Below, piece by piece: positions 1 through 64,000 of a stretch of 64,000 bases of DNA (positions are counted from its first letter, which is position 1; every line of letters starts with the position of its first letter). The stretch covers positions 1,061,834-1,125,833 of the forward strand of contig MU004189.1 of NCBI GenBank assembly GCA_010093605.1. Direction: 5' to 3'. The translations under genes were made by a program, and so were the position numbers. The stretch is from Lophium mytilinum. Its lineage: Eukaryota; Ascomycota; Dothideomycetes; Mytilinidiales; Mytilinidiaceae. The notes beneath the pieces were generated by a model. The model saw nothing but the letters and a program-made list of their open reading frames with translations, was not told the origin of the DNA and ran no database searches.

Positions 1-108
1 CTCTGCTGTCAAGCCTCACCTCGTAGCATTTCTGAAATAGTCCTCTGTTAACACCTTCCTCCAACCTAGTCAATCGTTGTTCATGCCATATCCCACATTA
101 TTAATCCC

Positions 109-1980
109 ATGTTTTCCCGACTACATCTTCTTCCAAACTCAATCCTTCTCTCTTTCCTTCTCCAGAACATCGCCCATGTCTTGGCTGATCTATCTCCATA
201 TTTCAGTGACAAGAAATTCGACAATGGCGAATACGGCTCTTACCCTATGCAGACTTTTCACTCCTCTGATATCGTAGCGCCGCGAATCAACATTCTTAGC
301 TCGAGTTCACGATGTGACGACGGATCGTACATTCTAATAACTCCACGAGGTCATAGAGTTCCAGATGAAGCTCGGGGCCCAATGATCCTCGACCACCGAG
401 GTGATCTAGTCTGGGCTGTGACTGGGTACGAGCAAACTTACGACTTGATGGTTCAGGAATACGCTGGCCAACAGTATTTAACATTCTGGGGCGGGAACGA
501 TGCCATAGGTGGCCACGGTGCTGGTCATTACTATATGGTATGAAGACTTTCAAGCCTTCCCTTTCTTCGCTTCACTGGTCCATCATTACCTCCAGGTCAT
601 TACAAGCCGTTATCGAACGATACAGCTAATACCAAGCAGATTGATTCAACTTACAAACAGACCAGCAAAGTTGGTGCCGCCTCCGGGATGGCTGCCGATC
701 TCCACGAATTTCGCTTTACAGATGAAGGCACCGCTCTGATTACCGTGTACGATGTCCATCAAGTTGATCTCACATCGGTCGGAAAGTCAAAGGACGGATA
801 TGTATGGGATAGTGTTGTGCAAGAGATCAACATTTACAACGGAGAACTACTCTTCCAATGGCGTGCGTCTGACCACTACAACGTCGTTGATTCCTTTCAT
901 GACGTCGGAGACGAAGGAGCACAAGACACACCTTGGGACTTCTTCCACATTAACAGTATTGAGAAGGATCCCTGGGGCAACTATTTGGTATCATCGCGCT
1001 ACATGCACACCATCACATACATCAACGGTACCTCCGGATCCATCATCTGGAGACTCGGTGGCAAGCGCAACGATTTCAAAGACCTATCCAACGGTCGAGC
1101 AACAGACTTCACTTTCCAGCACGATGCACGATGGCACCATAACTACACCGTCATCAGTCTCTTTGATAACGGTGCTCAGTACCCAAGCCACGATGAGAAC
1201 GCACCATACAGTCGTGGAATGAAGATCGCTATTGACGACGAGAAGATGACTGCGCGACTAGTAACCGAATACATCAACCCAGAAAAGCTCCTCAGCTCGT
1301 CGCAAGGCAGTACTCAAGTCCTCCCAAACGGCAACGTGTTGGTTGGATATGGATACAACGGGGCCTTCACCGAATATGCTGCCAACGGCGATACATTATG
1401 CGATGCGCACTTCGGCTCCGCAAAGAGTTTCCACACTGGCGAAGTTCAAAGTTACCGCGCGATGAAATTCAACTGGACTGGCCGACCGAATACAAGACCT
1501 AGCATGGCGATCTTAGACGGGTCTGCGTATGTGAGCTGGAATGGAGCGACCGAAGTGCACCAGTGGGTGGTTGACAACTGCGATTATGAGGACGGAGAAG
1601 AAGAGTCATGGCGGCCTGTCATTAACGCCAAGAAGAACGGGTTTGAGACCATGATTCCTCTCAGCAAAGCTCTGGGGCCCTACATCAGAATTGCCGCCCT
1701 CGACAAAGCGGGCCGTACCATCAGCACCACTGAAACAGTTCCCTTCGACGGCGTGCGTATTTTCCAATCAGACGTGGCACCACTACTCTGCTAACTGCTT
1801 TTTTAGGAGACTGTGATACAGGAACTTCAGCTTACCAGCTCGAGTAGCAGGCCGATTGTACTTTTCATCGGGGTTCTCACCTGTGCTACCACTGCGATAG
1901 TCATCGGATGGGTGTTGAAGCGATTGCGCCGGCGGACGCATGTTCAGTATTCGAAGCTTGCGACGGCCACGATGATGTAG
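109..1980 (+). CDS. Arylsulfotransferase (ASST)-family protein, secretory, possible C-terminal anchor
   Basis: Spliced model join(109..537,640..1752,1807..1980), 571 aa. The N-terminus starts with a hydrophobic signal-peptide-like stretch (residues about 1-26) ending in HVLA. The body carries landmarks typical of fungal arylsulfotransferase-like beta-propeller proteins: GGNDAIGGHGAGHYY, then ADLHEFRFTDEGTALITVYD, the segment DTPWDFFHINSIEKD, SGSIIWRLGGKRNDF and FQHDARWHH. Intron 1 (102 nt) has a CTAAT branch site and restores the family-typical join after GHYYM. Intron 2 (1753-1806, 54 nt, GTGCGT donor, TGCTAAC branch, TTTTTTAG acceptor) leads into a third exon with one transmembrane helix followed by a basic KRLRRR tail. 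If intron 2 is kept, the protein ends at 1794 without the helix. Known fungal members are secreted or anchored proteins of largely unknown substrate. Family call is firm; the C-terminus is inferred. Confidence 0.85.
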
Positions 1981-2877
1981 CGGTGACATCCAAAAGCTTT
2001 CGCTTGTTTTCTTCCATGTTTTGCGATTTTCCTTTTCGTGCAATATACTATTCCAAGCTTTACAACGCATAGATTGCTCGTTCGCAAGCCGTCGCAAGAC
2101 CGCAACTGCTCGATCTCCTACCGATCCCAAATACACGCAAACTCTATAACAACGCTGAACGCTCATCGCAACACGAGACTTCATTGCATTCGACCAGTTC
2201 TGTTCACTAGGATTGGGATCCTGCAGGGGTTGATCCGCGACGCAATCCGTCTCCACGCCAAGCCACCTCCCGCGAATTGGGGCGAGAGCGTGCGGCACAG
2301 CAACACCACATCCACAACGCTTCAATAAAGTCTCACATACCTGGCACCCAACACTTTTGCAAGCGCCCGGCGGGCTTGGTCCAATCGAGCGCAGGCTAAA
2401 GAGGCACAGCCGACCCCTGCATCCGCGAAGAGCGGAATAACGGCGCCACCCGTCTCGTCCCGCCTGTCTGCCTTGCTAAGAATACATTGACAGCAAGCGC
2501 AGATAAGACTTTCTTGTGGTAGTGTAGTCTATTTGCCAATGGTGTTGTAGGGTTGAAGGCGGCTGATGTCTGGCTGCGGAGGAGGCATTGCGCAATCCAT
2601 GCCCGGACTGCATATTTTACCACATCTTCTGTACCAGCAGCGTGGACATAGCGTTAGCATATGCGAACCAAGCAGCCAGGATTATGGCTGCGGAAAGAAG
2701 AGATGGTTCGCAGTGGGTATATCTGGCCGTGCATCACCCCATAATGCTAGGATCGTTTTCCCATACTACCACACGTTCCAACTTTCCAGAACGATCGCTT
2801 CGCTCTTGAAGCTTTACCTTTTCATCATCGATAGTCTAATCGAGTAGCTGGCTACACTGAGAATTGCGTCAGACATC
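1981..2877. other. Intergenic, no gene seen
   Basis: About 0.9 kb between the arylsulfotransferase-like gene and the four-helix membrane gene. Open frames here are short and unlike known proteins; the longest lies antisense to the last exon of the upstream gene. No repeat or RNA gene recognised. Confidence 0.5.
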
Positions 2878-3991
2878 ATGGGTTGCGGTTCCTGCCTCAT
2901 GGTCACGCTTCGGCTTTTCCAGGCCCTATGCGCCATCACCATGCTAGCTCTGGGTGTATGGAGTGCGTTTGCCCAAATCTCTTTGCCATTTCGCAAGACT
3001 CAAAGCTGAACTCTTATAGTCAACGACACCGTCACCAGCGCCCGCGAAAAAGGCGACGACGTGATCAACGCCATATTTGAAGACCCGGACCGCGAGAAAC
3101 TAGTCCGAAACTTCTTCGACTCCCTCCTCCAGACCCCAAAGCGTGTCTGGTTCACTATCGGTGCTGTACGTCCCCATCCCTCAAACAACCCATCTTCCCA
3201 CCACATCAACCTAACCCACAAGCCAGGGCACCTGGACCCTCCTCTACCTCCTTCTTCTAACCACCACCCACCTCATCTCCCGCCGCCGCACTCGCAAAAC
3301 CCAGAGCATCCCCACTTCCTACACACCTCCGCCGTCTACCTCGAATTCCACCCCAAAACGCCTCCACCCACTCCCGACACCCCTCCACCTCTCCCTCGAC
3401 CTCCTCACCACCTTCCTCCTCGCCGCCGCCTTCGCCGCCGTCGCCTCCCTCGCCCTCTCGCTAGAACCCGTGTGCATAGCGCTGGATTTCGTGGCGCCGG
3501 AGACGCTCGCGTTCGTGAAGGTGTGCCCGATTAGTAAGGTCGAGGCTGTTATGAGCGGGCTGACTTGGTACGCAACTGCACTTCTCCGCTCTGGTATTTT
3601 GGTTGAAGTTAACAGTAGCAGGTTACTCTTTGCGTTCACCTCAGTTAGTTTAGTCGTGAAACACTGCTGCGGGTGCGTGAAGCGTAGGAGGGATAGGAGG
3701 ACGAAGAGGGTGAACTTTGACCCTGCGGCTTCGACGGCTGGTATGGTTCCACGAATGGGGTATGCGGCGGTTCCGGCTCCGCATGTCTATGCGGGTGATC
3801 ATCTTGGACAGCCGATGGAGGTTGGGAGGGAGGGCGATGTGCGATATGATCCGTATTCGCCCATTGATGGGCGGGGGAAGAGGGGGTTTGTAGAGGTTAG
3901 AGTTGCGGAGGACGAAGGTGGTAGAAAAGGAGAGAAGGAGAAGAGGGGATTGTTTGGGATTATGGGGATGAAAGGAGGGCGAAGGGGATAG
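2878..3991 (+). CDS. Four-helix (MARVEL-like) integral membrane protein
   Basis: Spliced model join(2878..2962,3020..3165,3227..3567,3622..3991), 313 aa. Four hydrophobic segments can be read: one at residues about 9-28 in exon 1 (TLRLFQALCAITMLALGVW), one at the start of exon 3 (TWTLLYLLLLTTTHLIS), one later in exon 3 (LLTTFLLAAAFAAVASLAL), and one formed across the last splice (SGLTWLLFAFTSVSLVV). A basic Cys-rich patch (CCGCVKRRRDRR) and a long charged cytoplasmic-type tail follow. Introns are 57, 61 and 54 nt; the last is a multiple of three, so its retention would stay in frame. The topology fits fungal MARVEL-domain proteins of the plasma membrane or eisosome type, but the assignment rests on topology and not on a diagnostic motif. 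Confidence 0.7.
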
Positions 3992-4470
3992 ACTTAGCGG
4001 GGGAATACATGGCTGGACCATGCAGGCGATGCAAAAATGTCGCAAGATTTTTGTGTCTCACAATTTCTCCATCTATCTCTAGGCCAAGCTTGATCGCATG
4101 TCTGATGAGATGATATGCGGCCCAGAATATAGCCACCAGGAACCCACTTCACCAGAACTCTGTCACGTGCACCCAAAAACACAGAAAGGCATGTATCGAG
4201 CCGCCAAAAAATCCAGTCCTGCAGGTGTTCGCCTTACGCTTTCCTCTTGTCGTCATCTAAGCTGTTCACTCTTGCGCATTTAGCCTTACAGATTCTATAC
4301 CGTCACGTGTCTGCGTGCCCCCCCCCCCTCCCACCCCCCAATCGGGAAGGCCCGGGTGGTCTAAAACCGTACCACCACGCCGCGCAAACCCCCCGGCTTC
4401 AAAGTTCACTGTGCGACCTTCTGTTCTTAACACTCATGCAGCACCATAGCCAAGACTTGCTTAAGTGGGT
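3992..4470. other. Intergenic with a poly-C run
   Basis: No gene seen. A C-rich homopolymer run lies near 4318-4337. The interval ends at the fold-back element. Confidence 0.5.
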
Positions 4471-5130
4471 AATAGACGTATACCGCAGCCGTATATACAC
4501 CCTAGATATGGGCAAGTGCCCTTTTTCTACTAGATGCTACTAATAGGGGCAAGTTTTACATTAGGGTAGTAAGTTTATAAAATTTATAAATATTACTATT
4601 TAATACTACTAATTAAGATTATTAAAAGTAGTAATAAAGGCTAGCTACTAATTATAGATAGAGAGCTATAAGGTAGTCTATAATAGTATATATAGTATAG
4701 TATCTAGAGTTATTTTATTTTAGAATCTATACTATATATACTATCTTAATATAGTAGATATATACTACTATAGAATATAAAGGCTACTATAAGTATAAAA
4801 TATAGGCTTAGAGGGGTTACTATTATATTAATCTATTACTTCTTACTATATTAAGATAGTATATATAGTATAGATTCTAAGGTAAGATAACTCTAGATAC
4901 TATACTATATATACTATTATAGACTACCTTATAGCTTTCTATCTATAATTAGTAGCTAGCCCCTATTACTACTTTTAATAATTTTAATTAGTAGTATTAA
5001 ATAGTAATATTTATAAATTTTATAAACTTACTACTCTAATATAAAACTTACCCCTATTAGTAGCGTCTAGTAGAAAAAGGGTACTTACCTATGTCTAGGG
5101 TGCATATATGGCTGCGGTATGCGTCTAGTA
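4471..5130. mobile_element. RIP-degraded fold-back (long inverted repeat) element
   Basis: Two arms of about 286 bp (4471-4756 and 4844-5130) are near-perfect reverse complements around an 87-bp spacer. Both outer ends carry the same less degraded sequence, including ACCGCAGCC and CTTTTTCTACTAGA. The interior is almost pure A+T, as expected if RIP acted on it. A second smaller inverted match links the spacer (about 4803-4840) to DNA just outside the right arm (about 5137-5173). No coding capacity. Read as a fold-back or long-TIR non-autonomous element. Confidence 0.75.
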
Positions 5131-5551
5131 AGGAGTAATAGATTGACATAATAGTAACCCCTCTAAGCCTACGTTTTGCGCTTGCAGCAGCCCCTGTATT
5201 CCATGGCGGTATGCGTCTAATGGGCTGCAGCACCGCAGGGGTCGTGCTGCAGGCCATCGGCGCTAGGATCGGGCGGATCCGAGATGCTGGGTGGAAGGAA
5301 GTGGGGCGGGAACGTGCGTGCGGCAGGCACGTGGGATAGGCAATCGGGTGGGCGGGAGAGGCTGGTCGGTGCCTTGGTTGTGGGACTGGGTCGAGGCTGG
5401 GGTGGGGTTGTGCTGCCTGTGGCGCGTGGAAGATCCGAGACGTGCGCTCAATGCGCCAAATGCTTATGATGACTTCGAGATGAATTAACATTAGATTAGC
5501 TATGATACTGATATGTTGTTACACTTTTTCAAACACTCCCCACGACCTCAA
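5131..5551. other. Intergenic, no gene seen
   Basis: Flank of the fold-back element and 3' side of the permease gene. Open frames are short and look like antisense or chance frames. Confidence 0.45.
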
Positions 5552-7257
5552 TCAATGGAGCCGAGCCAGCATCTTCCTCCACCCCGCCTTCTCTTCTACT
5601 TCCTCCTCCTCGTCCATCCCAACATGGATCCATCTCCCATCATCCAGATCCACTTCATGCGGCTTCGCAAAGCCCGTCCGCGTGACAGCCTTATGCCCTG
5701 TATACGCAACCACGAAAAGAATCAAGCTAATATACGCCACGAAAAACCCCTTCGTACTCCACGGTAAAAACGCCGTAAAGCCCTGGCCGAAGATAATGAT
5801 CACGCACCATACGAGCCCGTACCACGCTGCGTACGGCTGGCAAGGCGCTGTATACGGAAGATCGGCCCGCGATCTCGCCTGCACTTTCAGGGCCCGCATG
5901 AGAGCAAGATGGGAGCCGCAGATGCATGCCCAGGCAATAAAGCCAGCGACGGCGATGATGTTCAGGAACCAGTTGAAGACATCGCCGCCGTTGCTGCTAA
6001 GGTTCATGAAGCCGAGAAGGCCGAAGGCCGAGGTAACAGCGACGGCGTAGACAGGGACGCCGCGGCGGTTCGTTTTGCTGAGAAATGCTGGGGCGCAAGA
6101 AGAGTCGGCGAGGGCGATGAGGATGCGGGAGCCGGAGTAGACGTTAGAGAGGGCGGCGGAGAGGACGACGGTGATGAGAATCGCGTTGATGATATCGGGG
6201 AGGGCTTTAACGCCCGCGAGCTTCGCGGCGATGACGAGAGGCGAGGCGGCGGCGTTGGTGGTGCCGATGAGGAGCTCTTCGTTGTTGTAGGGGACTAGGA
6301 TGCCAATGAAGAAGATGGTGGAGATGAAGCAGGATAATATCGTCCAGAAAGTCTTGCGGATAGCACTGGGCATTGTCTTGCCTGGGTTCTCGCTTTCGCC
6401 GGCGCCGACACCAACGAGTTCGGTGCCTTGGTAGGCGAAACCAGCTTGGATGAGTACGGCAAGGCAGCCGACAGCTTTGGCACCTGCTGGAGAGGCAGAA
6501 GTGTCAGCGAGAGAGGGGTATGGTGCGAATGCTCCCGGGGTGCGCCAGTAACGGAAACCGATGTAGCCGTCATCTCCTGCGCCAGCGTTGATGCATATGG
6601 CGAAGATAGCGAACCCAGCCAGGGCGATGACTTTGATGCTTGCAAACCAGACCTCGCACTCGGCGTAAAGATTGACGGGAAGAAAATTGAGCGCTGTGAT
6701 GGGCACCCAGAAGATTGCGATCCAGGCTCCGATGCTGACTTTCTCCGTCCAGTATTGCATTACTAGACCCGCAGCGGTCAGCTCGAGCGCGTAGGTGATA
6801 GCCCAGCTAAACCAGTATATCCATCCAAGGGCGAAACCGAGAGACGGATCTACAAATCGTGCGGCATGTTGTGTGAAAGAGCCGGCTAGCGGGTATGCGG
6901 TGGAAAGTTCGGCGAGAGAGAAGGTGACGGCGTAGACGATCGTGCCGACGAAAGCATATCCTATGAGAGCTCCAGCAGGTCCAGCGGTGGAGAGGGATGT
7001 GCCTGAGGCAATGAAGACACCTGTGCCAACAGTGCCGCCTGGTTTAGTCAGCTTTGAGATCTTTGAGTTTGGGAATGGGATTGCGGACCAACGGCGATCA
7101 ACTGGAGATGGCGGCTTTTGAGGGTTCGTTGAAGTTCGTTAGTCGTGCCTGGGATTTGCTTCTCTAAATCACTCGATGAGTGGATAGATGATTTCTCTGC
7201 ATTGTCTGCCATAGACTTGGTTGGAGGAGAGGGCACGGGAAGGGCATTGACTTCCAT
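5552..7257 (-). CDS. Amino-acid permease, YAT family (APC superfamily)
   Basis: Model complement(join(5552..7038,7089..7257)), 551 aa. The protein imports amino acids across the plasma membrane by proton symport, as known for the yeast amino-acid transporter family; its substrate cannot be told here. Exon 1 gives a hydrophilic N-terminal tail (about 50 residues, Ser- and Lys-rich) ending in HLQLIAVG. The 50-nt intron (7039-7088) joins this to GGTVGTGVFIASG, reconstituting the first-helix glycine motif of the family. Further landmarks are GFAYQGTELVGVGAGESENP, the loop SNVYSGSRILIALADSSCAP and a run of about twelve hydrophobic helices. The C-terminal tail is acidic (DEEEEVEE). Transcribed away from the MITE at 7.9 kb. 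Length is normal for the family. Confidence 0.9.
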
Positions 7258-7875
7258 TGTGGTAGTAGAATTATGACTAGATTAGAGCACGTTCGCGAGA
7301 CTCTATGTTTGAGGTATATTGACTTGACGGTGATAGAAACACTTGAAGTGTAATGACTGAGAGCTTGGCTATGGCATGGTGGCTATATATGACGATCCTC
7401 AACGACACACCCACGCGAAGAAAAACAATGGAAAAACTCGAAGGGTTACCATTTCAGAGTTTTAGCGATGGGCCCACATGTAACGTGTGGTTAATACTAC
7501 ATGGAGCTCATTTAAGCTTTTGGGCGCGGAGCCAAGCCCAGACTCGGACGGGAAATAAGAGTTTTCAGGTGGAGTGACCTATTTCAGCTAGCATGTCGCG
7601 TTGTGAGCATCGCCCCGGGTACCATCGGACAGCCAGCGCGAGAATCTAGATGGTCAAGAGACACAGTGTGTGTTGTAACTGTGCTCGGATGTCGGAGTCG
7701 TGCGCGGCGTGATGCGTCGTGGAGGGACGATAGTTGAAGTGGTGATGCAGGTGGTGCGCCTCTTTGGCGGGAAGAACGTTTCGCCGGTGGTGTGGCGCAT
7801 CTGGGCCGGCCCCACGTGATCCTCTCCCGGCAGTCAGCTGTTAATCTTTGGGGCTACTCGTGCAAAAGCAGCAAG
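7258..7875. other. Intergenic upstream of permease
   Basis: Likely holds the permease promoter on the minus strand. No coding region seen. Confidence 0.45.
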
Positions 7876-8217
7876 TACAGTAAACCCCCGTTATAGTGTT
7901 CTCGCAATGCAGTGACACTTTCTATAGAATGATATATTTCGGCTGACCGTACATTTTTATATAGGGTATAGTAATAAGCTAGTTAATATAGTATTATAAG
8001 CCCCCGCTCACTAAAATCACACTTAGCAGGGGTAACTTTTATACGGGCGGGTGGTCCGTGGTACCTCTAACCCTCCCTGGAACCCCCTAATCTTGGTGTT
8101 TTAGGAGGCCGCTAGCTTATAAAGCTCTAGCACGTAACATTAGATCTAGTAATATTCTCTATACAGTAATACAACCTCTCGGCAAAAACCGTATTACTAT
8201 AACTAGGGGCTACTGTA
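7876..8217. mobile_element. pogo/Fot1-type MITE, about 338 bp
   Basis: The ends are imperfect inverted repeats: CAGTAAACCCCCGTTATAG on the left and the reverse complement of CTATAACTAGGGGCTACTG on the right. Both sides are flanked by TA (7876-7877 and 8216-8217), the target duplication of Tc1/mariner/pogo elements. The CAGT...ACTG termini and the CCCCCGTTATA sequence resemble fungal Fot1/pogo ends. There is no transposase frame, so it is non-autonomous. A+T content is raised, so it may have been touched by RIP. Confidence 0.8.
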
Positions 8218-9591
8218 ATCGTATGCATAAAGCTTCAAAAGAGGGGGTTTCAATTTCCGGACTCTGCATTAAGAGAATTGTAGAACTAAGTCACTTGATC
8301 AATACAATCTCAACTCATCACTTTCTATACAATTACCTTGACAATTAGCACCAGCCAATACCGCGACTGGACGAATGGGTAGTAACAAACTATCACCATG
8401 AGGTTTTGAAGATCGCCGAATATCGCAAGGAGCTCGGCCTGAAGCTAGAAGGCTGGTTTCATACCCTACACGTACGAGAGCACATCAGCCACCAATACTT
8501 CGGTACAGTCCACGCACTGATCAACAGACCAAGGCGGGGGGTAAAGCGGTCAATTCCGGCGGTGGGTTGGGTCACGTGGGGTCGCATTGCCGAACTCCAG
8601 AACACTGAGCTTCACAGCATGTGCCGCCCCGCTGAATTGGCCCTCGCATACCTAGTATTGTCTCTACCTCCATGCATCGAAACTGTACTGCCATTGACGG
8701 AGCGGGGTGGTGCTCTGGAGTACGTACTGGCGGTGAAATGCACTCAAGCAAAGCCTAGCTTTTTCACTAGTTCCGCCACCCGAGCCTGTCCTTGTCCAGG
8801 GATCCCTCTTTAATATCCCGGAGCGCTCTCCAACCTACTCAGCGTACTCGTACAACAGATAAATGGTTCTTATATCTATGGGCTGAGTTAAGGGCTTTAT
8901 GCAAGGGAGTGCCACCACCAATCGGTTTAGGCCGACATGTCGCCCTATATTCGATCTATCACAAAGGTGCAACTCGACTTTGCTCTGGAGGGGGGACCCA
9001 GATGACCCAGCAATCTTGCACCCTCGAGCCTCGTCTGCAGTTGTGTCCGATTGCTCGCTGTAACCACAATGAGCACATGCGATGCGGCGCCGCCCGCATA
9101 ACCCCGGTCAACAGCGGATTGCCATAACCCCGGTCAACAGCGGATTGCCATAACCCCGGTCAACAGCGGATTGCGGTCTGGTTCGCTTTTCGGGTTAGGT
9201 CCTACGCACTTACGCCCCGTCTTGCGGCAGCTCATTTGAACACGCACGCTTTCTGTAATCTTTACATTACGCCCCGTTTTGCGGCTCTTTTAAACATACA
9301 TGCTTTCTGCAGTATCATTTGCATGCATACCAACCCCTGCCAATCAGTATACTCCCCATGAATCAGAGCGTATGAAACCCGGTGATGTGATTGGTGTCTT
9401 TGTCGTCGTCGTCTGCGTAGAATGGGACCGCGGGTTTGTAACGCCCACCACTGCCCGCCTCAATTAACATAGGAACTGCTGCCGCTGCGCCCGTCAGCAA
9501 GACTCCCCCTCAATCTTCTCGTCCATGAATCCATGGCCGTTGCCTTACTTTGCTCACTGTCCTGCTCGCTGGCACGCCACGCTGATCGGCC
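8218..9591. other. Intergenic with short tandem repeats, no firm gene
   Basis: One frame from 8406 to 8813 (135 codons) is open but lacks an ATG at its start and resembles nothing known. The stretch also contains a 26-bp triple repeat and a pair of diverged direct repeats (about 9209-9254 and 9267-9311, both holding ACGCCCCGT and GCTTTCTG). Confidence 0.4.
9098..9173. repeat. 26-bp tandem repeat, three copies
   Basis: The unit starts ATAACCCCGGTCAACAGCGG and repeats exactly at 9098, 9124 and 9150, with the last copy slightly short. Confidence 0.95.
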
Positions 9592-9597
9592 TATAAG
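9592..9597 (+). promoter_or_regulatory. TATA box candidate, RW-box gene 1
   Basis: TATAAG in the context CCTATAAGTAG, almost the same as the box upstream of RW-box gene 2. It lies 375 nt before the ATG, further than in the other members, so the leader is long or contains an unseen intron. Confidence 0.5.
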
Positions 9598-9966
9598 TAG
9601 TGCGGCATCCCGGCGTAAGAATGGAGGCAATGTCCTGGCTTATCCACCATCTCTATTCCTCTCCGCACACTGCCTTCTGTTCATCCTCGCCTGAGCCCTT
9701 AATACCATATCTTCAGAGCCACCGCCCTCATCCACTCACACCTTCCACCTCTCCCTCCTCTTCCTATTTGCCTTCGTCAAGCCCTCCTATCCACCGACAA
9801 GGATACACCACCCTCAGCCTTCCCTGTCTCCTTTCCCCATAATCGCTGCTCTACGCTTGCCGACTGAAGCAGTCATTCAAAGGGTCCCACACTAGGCACC
9901 ACATCTCAGCTAGCCTCCCTCCCACCGGTATCTTCTGTCGTAGCGTTCAAGGCCAAGAACAATACC

Positions 9967-10285
9967 ATGCCCGGCTGGCTCATCGATTCGGCCAAGACGC
10001 CCTTGGAGCAAGATCCTGGCGCAGCTTCTGGCGTCCGCGAAGAGCCAAACGATCCCAGTGATGTCCAGGCCCAAGTATTTTACCCCTTAAATTACTCTCA
10101 GATGATACTAGACCGAGGGCTGACACATTGCCATTCAGGATCAAAGTACTACGGGCCAAAGACTCCCGAGCACCCGCAATAATGATACCAATCGTAATGC
10201 TGATGCCGGACCCTCATACTCGATGACCCGCTGGCTCAATGAAAGCCCCCGAGAAGACCACTGGAGCACATACAGCCGTGGATGA
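9967..10285 (+). CDS. RW-box microprotein 1
   Basis: Spliced model join(9967..10074,10139..10285), 84 aa. Exon 1 has exactly 36 codons; the intron (64 nt, GTATTT donor, CTGAC branch, TTCAG acceptor) sits in phase 0. The protein is hydrophilic, with no signal peptide or membrane segment. The C-terminal box YSMTRWLNESPREDHWSTYS occupies residues 63-82 and the protein ends two residues later. It is the first member of an array of at least eleven genes sharing this box and the same two-exon design. I do not recognise the family; no function is proposed from the sequence. Neither exon alone is long enough to stand out as a gene, so it would be easy to miss. Confidence 0.75.
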
Positions 10286-12506
10286 GAGCATAGGTGCGGG
10301 TCATAATGGCTATAACTAAGACCTGGCTATGGATGCTGGCATCTGGAAAGGACACATCTTTCAGGGAGGTCGGTGACATGATGAGGTCCATGACTCCCTC
10401 TCTTGGGAGCTTTGGGATGGGCGTCTTGCTTATAGTTTGGTGCCGCGATGTTTTGTTTCCTGCGATCAGGCCGATGCGGCCAATGTCTCAGAGCTTCAAG
10501 GATGTAGAATTGTTATGATTGGATAAATGTATCGTGTGAACGGGAAATGGAGAGATTGACTTGAACCGAAAAACTTGCGTACTTAGGTCGCTATGCTCTA
10601 CTCACTAAATATGATTGTGGTAAGCTTATCGAAGACAGTCGACGCACGGCCGCATGAGTTAGCTAAGCGCCGAAAGCGCGACAGCGCAGACGGTTCGTTG
10701 CAGCCCTCTAGCAACACGACTTAACGGCGCCGTGAATGGCTAGCAAGGCAAAGCACTATGGAATCTCAAATGGGTCGTCGCTAAATATCATATCCATCGT
10801 CCACCATGACTATGCCGCTCTGCACCGACGGAAGCCCAATTTGAGGCAACAAGGTTGTGGAGAGGGAGTGAGAGAATTGCAAAGAGCAAGGACGACTAGC
10901 CAAATAGTGCGATGAAAATTAGCGTTTAACTGATTGAAGATGCAGATGGCTTGAAATTTCATGGTGGTGGATGGATAGAGGATGAGTAGGACAATTCACG
11001 AAAGGCTGACGTTCAGCCTGATCACGGGATCCGCTGACTAAGAAGCACGTGATGTTGAAGCGCGCCACGAATACGTCAATTTGTCCCTTTCCTCAATCGA
11101 GATGTAGGTAAGCAGTGGAGTCCCGAGAAAATTCTGAGCATGTACTGCTCGTACTGCAAACCGCGCTTGTGGTTATGGACATTTGAGACCATGGCACCGT
11201 CAGAGTAGATTCAACTAGGTGCAGCTATTCTAGTCTTTATACAAGGCAGCCCAGTGCAGTTCGCGGAATATGAACTAGTGTGAAGATTTCAAGTTTGTGT
11301 TATTTCGTAGATTCAGACTCCTTATGCTCTAGACGTGAATTCTTACTACCGCTCTTAGGCTCTTCATCACTAGCCGTTGATTGGCTGGCGGGTAGATCGA
11401 GGCACCTAGTAGTGCCTCGCAAACATCCCCGAAACTCTTATGATCACTATCTTTTTCATACTTTCACATGCATTCGGGCATCCAGATATTCTATGGCAAG
11501 GCGGGATAGCATGACGACGTCGAAGTGAAGACTAAAAGCTATGCTGCGGCGGCAATACACATTCCGCAATTCCACTTCTAGCCTCGAGACCGGCCTAGAC
11601 TTACACACCTCAGGCCATCCTTGGGGGTGTCCATGGTATAGGTCGATACCTTGCGCCTCACTTCGCTCGCCCCAAGGTTCCGCCCTGCGCACCCTGCCCA
11701 ATCACGCGATGCCCTTGCATGTGCCTAAGCACGTGACTTCATTGCTCCACCTCTAAATCAGCAACATCTTCTTGGTCAGTGACTTCTATTGCTCGTGATT
11801 CTGGTAGTGGCAGCCCTTTCCAGCGGTAGTGCACGGTTGAAGCCTTTGACGGGTCCATGATGTGGTGCGTCGTTCTTGAAGTCCGGTTGTTTGGTACAAG
11901 CTACGTTTTCAAGGCGTGGATGCTACTCAACTCCCAATCAGAGAAAGATGAGGTTTCCCTTCTGAAAGCAGGGGCGATGCTAGATCCTCGGGGTAGCAGA
12001 GAAATCCCTAGCGGGGCCAGTGAGCAGTTAAAAACCAGCCATGTGCGACGTTGACCTGCCCTATTGCACCATCCCCTGAACACGACCACAGAATGCCGCC
12101 GGGCGGCCTATCTTGGAGAAAGGTTGACTACGCGGAAACAAGTAGTTTTCCCGTCGATCAACACTGAATACTCTGTCGCGTTACTGAGCAGGCCCCGACC
12201 TCCAACATTTTGGATTGTGGGAGCACCGGAGCAGCCTCGAGATTTTGGCAGGTTCAAGACGTCAGAGTCTCGTTGCCGGTCACTGCTCAAAAGGGTGACT
12301 AATGGTTGTTGACACCTCAGACTGCTTGAGAGACTAAAATCCCGCGGATGAAACCAGGGCAAACTGCAGAGGCTAGGAAGCATGAGAATTGCCCTGTGAT
12401 TTCGACAACAGGAGGACTGAAACGAGAGAAAGAACTTACTTTTGCTGCAGCAGTCCCGGAGAAAGGTGTGTCGCTTGCTTTCATGGCATTCTTCACATCC
12501 CACGAC
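10286..12506. other. Intergenic spacer between RW-box genes 1 and 2
   Basis: About 2.2 kb. Open frames are all under 160 codons, show no family features and mostly overlap in antisense. Several CACGTG-type sites occur (for example near 11045 and 11731). No gene can be supported. Confidence 0.45.
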
Positions 12507-12512
12507 TATAAG
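12507..12512 (+). promoter_or_regulatory. TATA box, RW-box gene 2
   Basis: TATAAG in ACTATAAGTAG, 151 nt before the ATG and followed by a pyrimidine-rich leader (about 12534-12560). Confidence 0.6.
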
Positions 12513-12657
12513 TAGAAGAATTTGATGTGCAACCTCCCTTTCTTTCGATCGCTTCTCTCCCCTTATCATCAACACCAACATACAGTGTCATTGGGCATTC
12601 TGATTTGCAGTACTTCTGCTCTTTACCCTACCAGTATCCACCGGGCCGTACCATACC

Positions 12658-13239
12658 ATGCCTGAGCGAACACCGTCTGCCACCATAGCAACGTCGGATG
12701 TGCTCGCTGACCCACCTATGGAGACCACGAAGATAGTGAAGAGTGTCGACGCGGTCACTGACAGTAGTCAATCTTCAGTGAGTCCTCACCAAGGCTCACT
12801 CGAGTTCAGGTTTACTGACCTCTCAAGCACACCGCTACCCGAGAAAATCCTCCAGGTGTCACTGAAACCTCGCACGCATCTCATGTCCTTCATCTTGAAA
12901 CCCAGGAGAGCCCCGGCCCTACTCGTTTCACCAACGGCGTCAGTCAGATGGTATAGAGCCTACCCGGTCGCGCCGCCCCAGCAAAGGACGGGTCATCATA
13001 GCAGCACTAATACACTCCTCATTTAGGGAACTGATATGAGTCTTCAGCATATCGTGGGTACTAAGTCTAGTGCTAAAGCGAGATTGTCTTACTCGATGTC
13101 AAGATGGCTCGCCGAGAGCCCAGAGGAGGAATACTGGCATACTTGTAGTCGGACAGATGTTTCCGAGCGTCGGATTGAGGATAGCTGCGAAGAAGAGGCG
13201 GCAATTACCTTCACTCTTAGCGGAAAACCGAGCTTGTAA
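12658..13239 (+). CDS. RW-box microprotein 2
   Basis: Spliced model join(12658..12777,13027..13239), 110 aa. Exon 1 has 40 codons and ends at a GTGAGT donor; the acceptor ATTTAG at 13021-13026 follows a good branch site (ACTAAT near 13013). The intron is 249 nt, longer than in other members, and is a multiple of three. Read-through would give a 122-residue protein stopping on the TAG of the acceptor itself. The box YSMSRWLAESPEEEYWHTCS lies at residues 62-81. An unusual acidic tail of about 29 residues follows (ERRIEDSCEEEAA), which other members lack. No signal peptide. Function unknown. Confidence 0.7.
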
Positions 13240-14824
13240 CGACTTCGGTAGAAACGGCTTACTTAGTCGTTTGATAATTAATGATAAAGAGCTTACTTGA
13301 GGATCTACTCCCAGTTCCATTTTGACATGCGCTCGTACGCTGCAGGTGTCTTGAGACATCGGCGCGTTGTTGATGTTGACCTGGCCTGATTCATGAAAAC
13401 CAGGGCAATGACGATGCGGCCAGTTCGAATTATGCCTGCTGGCGCCTCGGGCAGTGGCGGATGGAATTACACACTTAGCTATTTTGTTGGCCGCTCCAGA
13501 CGCGTACATTCGCGTTAGCGTGGGGTTATTGGCGACACTGGATCCGCGGCTGCTCGCAGGCAAAAGGCCCATTTCTTCAGCGCCACTGCTGCTAGCCATA
13601 TCCTGAGGGGCTTGCATGACATTTGAGCTCAAAAATTTGCCTCCGACCTGGCAAGCCTCTAGGGCGACGGAGGTCGCCGGGGGACTTCATTCCCGTCTCT
13701 TTTCTCACTCGATCCAACGTTCGACCACGCTGCAGCGTGCAACCGGTCAGTCTGAAAGACACTGCTATAACTATAAGACCGGCGGACAACTAACAAGACA
13801 TGACCCGCCTTGAGAATGCAAGACCGTTAGGCCGTCTGGATGGCCACTCTAGGACATGATAGGGTCGTACAATGTGATATATCATTTATGCCACATGCTC
13901 GCTAAAAATAATCAGATTCAACGCCACGGCAACGGCACGCCCGCCTGCATGCTGCAGATTGCGCGTCATGACAGGTGTCAGCTAGATCCTCTGCTCGAGA
14001 TCGTGCTGCTGCTGGGAGCAGGGAGTTGACTGGACAGCATTCGCTAGCCTTGCGGCGTTCTGCGCACCGAGCGCGCTGGAGGGCGGTAGGAGAGGGGCCT
14101 TGGTGTGCAGGCCAATAGAACAGTCGAGCGTTCCAGGACACGTGCAGCGCGCTGGGACAGTCTTCTTCCCCCACTATGATCACCGCCAGGAACGATGCCC
14201 CAGTACCCAGACATTTCGCGCCAGGGTACCTCAACTCGACACGAGACTGCCCGGAGAAAGTTGGCCTCTGCGTTGCCCTGGGCCGAGATGACGGCAGGAG
14301 GGCGAAGCTAGCCGCGGTGCTACTCGCCAGCACTGAAGCCCGCAGATCTAAGGCGCATCAACTGTACAGTCTCGAACCGTGACACAGGTCGCTGCGGACG
14401 TCAAGAGGGCGGCGTTCCAAATGCTGTCGCTGACATGGTGTGTGACGAGTATGCTGCCACGTCAGGGTGTTGCAAGAATCATTGGACGGCAGACGGCCCG
14501 GACCGAGTTGGAGGAAGTGTCATCTGGCCGGATTCTCGCCCGTGGCCCATGGTTGGCTGGTGGGAGCCGGTAGAGATTCCGCGCATCGATCGCGTCTGTC
14601 CTGCGCCTGGCTCGGGAGCTGACCCCATCCCATGCTTCGAGCCCGGATGCTGTTGACGCATGAGAGACGGCCTCTGGTGCTCATGCGACAAGGTGCTGTG
14701 CAGGGCACGCTGCGGCGTACCTCTGTCTACTTGCGTAGCCGCTGAGGCAGAAGAGACATTCGTTGCGTGGGATATCTTCCTGTGTTAGCATAGCAGTGGA
14801 CTGCAGATAGACCGCAGAGAGGTT

Positions 14825-14914
14825 GAACCTTGGGATGAAGCCTTGGGGTGGAAATCTGGAAGTCCGCAACAAGGCTGAACCTTGAGATGAAGCCTGGGGG
14901 CGGAAAGATTGGAA
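14825..14914. repeat. 52-bp direct repeat, two diverged copies
   Basis: GAACCTTGGGATGAAGCC at 14825 recurs as GAACCTTGAGATGAAGCC at 14877; similarity continues through the GGGTGGAAA / GGGCGGAAA part of each unit. Confidence 0.8.
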
Positions 14915-15977
14915 GCGCAGCCTTGTGTTTATCTATAGCCTTGGAGAAGGCCGCATGGAGAGCTCGGAACCAGGGACGGTATCCTACCTACGCAAACAAC
15001 CACCCCATCCCACCATCCGACCACCCGGCATCAGTCCATTAGTTCCCCGAGGTACGTGGGGCACTAGCTGACATCGACCGGTTCACTCCCCGCCCAGCCT
15101 CACCGCGCCGTAGCGACTACCCACCTAACCCTTACTCTAAGTTTACACAGTATGTAATTCGTGCGCACGTCCTGCCTCCCTCCGCGTACAGAATATTCCG
15201 TTTCTGCTTTCCAAATATCAATCGCCAAGGCGAATTCTGCCGTTTTGTTACTCTTCTGCTGTGCAATTACGTGACGCATGATCGTGCTCGCGCTAATCCT
15301 TTCGTGGTCTAAAAGGAGTGGACGCAGTGCTCTACGGAAGGGGCACATATACAGCAAGGCGTGTAAAGTAGTCTATGAGGTCCCCATCAAACTCAAGAGA
15401 TGATAACAAAAAGAGCTGACCTCGAATTATGGTTTGTGCTCCACAGATTAGACTTGGCGGCACTGTGGAGTGCCGATCACAACGCACGTCCTAGCGGCGT
15501 CATCTGGTGCCCGCCTGACATGGGTCCATTCCTCCAACTCGCCAACAACCACACTGGCTTCCACTCCGAGTTGGACCTTTCCATGTCTGTGTTACAATTC
15601 CCTGGCACGAAAGGAGATATGCAACGAAAGCTGCTTCTGGGAAGAAAACCGGTGCCAACGCAGAGAGTACTGTTCACCTTCAGCACCGTGAAATCGGTGA
15701 AACAGTGGCCTTTGACGCGCGTAACTGGATGCTGGCTCTAGGCCGACTTGACCCTTTGACCTCCCTGGCTTATCGGCTCCTTCAAGCCCCAACTCGGGCT
15801 CTAGCGCGCGCACGGCGTGGTTGGGCAGTTGGGCAAGGCGGAAGCGCAGGGGGTGGTTGGTTAGCTGCCAATGCAGTCACCGCATCATCACCCAAGACAC
15901 CAATGAGCATCATGGCTTTCCTGTTCAACGCCATGAAATGTTCATACAAATAAGATAGTAACAACCCTTGTATCTGG

Positions 15978-15993
15978 TCCATCTGCCTTCTTT
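15978..15993 (+). promoter_or_regulatory. Shared upstream element of RW-box genes 3-5
   Basis: TCCATCTGCCTTCTTT followed by CACGCATGACC. Close copies occur at 18827 (TTCATCTGCCTTCTTT, then CTGCATGACC) and 21487 (TCCATCTGCCTTCT), each about 290-360 nt before the ATG of the next RW-box gene. A fourth, partial copy lies at about 43501 just before a decayed member. It may be a regulatory site or a residue of the duplication that made the genes. Confidence 0.55.
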
Positions 15994-16216
15994 GCACGCA
16001 TGACCGGCGTGCAGAAACGGTAAGGCATGCAATGAGCGCAAGTGGAAGCAGATCACCTCGCATATGCGGGTCGGAGAGACTGGTGCCGGTAAATGCTAGA
16101 CTTCCAACCTTCGTGCGACCTCGACATGAGGTCGTCTCACCAGGAGCTGGGCATCGAATCAACATAATTCCAGTAGCACCCGGTTGCCCGCGGTGATGCA
16201 AACCAGTTTATATGTA

Positions 16217-16222
16217 TATAAA
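16217..16222 (+). promoter_or_regulatory. TATA box, RW-box gene 3
   Basis: TATAAA in GTATATAAAGAATG, 121 nt before the ATG. Confidence 0.6.
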
Positions 16223-16337
16223 GAATGTACTGCCTTGAACTAATTGAACTTTTCTTCATCTCACACCGAGTTTCTCGACATAACCCTTCATTTGAACCCC
16301 GGTTTCGTGTCTTGACTCCGTAACACACCTTCTCAGA

Positions 16338-16678
16338 ATGACTCTTTCGAACACACCAGTAAAGCACAAGCCAACCTTGGCTCCTGCTAAGAATTCCGAG
16401 CTCAACGAAGCAGCGTCTGTGGTTACAAACCAGCAAGCTAAGATCGCTTCGAAGTCTGCCCCCAGGTCGGCACACGAGTGTGGCCAACCTGTACGATCCC
16501 ACTCCGAAACAGTTACCGTAATGTCACTGACATATTTCTGCTCCAGGGCATCGATGAAACATCCAAGTCCATTAGAACGAGCGAGCCCGCCTTGGAGAAC
16601 AACATGTACAAGCCCATCGAACGTTGGCTGAGCGAGACTGCGAAGGAGGAATACTGGCACACTGAGAGTCGGACATAG
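16338..16678 (+). CDS. RW-box microprotein 3
   Basis: Spliced model join(16338..16490,16547..16678), 94 aa. Exon 1 has 51 codons (Lys-, Ala- and Ser-rich, no signal peptide). The intron is 56 nt with GTACGA donor, CACTGAC branch and CTCCAG acceptor, in phase 0. Exon 2 is 132 nt and ends right after the box, YKPIERWLSETAKEEYWHTE (residues 72-91) plus SRT. Exon 2 has the same length as in genes 4 and 9. The last 17 residues are nearly identical to gene 4, so the two are recent sisters. A TATA box and a TCCATCTGCC element lie upstream. Function unknown. Confidence 0.8.
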
Positions 16679-17326
16679 TGCTATGAAGCACACCGGGTCT
16701 TTGTAGTAGATAACAGCTTGGACTTCGAAGAGAGAATTATACAGTTCACATTCGAATGAACTCAATGGACGTTAATTAGTGCCAAAAAATCTACTTTTTA
16801 GCTCTGAGAGAAACATGAATGGTACCTTGATAGTATCATGAACATAACAAGACACAGATAGGCAAAACGAATAAAAATTGCTCACATCCTTTGTCATAAT
16901 ACCGACTTTCGGAGCATGCAACCGCATAGTCCTGACAGTCTTTGCTTCCCGGTGAAAAAAATCTTGGTATCACCTAATTCTAAGTATGGCGAGGGTATTG
17001 AGCCTTGGGGTTGAGAACCCGTGCGTGATGGACTAAGTGGACGTTTGACGCATCAGTAGCGCTGGCACTTCCACAACCAGTGATAAATTTTTACCGGAGC
17101 CTTTATGCCCGGCAAATGAAGAAAGTCCTCGGACCGTTCAGGATAGAGCCGGGCTGAACCTCCAGTGTCGACGCAAAGAGTGAGAGGACGAGAGAGCGTG
17201 CGTGGATCTGTATGGCTGGCTACGCCGCATCGCATCATATCCACAGAGTCGTGAAAAGGCAGTAGCGCCATCATTCTCATCAGCTAAGAAGCTACCGGAC
17301 GGGCGCGGCAGAAAATTGTATGCACC

Positions 17327-17418
17327 AGGTACGATTGAGACATAATCTATCCGTGGCCAATAGTGACACACAAGGTACGATTGAGACATAATATACCCAT
17401 GGCCAACAATGACACAAA
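17327..17418. repeat. 46-bp tandem direct repeat, two copies
   Basis: AGGTACGATTGAGACATAAT starts at 17327 and again at 17373; both units continue with a CATGGCCAA/CGTGGCCAA segment and TGACACA. Confidence 0.9.
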
Positions 17419-17473
17419 AGGCTTACTAGTTCATTGTAAGCCTATTACTGGAGCCGGAGATAATCGCACAGGT

Positions 17474-18671
17474 GCAATGCCCACCAAGGTGGATGCTGGG
17501 GATGAAGCAACCATCAATTTCATCAGCTAAGAAGCTGCCAGATGTTTAAAACGTGAGGCTATGGCAAAGCTCTCGGCGTGAGGGGTGCATGATATGGATG
17601 CGTTGGCATTCGAGAGGCTAGTCAGGCTTATCTGAAGTTGCATGAGAGGGTGCGCACTAAGCCGGTCACAGGTCTCCACACCGGAGGCTCATATGTCACC
17701 GCTCCAAGGAATACACAGCAGAGTCAAGTCGGACAGGGCTTAGCTGGTGTTCTAACAGGCTAGTCGCATGAGAGGCTGCATAGGGTGTCTGCTGAGAGAA
17801 TATGCCCGGTATCTGAGGAACTCTGTGGATCCTCCATTTGTGACTGGTATTCGTTCACGTCACCGGTGACCCGTCCACGGCCCGGGACAATGGTAGGATC
17901 ATAAATGAGAAGATAACAATTGCGCGTATGAGCATCAATCGCTCAACGGACGGAACTAAAATTCATCCTATTGCTAACATAACCCGATTTACCTATCGCT
18001 AGGTCGGGTGGCATATTTCTCTTAAGCTGGTCCGCGGGAGGAAAAGGCAACTGCAATGTGATTTGGTGGGGACGTGAGAAAGTGCCCCAGCCAAAAGATC
18101 GGCGAGCAGTGCTTGCTGCGCGGGAGTGCTTCGCTGCCGTGCAAGGCGGAGATGCTGCGCCATTTTGCAGCTGGAGAGGGCGTCTCGGGTACTGACTGGC
18201 CAGCGTTGGACCCAGCGCACTTCTGCTGAGCAGCCCGGTGCGGTATGGGGTTTGGAGAATCGTTGCTGCTTCGGGTAGCATGGCAGTGGTAGAAATCGTG
18301 GGCCGAAGCGAAGTGGACTTGAATTAAGGTTGTATGCAAGGTGCCGTGAAGGCTAGGGCTCGCGCAACCGCTCACCACGCTAGGGCCCGCGCGGCCGCTC
18401 ACTTGTTTCGCCGCGCTCCCACTTCGCTGCGCTTCCACAACGCTGCCGGGGACGAGCAACCCGGACCCACTCGACTTCCATGACGCTGCAGCCCGACTCA
18501 GTTGATTCGTCCGTTTCACGCTGCTTACGAGCTAGCTGGGATTGATCAAGCTGGATCATGCACCCCTCACGCCGAGAGCTTTGCCATAGCCCCACGCTTC
18601 AAGCACCTGGCAGCTTCTTAGCAGAAATTGATGGTTACCTCATCCCCAGCATCCACCTTGGTGGGCATTGC
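17474..18671. repeat. Inverted repeat, arms of about 117 bp
   Basis: Left arm 17474-17592 and right arm 18556-18671 are reverse complements with few differences; for example CACCAAGGTGGATGCTGGGG on the left matches CCCCAGCATCCACCTTGGTG on the right. About 960 bp lies between them. Confidence 0.9.
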
Positions 18672-18826
18672 AGCTGTCCTGGACACCTTTCCGCGTCCGA
18701 GTGGCACACCCGAAACCCAATCAAATCCCAGAAACAGCAACGCTAAGCCTAGTCAAGCTAATCGCGCGGTCTCTGAATTGCCTGAGCCGCCATGCAAAAG
18801 AGAGAGAGAAAAAAAGTCGTATCCAG

Positions 18827-18842
18827 TTCATCTGCCTTCTTT
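18827..18842 (+). promoter_or_regulatory. Shared upstream element, RW-box gene 4
   Basis: TTCATCTGCCTTCTTT followed by ACCTGCATGACC; 322 nt before the ATG and about 100 nt before the TATA box. Confidence 0.5.
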
Positions 18843-18943
18843 ACCTGCATGACCAGCCTATGGCAAAATGAGCGCACGTAAAAGGGCGGATGGGAGCCCG
18901 AGGGTCCCTCCGCACCCACCATAGTGGACACTTCTCATATTGT

Positions 18944-18949
18944 TATAAA
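18944..18949 (+). promoter_or_regulatory. TATA box, RW-box gene 4
   Basis: TATAAA in TTATAAAGGCTCTG; the TATAAAGGCT form recurs at RW-box gene 6 and, as CATAAAAGGCT, at gene 5. It lies 205 nt before the ATG. Confidence 0.6.
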
Positions 18950-19148
18950 GGCTCTGTTATTCCAAACCGACCGAGCGTTCTTTCAGCACACATTGAGCCT
19001 TTCAGGTCTGCCTTTGTACCCTGAATACTCCTTTGACGCCTTGGCTCCTCCGGTTGCTAACACTACTCATACGGCACCCCCTTCGTACACTTTCCCGAAG
19101 AATCCTCCTCTTGTATCCGTAGAGCACTAGCTGTAACGACGATCAACG

Positions 19149-19456
19149 ATGCATCTTCCACAAGCCGTGCAGTCTAAGGAAAGTCACTCTGAGACCAAAG
19201 ACGAGAAGACTGGGACTACTCCGAAATCCACGAGCAGTCCCAGAGTCGCAAATGACAACAGTGACAAGGTACCACGCCATCTCCACCTAGTTTCCCTGCA
19301 ATACTGACACTGTCCATGATTAAGATAGTCGGCAACCCCTCTGAAGACATCAAGACCAACGAATTACGTCCAGGAATCACTCGATGCAGTCCTCTTGAAC
19401 GCTGGCTGAATGAGACTGCGAAGGAGGAATACTGGCACACTGAGAGTCGGACGTGA
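19149..19456 (+). CDS. RW-box microprotein 4
   Basis: Spliced model join(19149..19268,19325..19456), 83 aa. Exon 1 has 40 codons, very polar (HSETKDEKTGTTPKSTSS). The intron is 56 nt, GTACCA donor, phase 0; the acceptor is ATTAAG, a weak type, chosen because it alone keeps frame and gives an exon 2 of 132 nt as in gene 3. A TAG four bases later would throw the frame. The box CSPLERWLNETAKEEYWHTE is at residues 61-80, followed by SRT and the stop. No signal peptide. Function unknown. Confidence 0.75.
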
Positions 19457-20064
19457 TACCACGAAGCATATCGTGGTCGTAAAGCATGCTAGTAGCTCGG
19501 GAATAGTTCAAGCACGGCTTCAGGTTACACACCGTTCGACTTCGGCTGAGACTGATCACTGATGCGGGTGGATGTATGCTTCTGAGAGTTCGGAAAGCTA
19601 TAATAGATACTTCGAAAGTAGTCTAAATAGGCCTTCGAGTATATGATTAGTAGGAAACGGATATCTACCCTACCTATATCATTGTAAAGTAGTCAGCTAT
19701 AAGCTGCACCCACAGAAGGTTCAGGAGCTTCCCGCTGAGCAACCGAAAACACCACCTTTGACCGTAAATGCGGACGAAGGTTTGTACTACCTTTATCATC
19801 ACTCCTCCCTAGTTATGACCGGCATGCCACTCTAGCAAACACATGGACAAGCATGACCGGCCCTACAAGTGCTCCGTCGCGGCGTACGAGTCTTGGCATC
19901 ACGTGACCTGGAGACTTTTGCCCAATCGCGATTGGAATAGAGGCTACGCATGTCCTACTCTCGTATGAGATCTTGAGTGAATGCCGAATGAAAGGACTCG
20001 AATGTATTAGATGAGGAAATGCGTTAATGAGAATTTGGCGTAGAGAACACCGATGTTGCTAGGA
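19457..20064. other. Spacer after RW-box gene 4, no gene seen
   Basis: About 600 bp; no supportable frame, repeat or RNA gene. Confidence 0.45.
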
Positions 20065-20537
20065 ACACGTAACCTTGCGATAAAATGCTTGACGTCCCGA
20101 GAGCGTTCGAATAAGCCACTGTGGCAGCGGATGCTTAACCCGAGCAGGTGCTTGAAACCGGTACCGACCGAGATCTCCTAGACACTCGATCCAGGTGTCT
20201 TCAAATGTGGGCACGGTTTCGTAGAGCAGAGACATCATCTGTAGGCTAGATAGAGAAAAGCTAGCATGTAATCTAGCGACTCTGGCATCCGGCGTCTTAG
20301 CAGCTTAAGGAAAGAGTGAATACCGTGCTTCCACATCCGCGCCGGCATTGAGTACTTGGAGGCAAGACGGCGCAGTGCAGGAGAGGCCAAAAGGTGCCGA
20401 CTGGCAAGAAAAAAGTCATGATGTTCATGCAACAAGGTCCTATGCAGCGCGATCAACGCTTGCCAGTGGTCATTCGTCAGCCTGGAGTCTCCGACTGTCC
20501 GATCTTCAAGTAAGAAAGAAACGGGGCTGAGCAACAC
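20065..20537 (-). pseudogene. Fragment of an Est1-type DNA/RNA-binding-domain gene
   Basis: The minus-strand reading ALIALHRTLLHEHHDFFLAS, then SPALRRLASKYSMPARMWKH, FLKLLRRRMPESLDYMLAF and YETVPTFEDTWIECLGDLGR matches, from memory of the family, the conserved part of the fungal Est1-type (telomerase-activating / SMG7-like) DNA/RNA-binding-domain proteins. The reading shifts frame by one base just after YLAY and loses similarity after LGDLGRYR, so this is a broken partial copy. A second, shorter piece of the same region lies at 42157-42339, also on the minus strand. Confidence 0.75.
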
Positions 20538-21486
20538 TGCACCGCAAGGCTAGCAAATCACATCTCCGCAATCCCTACCCGGAAACATCGGCAGTCGGCG
20601 AACTGTGAGGTCGGCGAACTGTGCCACCCGCAATGGTAAGAGTGCCACCAGCCCCCAGCTAGCTTGATACAGTTTAAGAGAACTCTGATCAGAACCACAT
20701 ATGGGTATCAGGTACTTGAATCTCTCTACGTATGGAGCACCGTCGACAGCTGCATCCGCGGGTATTTTCCAGCCTCCTACGTCATGCGCTCTCAGATCAT
20801 GACTAGGATGCATTCTCAGTGGTGTACGCTCCAGAATCTACTTCGAAGCTAGAAAGTTGCTATGTTCAGCTGGATTCATACTTGTAGATTGGAGAATAAT
20901 AGGATTTAAAGAGATATTGCAGCCCTATTCAGCAGAGAGGTGACCGCTGTTGAATTCTTCCAGCCTTGCGGCGCGCAAGGCTGTTCATCGAGATCCCCAT
21001 GAACTTCGCAGTGCAAAGAGCAGCGCGGTGCCCAAGTAGGAAGAAACGTCCGGAGAGCGTGGGATGAATCATCCCGTGCGAAGTTGTCTTAGAAGAGTGG
21101 GGTTTGGACCGCAACCTGCAACCTGGGAGACAGCTTGGACGTCGGGGACATGCAGACAGGGGCTCGGGGGCGTTTGAGATGAGGCGGGGTGCCCATCGTC
21201 GCACTCGGGGCGGTGGGGGCAGGCCAGCCCAAAATCGAGGGCCCGTCCAGTCGTCCAATAGTGCAGCAGAGCCCGCTCGTCGAGAGCGTGAAAGGAGCGT
21301 GGGGGGACATGAGGGAAATTAGTATCCCAGCCAGTGTGGTGACTGCTTGACAGCTAGCCGAGCCAATCAGCAGCGCGGTTGGACCTACTTCCAGCTGCAA
21401 GACCACGCCTCACGCATGGCATAGCACTCGCATGGTGATGATGGCGCTGAGATGCAGCACATGGAGCAAGCAGGTCTCCGAATCTG
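20538..21486. other. Spacer before RW-box gene 5
   Basis: No gene supported; open frames of 60-110 codons on both strands lack recognisable features. Confidence 0.4.
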
Positions 21487-21500
21487 TCCATCTGCCTTCT
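21487..21500 (+). promoter_or_regulatory. Shared upstream element, RW-box gene 5
   Basis: TCCATCTGCCTTCT followed by GTTGCCTTGCAAGCC; 289 nt before the ATG. Confidence 0.5.
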
Positions 21501-21623
21501 GTTGCCTTGCAAGCCAACTTGCAGTGCAATAATCACTTGCATTTCCACCATGCAGGAGTGAGAATTGCGAGGGAAAGTCCGGTGTAGTCTTCCGCGGTCG
21601 CAGTATGGACTGCTTTGATGTGG

Positions 21624-21630
21624 CATAAAA
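21624..21630 (+). promoter_or_regulatory. TATA-like box, RW-box gene 5
   Basis: CATAAAA in GGCATAAAAGGCTACG, 152 nt before the ATG. Confidence 0.5.
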
Positions 21631-21775
21631 GGCTACGCTCTCCTCGACATGGCCGCATTTTCTTGTTGATCTTCAGCGGCCGATTGTTTGATCATTTCTT
21701 GCTTTTGGAAACTGTACCTCTTAGTCTATACCTTCTCGGTTCAAAAACACTCAGAACGCACGGCGCAACCATACC

Positions 21776-22114
21776 ATGGCGGATCATAATGCGAGTCAGC
21801 CCAATGAAAATGATGCTGGGAATAAAGAGTTGATCCCTTCGCGGGTATCCGATGCAAAGGGCGGCCCGTCCTTGAAAGCCAATGGTCTTAAGGTACGATC
21901 GAGATTGCCGTTGAAATATCCAGGCCTCTGACGTCAATTATTTTTTCAGCAATTTCAGACGATTAATGGCTGCTCTGATCCTACTGCTGGCAACTTCGAA
22001 GGCCATTCCAAGGATGAGGCGAAAAAAGAGCTACCGTATTCGATGATTCGCTGGCTCAACCAGGCGCCAGAGGAGGAATACTGGAATTCTGAAGATTCTG
22101 GCAGGTGTACGTAA
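21776..22114 (+). CDS. RW-box microprotein 5
   Basis: Spliced model join(21776..21892,21950..22114), 93 aa. Exon 1 has 39 codons in a good ACCATGG context. The intron is 57 nt with GTACGA donor, CTCTGAC branch and TTTTTTCAG acceptor, phase 0; a second acceptor nine bases later (TTTCAG) is also in frame and would drop three residues. The box YSMIRWLNQAPEEEYWNSED is at residues 69-88, followed by SGRCT. This is the last member before the nested transposon. Polar, no signal peptide, function unknown. Confidence 0.78.
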
Positions 22115-22922
22115 TTGTGCCTTCTTCTTGTCAGTCGGACTCGCTGGATTGGGGATTGGGTGGAAAAGGAAGGGGTTTGTAAAAGTTTTGACTTCGCAAG
22201 ACACTAAAAGTCCCTCTATGTATGAGAGTTTCTCCTCGCATCTTGTTCTGAGCGATGTGCTCAGAAATTGGAACGTGATGCTCAAGTGTCTCTGCCAGAC
22301 GTAACGCTGCGGAGGAGACAGGGCGGAATGAAACTCAGAAGTAGCCACTCGGAAGAGATGGCGCATAGCTCAAGCCACCGCTTCTGATCTATATGAACGT
22401 GTTTGAATGCGTTTCGGAGGAAGAAGAAGCAAAATGGAGTTGCGGGGAAGCTGAGGGGTAAGGCTGATGTTCTCGTGCCCCCACCCCCACGTATCCCACG
22501 CACATGGCAGGCCCAAGAGTGGGTCATTCCCGTCCCGGAGCCGACCCGCTGGCGCCGTTAGTTCGATAGCGCTACCGTGTTCTTTCTGCCAACTGAGAAG
22601 CCATGCTTGGCAATGCTTAAATTTTCAGCGAATCAGGTCAACGCCAGTGACCTGAATTGTGGGCCACCCGCACCTGAGCCTGTCTGACATCTCCGCTAGG
22701 AGGCCGCTAGGATCCACCTCCAACGCTCTTGAGTTTAGGGGATCGACTAGCGCTGCCAAGCGTGGCTTCTTAGTTGGTAGAAAGAACACGGTAGTCGTGC
22801 ACCAACTCTTCTCGCACGTCATGCCATCTTCTTAATATCTTTCACATAACATGTACTACATCTTCACCCACGAGGCTGCGTGCACATAGCTCTGATAATA
22901 ATACGTAGTCTCGAGACTAGGC
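22115..22922. other. Intergenic between RW-box gene 5 and transposon
   Basis: About 0.8 kb, no supportable gene. Confidence 0.4.
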
Positions 22923-22970
22923 TAGAAGGCTGCACCGGCTCGTGCACCGGACTAGCTTGTGCACGCGCTT

Positions 22971-23701
22971 TGTTACGAACCCAGGACGCGAGCTATCCCA
23001 GGACAAGCGTCCCAGGAGGAGGACGGCCCCAGGACAGATGTCCTAGGACCAACGGTGTGCCAGGACACAGGCTGTCCCAGGACAAACATCCTAGGACGAG
23101 TAGGGTCCCAGGATAGAGGTACCAGGACCCAAGGGGACCTAGTACAGTAAGATAGATGCAGTTCCAGCCGTATCTATATACAGGAGGGTATTTAGAGGAT
23201 AATAGAAAGGCAACTAGAAAAGGTAGTAGTTATAGAATATAAGGTTATATAACTAATCTTCTAGATCTTACTTAGTATAAATACTAAGGGTAAAATTAAA
23301 AAGAGTAGAGAGTAATCTCTATAATCTTAGTAATCTTATATTAAGAATAGAGATTAGAGAGAATAGAGAGAGTAGAACTAAATTATATAAAGGTTAAATA
23401 ACTATAAGAGTCTAGAGAATTCCCTATTATCTTTTATTCTTTATACTTAACTTCTTATTATATCTAGTATATAGAACTTAATAGCAATTAATTATAACTT
23501 AAGTATTTTAACTATCTTTATATACTTTTAATACTATTAAAGCTACCTTTCTTTTAATATTCTACTTATTTATACTTAAACCTTATATTATATATTAGCC
23601 TATAACGCAGTTAACTAGTAGGTAAGTAGAAACCTAACTATCTAGACTCTCCCTCTAAAGTCTCTTAGTATAATCTTTAGGTAAATAGGTAGTTTATAAT
23701 A
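22971..23701 (+). repeat. Left LTR (731 bp)
   Basis: Starts TGTTACGAACCC and ends TTTATAATA. The first 160 bases or so keep normal G+C and hold many CCAGGAC / GTCCTAGGAC motifs, while the remainder is RIP-degraded. Confidence 0.85.
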
Positions 23702-26700
23702 CTTTAAGTACCTATAAGTATTAGATACCTGTGTAATAAGTTAAGCTATTCTAGTAATATTTATAACTTTAGAAATAACTAGTTAGCCTACTATAGTATA
23801 GTATATAGTAGAGTAGAATAGATAGCTTATAGAGCTATATACTATAATATTATAGCTTTAGATAAGAGCGGAGTAGTAGGCTTAGGCCTAGTTAACTAAG
23901 GTACCTTTACTAAGAAAGTATAATAGTACCTAAGGAAAGCTTAATAGCTTTCTTATAGAAATATAACTTTACCTTTACTATAACTAGGCTATATACTCTA
24001 AGAAACCTAATAAGGTTCTAGTAGTAGGTATATACCTAGAGGGTAATGCCCTTATATAGTTCTACCTAATAATAGAAAATTTCCTTAATAATTCTGCGGA
24101 TAAATAAGATAATAATACTAGAAGAGTCTTTAGAAACTATACTATCTTTAAGAAATATATTAGGGATATCTATAGAGACTCTAACGCAACCTAAACTACT
24201 ATATATAAACTCTAGTACCTTAAATAGACTAGAATAGTAGCGGAATATATAGCTAAGTTTTAATAGTATTTAGCGCAACTTAACTAGAATAAGAGCCTTC
24301 TAGTTAAATAGTATTATGCGGGTCTTATAAATAAGATTAAGAATAAGTTTATAAGTATTAACTAACTAACTAAACTTAGTAAGATAGTTAAACTCTATAA
24401 CTAGATTAATAACCGCCATATTAAGAGAATATTAGAAAAGAAGAGCTAGTAAAAACTAGTAGTAACTATAGAGAAGAGATAGAAGTACTCTTAGAATAAT
24501 TACTATAGAGACCTAATAGATTTAGACTATATTAGTAAATAGGCCCTAAAGAAGAAATAGATAAAAAAGAAGAACTCTAAGCCTAACTTTTAGAGGCTAA
24601 ATAAGAACTAGCTTAAGAAATAGTATAATAATAACGCGTGCCTATAGTATAGTAAGACCGGCCACTACTAATAAGACTATCTAGCGGGAGAGTTTAAGGG
24701 TAGTCTAGGAATAAGTACTAATACTAGAGTTACTATAATCTAGAACTAGCTACTAGAGAATATAGAAATCCTACTTAACTAAGCATAGATTAATACTTGC
24801 ATCCGGCGCAAGGTGTACTAGATCTGCGGGATACTAACCTACTAAGAACTAGAGTATAAGATAGAATATTAGGAAATCTATATAGACTATAATAGATATA
24901 ATAAAAAGAAACTATTTCTTAGGGAAATTAGGGCCTAGTATATAGATACCTACGCTAAGGTATAAAAAATATATATAGAGTACTGCGCTAGGTAAAAGCT
25001 TAAAGAAGAAGAATAGATATATAATGCGCAAGAGAAATAGGCAGCTTATTATAAGAAGAGATAATAGTATAATATACTACTATAGATAATATATAAACTA
25101 GAGGGATATAATATCTATAGTTTATAATAAATAGACGCTAATAGGTAAAGAGTAGTAAAGAAACTAATACCCTATAGAAATATAAGTTTTATAGCGTGCT
25201 ATAATAATAACTATTAAATATATTACTAGGCTAAGGAAGAAAGTAATTACTTTTCTTAGAAGGTAGAATTATAGAAGATAAGAGTAGATACTCTAAGACC
25301 CCCTACTAAGGTTAAACCTATAATACTAAAATAATCTACTAGTATCTTTATAGATAAAGAGTTAGCTAAAGTAATAAAGAACCTTAATATAGATAAAGAT
25401 TTTATTATAATTAATAATAAAGCCCTAGAAGACTAGGGCTTAAAAGAGTTAGATAACTCTAACGCCTAGAAAAATATTAGCGCTAGAAACTAGCTTAACT
25501 AGATAGAAGAGACTATAGTGGAACTAATAGACGCCCCTATAGATAAAGAGTCTAGCAATAAAAATAACTATAGAAGTAATAAATACTAAGTACTCTATTA
25601 GATATAGTATAAGAATAGATATAGGTACTACTAAAAAGGAAAGAGAGTAATAGGATAGAATACTAAGGACTAGTACTATCTACTCTTACGCTTAGTAGAA
25701 TGCTTTAAGAGTGCCGGATGCTATATCTATAGCATAGACCTATAGTCTAGAGTTCTAATAGATCTAAAAAACTAGTAGGCTACTAGACTAAGAAATTACT
25801 AGAAAATATAGTAATAATATTTCTAAGAAATATATATAGTATATAGCCCCGGTTATACTTATATATTAACTTTAAGATTAATAAGAGACTTAAAGGAAAA
25901 GCATTAGTAGATAGTAGAGTATTCTAGAGCTTTATATTACTAAAATAGGTAGAGAATAAAGGCCTTCTATACTAAAAGAAATAGAAATCTAAGAAAGTCT
26001 AACTAGTAGATAACTAACTACTAGAGTACGGAGGAGAAGTAATTAACCTTAAAACCTAACTTATAATATTATTAGTAGCTAGCTATATAGAAATACTATA
26101 TATAAATATTATAGATATTAAAGGGCTAGATATAATTCTAGAATAGGATTAGCTCTACTAAAATAACCTAGTAATTAACTAGAAGAAGAGAGAAATAAGA
26201 CTAGTAGCCCGGGTGGCTAGAATTAGATAATTAGTTTAGTAATAACTAGAAAACTAGAAGAAAGAACTCTTTATAGGATAAATCTCTCTATATAAGATTA
26301 AGAGAATCTATAATAAATAACTAGTAGATATAGAAATTATCTAGCTATAATAAATAGCTACTATTAAAGAAGTAGTTATAGAGATACTATAAAAAAACTA
26401 CTTAGAGTTTAAGAAACTCTTTAAGAAGAATATTAAAAATATGCTACCTTAGAACTAGCTATAGAACTATATAATACTACTTAAGAAAGGGGTAAAGCTA
26501 ACCCCGGGACCTATCTATTTATTATCTTAAGATTAGTATAAGGCGCTGCAAGAATATATTAAGATAAACCTAGCTAAGGGCTATATTAAGGAAAGTAAGA
26601 GCTTAATAGCCTTACTAATCCTCTTTATACCTAAAAAGAATAGAAAACTATAACTATATATAGACTATTAAAGACTAAATAATATAATAATTAAGAATTA

Positions 26701-29700
26701 CTATCTATTACTACTTATCTAGGAGTTATAAGACTACTTATAAGAAGCTAAATAGTTTACTAAGTTTAATATCTAAGAGAAATATTACTATATTAAAATA
26801 ATGCCTAGTAAAGAGTAGAAGATAGCCTTTAGAATAAGGTTTAGACTCTATAAGTATAGAGTAATGCCCTTTAGCTTAACTAACGCCCTAGTAATATTCT
26901 AAGTACTTATTAACTACGCGCTATAATAATATCTTAATGTATTTATAACTATATATCTAGATAATATATTAGTATATACTAATAGAACCTTAAAAGAATA
27001 TAAGGAATATATATAAAAAGTACTTATAAAGCTATAAGAGTTTAGACTTCTAGTATACCTAGATAAAAGTAAGTTTTATATTATAATAATAGACTTCCTT
27101 AGCTTTATTATCTCCCGCAATAGAATTAAGATAGACCTAAAGAAGACTATAGTAGTCTTAAAATAGCTAACGCTATAAAATATAAAGGATATATAGTTAT
27201 TTTTTAGTTTTATAAACTTCTATAGAAAGTTTATTTAGAAATATTTAAAAACTACTATACCCCTTATAGAGATAACTAAGAAAGATAAGGGATTTTAATA
27301 GACGGTAGAAACGTAGACCGCGTTTAATAAACTTAAGAAGAAGTTTACTACCGCCCTAATTCTAATAATATTTAACCCGGAACTAGAAATAATAGTTAAG
27401 GTAGACGCCTTAGACTATACTATAGGCGCTTGCTTAAGTTAGAGGTACCTAGATAGAAAATGCTAACTAGTAGCATTCTATTTAAGAAAACTTACTCTAG
27501 AAAAACTTAACTATAATATTTATAATAAGAAGTTATTAGTAATTATAGTAGTATTTAAGTAATAGAGACTCTACCTTAAAGGACTAAAATACTAGATAAT
27601 AGTCTACTTTAACTATAAGAACCTTACAGCCTTTACTACTATAAAGTAGTTAAATAGATAATAAGTAAGATAGGTAGAGATGCTAGCCTTATTTAACTTT
27701 AAAATCTATTACTAGAAAGAATTAGAGAATAGAGCTATAGACGCGCTTAGCCGCTAATTAGACTATATACTTAGTACTAAACTAGTATATAATATAGTAC
27801 TTATAAGGGCTATAGACGGCACCTTATAATATAATAATCTAAAACTAGCAGTAATACTTAAGATAAGCAACGCTTAGATAAATAAATTCTAGAAAGAAGA
27901 TAGATATATAGAGGCCTTCTAATATAACACTTCTATAATCTTAGATAAAGATAGTAACTAGATATACCTAATAAAGAGAATGTTATAGGTACTAGAAGTA
28001 TACTATAAGAAACTTACTAAGGAATACTATAGCGCGCTAATGTATAGATACTAAGAATAAGAAAAAACCTTAGAGAGACTCTTAAGGAACTACTAGTTTC
28101 CCTAGATAAGAGTAATAGTAAAAGAAGTAATTAAGAACTGCAAAGACTATAGAAAAAATAGAATAGTAAGATACGCACCCTATAGATTACTTTAAAACCT
28201 AAGGGTTTCTAAATAACTATAGGATTTAGTAATAATAGACTTTATTATAAAGTTATCTCTATTAGTAGAACTAGGAACTAATATAAGCTATAACTTAATC
28301 TTAGTACTTATTAATTAACTTACTAAATTTTTATACTTTATACTAGTATAAGAAATATATAGTATAGCTAAGCTAGCTTATATAGTACTATAAATTCTAC
28401 TAAGCAGCTACTAGCTACCTAAGAAATTTATTACTAATAGAGATAAACTCTTTATTTTATACTTCTAGAAGACCCTTATAGTAAGGTTAGGGGTAAACTA
28501 TAAGCTCTTAATAAGTTTCTACCTATAGATAGATAGATAGATAGAATAAATAAACTAGACTTTTAAATAGTACCTATAAAACTATATTAACTATTAGTAG
28601 AATAACTAGGTAGAACTACTACCTATAGTATAGTTTACCTATAATAGCGCTAAATTAGCTATAACTAGCAAGTCCCTATTCTATATAAACTACAGCTATA
28701 AGCTAGAGGTATATTAAAAAGCTAGGAAAGATATAATAAACGCGTAAATAGTAATAGAAAAGGCGGCGTTGCTAAGAAACTTATATATATACCTTAACTA
28801 AAGTATTTAGGCTAGAAATAAGATAACTTAGGCATATATAGATAAGAAATAGTTAAATAGACTAATCTTTAAGAAGGGGGATAAGGTTTACCTATACTAA
28901 AAAAACCTTAAGACTAGAAGACCTAGTAAAAAACTTAATTATATTTAAATAGAACTATTTAAAGTTAATAAAGTTATTAGTTCTATAAACTATAAACTAA
29001 AACTACTAAAGAATATAAAAATCTACCTAGTATTCTATATATTACTACTTAAACTAGTACTAGTAAATACTAAACTCTAAACTACTATATAACTTAAGAA
29101 GGAGAATAAATATAAGGTTAAAGAAATCTTAGAACTATAGAAGATTAATAATTAGTAGAAGTACTTAGTTAGATAGAAAGAATAGAAAATAGACTAGAAT
29201 ACCTAGAAACCTATTAAGAACCTAAGAAACTACTAATAATTAGTAAACTAGTTTTACTAAAGAAATTTAGCAGCGCCGGATTCTAGGTAGAGGGAGACCC
29301 TAGGGCAGCCTAATTAACGTTCGCTAGTAGGTTAGAGGACCCGGGTAATAGCTATCTAGAGGATTAGGTAGTAGCTAGCTTCTCCGCCTCTTCTAAATTC
29401 TCTAACTTCTTAATAGAAGTAAGCTTCCGCTTAAATATCTTTTTATAGTAATACTTAAGAAGCTAGAGTTACTTCTAAATATAAATCTTGCGCATAAGTA
29501 TTACTTACTCTACCTCTTTATAAGTAAGTATAGCCGCCTCTATAGTAACTAGCTAAATCTAGAGCTTAGCCTCTACTTTCTTAACTTAAGTCTAGTATTT
29601 CTTAGTTACTACTAGATTGCAGGACTTTAGGTTGCAATTAAGGTACTTAGAGTACTAACTAGATATAGTATCTACTAGATAGTACTAATAGAAGCGCTAA

Positions 29701-29915
29701 TAGTTTCTATAGAGAGTTAGTATATTATAATTATAATTATAAATCTTAGAGGCTAGATATTTATAATAGATAGTTAAGGTTTTAACCTTAGGTATAGCAA
29801 GAAGAAGAAAGAGTAGAGAATACTACCTTAAGAGTATAGAGGTATCTCTAGCCTTATATAGAACTAAGATAGTATAAATTAACTTTTAAGCTAAAAGTCT
29901 TATAGGGGGAGTAAG

Positions 29916-30646
29916 TATTATAAACCTAGAATATAAGCTATTCTAGAATAAGTATTCTAGAAGAAGGATGGCCCTAGAATAGATATTCTAGAACTAATAG
30001 TATACTAGAATATAGGCTATTCTAGAATAAATATTCTAGAATAAGTAGAGTTCTAGAATAGAGGTACTAGAACCTAAGGGGACCTAGTATAGTAAGATAG
30101 ATATAGTTCTAGCTATATTTATATATAGAAGAGTATTTAGAGAATAGTAGAAAGATAACTAGAAAAGGTAGTAGTTATAAAATATAAGGTTATATAACTA
30201 ATCTTCTAGATCTTACTTAGTATAAACGCTAAGAGTAAGATTAAGAAGAGTAGAGGGTAATCTCTATAATCTTAGTAATCTTGCATTAAGAATAGAGATT
30301 AGGAAGAATAGAGAGAGCAGAACTAAATTATATAAAGGTTAAATAACTATAAAAGTCTAGAGAATTCCCTATTATCTTTTATTCTTTATACTTAACTTCT
30401 TATTATATCTAGCATATAGAACTTAACAGTAATTAATTATAACTTAAGTATTTTAACTATCTTTATATACTTCTAATACTATTAAAGCTACCTTTCTTCT
30501 AATATTCTACTTATTTATACTTAAACCTTATATTACGTATTAGCCTGTAACGCAGTTAACTAGTAGGTAAGTAGAAACCTAACTGTCTAGACTTTCCCCC
30601 TAAAGTCCCTTAGTATAATCTTTAGGTAAACGGGCAGTTTATAATA
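29916..30646 (+). repeat. Right LTR (731 bp)
   Basis: Same length and order as the left LTR; TATTATAAACCT corresponds to TGTTACGAACCC. The CCAGGAC motifs have all become CTAGAAT-like, so this copy is degraded along its full length. Confidence 0.85.
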
Positions 30647-32041
30647 TACTTCTTCCCCTAATAATATCTAGTAGAAATTATACTATCTTATAGAATTAGC
30701 TAAAACTAGGAATACTAATAGAATAAAGCTCTTTACTTACTTTAAAAATAAAATTAGAAAATTATAATAATTTTTAAGATAGTTATAAAGCTAAGAATAG
30801 TTTTTTCTAAATTACTTATTTTATAATTAAATATAGCTATAATTATAAAGTAAGCTTAAAACTAGTTCTAATAGCTTTTAATATACTTTATTACTACTAC
30901 TATAAATATTAAAGCTATTAGTATAATAAATTTAAATATAACTAAGCTTTAAAGTAGCTAGTTTTACTAAATACTAATAATTTTAAATATACTAGCTAGT
31001 ATAGTACTTTTATATAATAAAACTTTCTAAATAAGTTTAATATAGCTAAAAGCTTATATATTTACTAGTTATTAGCTAGTAAATAGATTTTAAGCTATAG
31101 TTATATAAAATATTAGTATTTTCTAATTTTATTATATTATAAAGAGTTTATATACTTTATTAGTATAATTATAAGCTATAACTAGTATAATAATATATAA
31201 TTAAAAGATAGTATACTTAAAACTAAATATATTTACTATTTAATATACTATTTCTAAGTTTTTATAAAATATTACTATTTTTTATTAATTTTTAAGTTTA
31301 AATAATAGTTCTCTTATATAACTCTACTATTTAAAGTACTATACTATTTAAAGTTATACTAGCTTTTATAAGAGGTCTTTCTATTACTTTTTAATAATAA
31401 TTTAAATATATAATTTAACTAGTAGAGTTTATTTCTCTAAATACTTAAGTATAAAATAATAGTAAAGCTTTTAATAGTTAATATATAGTTTTATAGAAGC
31501 TATATATATTATAGATATAAACTTTTAACTTACTTTATTAATAATTAAAATAGTTATCTAGCTTTAATATAATATTACTAGTTAACTTTAAAGCTTAATA
31601 GCTAAAAGATAAAAATTTAATTTCTAATAAAAATAAGTTCTACTAGTAGTTCTACTCTTTAGTATACTAGATTTTAAATTTTGAGCCTAAATTATAAGAG
31701 TGTTGTATTCTTATATGGTTTTATTGGGGGAAGAGCCGCGTGCACAAGCTAGTCCCGTGCACGAGCCGGTGCCTCCTTCTACAACAGGTTTGGCTTGATC
31801 TTGGAGAGAGGCTGTCGGCCATCTAATACTTTAGTGCGTTGCGAAATAGCCAGAGTAATGTCAAGAAGCAACGAGCGAGAAAAACAGTACGGATCCAAGG
31901 CGACATCAACATATTCAAATCGAAGCTTGGTGCACCTGGATCCATCAATTTAGGGCTGAAATCGAGTTCATTGACATATGACTTGGTCTCGTACATCTAC
32001 ATCAGTCAGTGTAGCTGGTGTAATGTATCGGCCTTCCAGGT

Positions 32042-33036
32042 TCATATCCACTGCTTATTTCCAAAATGCGAGATAAAAGCACCACCAAACCCACTGTCGA
32101 TGCTGGCCTTCTCCCAAGTCGACCTGATAGTTCGAACGGCTTCGTCTACGGGCGTTGCGCCCTTGAAATCAGGAGCATAGGCTGCAAGCTTGCCCATGAA
32201 ACCCATCAAGCCTTGCATCTGTTCCGGAGTAACTGTGAGTTCGAATTAGCAGAACGTCCACATGTTCCAATCTTGAAATCAGAGACACGTACCACTGTCA
32301 AACTGGCCCACCTCTACCACTCCCGGGCTCATGCTCAGGAAGAGCACACCGTCTTTCTTGTATTGCGCGTTGAACTTGGCCACAATGACGTTCATGGCCG
32401 CCTTGGACGCAGCATACAAAGCACTGTTCTCAACCTCGAGATCGTTAATGAAGTCGAGGTCGGCATGACCGCTGGAAATGGCGATGACTTTCTTAACCTT
32501 ACCCTTAAGGACAAGAGGGACGAAGAGGTTAAAGAGGTGGATGTTGCCGACGACATTGGTCTTGAATAGCTTCGATGAAACATCCTCTAGCTCCTCGACC
32601 TTGTCGCCCCTGTTGAGCACATAGTGTTAGCCTCAGACCAGCCCAAACAGTAGCCAGAGGGAAGTGGACCTACAATGCGCCGATGGGGTCAAAGGCGTCA
32701 AAGTGGGACGGGAAAGCTCCGTTGGCAACTAGGTAGTCGATGCCACGCTCGCCAACAATCTTGGTAGTGTCGGTAGCGGCTTGCTTCAGAGTGGCGTAGC
32801 TCGTGAGATCTGCGTGGAGAATGTGGACATTGGAACGGTCGCCCAGCTCTGCTGCCACTTTCTTTACGGTCGCAGCCTTATCGCGAACTAGACCGACGAT
32901 GACGTTCTTCGGATCCTCCGAGATCTGCTTGACGAGCTCGAACTACACTGGATTGAGCACAAGCAATGTGTAAGACGGTATGAGGTGGCCTTACTCCGAT
33001 TCCCTTGGACACTCCAGTAATAAGGTAGACCGACAT
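32042..33036 (-). CDS. Short-chain dehydrogenase/reductase (SDR)
   Basis: Model complement(join(32042..32232,32293..32609,32674..32942,32995..33036)), 272 aa. A classical SDR oxidoreductase that binds NAD(P)H in a Rossmann fold: the cofactor loop TGVSKGIG is at residues 7-14, an Asp in the ADLTS strand is typical, and the catalytic pair appears as Ser in VIAISSGHADL and YAASK. The usual NAG motif is changed to NGA (VANGAF). Introns are 52, 64 and 60 nt in phases 0, 2 and 1, and all junctions restore family-like sequence. It resembles fungal ketoreductases of the norsolorinic-acid-reductase-like group, but substrate is not readable. It is divergently transcribed from the Zn2Cys6 regulator 285 bp away. 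It lies only 260 bp from the nested transposon. Confidence 0.88.
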
Positions 33037-33321
33037 GCTGAGAGATCTTAACTTGGCGTGAGAGGCAAAGTAGAGTACTGAGATATGAGATAGATTGTAA
33101 GTCTGCGTTGGAGTCTTCTGATATTTATACTCAGAGCACCTCGCAGCATCCGTGCGGAATCTCGAGAGCTAGCCCGCGCACAAGTTCAGGTCCGCTTTAC
33201 TACATGCCACGCCTCACCCATAAGAAGCTCTCTGTCTTGAAAGTTGGTCCCCTAGCAATGGAGGTGTTTTATATTGCGGACTAGCTTCCGCCGTTCGGGT
33301 TAGCGTGCGGGAAATTGGCCA

Positions 33322-34728
33322 ATGGCGAAGCACCGAGCTGATGACAAATGCACGCCTCCATCCCCCTCGACTTCCGCTGCGGACACGATCGGGAGCCAAC
33401 TCTACCCCCGGAAGGATATTCTAAAGATTTGTCCTTGGACCAAGCAAATGCGAACGGAACTGAACGCCTGTCGAGCCTGCGCAGGGTCGAAGCGAAAATG
33501 CGGTCGGCAGATGCCGTCCTGCGCACGATGCGCGGCTAGGGGCAGGTCCTGCGTCTACCCACTAAGAACAAGGCCAGCTTCCTCGTCTCGACCACTGATA
33601 TCGCGTGCGATGAGAGGCTCGGTGCCAAGAGTGGAGGATGGACTACTCACTGAGGTTACGGGCAGCACATCCTCCAGCACTGGTGACCTAATCCTTCCAG
33701 ACGACATTAGATGGGACATAGAGTTCCCATTCATGAACGGCGACTTCCCTACCCCGTTGTCTCTCATTTACACGCCCAGTGCGCCGGTGGTCAGGGCAGA
33801 CTGGTTCCTTGCGCCCGAGACGTGGGCGATATCCCAGAAATTCGACACGTCGGCCGATGCGCCAATTGGCAGAGTGGAGATGAAGAAGCACGTGATAGTG
33901 CTGCAGTCTTGGTTCGAACGCTGGGCTACCACCGGCAGCAATCCTTTTATCCACCCCCGTCTGTACAGTGCGAACGTCCCGGCGTGCGTGCAGGTCGCGT
34001 ATGCCACGCTAGCTAGCTACATCCACCGGACACCCGCAAACACGGACACGGTCCTCCAAATTGTAGAGGACAGATCAAACGATCTACTCCTGGAGAACGG
34101 GGCTATTCTGGACAGGGTTGGGGTGGAGGAGTGGGCTGACAGAGGGGAGCAAGACGTCGACCTGTTCACGCAGCTAACACGGCTGCACGCCCTTATGGTC
34201 TACCAGATCATCGGCCTCTTCGACGGCGACATCCGCGCCCGCCATGTCGCCGAAGGCCACATAGCCATTCAAAACAGCTGGGCCGCCAAGCTCTTTCACT
34301 CAGCCGCAAAGGCATTGTCAAACACTCAAACCGCTGCTGCCACGCATCTCGTCGGCTGTCTCCCAAGGCCATCCACCGACTCGCAACAACAATGGTACCT
34401 GTGGATTCTATCGGAGAGCATCCGCCGCACCTGGCTCATCGCCGCCAGCCTTTCCCCCATCTACGTCGCGCTGCAGCAGTGCTTTGCGCCCTGCCCCGGC
34501 GGCGTCATGTACACGAACCGTAGCGGCCTTTGGAATGCTGCGAGCGCTACTGAATGGGAGAGGCAGTGCTCGGCAAGGAGTGTAGGATTCTTGCAGCGCT
34601 TCGAGTGCGATAGGCTCCTTGACGACGCGGAACCCGCCGACATTGACGAGTTCGGGACGGCCATATTGGACATGACCTTCAGTGGGGAGTTGTTGGAGAA
34701 GTGGAGGGACAGAAGCGGTGGCTTCTAG
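33322..34728 (+). CDS. Zn2Cys6 transcription factor
   Basis: Single-exon model, 468 aa. The binuclear zinc cluster is complete: Cys at residues 50, 53, 60, 67, 70 and 77 (spacing C-x2-C-x6-C-x6-C-x2-C-x6-C), with the basic KRKCGR loop inside it. A Ser/Arg-rich linker follows, then a helical C-terminal region of about 350 residues typical of small cluster regulators. A second ATG at 33448 (MRTELNAC) just before the cluster could also serve. It shares a 285-bp divergent promoter region with the SDR gene, so it probably regulates that gene and the NmrA-like gene downstream; this is inference from position. Confidence 0.85.
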   Translation: MAKHRADDKCTPPSPSTSAADTIGSQLYPRKDILKICPWTKQMRTELNACRACAGSKRKCGRQMPSCARCAARGRSCVYPLRTRPASSSRPLISRAMRGSVPRVEDGLLTEVTGSTSSSTGDLILPDDIRWDIEFPFMNGDFPTPLSLIYTPSAPVVRADWFLAPETWAISQKFDTSADAPIGRVEMKKHVIVLQSWFERWATTGSNPFIHPRLYSANVPACVQVAYATLASYIHRTPANTDTVLQIVEDRSNDLLLENGAILDRVGVEEWADRGEQDVDLFTQLTRLHALMVYQIIGLFDGDIRARHVAEGHIAIQNSWAAKLFHSAAKALSNTQTAAATHLVGCLPRPSTDSQQQWYLWILSESIRRTWLIAASLSPIYVALQQCFAPCPGGVMYTNRSGLWNAASATEWERQCSARSVGFLQRFECDRLLDDAEPADIDEFGTAILDMTFSGELLEKWRDRSGGF

Positions 34729-35594
34729 TTGCTGAGACATGTTTTGATGCGGCTTTTTATTTATTACTGCCTCATAGGCTCGGACGCGATGTAGAGGTTG
34801 GTAGACTGTATATAATACTCCCTTTTAGTGATATAGCTACCTACTAGCTGAGGCAATCATTACAGCAGTGTTCAACGTGCAAGGAACACGTGCGTTAGTG
34901 ATTTATCGGCGTCTCTAACTAAGTTTACGTCTACCTTATGCAACGATGAGGTCGTCAAAGAAAAGTTGAAAGATGAAAGAGTTGAGTGTTCACTATAAAA
35001 GTGGATTTTGACCGACCTAGCAACCTGACCGTGTCAGCCAGGTGCCACATGTTTGAAAGACGCACGAACAAAACTATATATACACATACTACGTCCTAAG
35101 ATGTTTTCGATTGACGACGGAGACACCCACGGAAATGTGGTACATCACGTGATGAACACCCTTCCGGCCCATGTCCATTAATAAATCCGGACAACGCCAA
35201 GGATAAGTCAGCCCAACTCTCCAAAATAGGGGAAATAATACGATTATCCTCTCAATAAGATCCCAAGCAGAGTTAAATCTTGTTGTGCTTGGTCTTCGGT
35301 GCCGTAGCTAGCCCGTCCTATCCCCGCGTAATGTGCTGGTTACATAATACAATCGCCCCAAAATTCGTCCGATCAGCACATTACGCGAGTCATTAGAGCA
35401 GCGAATGCTTGCATCCGTGACTTCGCTTAGAAATGTACGTGATACTGTGGAGTGTATAAAGGGTCAGCTGCGAAGGTGAAGCGGCACCGCAGGAAAGCCA
35501 GAACAGCATTGTTTGCATATTTGGCAGCGTTCCCTTCTTGACGAATAAAGCATTTTCGTATCGAAAGAGAAGAACTGCAACAGAATATTGGGAG
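34729..35594. other. Intergenic, no gene seen
   Basis: Spacer between the regulator and the NmrA-like gene. CACGTGCG and CACGTGATG motifs occur (about 34888 and 35146). No coding region supported. Confidence 0.45.
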
Positions 35595-36690
35595 ATGTCT
35601 ACCATTGTCGCAGTTGCAGGTGGATCGAGTGGGTTGGGCCGTACGATCGTCGACGCCTTGAAGGCAGATGGTCGATATGAAGTGCTGATTCTCGGACGCA
35701 AGGTATGTGATCATACAACTTCTCTTGGGCCCCCTTTCTCATCTCTCCCACGCGTGGAATTATGTCAACTAACAACATCTCCAGACGAACCCCAAGCTCG
35801 AAGAGGAATCCGGCGCACGCGTGCTCGCCGCCGACTACACAAGCGTAGACGCTCTCGTAGCGCTCTTAGAAGCGAATAAAATAGCGGTCGTAATCTCGAC
35901 CGTAAAATCGCTCGTGGATACAACTCCAGAGTTCAATCTGATCAAAGCGGCTGCACGCTCGAATGTGACGAAGCGGTTTATCCCGAATGCGTGGAGCGCG
36001 TTGGAGTTCAAGCATGAGTGAGTGGATGTAACACGCTTTACACAGTCTCGCTCAGCTTTTCTAACGCGGACATGAAGACCTAGATTCAAGAGCCTCCCGA
36101 TCGCTGTAGCAAGGCTCCAAGCCCTAGACGAACTGAAGAAGACGACTCTTGAGTGGACGGCTATCTACCCTGGGATCTTCATGGAATCGTTCGTGCAAGG
36201 CCTGCCAACGCATCTGACCGTCTACCCGCTCGAAGTCGACGTCGAGAACAACACTGCAGGGCTTCCGGTCAAGGGCGAAGGACCAATCTCTCTAACATAC
36301 TCACGCGACATCGCAAAGTATGTCGCTTCGCTCCTGAGTTTAGACAAGTGGGAGCAATCGTACTTCATCACGGCGGATGTGAAGACATGGAATGAGATCG
36401 TAGCGGCCGCGGAAGTCGGCAAAGGTGTGAAGTTCAACGTATCATACGACTCGGTCGAGAAACTGCAGAGGGGCGAGGTCACTGACTTGCCGGGGTATGC
36501 TAAGATGTATGAAGCGTTCGGGGGGGAAGCCGCGAAACCAATTGTGCAGGGGATATTTGCGCAGTATGGTCTTTGGATGGAAAAGGGGATTTTCAAGTAC
36601 AAGGGTGGAACGTTCTTGAATGATGTGTTTCCAGAAATCAAGCCTTTGACGCTGGAGGAGGCGTGGAAGAAAGCTGGTGGAAAAGCTTGA
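35595..36690 (+). CDS. NmrA-like / isoflavone-reductase-like NAD(P)-binding protein
   Basis: Model join(35595..35702,35785..36017,36084..36690), 315 aa. The N-terminus has the dinucleotide-binding loop of atypical SDRs (AGGSSGLG, residues about 8-15), with VVISTVKSL and FIPNAWSALEF as further landmarks of the NmrA / phenylcoumaran-benzylic-ether-reductase group. Introns of 82 nt (ACTAAC branch, phase 0) and 66 nt (phase 2) join frames cleanly. The conserved block EWTAIYPGIFMESFVQGLP opens exon 3. Such proteins are NAD(P)H-dependent reductases or redox sensors. With the SDR and Zn2Cys6 genes it forms a compact three-gene group; a shared pathway is possible but not shown. Confidence 0.85.
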
Positions 36691-37456
36691 GTGGTATCAA
36701 GCTTGGCCTAGGAGCCGAATGACTTCACTGGATGAGTGGAATAAGTTAAAGATATCATGGACCTAGTCGTGGCAGTTGAGTACTCACCTGGAAGTCTCCA
36801 CCGCAGCATCAATGGCAGACTGTTATCGAAATGCTGTCAATCTATAAAAGAAGAATCCCAACCGTCACCGGGGTGAAACTCCTTGCACACAGCCTTCTTG
36901 GAAGTGACTAAACGAGTGGCTGGACGAAGGGTGCCAATATCAAGACCTTTTCTAAGCTGGATTCTGAGCTATGTGTTTTAGGTAGGCAAGAGCTGGCGGG
37001 TCGGTACATCGGACGGCCGAACGGCAGAGATATACGTATCGCTGCATATGCTCGCGCAGCACAGCCACGTTCGCCTCAGCCTTGTGGGCCAACCACGGTC
37101 GCACCGAAAATTATGCCTGTGCAGATCCAGATTGTCTCACTAGAGTATGCTTGCCCATATGTGTGACGACTACAGCTAGCGTGCGCGGTGTTTGGGCCGG
37201 TCAAACGTCGATTGGTGCTCTCTCCAATGCCAAAGCTTTACCGCCCGTACTTGCCTCCCCGATCTTCACGATGATACACAAAGTGCCGTATCAGCCAGGA
37301 TTACCATGTCGAACACTTGCGTAATCAGTGCGCTAAAAGAGGTGAAACATGACTTGTAGTGTAATAAGGACTTTGTTAGAGCGTATGGGTGATATCGGCG
37401 CGGCACGGAAAGAAACACGAATGCTGCATTCATTTCCAGGGAATGCCGGTACATAG
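36691..37456. other. Intergenic before RW-box gene 6
   Basis: No gene supported. The part 37072-37158 is a diverged copy of 39180-39274 (shared TCGCCTCAGCCTTGT and CTCACT-GAGTATGC). Confidence 0.5.
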
Positions 37457-37462
37457 TATAAA
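37457..37462 (+). promoter_or_regulatory. TATA box, RW-box gene 6
   Basis: TATAAA in AGTATAAAGGCTAGC, 136 nt before the ATG; same TATAAAGGCT form as at gene 4. Confidence 0.65.
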
Positions 37463-37592
37463 GGCTAGCTTTTTCCGCTCGCCAGAGACGAGGCACCTTG
37501 GCTTAGTTCATTGATTATTTCTATTAATTCCATCAATCATAACTCTGTTTTCACACTCATCCGTTCAAGGTGTCAGTATTTCCGCAGACAAC

Positions 37593-38005
37593 ATGACTGG
37601 AGCCAACGGAAACCCATCAGACGCCGCGAACGAAGTCAGAGACGAGAACATCATAGCCTCCGGAGTCAGAAAGCCTAGTGCGGCAGAGGCTAGGGTTGCT
37701 TCAACTGAAGTACAGCAAGTTGCAGTGAGATTCGTTCTTTCCCACACTGCTGAATCGAGACCGTAGCGCTTACAAACGGATGCAAGGTAATGGATCCACC
37801 AACGCGTGGTGGCACGGCAATCGCTAGCTTCGGCGAGCGTCTCAGCAACCTTGATCAGAACGGTGATGTGCCGTACTCGATGGCTCGGTGGTTCTTGGAG
37901 GACCGACATGACAGTTATTGGACAGCTATCGGACGCTTTGACACGGTCCAACAGAATGACAAGAATTCTAAGAAGGAAGGAGTCGCCGAGAGGGATGCAA
38001 TGTAG
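37593..38005 (+). CDS. RW-box microprotein 6
   Basis: Spliced model join(37593..37709,37787..38005), 111 aa; a stronger donor (GTGAGA at 37725) is also in phase 0 and would give 116 aa. The acceptor GCAAG at 37786 is of the weak AAG type. Exon 2 begins VMDPPTRGG and carries FGERLSNLDQNGDVPYSMAR, then WFLEDRHDSYWTAIGRF. This is the most divergent box, with RHDS in place of the usual PKEE, but RW-x9-W is kept. Its upstream block F-x-E-x2-L-x2-LDQ and the downstream GRF are shared with gene 7, its sister. The tail is Lys/Asp-rich. No signal peptide. Confidence 0.7.
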
Positions 38006-39059
38006 ATTCTAAGGTCTTTAAATATCTAGTATGGGAGTTGAGGCCGGGTCTTTGGAACTGAGTACCCGTATTTTCTACTCAATTCTGTAAGCGGGATCGG
38101 TGCCGAGTGTGTATTGAAGTTAATTGGAGTTTGTTAAGGGCGGGTTGATACTTGCAAGTAAAGCTATTGCGCAAGTAGCCCAGAATCGATGTTGTCGCGA
38201 TAGGTGAATCTACGATTTGGTATAGGGATGGCCCCAAGAAACTCGGGTTGCTGACACGGACAACACCACTGGCTTCCGTTCAATTGACAAAAAGATTTGA
38301 ATGTCACGCTAGAGTCTTGGGCTAGGGATAATGCTCACAGGTTCCGGGGAAGACAACCGTCAGGCCGTCTTCGCTGGCCCGGCTCGGCTGCTTAGCGTGT
38401 CGCTACGACCGCCAATAACAGTCAAGGAGGCCGCCCCTAGGCAGCAAGGCAGCAATACCCCCAGCTGAGGTTTGCCTTCTTTTTGTGACCCACTCTACCG
38501 GCTATATCTTGACCAGCTAGTGCCGCAAGAGCTGATACGGTTCGCGCAATTTGAAGCAGGATATGGATTGAGAATACGTTAAATTCCCGATTGCAGGCCT
38601 GCAGACCGAGTAAGACGACTGCGTTATGACATGCCAAACAAGAGATCGGAAGGTTTTTTTCTTTCAATCCAATTTCTCGGTTTTACCTATCTTTGACAGG
38701 CTCAACCGGGACCCACTCAATCGCAATATCTGCTGCGCGCAACCCGAGTCGACCACTGTAGATTTGCTCAGCACGACAGAAGACCCTTGCAGGAACCTAC
38801 TTCTTTTGGTCGTGGCAATGCAGGGGTTTGAGTCTTTGTGCCCTACCTAAAGATGCGAACTGCAGACTGAATTTCAGATAAATAACAATGCCTCTACAGG
38901 TAATAGAAGATGAGTAAATAGATCTGGGCCATGCAAAGACGGTTCTCTTGATAGACGGTATTCCTGCAAGGGTGTTATTAGACTACAGTAAGAAAATGGC
39001 GGCAAAGACGGTTCCTGCTTCACTAATGAAACTCGAAGATACCCGTAGTGCTAAGCTGG

Positions 39060-40195
39060 GGTATGCCGGCCGGGTACTTATGTAACATAGTAAACCTGTA
39101 TCAGGTGTTACGCATGTGGGTCTCGTCAGCTATAAAGCCGCCAGAATGAGCTACCAGTGAGCCTTGTCGCTAATTGGCTCGCCTCAGCCTTGTAGTCTGA
39201 CCACGGCCACACCGAGAACAATGCATGAAGATCCTCTGCGTTTCAACGTAATCGCCTCACTTGAGTATGCCCGCCCAGCTGATACGGGGGACTGGACCAA
39301 TCCTGCTAAACGACCTTGCCAGTCCTAGTCCTAGCACAGCTATGCCAACTTGGCAACCCCTGTACCCCGGTCCGAGGGAAGGTGATTAGCCAATTAATGT
39401 CGAGCGCTGAGCTAGGGGTTAAAGATCCCTTAAATAGCCAAGACTTGGACGCAATATATCCAGGGGATCTTAAGTGCGGCACGGGGAGGACCGATACGGT
39501 GATATATAGCGCGGATTACGCCCGGCCTGAAATTTTCAAGCCGTTCCATGAAATTTAGCAGGATCGAGTTGGAGCAACTGGTGAAGATCATTATCAGAGG
39601 CATTTTCGAACGCATTCAAAGCCGACGTGAGGGTATCCATAGTGCGCGCTTAAGTGATTAGGAGAAGGATGGAGAAAGATCAAAGTACACCTCATATTCC
39701 GCCACGATGCCGCGCTTCATAGGCCCAATCATGTTAGTTTCTCTTAGAGACAGTCTCCAAGAGAAACTAACCTTATAGGCTCGCCTACGAACCCCGACTA
39801 TCACAACACGCCCCTGTTTGCTTGGCCCTATCATATCGTCCGCTCTTGGAGACTATCTCCAGGAGAAAGAACCGTACTGGGCCGCCTGCGAAACCCCGAC
39901 AACACCGACTATCACAACACGCCGCTATCTATTCGTGTGTGCTTGCTCCAGGCTCTCCTGGTCCACTAGTTCATGTCTTAGAAGAGACCGGCTGCGCATC
40001 GCAGACTTGAAAGATTGTCAGCCACTTCAACCCCTGTTGTTAACACCTGGTGATTATTGGATGCCAGGATGCCTGTGCAAGACATTATAGGATTTCTTTC
40101 CTACGGCATGCTTACTAGTTCTCAGGTAGGGGTATGCCGGCCGGGGTGTTCATTGACATGGCATACCTGGATCAGGTATTGTGCATGAGGGTATC
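39060..40195. repeat. Diverged direct duplication in the gene 6-7 spacer
   Basis: GGTATGCCGGCCGGG at about 39060 and 40131 begins two related segments that share a cCTGtATCAGGT-type block and, further on, a CGCTrATTGGCT block (39167 and 40237). Confidence 0.7.
39723..39923. repeat. Direct repeat of about 100 bp
   Basis: Both units end with CCCCGAC...ACTATCACAACACGCC (39794 and 39894 onward) and hold a CTCTTrGAGACwrTCTCCArG block. Copies differ by small indels. Confidence 0.75.
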
Positions 40196-40868
40196 ACCCG
40201 CCACCATTCCTCAATCTCCCAGGGCGTCGAGATGTGTCGCTGATTGGCTGGTTGTCTTCCTCGGGAAGGCAACTGACCTATCAATGTCACTCCGTCTCTA
40301 CTCTCCTGGGAGATGCCACGGACTGACAACGGCGACGGACTGAGATCGAAGCAATTCTCGACTCGCATTCATACACCTATCAGATTAGCCAGGAATTCCC
40401 GCTAATGCATTCTCTTTCAACGTAGATCGCTGCATCGCGTGCCCTGTGTCCCTGGGGGCTCCTCAGTATGATCTCCACGCGGTACGCCTCGCCCATTCTG
40501 AGCAATCCGAGTCAACATCCACACAGCGCACCAGTGAGAAGGCGACGCGATCACACAAATTGACTGCATACGCCTTGTTTTGCGCTGCATGACTTCTCGC
40601 GGGCGCCGAGGATCTGAAACGTAGTTATCTCGTGCGCGCTAAGGCTATACGAGGAGAAATGGCTTGCATCTTGGCACAGCAATTCTTAGGCCTAAGGCTG
40701 TGCCCTCCCACGGTGCACATAGTTCTGGCCTCCCTTCAAGCCGTTACCCACTTCAAAAAATTGAAGACGCCAAGGTTCGACATTCTTTTGCCAAACCAGA
40801 GCAAGTATCTTGAGCACCCTTTGGGAGCCCCATGGTAACAGTGACTAGTATCGCCCCAAGTAAATACC

Positions 40869-41263
40869 ATGGCCTGCACCAACGCGACTGAAGCCACTGA
40901 AGAGAACTTTGAATCTATTAGATTTGACTTGCGACCTGTGTCTCAGGCAGTGACCGGTTCCAATGTGACGGCGGGAGACGGAGTTCAGGTAAACTCCATC
41001 CAAAACGACTGAAGGCAATGGCTAATGATATTCTCCATGACAAGAAGGACTGCTCCTTAAACGGCGATAACCAGCAGAACGGCACCAGCGCTGGGATCGC
41101 CAGCGTAGACTTCCTCGAAAGTCTCCGCAAGCTTGATCAAGGCCCCGCCGGATCATACGCCCTAGCCCGCTGGAGTACTGAGACCCCAAAAGAAGAGCAC
41201 TGGAATGCTGTGGGACGATTCGGCTCGGATAATAGTGTCAAGGAGAACGAGTCGAAGTTGTAG
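40869..41263 (+). CDS. RW-box microprotein 7
   Basis: Spliced model join(40869..40988,41045..41263), 112 aa. Exon 1 has 40 codons after ACCATGG. The intron is 56 nt with GTAAAC donor, GGCTAAT branch and GACAAG acceptor, phase 0 (a second AAG three bases later is equivalent). Exon 2 is 219 nt, the same as in gene 6. The box YALARWSTETPKEEHWNAVG is at residues 78-97; L of the usual RWL is S. Shared flanks with gene 6: FLESLRKLDQ before the box, GRF after it. Hydrophilic, no signal peptide. No TATA box is evident within 200 nt, unlike most members. Confidence 0.75.
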
Positions 41264-42156
41264 TTGTGGTTGCGGCTGTATCGAGAGCTTGAGTCGTGGA
41301 TAGTCTCGAAAGTGGATGTTGGTGAAATGTGGCGACCGACTTATATGGATATCAAACGTACTCGGACTGGATCACCGCTCACATGGAAACGATTTCTTGA
41401 GACTTGAAGCAATGAAGCTTGTTGCCCGATGGAAGTTCCCTTCGGCAGAATACGGGACGTGTGTCAAGTGACTTCCATCGTGGAGCTGATGTATCGATAT
41501 TTGCGCAAGTAAAAGACCAGAGTTCGATATTCAGAAACCACTTTTTTCCGGGGCTTCCGTGCATTCTACTCCCTGATTTTGCCACCGTCGGCGTAGCTGA
41601 TGCTTAAGCATCGTGAGTTGTCCTGCAACCTAACGCCGCTAGTTTGGGCCGCAGCCGTGCTGGAATCCATGATTACTAGAAAATCAGTCGAAACTCTGGG
41701 AACGAACCGCATCCTACCATTGCGCGTTGATGGGAACAAGAGAGGGGGTGGTGGTGAACGTCGGATGCCGCTAGGTCGGCCAAACGCCCAACACCCTCAC
41801 TACACCCTCGCCCTCAATACTAGTCATGCGTATAAAGTTCGCCAACCATATCGCTAGTAAGCCTCGCTGCCAGGTGCATGGCCTGCGTCGGATGCAGAGC
41901 CTGGTCGTCGCAGTGACTGTACCTTATTATATAGTTAGCACGTAACTATAGTCTAGAACCGACTTTGGGCGCTTATAAAAGGGATAATATAAGGCAGAAA
42001 TTAAGAATAATAGTATAGCTACTAAAGCGCGTTGAGACGAGCGAAGATTGCAACATGGTGATATAAGCGACCAACATATAGGCTTTTCTTAGCGGCTTTG
42101 CTGTACCAGAAGCGAGCGACTCCTGCACGTCTTACCATCACGCAAGTTCCTCGTCC
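41264..42156. other. Spacer after RW-box gene 7
   Basis: No gene supported. A short A+T-rich patch (41925-42030) may be a small RIP-touched repeat remnant. Confidence 0.4.
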
Positions 42157-42339
42157 TCAATGATCTTGCAGATCCTCGTCCTCAATAGCCATGCGGTACC
42201 GACCAAGATCTCCTAGACACTCGATCCAGGTATCTTCGAATGTGGGCACCGTTTCGTAGAGCATAGACATCATCTGGTAGGCCAGCTCTTCGGCTCCGAA
42301 ATGAGAGGCCGGAATGAGGCATCGCGCGCAACCCACCAA
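42157..42339 (-). pseudogene. Second fragment of the Est1-type domain gene
   Basis: Minus-strand reading LAYQMMSMLYETVPTFEDTW then IECLGDLGRYRMAIEDEDLQ matches the same region as the fragment at 20065-20537, extends slightly further and keeps frame where the other is broken. About 100 bp are closely similar at DNA level to 20152-20258. It is truncated at both ends: the upstream part is unrelated sequence that forms an inverted repeat. Confidence 0.75.
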
Positions 42340-42530
42340 AATGAATACAACTTACCTCAATGTTAATCGATTTTTATTATAAGAATTGATAATGTAAGGC
42401 GAGTTAAGAGAATCTACCTCTATCTATTCTAGGAAAGTTTGCAATATATTCGGGTACGTTATCTTCATATTAGTGGGGTGGGCGCGATACCTCATTCCGG
42501 CCTCTCATTTCGGAGCCGAAGGGGCCAGAT
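42283..42530. repeat. Inverted repeat with A+T-rich spacer
   Basis: Arms 42283-42340 and 42474-42530 share GCCTCTCATTTCGGAGCCGA (reverse complement on the left) and the adjacent CCTCATTCCG. The spacer of about 130 bp is A+T-rich. Looks like a small palindromic insertion at the broken end of the Est1-type fragment. Confidence 0.75.
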
Positions 42531-43577
42531 AGATGAACGCTATGAGAGAGCATAGCTTTATCCGGCAGTATAAGCCAAGAATAAACCCGCATTTGGGCAC
42601 ACTGACGGAATGTTAGTACCTAAATATTCCTACTCTTCAACGCCTCGTACAAAGGTAATAACCCGGGGCGCCCGTGAAGGGTGAGATGCCGCTCTTATAT
42701 GCACGGCGCAGCGTTGGGGCCGTCGATCCCAGGGTGTCGCGCTGCGGGTGAATGCCCAGGCACTGGCCGGCTGGGGCAGCTCGTCTTGTGCTCTTGACCA
42801 CGCCCGCCTTCCTACCTTTGAGACGGCCCATGATAAGGTGTGATGCACGCTTCATTGATCCGTCCTATTTACTTCAAATCATCTCTATACCTGCTACATC
42901 GAGGTATTATGAGAAGCATGTTGCTTCACTTTAATAAGATCTGCGCAATGTGTGATCTGCAAATGTGGGACCTGCAACACTGACGGATAGAATCCTCTTG
43001 TATTTTCCAAACCTTGCAACCTTGAACGACAGCGACCGAATAGGATCGTCTTTGGTCTTAACCCCTGCAGCCTTGCAGGACGGCAGATCAGAAAGCCTGA
43101 CGAACCAAATCATCTCCTGCCTTTTGATATTATCACGGACTGAGTGTGCCAGGATTATCCGCAATCGATGATCTTGGAACAAGTTGACTTCCTTGAATCT
43201 TGCCGCTCTGCTGATTAATCTTTAGCTCTCACGGTATGCAAACCTAGACCAACGTATCGTATGCGACCTCAATTTGGCAGTTCCGCGTTGGCATTCCAAC
43301 GACATCTGCGCAGGCTGACTACTGCCAATGAGCGAGGAAGCACCTAGCGAGGGAGCCCACCTTGAGAGCTGCATTTCGCCCTTCTTTGAGGAGACAACTT
43401 AGCACAGCCGACACCGCAGCTTTTGGCATCGAATCAAAACCTATACTTGAGTCAGCTTGACGGCCATCCTGAACTCGGCCCACTTTGCCTTTTCAACATG
43501 TATGTCTGCCTTCTTTGCGCATCCTGTAGATTCAGTAAAGTTACACCATTCATCTCGTGGTGGGCGTGCGGATGCCC
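42531..43577. other. Spacer, no gene seen
   Basis: Short open frames only. A partial copy of the RW-box upstream element (GTCTGCCTTCTTTGC) is at about 43502. Confidence 0.4.
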
Positions 43578-43659
43578 ATGGGAAGGATGATGCCGCGCAG
43601 TCTCTAAGGAGGCATATTGGCACAGCGGCACCGAATTCGCCTTTCGGACATCGCGCTAA
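43578..43659 (+). pseudogene. Decayed RW-box exon
   Basis: From ATG at 43578 the DNA follows the RW-box pattern (ATGGGAAGGATG in place of the SMxRW codons), then AAGGAGGCATATTGGCACA reads KEAYWH in a frame shifted by one base relative to the ATG and stops at 43657-43659 after about 18 codons. Compare AAGGAGGAATACTGGCACA in genes 3 and 4. The Trp of Arg-Trp is changed and the frame is broken. A piece of the shared upstream element lies only 80 bp before it, so much of the gene has been lost. Confidence 0.65.
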
Positions 43660-44274
43660 GCCGGGACGAATGGGATCGTAACTTTTCTCCAAGATAAGGT
43701 TTTGCCGGAACGTCGAGGAAGGCTGAACGTTAGGCCACCCATTCCCTCCTCAGTTCTGCACCCTGGACGAGATCCATATGCACAACACCTGATCTAAGTT
43801 TGCCACGTCTAACCAAACAGCTCCAATACCGTGCAGGGAGTGGTACCGTTCAATGCACGCATCTCGCGTAGGCCTGTTCAATTGCATTCCCTTCGAACGA
43901 CCGCTCCGGAACGCCTGAAAAACCAAGGTCAGAAGGTCATGTGTATAGGTAGGAGCATGCAGAAGACCCTAGCAGCGATTTCTGCACTGATTCAATCCGA
44001 CGAGCTGACGTGTCCTGATCGCGCAAGTATTCGTAGACATAAAGATAGGCTCCCGCACCTTCTGGGTGGGTTGTATTGCTCCGCTTCGAATCGCACCTAG
44101 GCGTCGCTCAGCTCCCGAAACCATCTCTTTCTCGAATAAGTAGGCACGTAGTCTCGTAAGCTCCTTATATGAAACGCAGTTCGCGAGCGCTGATAGACCC
44201 GAATCAGCATTCCCGTCGGCAACAAGACCACGACCCAAACGAACGGCGCCGAAAAGCCGAACATAGATGATGAT
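43660..44274. other. Spacer before RW-box gene 8
   Basis: No separate gene. The frame of RW-box gene 8 stays open upstream to about 44197 without an ATG, so its N-terminus may be misread or lost. Confidence 0.4.
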
Positions 44275-44607
44275 ATGGATTCTCAGTCCTCTCCTCAAGC
44301 TAGGGCATCCGGAAACGAGGTTGCACATGTGTCTGCTAGGGTACGTGTTATCTACACGAACCACCCAACAGTCTTGCAAAGGCCAACGCTGATTGAAGGC
44401 TCTCATGTCTTTTAGGATCCTGCAGCTAGCAGCAGCTTTCATCAGGGTCTTCGTCACCTACACGAAAACGCAGAAGGAGAGCTCGCAACTACTCGTTGGC
44501 TGTCGGAAGCCCCGAATGATGAACACTGGAACGCAGTTGCGCGGCTAGGTACCGCCAAGCAGGAGCAGAACGCCCCAAGCGACGTCGACGGGGAACCTGA
44601 GATCTGA
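44275..44607 (+). CDS. RW-box microprotein 8
   Basis: Spliced model join(44275..44340,44416..44607), 85 aa. From the only in-frame ATG, exon 1 has 22 codons (shortest in the family); the same frame is open for 26 more codons upstream without ATG, so an earlier start codon may have been lost. The intron is 75 nt with GTACGT donor, GCTGAT branch and TTTTAG acceptor, phase 0. The box LATTRWLSEAPNDEHWNAVA is at residues 45-64; the leading YSM is replaced by LAT. The tail is QEQNAPSDVDGEPEI. Polar, no signal peptide; function unknown. Confidence 0.68.
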
Positions 44608-45056
44608 ACGCCATAAACGCGTTTTGCTGGGTGGGACTCGGGCAGTGGTCCTGTCTCGCTGAATGTGTTCTTCGTGAGCTTTTGGCTTGTGTCGGGGGAG
44701 GTTGCCGGTAGAAGTGTCGACTTGGCTTTCAAAATACGACGACAGGTCTTCTAGGTTTTCTTCGCAAATCCGATTAATCTAAAATCTTTACGCTATTTGG
44801 GTGTTCGACACTGGAGCGCGTTCCGACGCAGAGGTCGCATCACGTGATCCATGCGTGGAGAGACTTTTGATCAAACGTCCAAGCCCTCTGAAATGGATTG
44901 AGGCTTTGATTCCGGTATACTGTGCGGCTCCATTGGTATCGACTCGGATGGATAAAGAGGACGTTGTCAGGAAGATTATCATAGCTTCATCTTCATGTCT
45001 TCCTCTGTGGTGGGTCGTATTCGATATCCGGGAACAATGTCCTTTTAAATAGCCAA
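44608..45056. other. Spacer, no gene seen
   Basis: Only short chance frames. Confidence 0.4.
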
Positions 45057-45323
45057 CTAAGTTGCCAATGCCAGTTTGCGGATTGTAACATTGTCCGACG
45101 CAGAAATCTGCGCCAACACCCGCAGTGAGCCCGCATGTTCTTCCGGGTCCTCGTTGATGAGACCAGCCAGCCTTGCCAACTCTTCCTTTGCTTGCAGTAT
45201 CTGTTGCTTCAGAGGGACCTTGGGCTCCTCTGGCAGTGGTTCCTCCTCCTCCTCCTCCTCACTGCCATCAACTCCACCTCCGGAACCTAAGAAACTATTC
45301 GATTCCTCGGCCGCAGTCTTCAA
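45057..45323 (-). pseudogene. Fragment of a Noc3-like nucleolar complex gene
   Basis: The minus-strand reading holds an acidic run (SEEEEEEEPLPEEPKVPLKQ) followed by ILQAKEELARLAGLINEDPE and LAQISASDNVTIRKLALAT. This matches, from memory, the N-terminal conserved part of Noc3, which acts in 60S ribosome export and replication licensing. It ends in a stop exactly where the family continues with QLAVYKDI-type sequence, and no ATG precedes it. About 88 codons against roughly 650-750 in the full gene, so this is a captured or duplicated piece; the real gene should be elsewhere. Confidence 0.7.
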
Positions 45324-47009
45324 TGATGTACCTAAGTTTCAGTTAGCAACTGCATAGCTATGACACTGATTTGACCTACGTCAAGTACACCAAAGAGTCT
45401 CAGCCCATATCTTTTAAGCCAGTCTAGGCTCTGACTACCCTGCATGGCACCTTATTGCATGAGCATCATGACTTTTTTCTAGCTTCTCAGTATCCCTCTA
45501 GCCTTCCTACTTTATGAAGTCTAAAATCGTAGTATTTCCTGCCATTATACAGCTGGAACCTCGATGTACATCCTGGGACCTTTAACGACATTTGTCCCTT
45601 CCAGGTGCGCCAGGACAACCTCTTGTCCTCAAACCGTTCTCAGAGTGGAGGACAACTTGATCGGACGCCCGGGTTGGCTTTGGGCAGCATTCGATGACCA
45701 TTGTGAATGAATATCTTGGACAGTAACAACCTGGACCGGAGTAGCTCGTTTTCGTTAAAGCAGAGCGGCTGACAAAGTCTATGAGGTGGTCGCCGTCTGG
45801 CTTGGGCAATACAATGTGCGATGAAGTGGCCTGATTTTCGAGAACTATACGCAATTGCATGCGCAATTGGGGTCTGTCGGGAACGCAGTTTTAGGGACGG
45901 GGCGGTGAGCAACGGAGACAATGCTAGCCTTGTGGACTACTATCTTCGTGCCCTTGTGTCTCTCTTGATTAAAACATCACGCTAAAGTGATAAGGCTGAG
46001 CATTCAGGCAGGCGGCCTATTCGAGGATATCAAGCGGTGAGCCACAGGAACGTTGACATTCTGTCAAGTCATCTTGATATGGCGGATACAAGCTGCAAGG
46101 CTGAAAATTCGACCAATCATATCTTTGCGTAGCAACAGGTCCTTCCTACCAGGGTAAGCGCCAACGCAATCCCAGAAGATGGTAGAGCGGGTGGCTCAAT
46201 ATTGCCGACCGCCCGTGCATCAGTGAGCGCTTGATTGGATGCCTTCTTCGAGGACACCGATGATCCAGCCATTCGTCCTCTCCAACCCGTCGCAACACTT
46301 CGCATGACTGCCATAGAGGTGCAGCGCTGAGAGCTTGGTTCGTTGAAGCATATAGAGCAGCGTAATGACGGCAACGAAATCAACGATCGTAGGAAGCGCG
46401 GCCTCGATTGTGTTCGCCGTTGACGCGCTGGAAGCAGAGCCGGAGAGTAGGAAGCCGGAGCTTGATGAGATTCTTGGCACATAGCGGCATAGGCCCAATC
46501 ATGGCCAAAAAGAGCCAGGTCAGCAACAAACCTCAACCAGGACATCCTTGATTCTGAGCGGCGTTTTGCCCCATTGACCTTCTGACGCATTGAGTTCGAA
46601 AGTCCACAGCTCCATTCCAATAGCTGGCCCGCATTCGCTGCACCATGGACTGGGGTGGGCAAGTCCCGGTGCAGCCGGAGAACGCCTGCTAATTGGCGTA
46701 CGGCCATATTGAATTGGCCACGATCCGTGCCGGAGTGCATCGCCAGACCGGGCCTGTCCCATTTGGTCCTCGCGGGGGAAATCAGCAGCGGGTTTCAAGG
46801 CGTTGAAACGACATCAGCAGAGCGCTTGGCTGAGAGGGCTGCCACATCATCCCGTTCTACGCGTGAGCCTGTAGGTAGGAGGCCCATGTTTGCAAACTTA
46901 TGGAACTTGGGAACTGTAATTGGCGCAAAAGTGCGTCGGACAACCGCCTCGCCGACTAAATAGCTACACAAAAGCAGGCTTGAGTTGCGAACCGTGTTGT
47001 CGTTGGGAG
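45324..47009. other. Spacer before RW-box gene 9, no firm gene
   Basis: About 1.7 kb. A 207-codon minus-strand frame (46117-46740) overlaps two other open frames and has no recognisable feature; a minus-strand frame at 45582-45866 likewise. Neither is supported. Confidence 0.4.
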
Positions 47010-47015
47010 TATAAG
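47010..47015 (+). promoter_or_regulatory. TATA box, RW-box gene 9
   Basis: TATAAG in GGAGTATAAGAGGGA, 170 nt before the ATG; nearly the same context (AAGTATAAGAGGCA) precedes gene 11. Confidence 0.6.
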
Positions 47016-47179
47016 AGGGAACGATTTCCCATCAGGAGTGACGGCGTCTTTCATCCTTTCCCACCACATCGATCTTCTCCGGGATTGTCCATCCGAACTC
47101 GACTTTAGACACGCTTTTCTTTCGAAAGATCTCTCGGTTTCATCGATCGATCTCTCGGTCTCATCAATCGATCCTGACT

Positions 47180-47448
47180 ATGACACAACCACAGAGCACC
47201 ACCGAGACAGCTCGCCCCGGTGATACCGCACCGATCGGCAACGGCCCTCCAACGAAATCGGAGGTAGGTGTACATGTCCACACTCTTTGCCTCCTGAGTG
47301 ACTGAGTTCTTTATAGCCAAATGTTTCCTCGGATGACGTGAAGGGCTATTCCATGGCCCGATGGCTGGACGAGAAGCCAAAAGACGAGGCATGGAGCACT
47401 GAGGGCTTGTTCAGTCGGACTGATGAGCGGCCGGTGGATGATTTTTGA
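47180..47448 (+). CDS. RW-box microprotein 9
   Basis: Spliced model join(47180..47263,47317..47448), 71 aa, the shortest member. Exon 1 has 28 codons, as in genes 10 and 11. The intron is 53 nt with GTAGGT donor, GTGACTGAG branch and TTATAG acceptor, phase 0. Exon 2 is 132 nt, as in genes 3 and 4. The box YSMARWLDEKPKDEAWSTEG is at residues 39-58 and leads into LFSRTDERPVDDF, combining the TEG of genes 10-11 with the SRTD of gene 2. No signal peptide. Confidence 0.8.
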
Positions 47449-48318
47449 GCCCAGCCGGAGAAGGCGTAGCCAGGAATGAAGGCCTCCATGTTGCGCAAGC
47501 GAATTAGTGTTTTCAAGTGTGGTAGCCTGTGAGCCCATGATGTAGCTCTGGAATGATGGAGTGTAGTCTGCGTTGAAACAGTATGAAGTATTGGAAGGAA
47601 GATGACGGTCAAAAAGGATTAAAACTCAGAAGACGGAAAGGATTCAATTTAAAAGACATAATGGATGAAAACCTGCCTGTATGAATACCATGCCTCCAAC
47701 GATGCTTTACCATCCTCCTCCGCCTCCTCCACATGTTCGCGGCCTTCCTTACTTCCTAATACCGCCGCTGGCCCTTCCAATCCCTTCATTGAAAGTCTGG
47801 ATTGGTGTGTGTAGACGAGGGTATCGGAGCGAATAGCCATGGGAACAACTCCTCCTCCTCCACGTCCTGTTCCTCCACCCCCTATCTTCACCGTTAACCG
47901 CAGTTCTAGTAATAACCTCTTCCAATCAGACACTTCTATAACCCCAAAGAGAATATATGGTCAAGCGGGCTTGCAGCGATAACGATCTTATACCTCCATG
48001 GTACTCTAGGGAGACGGATCCAGACGGCGATAGGTATAGGAGAGTCCTCGTATGTAAAGGTAGTACGTATGTGCCATTTCAAGGTGCATTTGCAACCAAC
48101 TTGGCGATCTCCATGTGGCTCCGTGCAAGATTTGTTAGTGGATGCAAGGCGTACGCGACGTGCCTGCCACCGAGAAAGGCCCACTATGCCTTGAAAACCA
48201 CATCAGCAGGCCCTAGGCATGTCAGATGGCCCGACATCGAGCTACCAGGATCGGCTCCCCAGTTGGCGGCAAGGCCTGGGTCTACGGGGGCGGAGGAATA
48301 GAAAAACAGAAACTCCAC
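47449..48318. other. Spacer between RW-box gene 9 and a decayed copy
   Basis: No gene supported. A frame at 47957-48301 is open but shows no recognisable feature. Confidence 0.4.
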
Positions 48319-48384
48319 GCGTAGCATGGGCTGAGAAGCCACGCTTTGAAAGAAGATGAAACATGGAGTACCCGAGACGTCTGA
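48319..48384 (+). pseudogene. Decayed RW-box exon, second copy
   Basis: TGGGCTGAGAAGCCA reads W-A-E-K-P, like WLDEKP of gene 9; after a frame change GAAGATGAAACATGGAGTAC reads EDETWST followed by RDV and a stop at 48382-48384. The Arg before the first Trp and the reading frame are lost. Lies 0.9 kb after gene 9 and most resembles it. Confidence 0.65.
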
Positions 48385-50149
48385 GTCATAGACAAACCGA
48401 GTGGAATAGCGTATCATCGTACACCGCAAGGAGGCTATTCACAAAGAGCCGAAGCCCTTCTCCAGCTGAAGATACCCGACATTTCCGCGGTTCGAGTCTG
48501 AGCCGATTGGTAGAAGAAGGCAAGGTTGCTAGGCATGAATATAAGACGGCAGCGGTGAAGAGTTAGTGGAGATGATTTTCACCGAGCGAGCTGCAGAGCT
48601 GGGTGTTCGATGCAATCAACGTGTGACAGACATGAGCGGTAAAAAGGTATACTTGCAGCAAGAGAGTAAGGGGAGTCGTTTCGACCGTGAAGAGACGGAA
48701 ATTGGAATAGTAAATCCTAAGGGGCATCATTTGTGAGCCGAAATTGGCTGCATGCATGATAACAGGGCGGATAGGAGAGGTTTCAATAACCTATTCCGGA
48801 AACCCTTGCTGGTTGCCGCTAGCTGGCCCGCATGCAGGGACTACGAACGTTCCGAAAGGCTGAAGAAGGCGTCCTGTAAGGAGTGTGGGGCTGAATAATG
48901 ACAGATGAAGTGCTCTGTCCGGTGAGGAAAGCGAACCAGTTGAGCGCCGCGGAGGGCATTCCAGTGCGTGTGCCTAGAAGGCCTCTGGAGAATGATTTGG
49001 GCGAAGCGAAGAACGAGCCCAATTGCGCGCCGCGGAGGGCGCGCCTGCACTCGAATCGTTTACATACTTTTCGAATAGTGGTATGATTACACTCCGACCT
49101 GGCCGAGGGGCCGATCCCCTTACGCCACCCGTTGTGCTTCGGAATATTGAAGCGGGGGCGCCCGGTTTCTACCCGCTGCGCCTCTTCCCACCGCCCACAT
49201 GGCGGTGGGGAAGCTAGCTCATCCAGGTCCATACCGCCGCGTAATTTCGGCCTGACGAAGGTGTGCAGTATGTGAGTTTCGTCTCGGAAAAGTCAGGCTG
49301 TTGTAAATTGGTATGTAGCCTCACTGAAGACCAATGAGGTGCTGAAAGGGGTTGAAATGTGCCACCCGCTGCAGGTGCCGCCCAGGATGGCATCGTGGAC
49401 TTGGAGTGAATGAAATCTCGAAGGCGTTTGTGGTTATTCAGAGAGACATGCATAGAGCTAGAGCGGCGTTTAACGGAATCGATAGGGTTCTCTCCCGCTG
49501 GATCCGTAGCGCGCTATAACGACTACGTTTGTACCAGCCGCTGCGGGCTCCGCCTTGAACATTGCTGGACGCGGGAAACGAGGCGTTAGACGGACAAATT
49601 CCTCAGGATATCGGGCCTATACTCATGTCCGCACGACCGGGTTGCTTCTTGCAAGTCGCTTAAGTTTACAATCAGAACCGACACAAGCTGAAGCTCGGCA
49701 GAGATCATACGTGAATTCTGGCCATCGCCCTGCCCATCTTCCTGCGCCTTGGACTTGTGGAGGCACAAACCGGAAGGTCATAGCTCCATTCTGACTGTGG
49801 GCCTACGCTCATCGTATAGGAAACAAGAGTTCTCCAAGATGTCTCCATGATAGCAGAAAGCTTCCACCAAGCTCTATTAGCTAATTCGTTGAGTATCTTT
49901 CAGATTGCGCAGAAGAGCTGTCCGGTGGTGATCAGGCGACCCGCCACGCGATGTTGAGCTGGAGAGGACCCAGCGTAGAGATACATGCAGCAACCCTGGC
50001 AGGCTCGTATAAATCAGTTGGTGCACAGATACGTTAGACGCCCCGGGTCCAGATCTGTGGCCGTGATGTGACGCACATTTTCGGAGCGCCGTCAAGTCGG
50101 ATGTACTAGGCGTTGCTGCCAAGCACCAATCCAATGTGCACAGGGGTAG
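48385..50149. other. Spacer before RW-box gene 10, no gene seen
   Basis: Short overlapping frames on both strands only. GCGCCGCGGAGGGC recurs at about 48943 and 49029. Confidence 0.4.
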
Positions 50150-50155
50150 TATAAG
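50150..50155 (+). promoter_or_regulatory. TATA box, RW-box gene 10
   Basis: TATAAG in GTAGTATAAGGTGC, 137 nt before the ATG. Confidence 0.6.
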
Positions 50156-50286
50156 GTGCATGATATCCCCTCCATATTTGAGGTTTCTTCTTCAGCGCCT
50201 TGCAACAAGCAACCTTCAATTTCCACCTTCATCTCTTTAAATCTGGACTTTTTTCTCCACCGCGATTTCTACCCTTGCCGATTCCC

Positions 50287-50588
50287 ATGGCCGAAAAGAA
50301 GCACACTGAAGAAACGGTCGGTACCGTGAAAGCTGCGGCGCGCAGCTCTTCGTCCCAACCGCAAAAAGCGGTTAGTCTTTCCTTCACCATCCTAAAGTTT
50401 TCCCTAACGTAGTGTTTCAACAACAGAATGGCTCGACCAAGAGCCCGCAGCACTACAGCATGACTCGATGGCTGGAAGGAAATTCAAAGGTTGAACCTTG
50501 GAGCACCGAGGGATGGGGTAGCCTGGTCGAGGGACATAAAGCAGCGGCAAATGTGAGCCTAGTTGTGGAAGATGGGTCCTCAAAGTGA
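50287..50588 (+). CDS. RW-box microprotein 10
   Basis: Spliced model join(50287..50370,50427..50588), 81 aa. Exon 1 has 28 codons (MAEKKHTEETVGTVKAAA), closely related to gene 11 (MAQQKRTEEAV). The intron is 56 nt with GTTAGT donor, CCCTAAC branch and AACAG acceptor, phase 0. Exon 2 is 162 nt. The box YSMTRWLEGNSKVEPWSTEG is at residues 38-57, then WGSLVEGHKAAA and the end EDGSSK. GNSKVE replaces the usual ExPKEE, so one of the two acidic positions is lost. No signal peptide. Confidence 0.8.
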
Positions 50589-52249
50589 CCAAGTCTGCCG
50601 TTTTGGGTCACGGTTTCGGTTTTGTCCGTGAAGGCAGGAATTTTACGCCTTGTAAATGGAGAGGGGGTTTCTTTTCAACTGGAAGGCCGTCGAGGAGAAT
50701 TGAGTTTTCGCAGGATTTGAAGTTCCGTAATGGAGAGAATATAGCAAGAAAGGTGAAGAATGAAGGCGCGTATGCCTCAATCACCGTGACGCTAATTGAG
50801 GCGACGTCATGCATCCCAGCATCTCAGGCTACAAATAGCGTTGCCTTTGCATCCTCTTGCGGAAGGCGTATTGCCAATCCGTGAGATTGGGTAGTAAAAT
50901 GTCGCATAGCGGAGTTAGACGGCAGCAGAGCGACGATCGATACAGTCTCGGATAGCTTGACTTGTCCTTCTCTGGCATGCCGCCCAAGAGGCGTGTAGGA
51001 TATCCCCGAAAAAGGCTCAAGCGGTCCCTGAGTAGTGGGTGAGTGGCAGGGCCGCCCCCCAAACTACGTTTGCGATGATACGACCTCTGAGATCGATGGC
51101 CTCGAATGAGGCCAAAAAAGCCAGAAGGCAACCGCGGTCATGCAAGTGGCAAGACAGGAGGACAACGGAGTCGTTGCGCAGCCGGTCGAGCCACTCAGAC
51201 CTTTCCCCCACGTCATTCAGTGTGATGCACACAGAAGCGTGCATGAGGAAGTGGTCATGTGACTGGATACGAGACGAGTACAGTCTAGTATTGGACAGCC
51301 TTGCAGGAGTCCCAAAGGTTCGGGACGACGGACGGGCGGTGCGACCCTCCCTTTCGCTGGCTCCACGAGGAGCCCGCATGGTCGGTTAGTCATGTGACTG
51401 ATTAGGGGGTGAGTGAAGCCCCGTATTGGACAGCTTTGCAGCAATCCCAATGGCTCGGAACGCCGGACGGGGGTAGAATCCCGCAGTTTTGCTCGCTCGC
51501 CGGCCTCAAAACCTGCCACCCATGTGTCGCGGCTGTGGTCTCTTTCTTGTGGGTCCCTTTCTTACAGACATGTGTTAGCGCAATGGCGGAGATAGATTAC
51601 GAAGTAATCAGGCGCTCAGTAACTCACTCAGGTAGCCCCCCTCACCATTGCGGGACACAAGTAACCGATAGAAGCCAATGAAATTATGCCTAGGGTTCAC
51701 TGGCTCATGCGGTCGACTTATGTGTTCCGGACTTTGGGACACATAGTAGTTGGTCATACCATTTTACTGACGTTCAATGTTGGCGTCCCGAAACCTGGCA
51801 GCCTTAGAGCGTGCGGCACCATGAACGGTGAGCGGTCCACTGTCAAGAGTTAGGAACACGCTACGCGAATGGCTCGAGTGACCAATTTAAAAGAGCTGCA
51901 GGTTGGTGTATGTTTGCCTTAATGTCGTTTTCATGAGAACCATTGCACTGGGGTTTCATGGGTTGCTCAGGTTGCAGAAAAGCGGCATCCTAGCGGGCAC
52001 CCGCTGCCGCAGCTGGAGGACTCCGTGGGGTCTGACATGGGTCGCCGGATCGCCCTCGAAACCCTAGGCAGTCAATTGTGCCGCCACATCTGATCGAGCG
52101 TGCACTCACGAAGCGCCACGCATCAACCCCGGCTGATGGCGTGTCTACAATTGGCGTACATGGACGCTGAGAACGGTAAGAGTCTTGAATCGATAGGCCC
52201 GCTTGACACAGCCAGCCGGTTGACGGCGGCAGATTCCTCGGGGCGAAAG
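50589..52249. other. Spacer between RW-box genes 10 and 11
   Basis: No gene supported. Contains a direct repeat with period 135 (about 51254-51510). Confidence 0.45.
51254..51510. repeat. 135-bp tandem duplication, diverged
   Basis: GTCATGTGACTG begins at 51254 and 51389; both units continue with GTATTGGACAGC, TTGCAG, ATCCCA/GTCCCA and CGGACGGG. Each unit holds the palindromic GTCATGTGAC site. Confidence 0.85.
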
Positions 52250-52255
52250 TATAAG
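52250..52255 (+). promoter_or_regulatory. TATA box, RW-box gene 11
   Basis: TATAAG in AAGTATAAGAGGCA, 149 nt before the ATG. Confidence 0.6.
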
Positions 52256-52398
52256 AGGCAAGTTTGTCGTCCGTCTTTGGTTCCCAAACTCAGTTCCGTT
52301 GCATCAAGCGTTACCATCAGCCTTCCCTGATCATACTTCGATTCTGCACACGCAAATCTTCATCTTAGATACCAACCTGGTCATTCCTAGCCCCAGTC

Positions 52399-52700
52399 AT
52401 GGCACAACAAAAGCGCACTGAAGAGGCCGTCAGGCTTCCAGGAGCCGCAGAAGTCAGGCATTCTCTCGAGGGACAACCGCTAGTTTGTGGGCCTACCATT
52501 TTAATGAATCTTGCACTGACATGGCGTGACAACAGCAGCATAGCTTGACCAGATGTCCGGAAGAATACTGCCTGGCTCGATGGTTGCAAGAAACACCAAA
52601 GGAAGAGCCATGGAACACGGAAGGGTGGGGGAGCTTGCTAGATGAGCACGAGGCGGGGCGAGCTTCGGCCGCAGCTACCGAGGATCAGTCGTCCAAGTGA
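52399..52700 (+). CDS. RW-box microprotein 11
   Basis: Spliced model join(52399..52482,52539..52700), 81 aa. Exon 1 has 28 codons. The intron is 56 nt with GTTTGT donor and CACTGAC branch; the acceptor is a CAGCAG tandem, and using the second CAG gives exon lengths (84 + 162 nt) identical to gene 10. The box YCLARWLQETPKEEPWNTEG is at residues 38-57, then WGSLLDEHEAG and the end TEDQSSK, so genes 10 and 11 are sisters from a recent tandem duplication 2.1 kb apart. Last member seen. No signal peptide, no membrane segment. Confidence 0.8.
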
Positions 52701-53337
52701 TGGAGCCGCTTAGCTACTGTTTTTCTTCTTTTGTGATGGACCGCGAAGGCATGAATATGATTATTGACAGATAGGAACTAAATTAAGGGCTCATTTAGGG
52801 GCGAAAAAGCGACAATGAAATTGGCTTAACATAGAGGTTCCTTACGTCGAGAGAAGATAGCAAAAAACTTGAAGAACAAAGCACGTTCGAGTACTACATC
52901 GCCAATTGTGACGCTAGGGGTCGATGCACCGCTCACCTCAGCAGCTGCCGCCTCTTATCCCTGACCGTCCATCAGGTTCGGCTCCCTTGGTGGAGAGATA
53001 AATATCGCCGCCGCTAGATTCTCCGTCGCGCTCGTGGCTTGTCTCCCGAAAGCTTCAAATAGGAAGCGAGGCGGGGCAAGAAGGGACGTGCTATGCATAC
53101 ATTGTGATATGGATTGCATTCAAGTTAATAAGACGTATAGTTTCGTGGCAAGGCTTCTTAATGGAAGTAAGGGAGTGGAGGATTGTCTGATCTCGGTGTT
53201 GACGAAACACCCGCCTGCACACCTCTCCAGCTTACGTAAAAGGTGACGCACAGGCCAGCATAGCTCGAGCTCCGCATCGTGCCCAGCCATCAAATAGGTA
53301 ATAACAACGACGACATCAGCGATCATCAGCGTGCGGC
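52701..53337. other. Intergenic, no gene seen
   Basis: Short frames only. Confidence 0.4.
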
Positions 53338-53700
53338 GTGTGGACATGTACCCCGTCTATACAACTATCCTCTAGATGTGGTGCACTTCTTCGGCAACGC
53401 TACAGGTATACCGGGATCGTTATTGTCATCGCCGTCGTCATCTTCTGCGTGGTATCGTGGTTTGCCCCGCGAAAGGGCGAAACTCATCAGTATACAGGTC
53501 CAACCGTCGAAATCAGAACCTTTCTTTATGTAAGAAGAGCTAGAGCAGAAATTTCCAAACTCTTAGGCTTGCCTCCCCTTAATATCGAGGGCGACACCAC
53601 GCGCGCACCTCGACTGCCCCCTCGAATCAGTACCTCAACCACACATACCTTTCTACCTCAGGCATGCCCTGAGGACGCTCTCCGAACCACGGGCTATTGA
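53338..53700 (+). CDS. Hypothetical single-pass membrane protein
   Basis: A 120-codon frame with one strong hydrophobic segment (YTGIVIVIAVVIFCVVSWF, residues about 24-42) flanked by Arg on the N-side and by PRKGE on the C-side, then a Pro/Thr-rich tail. An AG at 53404-53405 before GTATACCGG could be an acceptor, so the true start may lie in another exon. Not recognised; could be chance, but the clean helix argues for a gene. Confidence 0.4.
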   Translation: MWTCTPSIQLSSRCGALLRQRYRYTGIVIVIAVVIFCVVSWFAPRKGETHQYTGPTVEIRTFLYVRRARAEISKLLGLPPLNIEGDTTRAPRLPPRISTSTTHTFLPQACPEDALRTTGY

Positions 53701-55036
53701 CGACGGTACTCTCGATGACGTCACCCGACTCCTGTTGAGCGGATTCGAAATTACCGATCGAAAATTACCGATCGAAGACTTCTGCCCGTCTCACAAGAGA
53801 AGCCTTTGGGGCAACAAGCGGGTGCGGTATCAACTTTATACACCACCAGATTGGGGCGCGAAGAAGCATAACTATACAATGTCTTGCTGGGCTAAAGGTC
53901 ACTGGAAAAGGTGATGTTAGTGACGGGAAGACCATAGTAAGATGATGCTCGGTGACTGCTTTCGGGAGATGCCTCTCCCGAACACGCGGCGTGGTCAAAA
54001 TCACCCAGCGTCTATTGTTCTGAATTTACCCGAATAGATCCGATGCTTTTACTCACAATAACGCACAGAAAGGCCCCCCGCTATGTTCCAACTGCGTCTA
54101 GACACCTAGCGTAGTCACAACGACCCAGCGTCTACGATTTCAAGGCTCACGCGGTTAGATCCGATGCTTTTACTCACAATAACGCACAGAAAGGGCCCCC
54201 TCCATATTGTCACCGCGTCTGAATACCCGGCGTAGTTATATCCACCCCGCGTCTATCATTTTGAAGTCTACACGGTTAGATCCGATGTTTTTACTCAACA
54301 ATGTCCCAGAAAGGCACCCCCTCCCACTTCTATCCACCTAGACCTCATATAGATACTCGCCAACCACCTCAATTACGATGGAAAGGGTCCTAATGTACAG
54401 ATGTGAATCCAAAACAGTCTCTCAATGTGAACGAGTATCATGATTTACTACACTGGTAGTCTATAGCTACAAGGCTGCCCCCTCGTTGATCAGGTCACGC
54501 ACGTTGAAAGCACGTGATTTGTTTTCCTAGTTGCATCGCTTGATATTGCTTCAGGCTTAGGAAACAAATCAAGCACCATGCAAACGCAGTTGATTTCCAT
54601 GCCTCTGTAGCTCCGAGTCAAACTTTGATGGTGGTTGGTATCGATGTGATGTGGTTGAAAGATGCTCATGACCGGATGGTCCTAGCTCAGGGCCGACGTC
54701 AGCGGGAAGCGAAGGAAGCTTGATCCAAGTCCAAGCACATGTCAGACGCGACTTATCCCACCAATCCCGCCAATTGCACCACCATCCTCAACACCTACTC
54801 TCCAACTATCGTCACTCTTTCCGATAGCTTCCAGGTTTACCCTCCTCCCTTCTCCCACGATATCTCCGCCTCTCGCCACAATTCCCCGCCACGCCCACCT
54901 CCTCACACTCCTCCGCGACAGTCTCCGCACCCCTTCCCTCGACCCCAAAACACGCGCCGCCGTCCAGCAACTCCTACCAGAGTCCGCCCGCTGGCTGCTG
55001 AGCACCAAGGACACGGGCGACCCGCCCCCTGCGAGT
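53701..55036. other. Intergenic with 121-bp tandem repeats; unresolved 5' end of lipase gene
   Basis: Apart from the tandem repeats at 53984-54325, a frame continuous with the DDHD gene is open from 54686 to 55036 without an ATG. It reads ATIPRHAHLLTLLRDSLRTP and LDPKTRAAVQQLLPESARWL, which looks coding. An ATG at 54739 lies in a different frame. The lipase may have an N-terminal extension whose first exon is not resolved. Confidence 0.5.
53984..54325. repeat. 121-bp tandem repeat, three diverged copies
   Basis: AGATCCGATG occurs at 54036, 54157 and 54278. Each unit also holds CGTCTA, TTTACTCA and CAGAAAGG followed by a C-rich run. Confidence 0.9.
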
Positions 55037-58000
55037 ATGTCGACGCCCGAGAACAAAGGCTACCTCTCCGCAGGTATCGGGGCTTTCTCGCCCTGGACCT
55101 CGCGCAGCAACACGCCCAAGCCCCCGCCGAGTCCAAGGGAACCGAGGGAGAGCGAAGCATCCGTTGCATCCGAGACTATGGGAGGGCCACAGAGAGGAGG
55201 CGACCATACCATTAGTCGGCGGCATCGGTTGAGTCTGAGGAATTATCCGCGGGACTGTCCTGTGCTGGCTGTGCAGTGGTATCATGCGATTGATGTAAGT
55301 GCATCCCTGTGCACGGAGAAAGGGCGGTGAGGGGATCTGGAGTGCCAATGCTGATATTGTGGTGTTGCAGATTCCCAAGCGTAAACCACTCGCTGCCAAG
55401 ACTCCTCTCCCCGACGACGAAAAGCCTCCGGCACCGAAGAAGTGGGCGCAGTTCTCGCCGGGCGATTCGAGGGCGATTGAGGCAGCATTCCAGAAGTTAG
55501 CGGATGAGGTTGACATTGCGGATGAGAGAGCGTTGAAATTCCCAGGGAGCCCGCGCCCTCGATCGACAGAGCATCAAGAGTCGCTTGATAAGGCTGGGAA
55601 GGTGAAGGTACCAGTGAATGAAGATTTCCTCTTCGACGTTGATGTTGAGGCAAGAGAATTGGGTCCCGCGTACTGGTTGGGGCCGGTCTACGAGGTGCGG
55701 CGTGGGACTTGGTTCTATGGTGAGTCTAGCCTGAGCCCTGATTGAAGCGGATTGCTAACACGCATTCACAGAGAGCACCGGACTCCCATGCGACGAAAAC
55801 CTTGCCACCCAGCTTGAAGAAGGATATCTGAAACTTAGGCCATGGAAATTCCCGAAGTCCGAAAAGCGCTCCGTATCGCAGCCTCGTTCACGACCACAGT
55901 CATTGAGAGCTGCTCCTGGAGACGAATACCGGAAAAGCCTCAAGGAGTCTAGATCGAATCCCATAACCCCAAAATCATCCTCGGACAACCTGAAAGCCGA
56001 GTCCCCTTATTCCGCGAGTGATGCTACAGGAGAGGAGGCATCACCATCCCATGATCAAATGAAAGCCCATCGACTGTTCGGTACACACATGAACTCTGTT
56101 GTCACCTATCAAAATTCGACAACAGCATGGCTTTTGACAGACGATTTTCTTTCACGCATGAGCAGCAACGTCTATCAACGATTCGCCGGTGGTGGACACT
56201 TCGCGGGCGTCAAACTCACTCGAGGCTCATCTAGCATGACGAAGAAGAGCAAAGACGACGACCGGCCGGGATCATCTGGCTCAACGTCTGATGATGCATC
56301 CGAGGCGAATACCGAGGGCAAACCCGAAGTCAAAATCGACACTGATGTTTCAGACGGAGAAGAAGAAGACCATGCACAGTCGCCTTCGGAAGCTCGCACG
56401 AAGACTCTCGCAAGGCACATGTCATCTCTGGTGTCCTCGACGCAACCGGCAGATCCTGCTAAGCAAGAAGAGGAAATCCGGAAACGGGATGAGAAAGAGA
56501 TCCGTGACGACTACCAGGACCAGTCCGGCGAAGAGCAAGGCCGTGACATTGAGCACCTGCTTCTCGTTACCCATGGCATTGGACAACGTCTTGGAATGCG
56601 CTTGGAGAGTGTCAACTTTGTCCACGATGTCAACACTCTGAGAAAGTCTCTCAAGGGCGTCTACGCGAACTCTACTGATCTACAGGCTTTAAACGCCGAG
56701 GTTGACAAGCTGCCTAAAAATTGTCGAATCCAGGTCCTCCCCATCTGCTGGAGACATCTCCTCGACTTTCCAAAACAGAGCCTCAAGCACAATCGCAAAG
56801 AACACGACCTCGGTGACCTCGATTTCGATGACCAGGATTACCCTAATCTCGAAGACATCACCATCGAAGGCGTTCCTACCGTGCGCAATCTCATCACCGA
56901 CCTCGCCCTCGATATCCTCCTCTACCAGAGCCCCGCATACAAAGGTCATATCTCTCGCATCGTGCTTCAAGAATGCAACCGCATCTATCGTCTCTTCCGC
57001 GAACGCAACCCCTCCTTCAATGGAAAGGTAAGCTTGGTCGGCCACTCTCTTGGCTCCGCCATTCTCTTTGATATTCTCTGCCACCAGAAAGATGATAGTC
57101 CTTCCCAACACCACAAGCACCGGCGCGCCACCGATGACCACATGAAACTCGACTTCCCCGTTGAGGACTTCTACGCCCTCGGTTCGCCGCTTGGTCTCTT
57201 TCAGATGCTAAAAGGTCGAACCATCGCCGCTCGTCAACCATCTGCGTCGCATACCCCCGCCGAAACCCCGGGTGAGGGCTTCGATGACCCCTTCGTCTCG
57301 CCGACCGGTAAATCAAAGGCATTCGAAATCACCACCAGCCGTCCGAAATGCAACCAGCTTTTCAACATCTTTCATCCCACTGACCCCATCTCGTACCGCA
57401 TCGAGCCTCTAATCTCCCCAGCCATGAGCGCCTTGAAACCCCAACCCCTCCCATACACCAAGAAAGGTATCTTCGGCGCCCCAGTCGGCCAAGGACTAAC
57501 CGGCATCGGCGCGCGCGTCGGCCAGAGCGTCAGCGGGCTCTGGACCAGCCTGAGCTCCGGCATCGCGTCCAGCCTCATCAACCGCAGCCTCGGCATCACC
57601 GGCGACGACGCCGTCAAGCTCCAATCCCAGTCCGCCCGCCCCTTGTCCATCGGCGCCGGCACCAACATCACAGCCGGTGGCGTCCTTCCCACAACAGGTA
57701 AAGACCCAGACCCCGCCTTCATCAACGAAGAGCGAAAGCGCCGCCTTGGCGAAGACCCTATCACCGCCGGCGACGTCGGCGAACACCCCCCCACGCTTAT
57801 CGACACAGAGATCGAAACGCTCTTCTCCGGCTTCCATAAGCGCACGCGGAGCCAGACGAGTGAGGACGCGTGGGCCACGAGGGAGTCGCTTGAATGGCAA
57901 GAACTGGAAGAAAAGAGCCGGCGGCTGCGGCGGGAAGAGGCGAAGGTGCGAGCACTGAACAGCAACGGCCGTGTGGACTACAATATCCAAGAAGGCGTAA

Positions 58001-58246
58001 GTAATGCGAGTTTGCTACGTGTGTTGGGGACGCAACGGGGTGGGCTTTTGGCGAGAATGGTTGGTGCTAACTGTGCTAAAGGCATTTGATATCAATATTT
58101 ACCAGAGTATTGCGAGCCACTTGACGTATTGGGCGGATGAGGACGTGGGGCACTTTATTATCTCGCAATTGTTGGCGAGGCATAGGGTGTTTATGGGGAA
58201 GGAGGGGGAGATGGAGAAGGAGGAGAAGAAGGAACAAGAGGAGTAG
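55037..58246 (+). CDS. DDHD-domain phospholipase (intracellular PLA1-like)
   Basis: Model join(55037..55294,55371..55719,55772..57996,58082..58246), 998 aa from the conservative start; a longer N-terminus is possible. Introns are 76, 52 and 85 nt, and the last has a GTGCTAAC branch. The protein belongs to the DDHD lipase family (yeast YOR022C-like), which hydrolyses phospholipids such as phosphatidic acid or cardiolipin. Landmarks: a WWE-like N-terminal region with VQWYHAIDIPKRKPL; HLLLVTHGIGQRLGMRLES; the serine-hydrolase elbow SLVGHSLGSAILFDIL; and the DDHD region with DFYALGSPLGLFQMLKG, FNIFHPTDPISYRIEPLI and, after the last intron, SHLTYWADEDVGHFIISQL. The C-terminus is a short Glu/Lys-rich tail. 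Residues about 290-420 are low-complexity, acidic and likely disordered. Normal length for fungal members. Confidence 0.9.
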
Positions 58247-60350
58247 GGGCGGTTTTGTAGGAGTTAGTGAGTAGTTGTAGGTTATACCCCTAACGGCATG
58301 GATATCCCACTCTTCGAGTTTGTCTTCTGCGCGTGAGATACCGTTGTCTGGGGCGGCCTAAGTATAGGGTAGCAGGCCGGTCGAGAGGGTGTCTAATATA
58401 GACTGCGTGGATATCTGGATGGGCAGCTCGACTGAAAAGACATGTAGTCGGATACCGCACTCGGTAGGCAAGAATGCTGCGCGCGCGATACCGCTGTAAG
58501 GAGTAGCCTGGGTAACGTGGAGTTGTCTGGAAAAAGGGTCGCCTAATCTGCACTGCGTTTACAAAAGGACGGGCGTATAGCTATCCCACTGCTCGAGCTT
58601 TGCTTCTGCGCAGGAAGATACTGCTGTCTGGAGCTTGGGACGCTGGTAGCTAGCCGGTCCGCATGGTGTCTGATATCGACTATACGAATATTTAGATGGG
58701 CTGCTGGAGTATGAAAATGGGCGGGCGCGTATCTCACTCCTTCGGCGGGGTTTTTGCAAGTGTGATACCACTGTCTGGGGTGGTTCAGGTAGGGTGCAGC
58801 GGGATGGGAAAAGGTAATGTAATTTCTACCCCATGATTATAGAAACATATTTACGGATTTGTAGGTGGTACAGCTTCAGTCTTGCTCGCGCGATGCTAAT
58901 GTTAGGGGTGGCCTAGCGAGGGTGCGACGGGGTGGGAAAAATTAGCTGAAATACAACTGCTTGAACGATAGGATACGGTCGCGTAAGTCTCACCGCAGGG
59001 AGGTTGCTTTTGGCGGTGCGAGAGCACTGTTTAGGGTGGCTCAGCTGGAGTCCGACCGGAATGGTCAAGAGGCTACCTGATATAGACCACCTGAATGAAA
59101 GGATAATTCCTCGGAAGCCTTGTCGTTAGGTGCTTGCTATTGCTCGCTCAATAGCACTGTCGGGGGTAGCCCAGCTAGGGTGTCACTAGCTGGTCAAAAG
59201 GAAGCCGAAACTCAACTGCAAGAATAGAAGGATATAGATCCGTAAATTATAGTACGGGGACTGTCTTTCTGCTCGCTTAATAGTACTGTCCGGGGTAGCC
59301 TAATTAGGGTATCGGCGGCCGTTCAATAGGTAGTCTAATTCCCACTGCAACATTCTTGACATCGGGTATAGAGTTGAGCAAGCTTACTGGGGCACTCCCA
59401 GGGGTGGTGCTATTAGTTCGTACTCTCTTCTCTTTCGTGCTAATACTACCCGAGCTGCTTTTAGTACGCTTTCCCTATACCTAGAGTAAAGAGGTTGTAA
59501 GCTTACGCACATGAAATTTTTGCTGCGGGACGTTTACTTTGCTCACTCAATACCACCGTTTGGGGTGGCTTAGCTGGGGTTTTGTTAACCGGCCAAGAAG
59601 TAGTCCTATTCCGGTTACATCAGTCTTTAGATCATGATTAGAGCTCTAGAAACCTGTAGTGGTGCTCTAAACGGTGGCGTTGTCAGTCTGCTATTCCATT
59701 CTATGGGTGGTTGATTTGGGCTGGCATCTGATCACCACTGACGTCTTCTCAACAGACTCGGGAATCTCATTGCTGGAGCTTCCAGCTTGCTCGCGCGACA
59801 CCGCTGTGAGGAGTGTCTCGGCTAGCAGGTAGGTGGTCGGTCGAGAGGTAATCCAATTCCTCTTGCATTACTCTTTACATCTTTATCAAAGACTCGAGGC
59901 GCGTTGGGGTGCCCCAAGCAATCTCTATTCTATTTCTTTGGGTGCCAATCCTCCTCCGCTTCCATGCAGCATCTTTTGGAACCACGGTACTGAGTAGCTC
60001 AATTACGAGGCAGTCAGTCAGTCAAGAGGCAGCCCGAATCCCACACTCCTTGCATGAGCATCGCGTTCGGAGTCATAAATTGCCGTAGATCGAGACGAAG
60101 TCAGTGAGGCCACCTCCGCTCTCACATTCACCACAACGCACAGCCACCAGCTCCAAGACGTGGATTTGTGCCCATCGACCCAACCTTAAAACCAACGCCG
60201 CATCGCCCACTCTCACCTCGCTCATCGCCACATCATCCGCGCAGCTCGCTGCCAATAGTAAAAGCTTTATGAAGGCAGCCGCCAACGACCATCCACCAAC
60301 ACAGACAACTTGAAGCGCGCAGCACAGATCGACTTGCCTCTTCATCAGCC
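58247..60350. repeat. Degenerate tandem array, units of about 130-150 bp
   Basis: Between about 58290 and 60060 a block like CTGTCTGGGGTGGCTCAGCT recurs near 58345, 58495, 58623, 58771, 58897, 59027, 59156, 59285, 59559, 59804 and 59984, mostly 126-150 bp apart. In many units it is preceded by a GCTCGCGCGATA-like stretch and followed by AGGGTG...GG and an AATT/CACTGCA segment. Units are strongly diverged. No coding potential; the rest up to 60350 shows no gene. Confidence 0.75.
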
Positions 60351-60909
60351 ATGTCCTCCGCGTTTCCTCCCGCCTTTCAGATCACACCCGCACCCCTCCC
60401 CCCCGGTCTCCCTCCCGGCCGCGCGACCATGGTCGTTCTCCCAATCCGCGCGAACGCGAACACCGCCGCGTCCATGGCTATGCCACCTCCGAAGCCGAAG
60501 CGGTTCCCGCCGAAGGAGAAGGTCCAAAGCCAGCAGCAGCTGCAGCAGATGCCGGTACAAGCGCAGGTGCCGGTCGAGGATCCAAAGTATACGAAGATGG
60601 TGCGTTTACAAATCTAGTGCTATATCATATCTTTCTCTTTGCTAGTTTCGGTTGAATGGTTTCGCTTGTACGCTTTCCTCGCATTTTAAAGCCAATGTGG
60701 AAGTGGATGTAGAAGCTAATGACCTGGGAACGATGCAGCGTAGTGCCGCTTTCCACGATCTTGTCAATAGACCCGCGTACGCGTTCTACTACGAGGCGAC
60801 GATTCGGCAGTGGTCGGAGTCGGTGTCGATTGCGACGAATCTGAAGGAGAGGATGGGAGAGAAGGAGGCGATGAAGGGGGGAGTTTGGCCGTGGGGGAAG
60901 AAATTTTGA
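60351..60909 (+). CDS. Hypothetical protein, Pro-rich N-terminus
   Basis: Spliced model join(60351..60599,60646..60909), 170 aa. The intron is 46 nt, GTGCGT donor and TTGCTAG acceptor, phase 0. The N-terminal half is Pro- and Gln-rich (PAPLPPGLPPGR, SQQQLQQMP) and probably disordered. The second half, FRLNGFACTLSSHFKANVEV then DLVNRPAYAFYYEATIRQWS, looks structured. No signal peptide or membrane helix. A further short frame (61000-61095, ending DVLDEDNKRDLRDM) could be a third exon if exon 2 is spliced earlier. Not recognised. Confidence 0.55.
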
Positions 60910-61334
60910 GAGGGGCTCGCCGGGAGGCTCCACAGCGAGTAAAGGATGGGAGTAGAGAGGGGAAGTTGGAGAGAGGAAGGGTGAGATGGCAGGAGAGGCG
61001 TTGAAGCAGCAGCGCTCCTAGCGGATATGTTCGAGACGTTGAAAACAATCGACGTCTTGGATGAGGACAATAAGCGAGATCTTCGGGATATGTGATTTGG
61101 CTTAAAGCAAGACACTACGACGCCGGTCTCCAGATCCCAAGATAATAGGGGTTTCATGTAATGCGAATATATCAGCGCATTCACCATGACCAGCGCACCA
61201 CCTTCTAACCACAACCATGCGCCGACGTGAGCCCTTCAGAAACCACCAGCATCACCACAACCACCCATTGCACCCGATTGTCTATCTACCTGACTCAACA
61301 CGATCCAAAAACTGACCCTCCTCAACACATAACC
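60910..61334. other. Intergenic, possible unread exon
   Basis: Holds the open segment 61000-61095 (ALLADMFETLKTIDVLDEDN) with a coding look but no clear link to its neighbours. Nothing else seen. Confidence 0.35.
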
Positions 61335-61827
61335 ATGCCCGCACCCCCACAAGCTCCCCCAATAACCAAACCAGCTGCGTCACCCAAACCCTTCTGCGAC
61401 ATCACCATTGCGCAGAAATACGTAAGCGCTGCTGTCCGTGCGATACTCGCAGCCAGATTTCTCGTACTTGCAAAGAGGGGAACCGACGAACTGACTATCT
61501 TCCTCACATACAGTGGTTCTCAATCCTCAAAGCCACCCCTCACCATCGTTACTGGAACGATAGTGCTATTCGGCGATGGATGGAAGATGCTGCGCCTGTT
61601 GCGCCACCAACGGATGTTCCGGCGCTGGATGTTGTGAGTTCTGCCCTCTTATGAGCTTCGGAGAGGGGTGCGAGGGATGCTACGGGACTAACGGGGTGTA
61701 GGACGGAATTGAGAGGATAGTGGCTGAGATGGAGGAGGAATGGGGGAAGGGGAGGGGGAAGATTAGGCTGCGAAGAGGTGTGCGGAAGGGGGTTCCGCCG
61801 TTGTGGACCAACTTTCACGACCTATAG
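61335..61827 (+). CDS. Small conserved-looking protein, unknown
   Basis: Spliced model join(61335..61421,61514..61633,61702..61827), 110 aa. Introns are 92 nt (GTAAGC) and 68 nt (GTGAGT, GGACTAAC branch), both phase 0. Exons read a Pro-rich N-terminus, then ITIAQKYWFSILKATPHHRY, a WNDSAIRRWMED segment, an acidic stretch ERIVAEMEEEWGKG and a basic tail RLRRGVRKGVPPLW ending NFHDL. Three exons that join cleanly make chance unlikely. Its YWN-SAIRRW sequence has Trp/Arg like the RW-box genes, but the order and spacing differ, so it is not counted among them. Function unknown. Confidence 0.6.
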
Positions 61828-62136
61828 CGACGACGAATGGGTGAAACAGCTGTTAAGGCAGATAAAATGCTACTGTATTGAGACTTTCGACGCCGCTGTA
61901 ACGCTTTCGGAGGTGTCCTACATATCAACGTTGATCTAGATATGGTGGCGCGATGGTAAGATGGAAATGGGAATGTAGTTTTACGAGCTTCTGACGTTCT
62001 GGAAGCTCTTTTGTAGTCTAGCGAGTGGCTGGTGCGGAGTTCTTCAGTTACTTGTTTCAAATACCTGAGGTAAGTATGCTCGCGGACGTTCAAGATTGGA
62101 CGTTGAGTGTGGCGGTGCACTGGTCCTGAGGCGCTA
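61828..62136. other. Intergenic up to TIR element
   Basis: About 300 bp, no gene seen. Confidence 0.4.
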
Positions 62137-64000
62137 GAGGGCGGCACGGGCTTGTGCACGGGACTAGCTCGTGCACGCATTACCAAAAATCACGCACAAT
62201 AGAAAAATAAGGTTTTCCACTATAATAAGACTTTCTATACAACTCTATAAGTATAAAGTTAAGGTAACTAAAGCTACTCTTTTACTCTATTATAACTATG
62301 TAACTCTCTAGATACTTAAAGGACTTTCTATTTCTCTATAGCTAGCCTAAGGCCTTAAATATATTAATTTTCTTCTTATTATCTATTATAATAATATACT
62401 AAGTTTTTAAAGCTATTTTTCTTAGTATATATAGCTTATAAGCTCTACTTTTACTAAGTAGCTACTAATTAGCTAGCTTTATAGCTTAGGCGGCTTTATC
62501 TAATATCTTTTTAGCTCTCTTAGTATTATATACTATTCTCTTATATATATTCTTCTAATGCCGCTACTAAGATACTTACTACTATATTTATACCTATTAT
62601 TTCTCTTTTTATATAGCTTTTTAAAGCTTTATATTCTCTTTAGTATTAAAAACCTACTTTTTCTCTTTCTTTTATTTCTTTTAAAGCTTATATACCTATT
62701 TTACCTTATTAGGGCTATAGATTATTATAAATCTATCTTCTTTATATATAATAGCTTTAAAAAGAGGCTATTACCTCTTTCTTTTCTTTTATTTCTTCTT
62801 AATAGCTCTATATATAGCCTTATATTATATTTCTATAAGCTTAAGCTATATCTCTAGCTTATATACTCTCTATATAAAAGTATAGTTATTTTAGCTTAGT
62901 ACCTCTTTTAAAATTCTTACTATAGCTTTCTAGAATATTTCTATACTAAAATTAGCTATAGGAAGTTTCTTCTAAGTACTTATATTATACTAATATTAGA
63001 TTTTCTTTAAAATAACCTTAGAATTATATAGATATATACTAGTCCTTTTAAAGCCTAAAGCTATATTCTTAGGCATTATTATAAGCTTCTATACTAGCTA
63101 AAATAATTAAAAGAAGTTTCTCTTTATAAATCTTATATACCCTTAATTTTAATACTAAAATATTACTAATTAAGTATTATACTATATAGTAAGAGGGCTA
63201 AAAAGAGAGATATTTAATAGCTATAATTTATATATTAAATAAGGTAGAAATATAAAGAGAAGAATTCTATTCTTAATATAAAAGTTAATAAATTTACTTA
63301 TTATATATAAACCGTAGCTATTAACTATTAGTAGCTACTAATCTCTTCTATACTAAGCTTTAGCCTTTATTTCTCTTTAGAATATAGTATATAGCTAGGC
63401 GTAGCCTATAGTATAAAAGGTCTATCTATTTAGTAAAGATCTAAAGAAATAGCTATATTTTTATAGTTTAAAATTCTATAGCTATATATTTTATAGATTA
63501 CTAGAAATAGCTTAGTATATAAGAGTAGAAGAGAGCTTTATTCTATTAGTATAGATAGAAGCTACTACTATAATCTACTCTCTATTTCTATTCTATATAA
63601 TATTCTTAAGCTTTAGTATATTTTTAGTAAAGATTCTATACTATTCTATTAAATAGCTAATAAGAAAGCCCTTTTTATCTATATTATAGATATTATACTA
63701 CTTAATACTATACTACTTAATTTTATTACTAAGAAGCTTAAAGTATAAGCTATAGTAGTATTTTAACTCTATCTTTTACTATATAGAATTAATAGGCTTT
63801 AAATAGCCTATATTTAGCTATATTTTATATTACTTATAGAACTAGTATATCTAGTTTTCTTCTAGCTAAATATTATTTATTTTCTAGGCTAAATAATAGA
63901 GAATTTAATATATAGAGGGTATTTCTTTAGCTATAAGGTAGCTAATATAGGCTAGGAGAGCACTAGATTAAGCGCTATTAAGTAATATTTAAGTATTATA
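62137..64000. mobile_element. RIP-degraded TIR DNA element, left end, cut by window edge
   Basis: After TA (62135-62136) the DNA reads GAGGGCGGCACGGGCTTGTG and GGACTAGCTCGTGCACGC, the same terminal repeat as the element at 22925. From about 62190 to the window end the sequence is almost pure A+T and has no readable gene; a 99-codon frame (62558-62857) is a by-product of A+T bias. It is at least 1.86 kb and its inner sequence differs from the 22.9-kb element. Confidence 0.75.

Follow-up and report, generated by a model that had tools for sequence, protein, structure and literature searches.

Eleven small two-exon genes sharing an Arg-Trp-x9-Trp box in Lophium mytilinum, and the PTS1-like ends of their probable relatives

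What are the short two-exon genes that recur along one strand of a 64,000-nt stretch of the Lophium mytilinum genome (hereafter the window), and what might their products do? The original prediction described eleven such loci, each encoding a variable, polar protein with an Arg-Trp-x9-Trp (RW-x9-W) box towards its C-terminus, and offered a docking peptide, an unconventional effector or a selfish drive/antidote set as possible roles. Here we consider the gene models, the coherence of the family, its surroundings and its probable relatives, using "array" for the loci within the window.

Gene models along the array

A six-frame scan of the window placed RW-x9-W at eleven loci of the family, every one of them on the + strand, and together with the leave-one-out profiles given below this confirmed the eleven single-strand, two-exon loci first proposed. 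Three further matches lie on the - strand; the remainder of the box is absent from all of them, and a stop interrupts one. In the 44.5 kb outside the AT-rich part of the window the bare motif occurs 13 times (the eleven plus two); 60 shuffles that approximately kept dinucleotides gave 1.8 on average and never more than 6.

The first five loci are g01 (exons 9967-10074 and 10139-10285; 84 aa; box Arg codon at 10229), g02 (12658-12777 and 13027-13239; 110 aa; 13102), g03 (16338-16490 and 16547-16678; 94 aa; 16622), g04 (19149-19268 and 19325-19456; 83 aa; 19400) and g05 (21776-21892 and 21950-22114; 93 aa; 22049). The remaining six are g06 (37593-37724 and 37787-38005; 116 aa; 37886), g07 (40869-40988 and 41045-41263; 112 aa; 41168), g08 (44275-44340 and 44416-44607; 85 aa; 44494), g09 (47180-47263 and 47317-47448; 71 aa; 47359), g10 (50287-50370 and 50427-50588; 81 aa; 50466) and g11 (52399-52482 and 52536-52700; 82 aa; 52578). 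The start codon of g08 is uncertain, no obvious full-length start being present. All eleven loci allow a two-exon model with a phase-0 intron, the intron being 53-75 nt long in ten and 249 nt in g02. Encoded proteins span 71-116 aa, so that the lower end of the predicted range of 71-112 aa held and the upper end did not.

For g02, g04, g06, g07, g09, g10 and g11 the model was placed by eye, with phase as one of the criteria. Phase 0 is independently backed by intron enumeration for g01, g03 and g05, and by deposited proteins for g03, g04 and g05, which are letter-identical to the NCBI entries BU16DRAFT_561705 (P0003), BU16DRAFT_561706 (P0005) and BU16DRAFT_561707 (P0001), respectively. Enumeration also offered alternatives for three loci, namely different acceptors for g07 and different models, some of them in phase 2, for g02 and g08; each leaves the box and the C-terminus unchanged. 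For g02 the overlapping NCBI model, BU16DRAFT_561704 (P0002), includes one exon more and encodes 151 aa. The proposed frame had the top codon-usage score of the three forward frames in all 22 exons, under a scoring that penalises stops in the other frames and so favours the proposed one. A reverse frame outscored it in two cases, g05 exon 1 and g09 exon 2. Two first exons were not clearly better than their own shuffles (g08, 0.18; g11, 0.06).

Family membership, selection and surroundings

Leave-one-out profiles recovered each of the eleven loci with E-values of 1.4e-14 to 7.5e-8, the best non-member standing at 0.12 to 0.95; the test is slightly favoured because its rows come from one alignment of eleven loci picked on RW-x9-W. 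Recovery also followed in all six cases tried in which a near paralogue was dropped as well (E <= 7.2e-6). With the full profile no further copy came to light in the window (12th match, E 0.23). Over the 55 pairs, pooled pS in the box was 0.79 against a pN of 0.32, and neither of the other two frames gave a contrast of this kind; the box is under purifying selection. Neutral change in the box had been named beforehand as grounds for doubt, and these values instead favour a functional family. For the first exon only the g10/g11 pair was available, with pS 0.72 and pN 0.42.

Contrary to the original prediction, common sequence is not limited to the box: g06, g07 and g08 have about 20 more residues in common before it, along with a longer second exon. 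The g04 box is 86% identical to that of g03, and the second exon of g10 is closest to that of g11. Box identity averages 54% between neighbours and 45% over all pairs. Order along the array and similarity are only weakly related (Mantel r -0.11, permutation 0.22), so a simple stepwise tandem series is without support. The prediction of polar, variable proteins without a membrane helix was supported; the highest 19-residue Kyte-Doolittle mean among the eleven proteins is 0.63, and long hydrophobic stretches are absent. Taken together, the results support one multigene family in which a conserved short box is carried on otherwise variable, polar proteins.

It might be argued that the loci are chance ORFs or functionless, decayed copies of one gene, in keeping with the short exons, the start of g08 and the first-exon codon scores of g08 and g11. 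We consider this exceedingly improbable in view of the leave-one-out recovery, the purifying pattern in the box and the identical deposited models for g03, g04 and g05.

Between g05 and g06 lies an AT-rich block (22991..30646, unstranded) without a box gene, with a 711-nt direct repeat at either end (22991-23701 and 29936-30646; 88% identical). The repeats are probably LTRs, and the block would then be the remnant of an LTR retrotransposon. Flanking sequence can be aligned only upstream for g03/g04 and g03/g05 and downstream for g10/g11. A TATA-like hexamer (strict pattern) is present 123-375 nt upstream of eight of the eleven starts. The sequence CATCTGCCTT, about 290-360 nt upstream, was considered as a promoter element shared across the array and rejected, being confined to g03-g05.

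The apparent remnant and a possible resemblance (the second half of the core may be like a short His-Trp motif of Ty1/copia polyproteins, the spacing to the upstream Arg differing by one residue) suggest that the core could be a fragment domesticated from a retrotransposon polyprotein. However, none of the boxes falls within the repeat-bounded block, and g03-g05 have their own deposited spliced models. The check for a transposon consensus, run against Pfam only, returned no retrotransposon family at E <= 10 for the eleven proteins and five relatives (see below), in searches whose HMMER filters drop most weak matches. We therefore regard such an origin as very unlikely.

Local amplification, fast-changing N-terminal parts and the adjacent putative remnant might be expected of unconventional effectors or of a selfish drive/antidote set. 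Among ORFs of at least 30 aa, however, no second one recurs along the array, the other translated repeats being antisense to the box genes or confined to two or three local repeats, and the drive/antidote proposal is thus unsupported. Neither is a secreted effector favoured: in a comparison of hydropathy means only, the best 11-residue value near the start was 1.04 in g02 and no higher than 0.44 in the remaining members, so that no strongly hydrophobic N-terminus was seen, and the probable relatives have PTS1-like ends. Since change is also purifying where it can be measured (the box, and the single pair for exon 1), we judge either role improbable.

Probable relatives and C-terminal ends

The loci had been called unrecognised, which does not hold for all eleven, because g03, g04 and g05 equal, and g02 overlaps, proteins deposited at NCBI. 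These four entries (BU16DRAFT_561704 to 561707, Lophium mytilinum) are labelled only as hypothetical and have no Pfam domain listed; for the other seven members the three protein searches used returned no entry, although these too may be deposited. The description stood as far as named families are concerned. Pfam searches with the eleven proteins and the five relatives gave sub-threshold matches only (best E 0.027), and nothing significant came from NCBIfam, which covers bacteria and archaea (a single member reached 0.11), or from PDB sequences (no match in one search, one at E 2 in another). Rfam had no match to the window at gathering thresholds. Among the 84,980 bacterial and archaeal species of genome_contigs pattern matching picked out six stretches, and in viral_contigs nine; none was confirmed by tblastn with P0009. 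A 24-residue consensus had no match among plasmids. In the literature searched, Lophium mytilinum is named in three papers; the strings EHWNAVAR, EHWNAV, ARWLNE and BU16DRAFT were not found there, nor was a published account of an RW-x9-W family in a literature search at listing level. The family is best read as an undescribed microprotein family, new to the libraries searched.

Box-centred protein searches did return five unnamed proteins of 68-80 aa with a fuller core, ARWLxExPxxEHWNAVAR. P0004 was found with a Lophium-only query (E 0.0069), and P0006, P0007, P0008 and P0009 in the next search (E 0.17, 0.43, 0.61 and 0.86), whose query included P0004, tail and all, as a row. The certain family members P0001, P0003 and P0005 scored only E 0.23 to 4.3 in that search, and hardly better scores are therefore possible in a database of 5.77 billion. 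Singly, the four later E-values are non-significant; four at or below 0.86 where 0.86 are expected has a Poisson P of 0.012, or 0.056 if P0006 and P0007, which are close kin, are counted once. With such database E-values the case for kinship leans on the common core and tail. In the five proteins the core is conserved at 11-15 of 18 positions and the N-terminal parts are not, except between P0006 and P0007, and the EHWNAVAR of g08 recurs identically in P0006, P0007 and P0009. A Lophium-only profile scored the five at 31.8-44.2 bits. Conversely, a profile of the five placed the eleven window ORFs at ranks 1 to 11 (E 5.6e-11 to 4.7e-4; next, 1.2), and without P0004 the eleven still came first (worst E 0.029; next, 2.6), a reciprocity that is partly circular because the relatives were picked for box likeness and P0004 was in the query. 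From these sequence comparisons the five are probable relatives of the window family, and it is strongly suggested that relatives exist outside Lophium.

All five relatives end exactly 20 residues past the last Trp, in CKL (P0004), SKI (P0006), SKM (P0007), SKK (P0008) and SKM (P0009). PMC4526572 gives the core of the peroxisomal PTS1 signal as (S/A/C)-(K/R/H)-(L/M) and CKL as functional in yeast IDP3, and PMC9133605 describes an Ile-ending tripeptide, ARI, as functional in Ustilago. The pattern is present in P0004, P0007 and P0009, in P0006 too if Ile is allowed, and in g07, which ends in the canonical tripeptide SKL (codons 41252..41260 on the + strand, before the stop), 19 residues past the final Trp of the box. 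Given the family composition, a [SAC][KRH][LMI] end is expected with a probability of about 0.0032, so that four in five relatives would arise by chance at about 5e-10 if independent; as P0006 and P0007 are close kin, the effective count is three of about four lineages. One fit among the eleven window members has a P of about 0.035 and is weak alone. Lys or Arg directly precedes the tripeptide in all four fitting relatives. For the other members, readthrough or other frames gave no plausible PTS1, the only additional match, at g01, lying well past the stop.

These ends might have nothing to do with peroxisomes: the family could be real and cytosolic or nuclear, with the SK[LMI] ends reflecting another feature, coincidence or mere box lookalikes. 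Ten of the eleven window members and P0008 lack the pattern, tail length in the window ranges from 6 to 33 residues, the fits of P0006 and P0007 are not independent, and four relatives have the high E-values given above. On the other hand, the tail is of constant length in all five relatives and fits PTS1 in four, though most residues between core and end vary (only 2-4 of 15 identical in nine of ten relative pairs), and g07 and P0004 fit by different letters. We consider the non-peroxisomal explanation possible but doubtful.

A possible mechanism and comparison with known systems

Because proteins with the less diverged form of the core end in a PTS1-like tripeptide 20 residues past the last Trp, an origin as a peroxisome-imported microprotein appears most likely. 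The explanation we tentatively prefer, with slightly less than even confidence, is that the family was once peroxisome-targeted and was amplified in Lophium, most copies losing the tag, while the core docks a partner; we infer the import, the partner, the effect and the direction of change. The eleven loci would belong to one family, amplified locally and of ancient divergence, whose proteins are small, soluble and for the most part disordered and whose working part may be the C-terminal core of about 18-20 residues (RW-x9-W here, ARWLxExPxxEHWNAVAR in the less diverged form). After multiplication of the gene in one Lophium region, the C-terminal tag would have been lost or changed in ten of eleven copies and the core kept by purifying selection, g07 having SKL. 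The core would dock on one conserved partner, the N-terminal part would serve as a poorly constrained tether and the tail would set location, so that copies with PTS1 might act in the peroxisome and those lacking it on the same partner in the cytosol. The docking peptide first suggested could thus fit the family; the one AlphaFold model had a mean pLDDT of 66.6 and a pTM of 0.25, and docking is therefore without fold support. A more specific version, which we think unlikely, has the proteins as piggyback adaptors, in which docking core and PTS1 tail carry a signal-less partner into peroxisomes and tagless copies are cytosolic competitors. If so, duplication and loss of a three-residue tag would set the partner's split between compartments.

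New here are a family outside all libraries searched, its fuller core and its probable relatives outside Lophium. Eleven paralogues with the same core, one of them with a canonical peroxisome tag, pose a testable question of localisation. If import is true, the array would be a natural experiment in relocalisation after duplication and the core could serve as bait for the partner. Our results also suggest that short two-exon genes of this kind may escape annotation or stay nameless in it.

Known PTS1 cargo consists mostly of folded enzymes. With such matrix proteins, imported through Pex5, the family shares a C-terminal SKL in g07 and CKL, SKI, SKM and SKM in four of five relatives, whereas its members are of 68-116 aa, modelled at low confidence in one case, and ten of the eleven in the window have no signal. 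With short-protein families that lie in tandem in fungi, such as wtf meiotic drivers or small secreted effectors, it shares local amplification of short, fast-diverging genes; unlike them, it showed no membrane or secretion feature and no co-repeated partner, and has a conserved soluble core. Piggyback import into peroxisomes, as given for CCS-SOD1 and for LDHBx with LDHA/B in PMC4680570, is a mechanistic analogy only, but it illustrates how a partner might be carried by a small PTS1 protein that has a docking core.

An array of box genes on one strand

The full box, with its RW-x9-W spacing, was found at eleven sites in the window by six-frame scan, all on the + strand and 2.1-3.5 kb apart with the exception of one gap of 15.8 kb. 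The same scan gave three RW-x9-W matches on the - strand, which are unrelated to the box family. Outside the AT-rich part (44.5 kb) the bare motif was counted 13 times; 60 shuffled versions of that sequence averaged 1.8 occurrences and never exceeded 6. A stronger test of the family than this excess over chance is the leave-one-out analysis, in which a profile of ten boxes recovered the eleventh in all 11 runs (E 1.4e-14 to 7.5e-8; best non-member 0.12 to 0.95), with the small advantage that the rows were taken from a single alignment of all eleven. When a near paralogue was dropped too, all six trial cases were still recovered (E ≤ 7.2e-6; best non-member 0.31 to 0.89). The eleven one-strand loci of the original prediction are borne out, and a profile of all eleven revealed no twelfth copy in the window.

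For each of these loci, g01 to g11 (9967-52700), a model of two exons and a single phase-0 intron could be written, exon 1 encoding 22-51 and exon 2 43-72 amino acids; the introns are 53-75 nt long except that of g02, at 249 nt. Four models (g01, g03, g05 and g08) came from intron enumeration, and the other seven were drawn by eye, partly on phase. Those of g03, g04 and g05 match deposited Lophium mytilinum proteins letter for letter, and the deposited g02 protein overlaps our model but carries an added exon. Enumeration also offered other acceptors for g07 and alternative models for g02 and g08, all leaving the box and C-terminus unchanged. By codon usage the proposed frame was the best of the three forward frames in all 22 exons, stops in competing frames being penalised; two exons had a higher-scoring reverse frame, and exon 1 of g08 and of g11 scored without clear excess over shuffles. 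By eye, the frame of g08 exon 1 continues without a stop for some way 5' of its ATG (44275) and holds no further ATG there; its start may be lost or non-ATG.

In a 16-codon stretch that starts four codons before the Arg and ends at the last Trp, pooled across 55 pairs, pS was 0.79 and pN 0.32; in the two other frames of this stretch the values were 0.42/0.43 and 0.31/0.45. Differences were most numerous at third codon positions (511 versus 336 and 230). We quote no ratio for the box because synonymous sites are near saturation and the pairs are not independent. Beyond the box, pS and pN were 0.75 and 0.27 for the entire exon 2 of g03/g04, and 0.72 and 0.42 for exon 1 of g10/g11.

The eleven proteins are hydrophilic (GRAVY -1.35 to -0.54), with net charges of +1 to -8, 0 to 2 cysteines each and a 19-residue hydropathy mean peaking at 0.63. 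AlphaFold, given g07 exon 2 and an alignment of 16 sequences, predicted two helices (residues 17-32 and 34-45, with RW at 42-43) at a mean pLDDT of 66.6 and pTM of 0.25, a prediction that supports no fold.

Surroundings of the array

Between g05 and g06 the array is interrupted by an AT-rich block, a short-chain dehydrogenase ORF (32279-32626, - strand) and a Zn2-Cys6 regulator ORF (33304-34728). Self-comparison showed that the block is bounded by two direct repeats of 711 nt, 88% identical (22991-30646), and it is likely a decayed LTR retrotransposon. The region had been described as transposon-rich, which is fair for 23-32 kb; elsewhere self-comparison (14 pairs in all) gave short repeats only. 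Among ORFs of at least 30 amino acids, none recurs along the array except the box gene and its antisense; the remaining translated repeats are local or occur at two or three places. Stop-to-stop ORFs in the flanks match arylsulfotransferase (544-1794), amino-acid permease (5552-7138, - strand) and a DDHD domain (55759-58089), and half of the ten scanned ORFs were without a match.

Several smaller repeats were also noted. An inverted repeat between g03 and g04 (17468-18677), with arms of ~126 nt, 90% identical and ~960 nt apart, may be a foldback element or a small DNA transposon. A 92-nt stretch recurs at 92% identity in two of the array's intergenic regions (20159-20249 and 42194-42285), and tandem duplications lie between g10 and g11 (51233-51498, unit about 131 nt) and after g11 (54028-54269, unit about 121 nt). 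The right end of the window (62001-64000) is AT-rich, with a GC of 0.26, as is the 24-32 kb block. Among the reverse-transcriptase matches listed for the assembly, the best three and many others fall on one contig, C21, which suggests that this contig is repeat-rich.

Probable relatives outside Lophium

The window is assigned to Lophium mytilinum (Dothideomycetes, Mytilinidiales) on the strength of the four deposited proteins rather than of its own sequence record. Mytilinidioid fungi are described as inhabiting gymnosperm or angiosperm bark (PMC11514609). Three successive profile searches were made of a database of 5.77 billion protein sequences. The whole-length alignment returned Lophium proteins only (3 matches at E ≤ 10 of 561 candidates), namely those identical to g05 and g03 and the one overlapping g02; the fourth, identical to g04, surfaced in the box-centred search. 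That Lophium-only query gave four matches of 36 candidates, three Lophium proteins at E 0.20 to 1.1 and an outside protein, P0004, at 0.0069. With P0004 as first row, the query returned eight of 20 candidates: P0004 itself, the three Lophium proteins again, now at E 0.23 to 4.3, and four further probable relatives, P0006, P0007, P0008 and P0009 (E 0.17, 0.43, 0.61 and 0.86), true family members scoring no better than the newcomers. The five bear source marks (lgn for P0004, P0006 and P0009; jgi for P0007 and P0008), lie on contigs of 1.2 to 15 kb and are probably metagenomic and fungal. Separate searches confirmed no relatives in bacterial and archaeal species genomes or viral contigs.

P0006-P0009 are individually non-significant by database E-value; four at or under 0.86, versus 0.86 expected, has a Poisson P of 0.012, which becomes 0.056 when P0006 and P0007, being close kin, are treated as one. 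Against the Lophium-only profile the five reach 31.8-44.2 bits. Reciprocally, with a profile built from the five, the eleven window ORFs take places 1-11 among all six-frame ORFs (E 5.6e-11 to 4.7e-4; next 1.2), and they do so again with a profile of four that omits P0004 (worst E 0.029; next 2.6). This test has some circularity, since likeness to the box is what the five were selected on. Their tails depend less on that selection, as does the confinement of conservation to the core: identity among the five is 11-15 of 18 in the core, and before it 0-9 of about 36 in nine of ten pairs (P0006/P0007, 21 of 35).

C-terminal tails and a possible peroxisomal origin

The seven closest sequences (the five relatives, g07 and g08) share eight invariant columns, R W E W N A V R. 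Since the highest scores against the outside-relative profile belong to g07 and g08, both of which retain WNAV-x-R, similarity points to the outside form as probably the older one and to the remaining array as derived. The core, being kept while the rest changes, may be a contact with a conserved putative partner. As the simplest account, an ancestral microprotein family with putative peroxisomal import would have been amplified in Lophium, where the tag would mostly have been lost.

Five sequences, g07 and four of the relatives, carry the C-terminal pattern on which this peroxisomal reading is based. The tail after the last box Trp is 20 residues long in all five relatives and 19 in g07, and ends in CKL, SKI, SKM, SKK and SKM in the relatives and SKL in g07. 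The other ten window members, with tails of 6-33 residues, have no PTS1 fit and no sign of peroxisomal targeting. PMC4526572 gives the core of the peroxisomal signal PTS1 as (S/A/C)-(K/R/H)-(L/M). With Ile allowed, the pattern fits four of five relatives (P0008, ending in SKK, is a near miss) and one of eleven window members; without Ile, three of five and one of eleven. A random C-terminal end would fit with a chance of about 0.0032, so that four of five has a formal probability of 5e-10 under independence, a figure that is too strong, given the close kinship of P0006 and P0007 and the use of P0004, with its tail, in the query by which the other four were retrieved. Among known systems, CKL is functional as PTS1 in yeast IDP3 (PMC4526572), and a tripeptide ending in Ile, ARI, is functional in Ustilago (PMC9133605).
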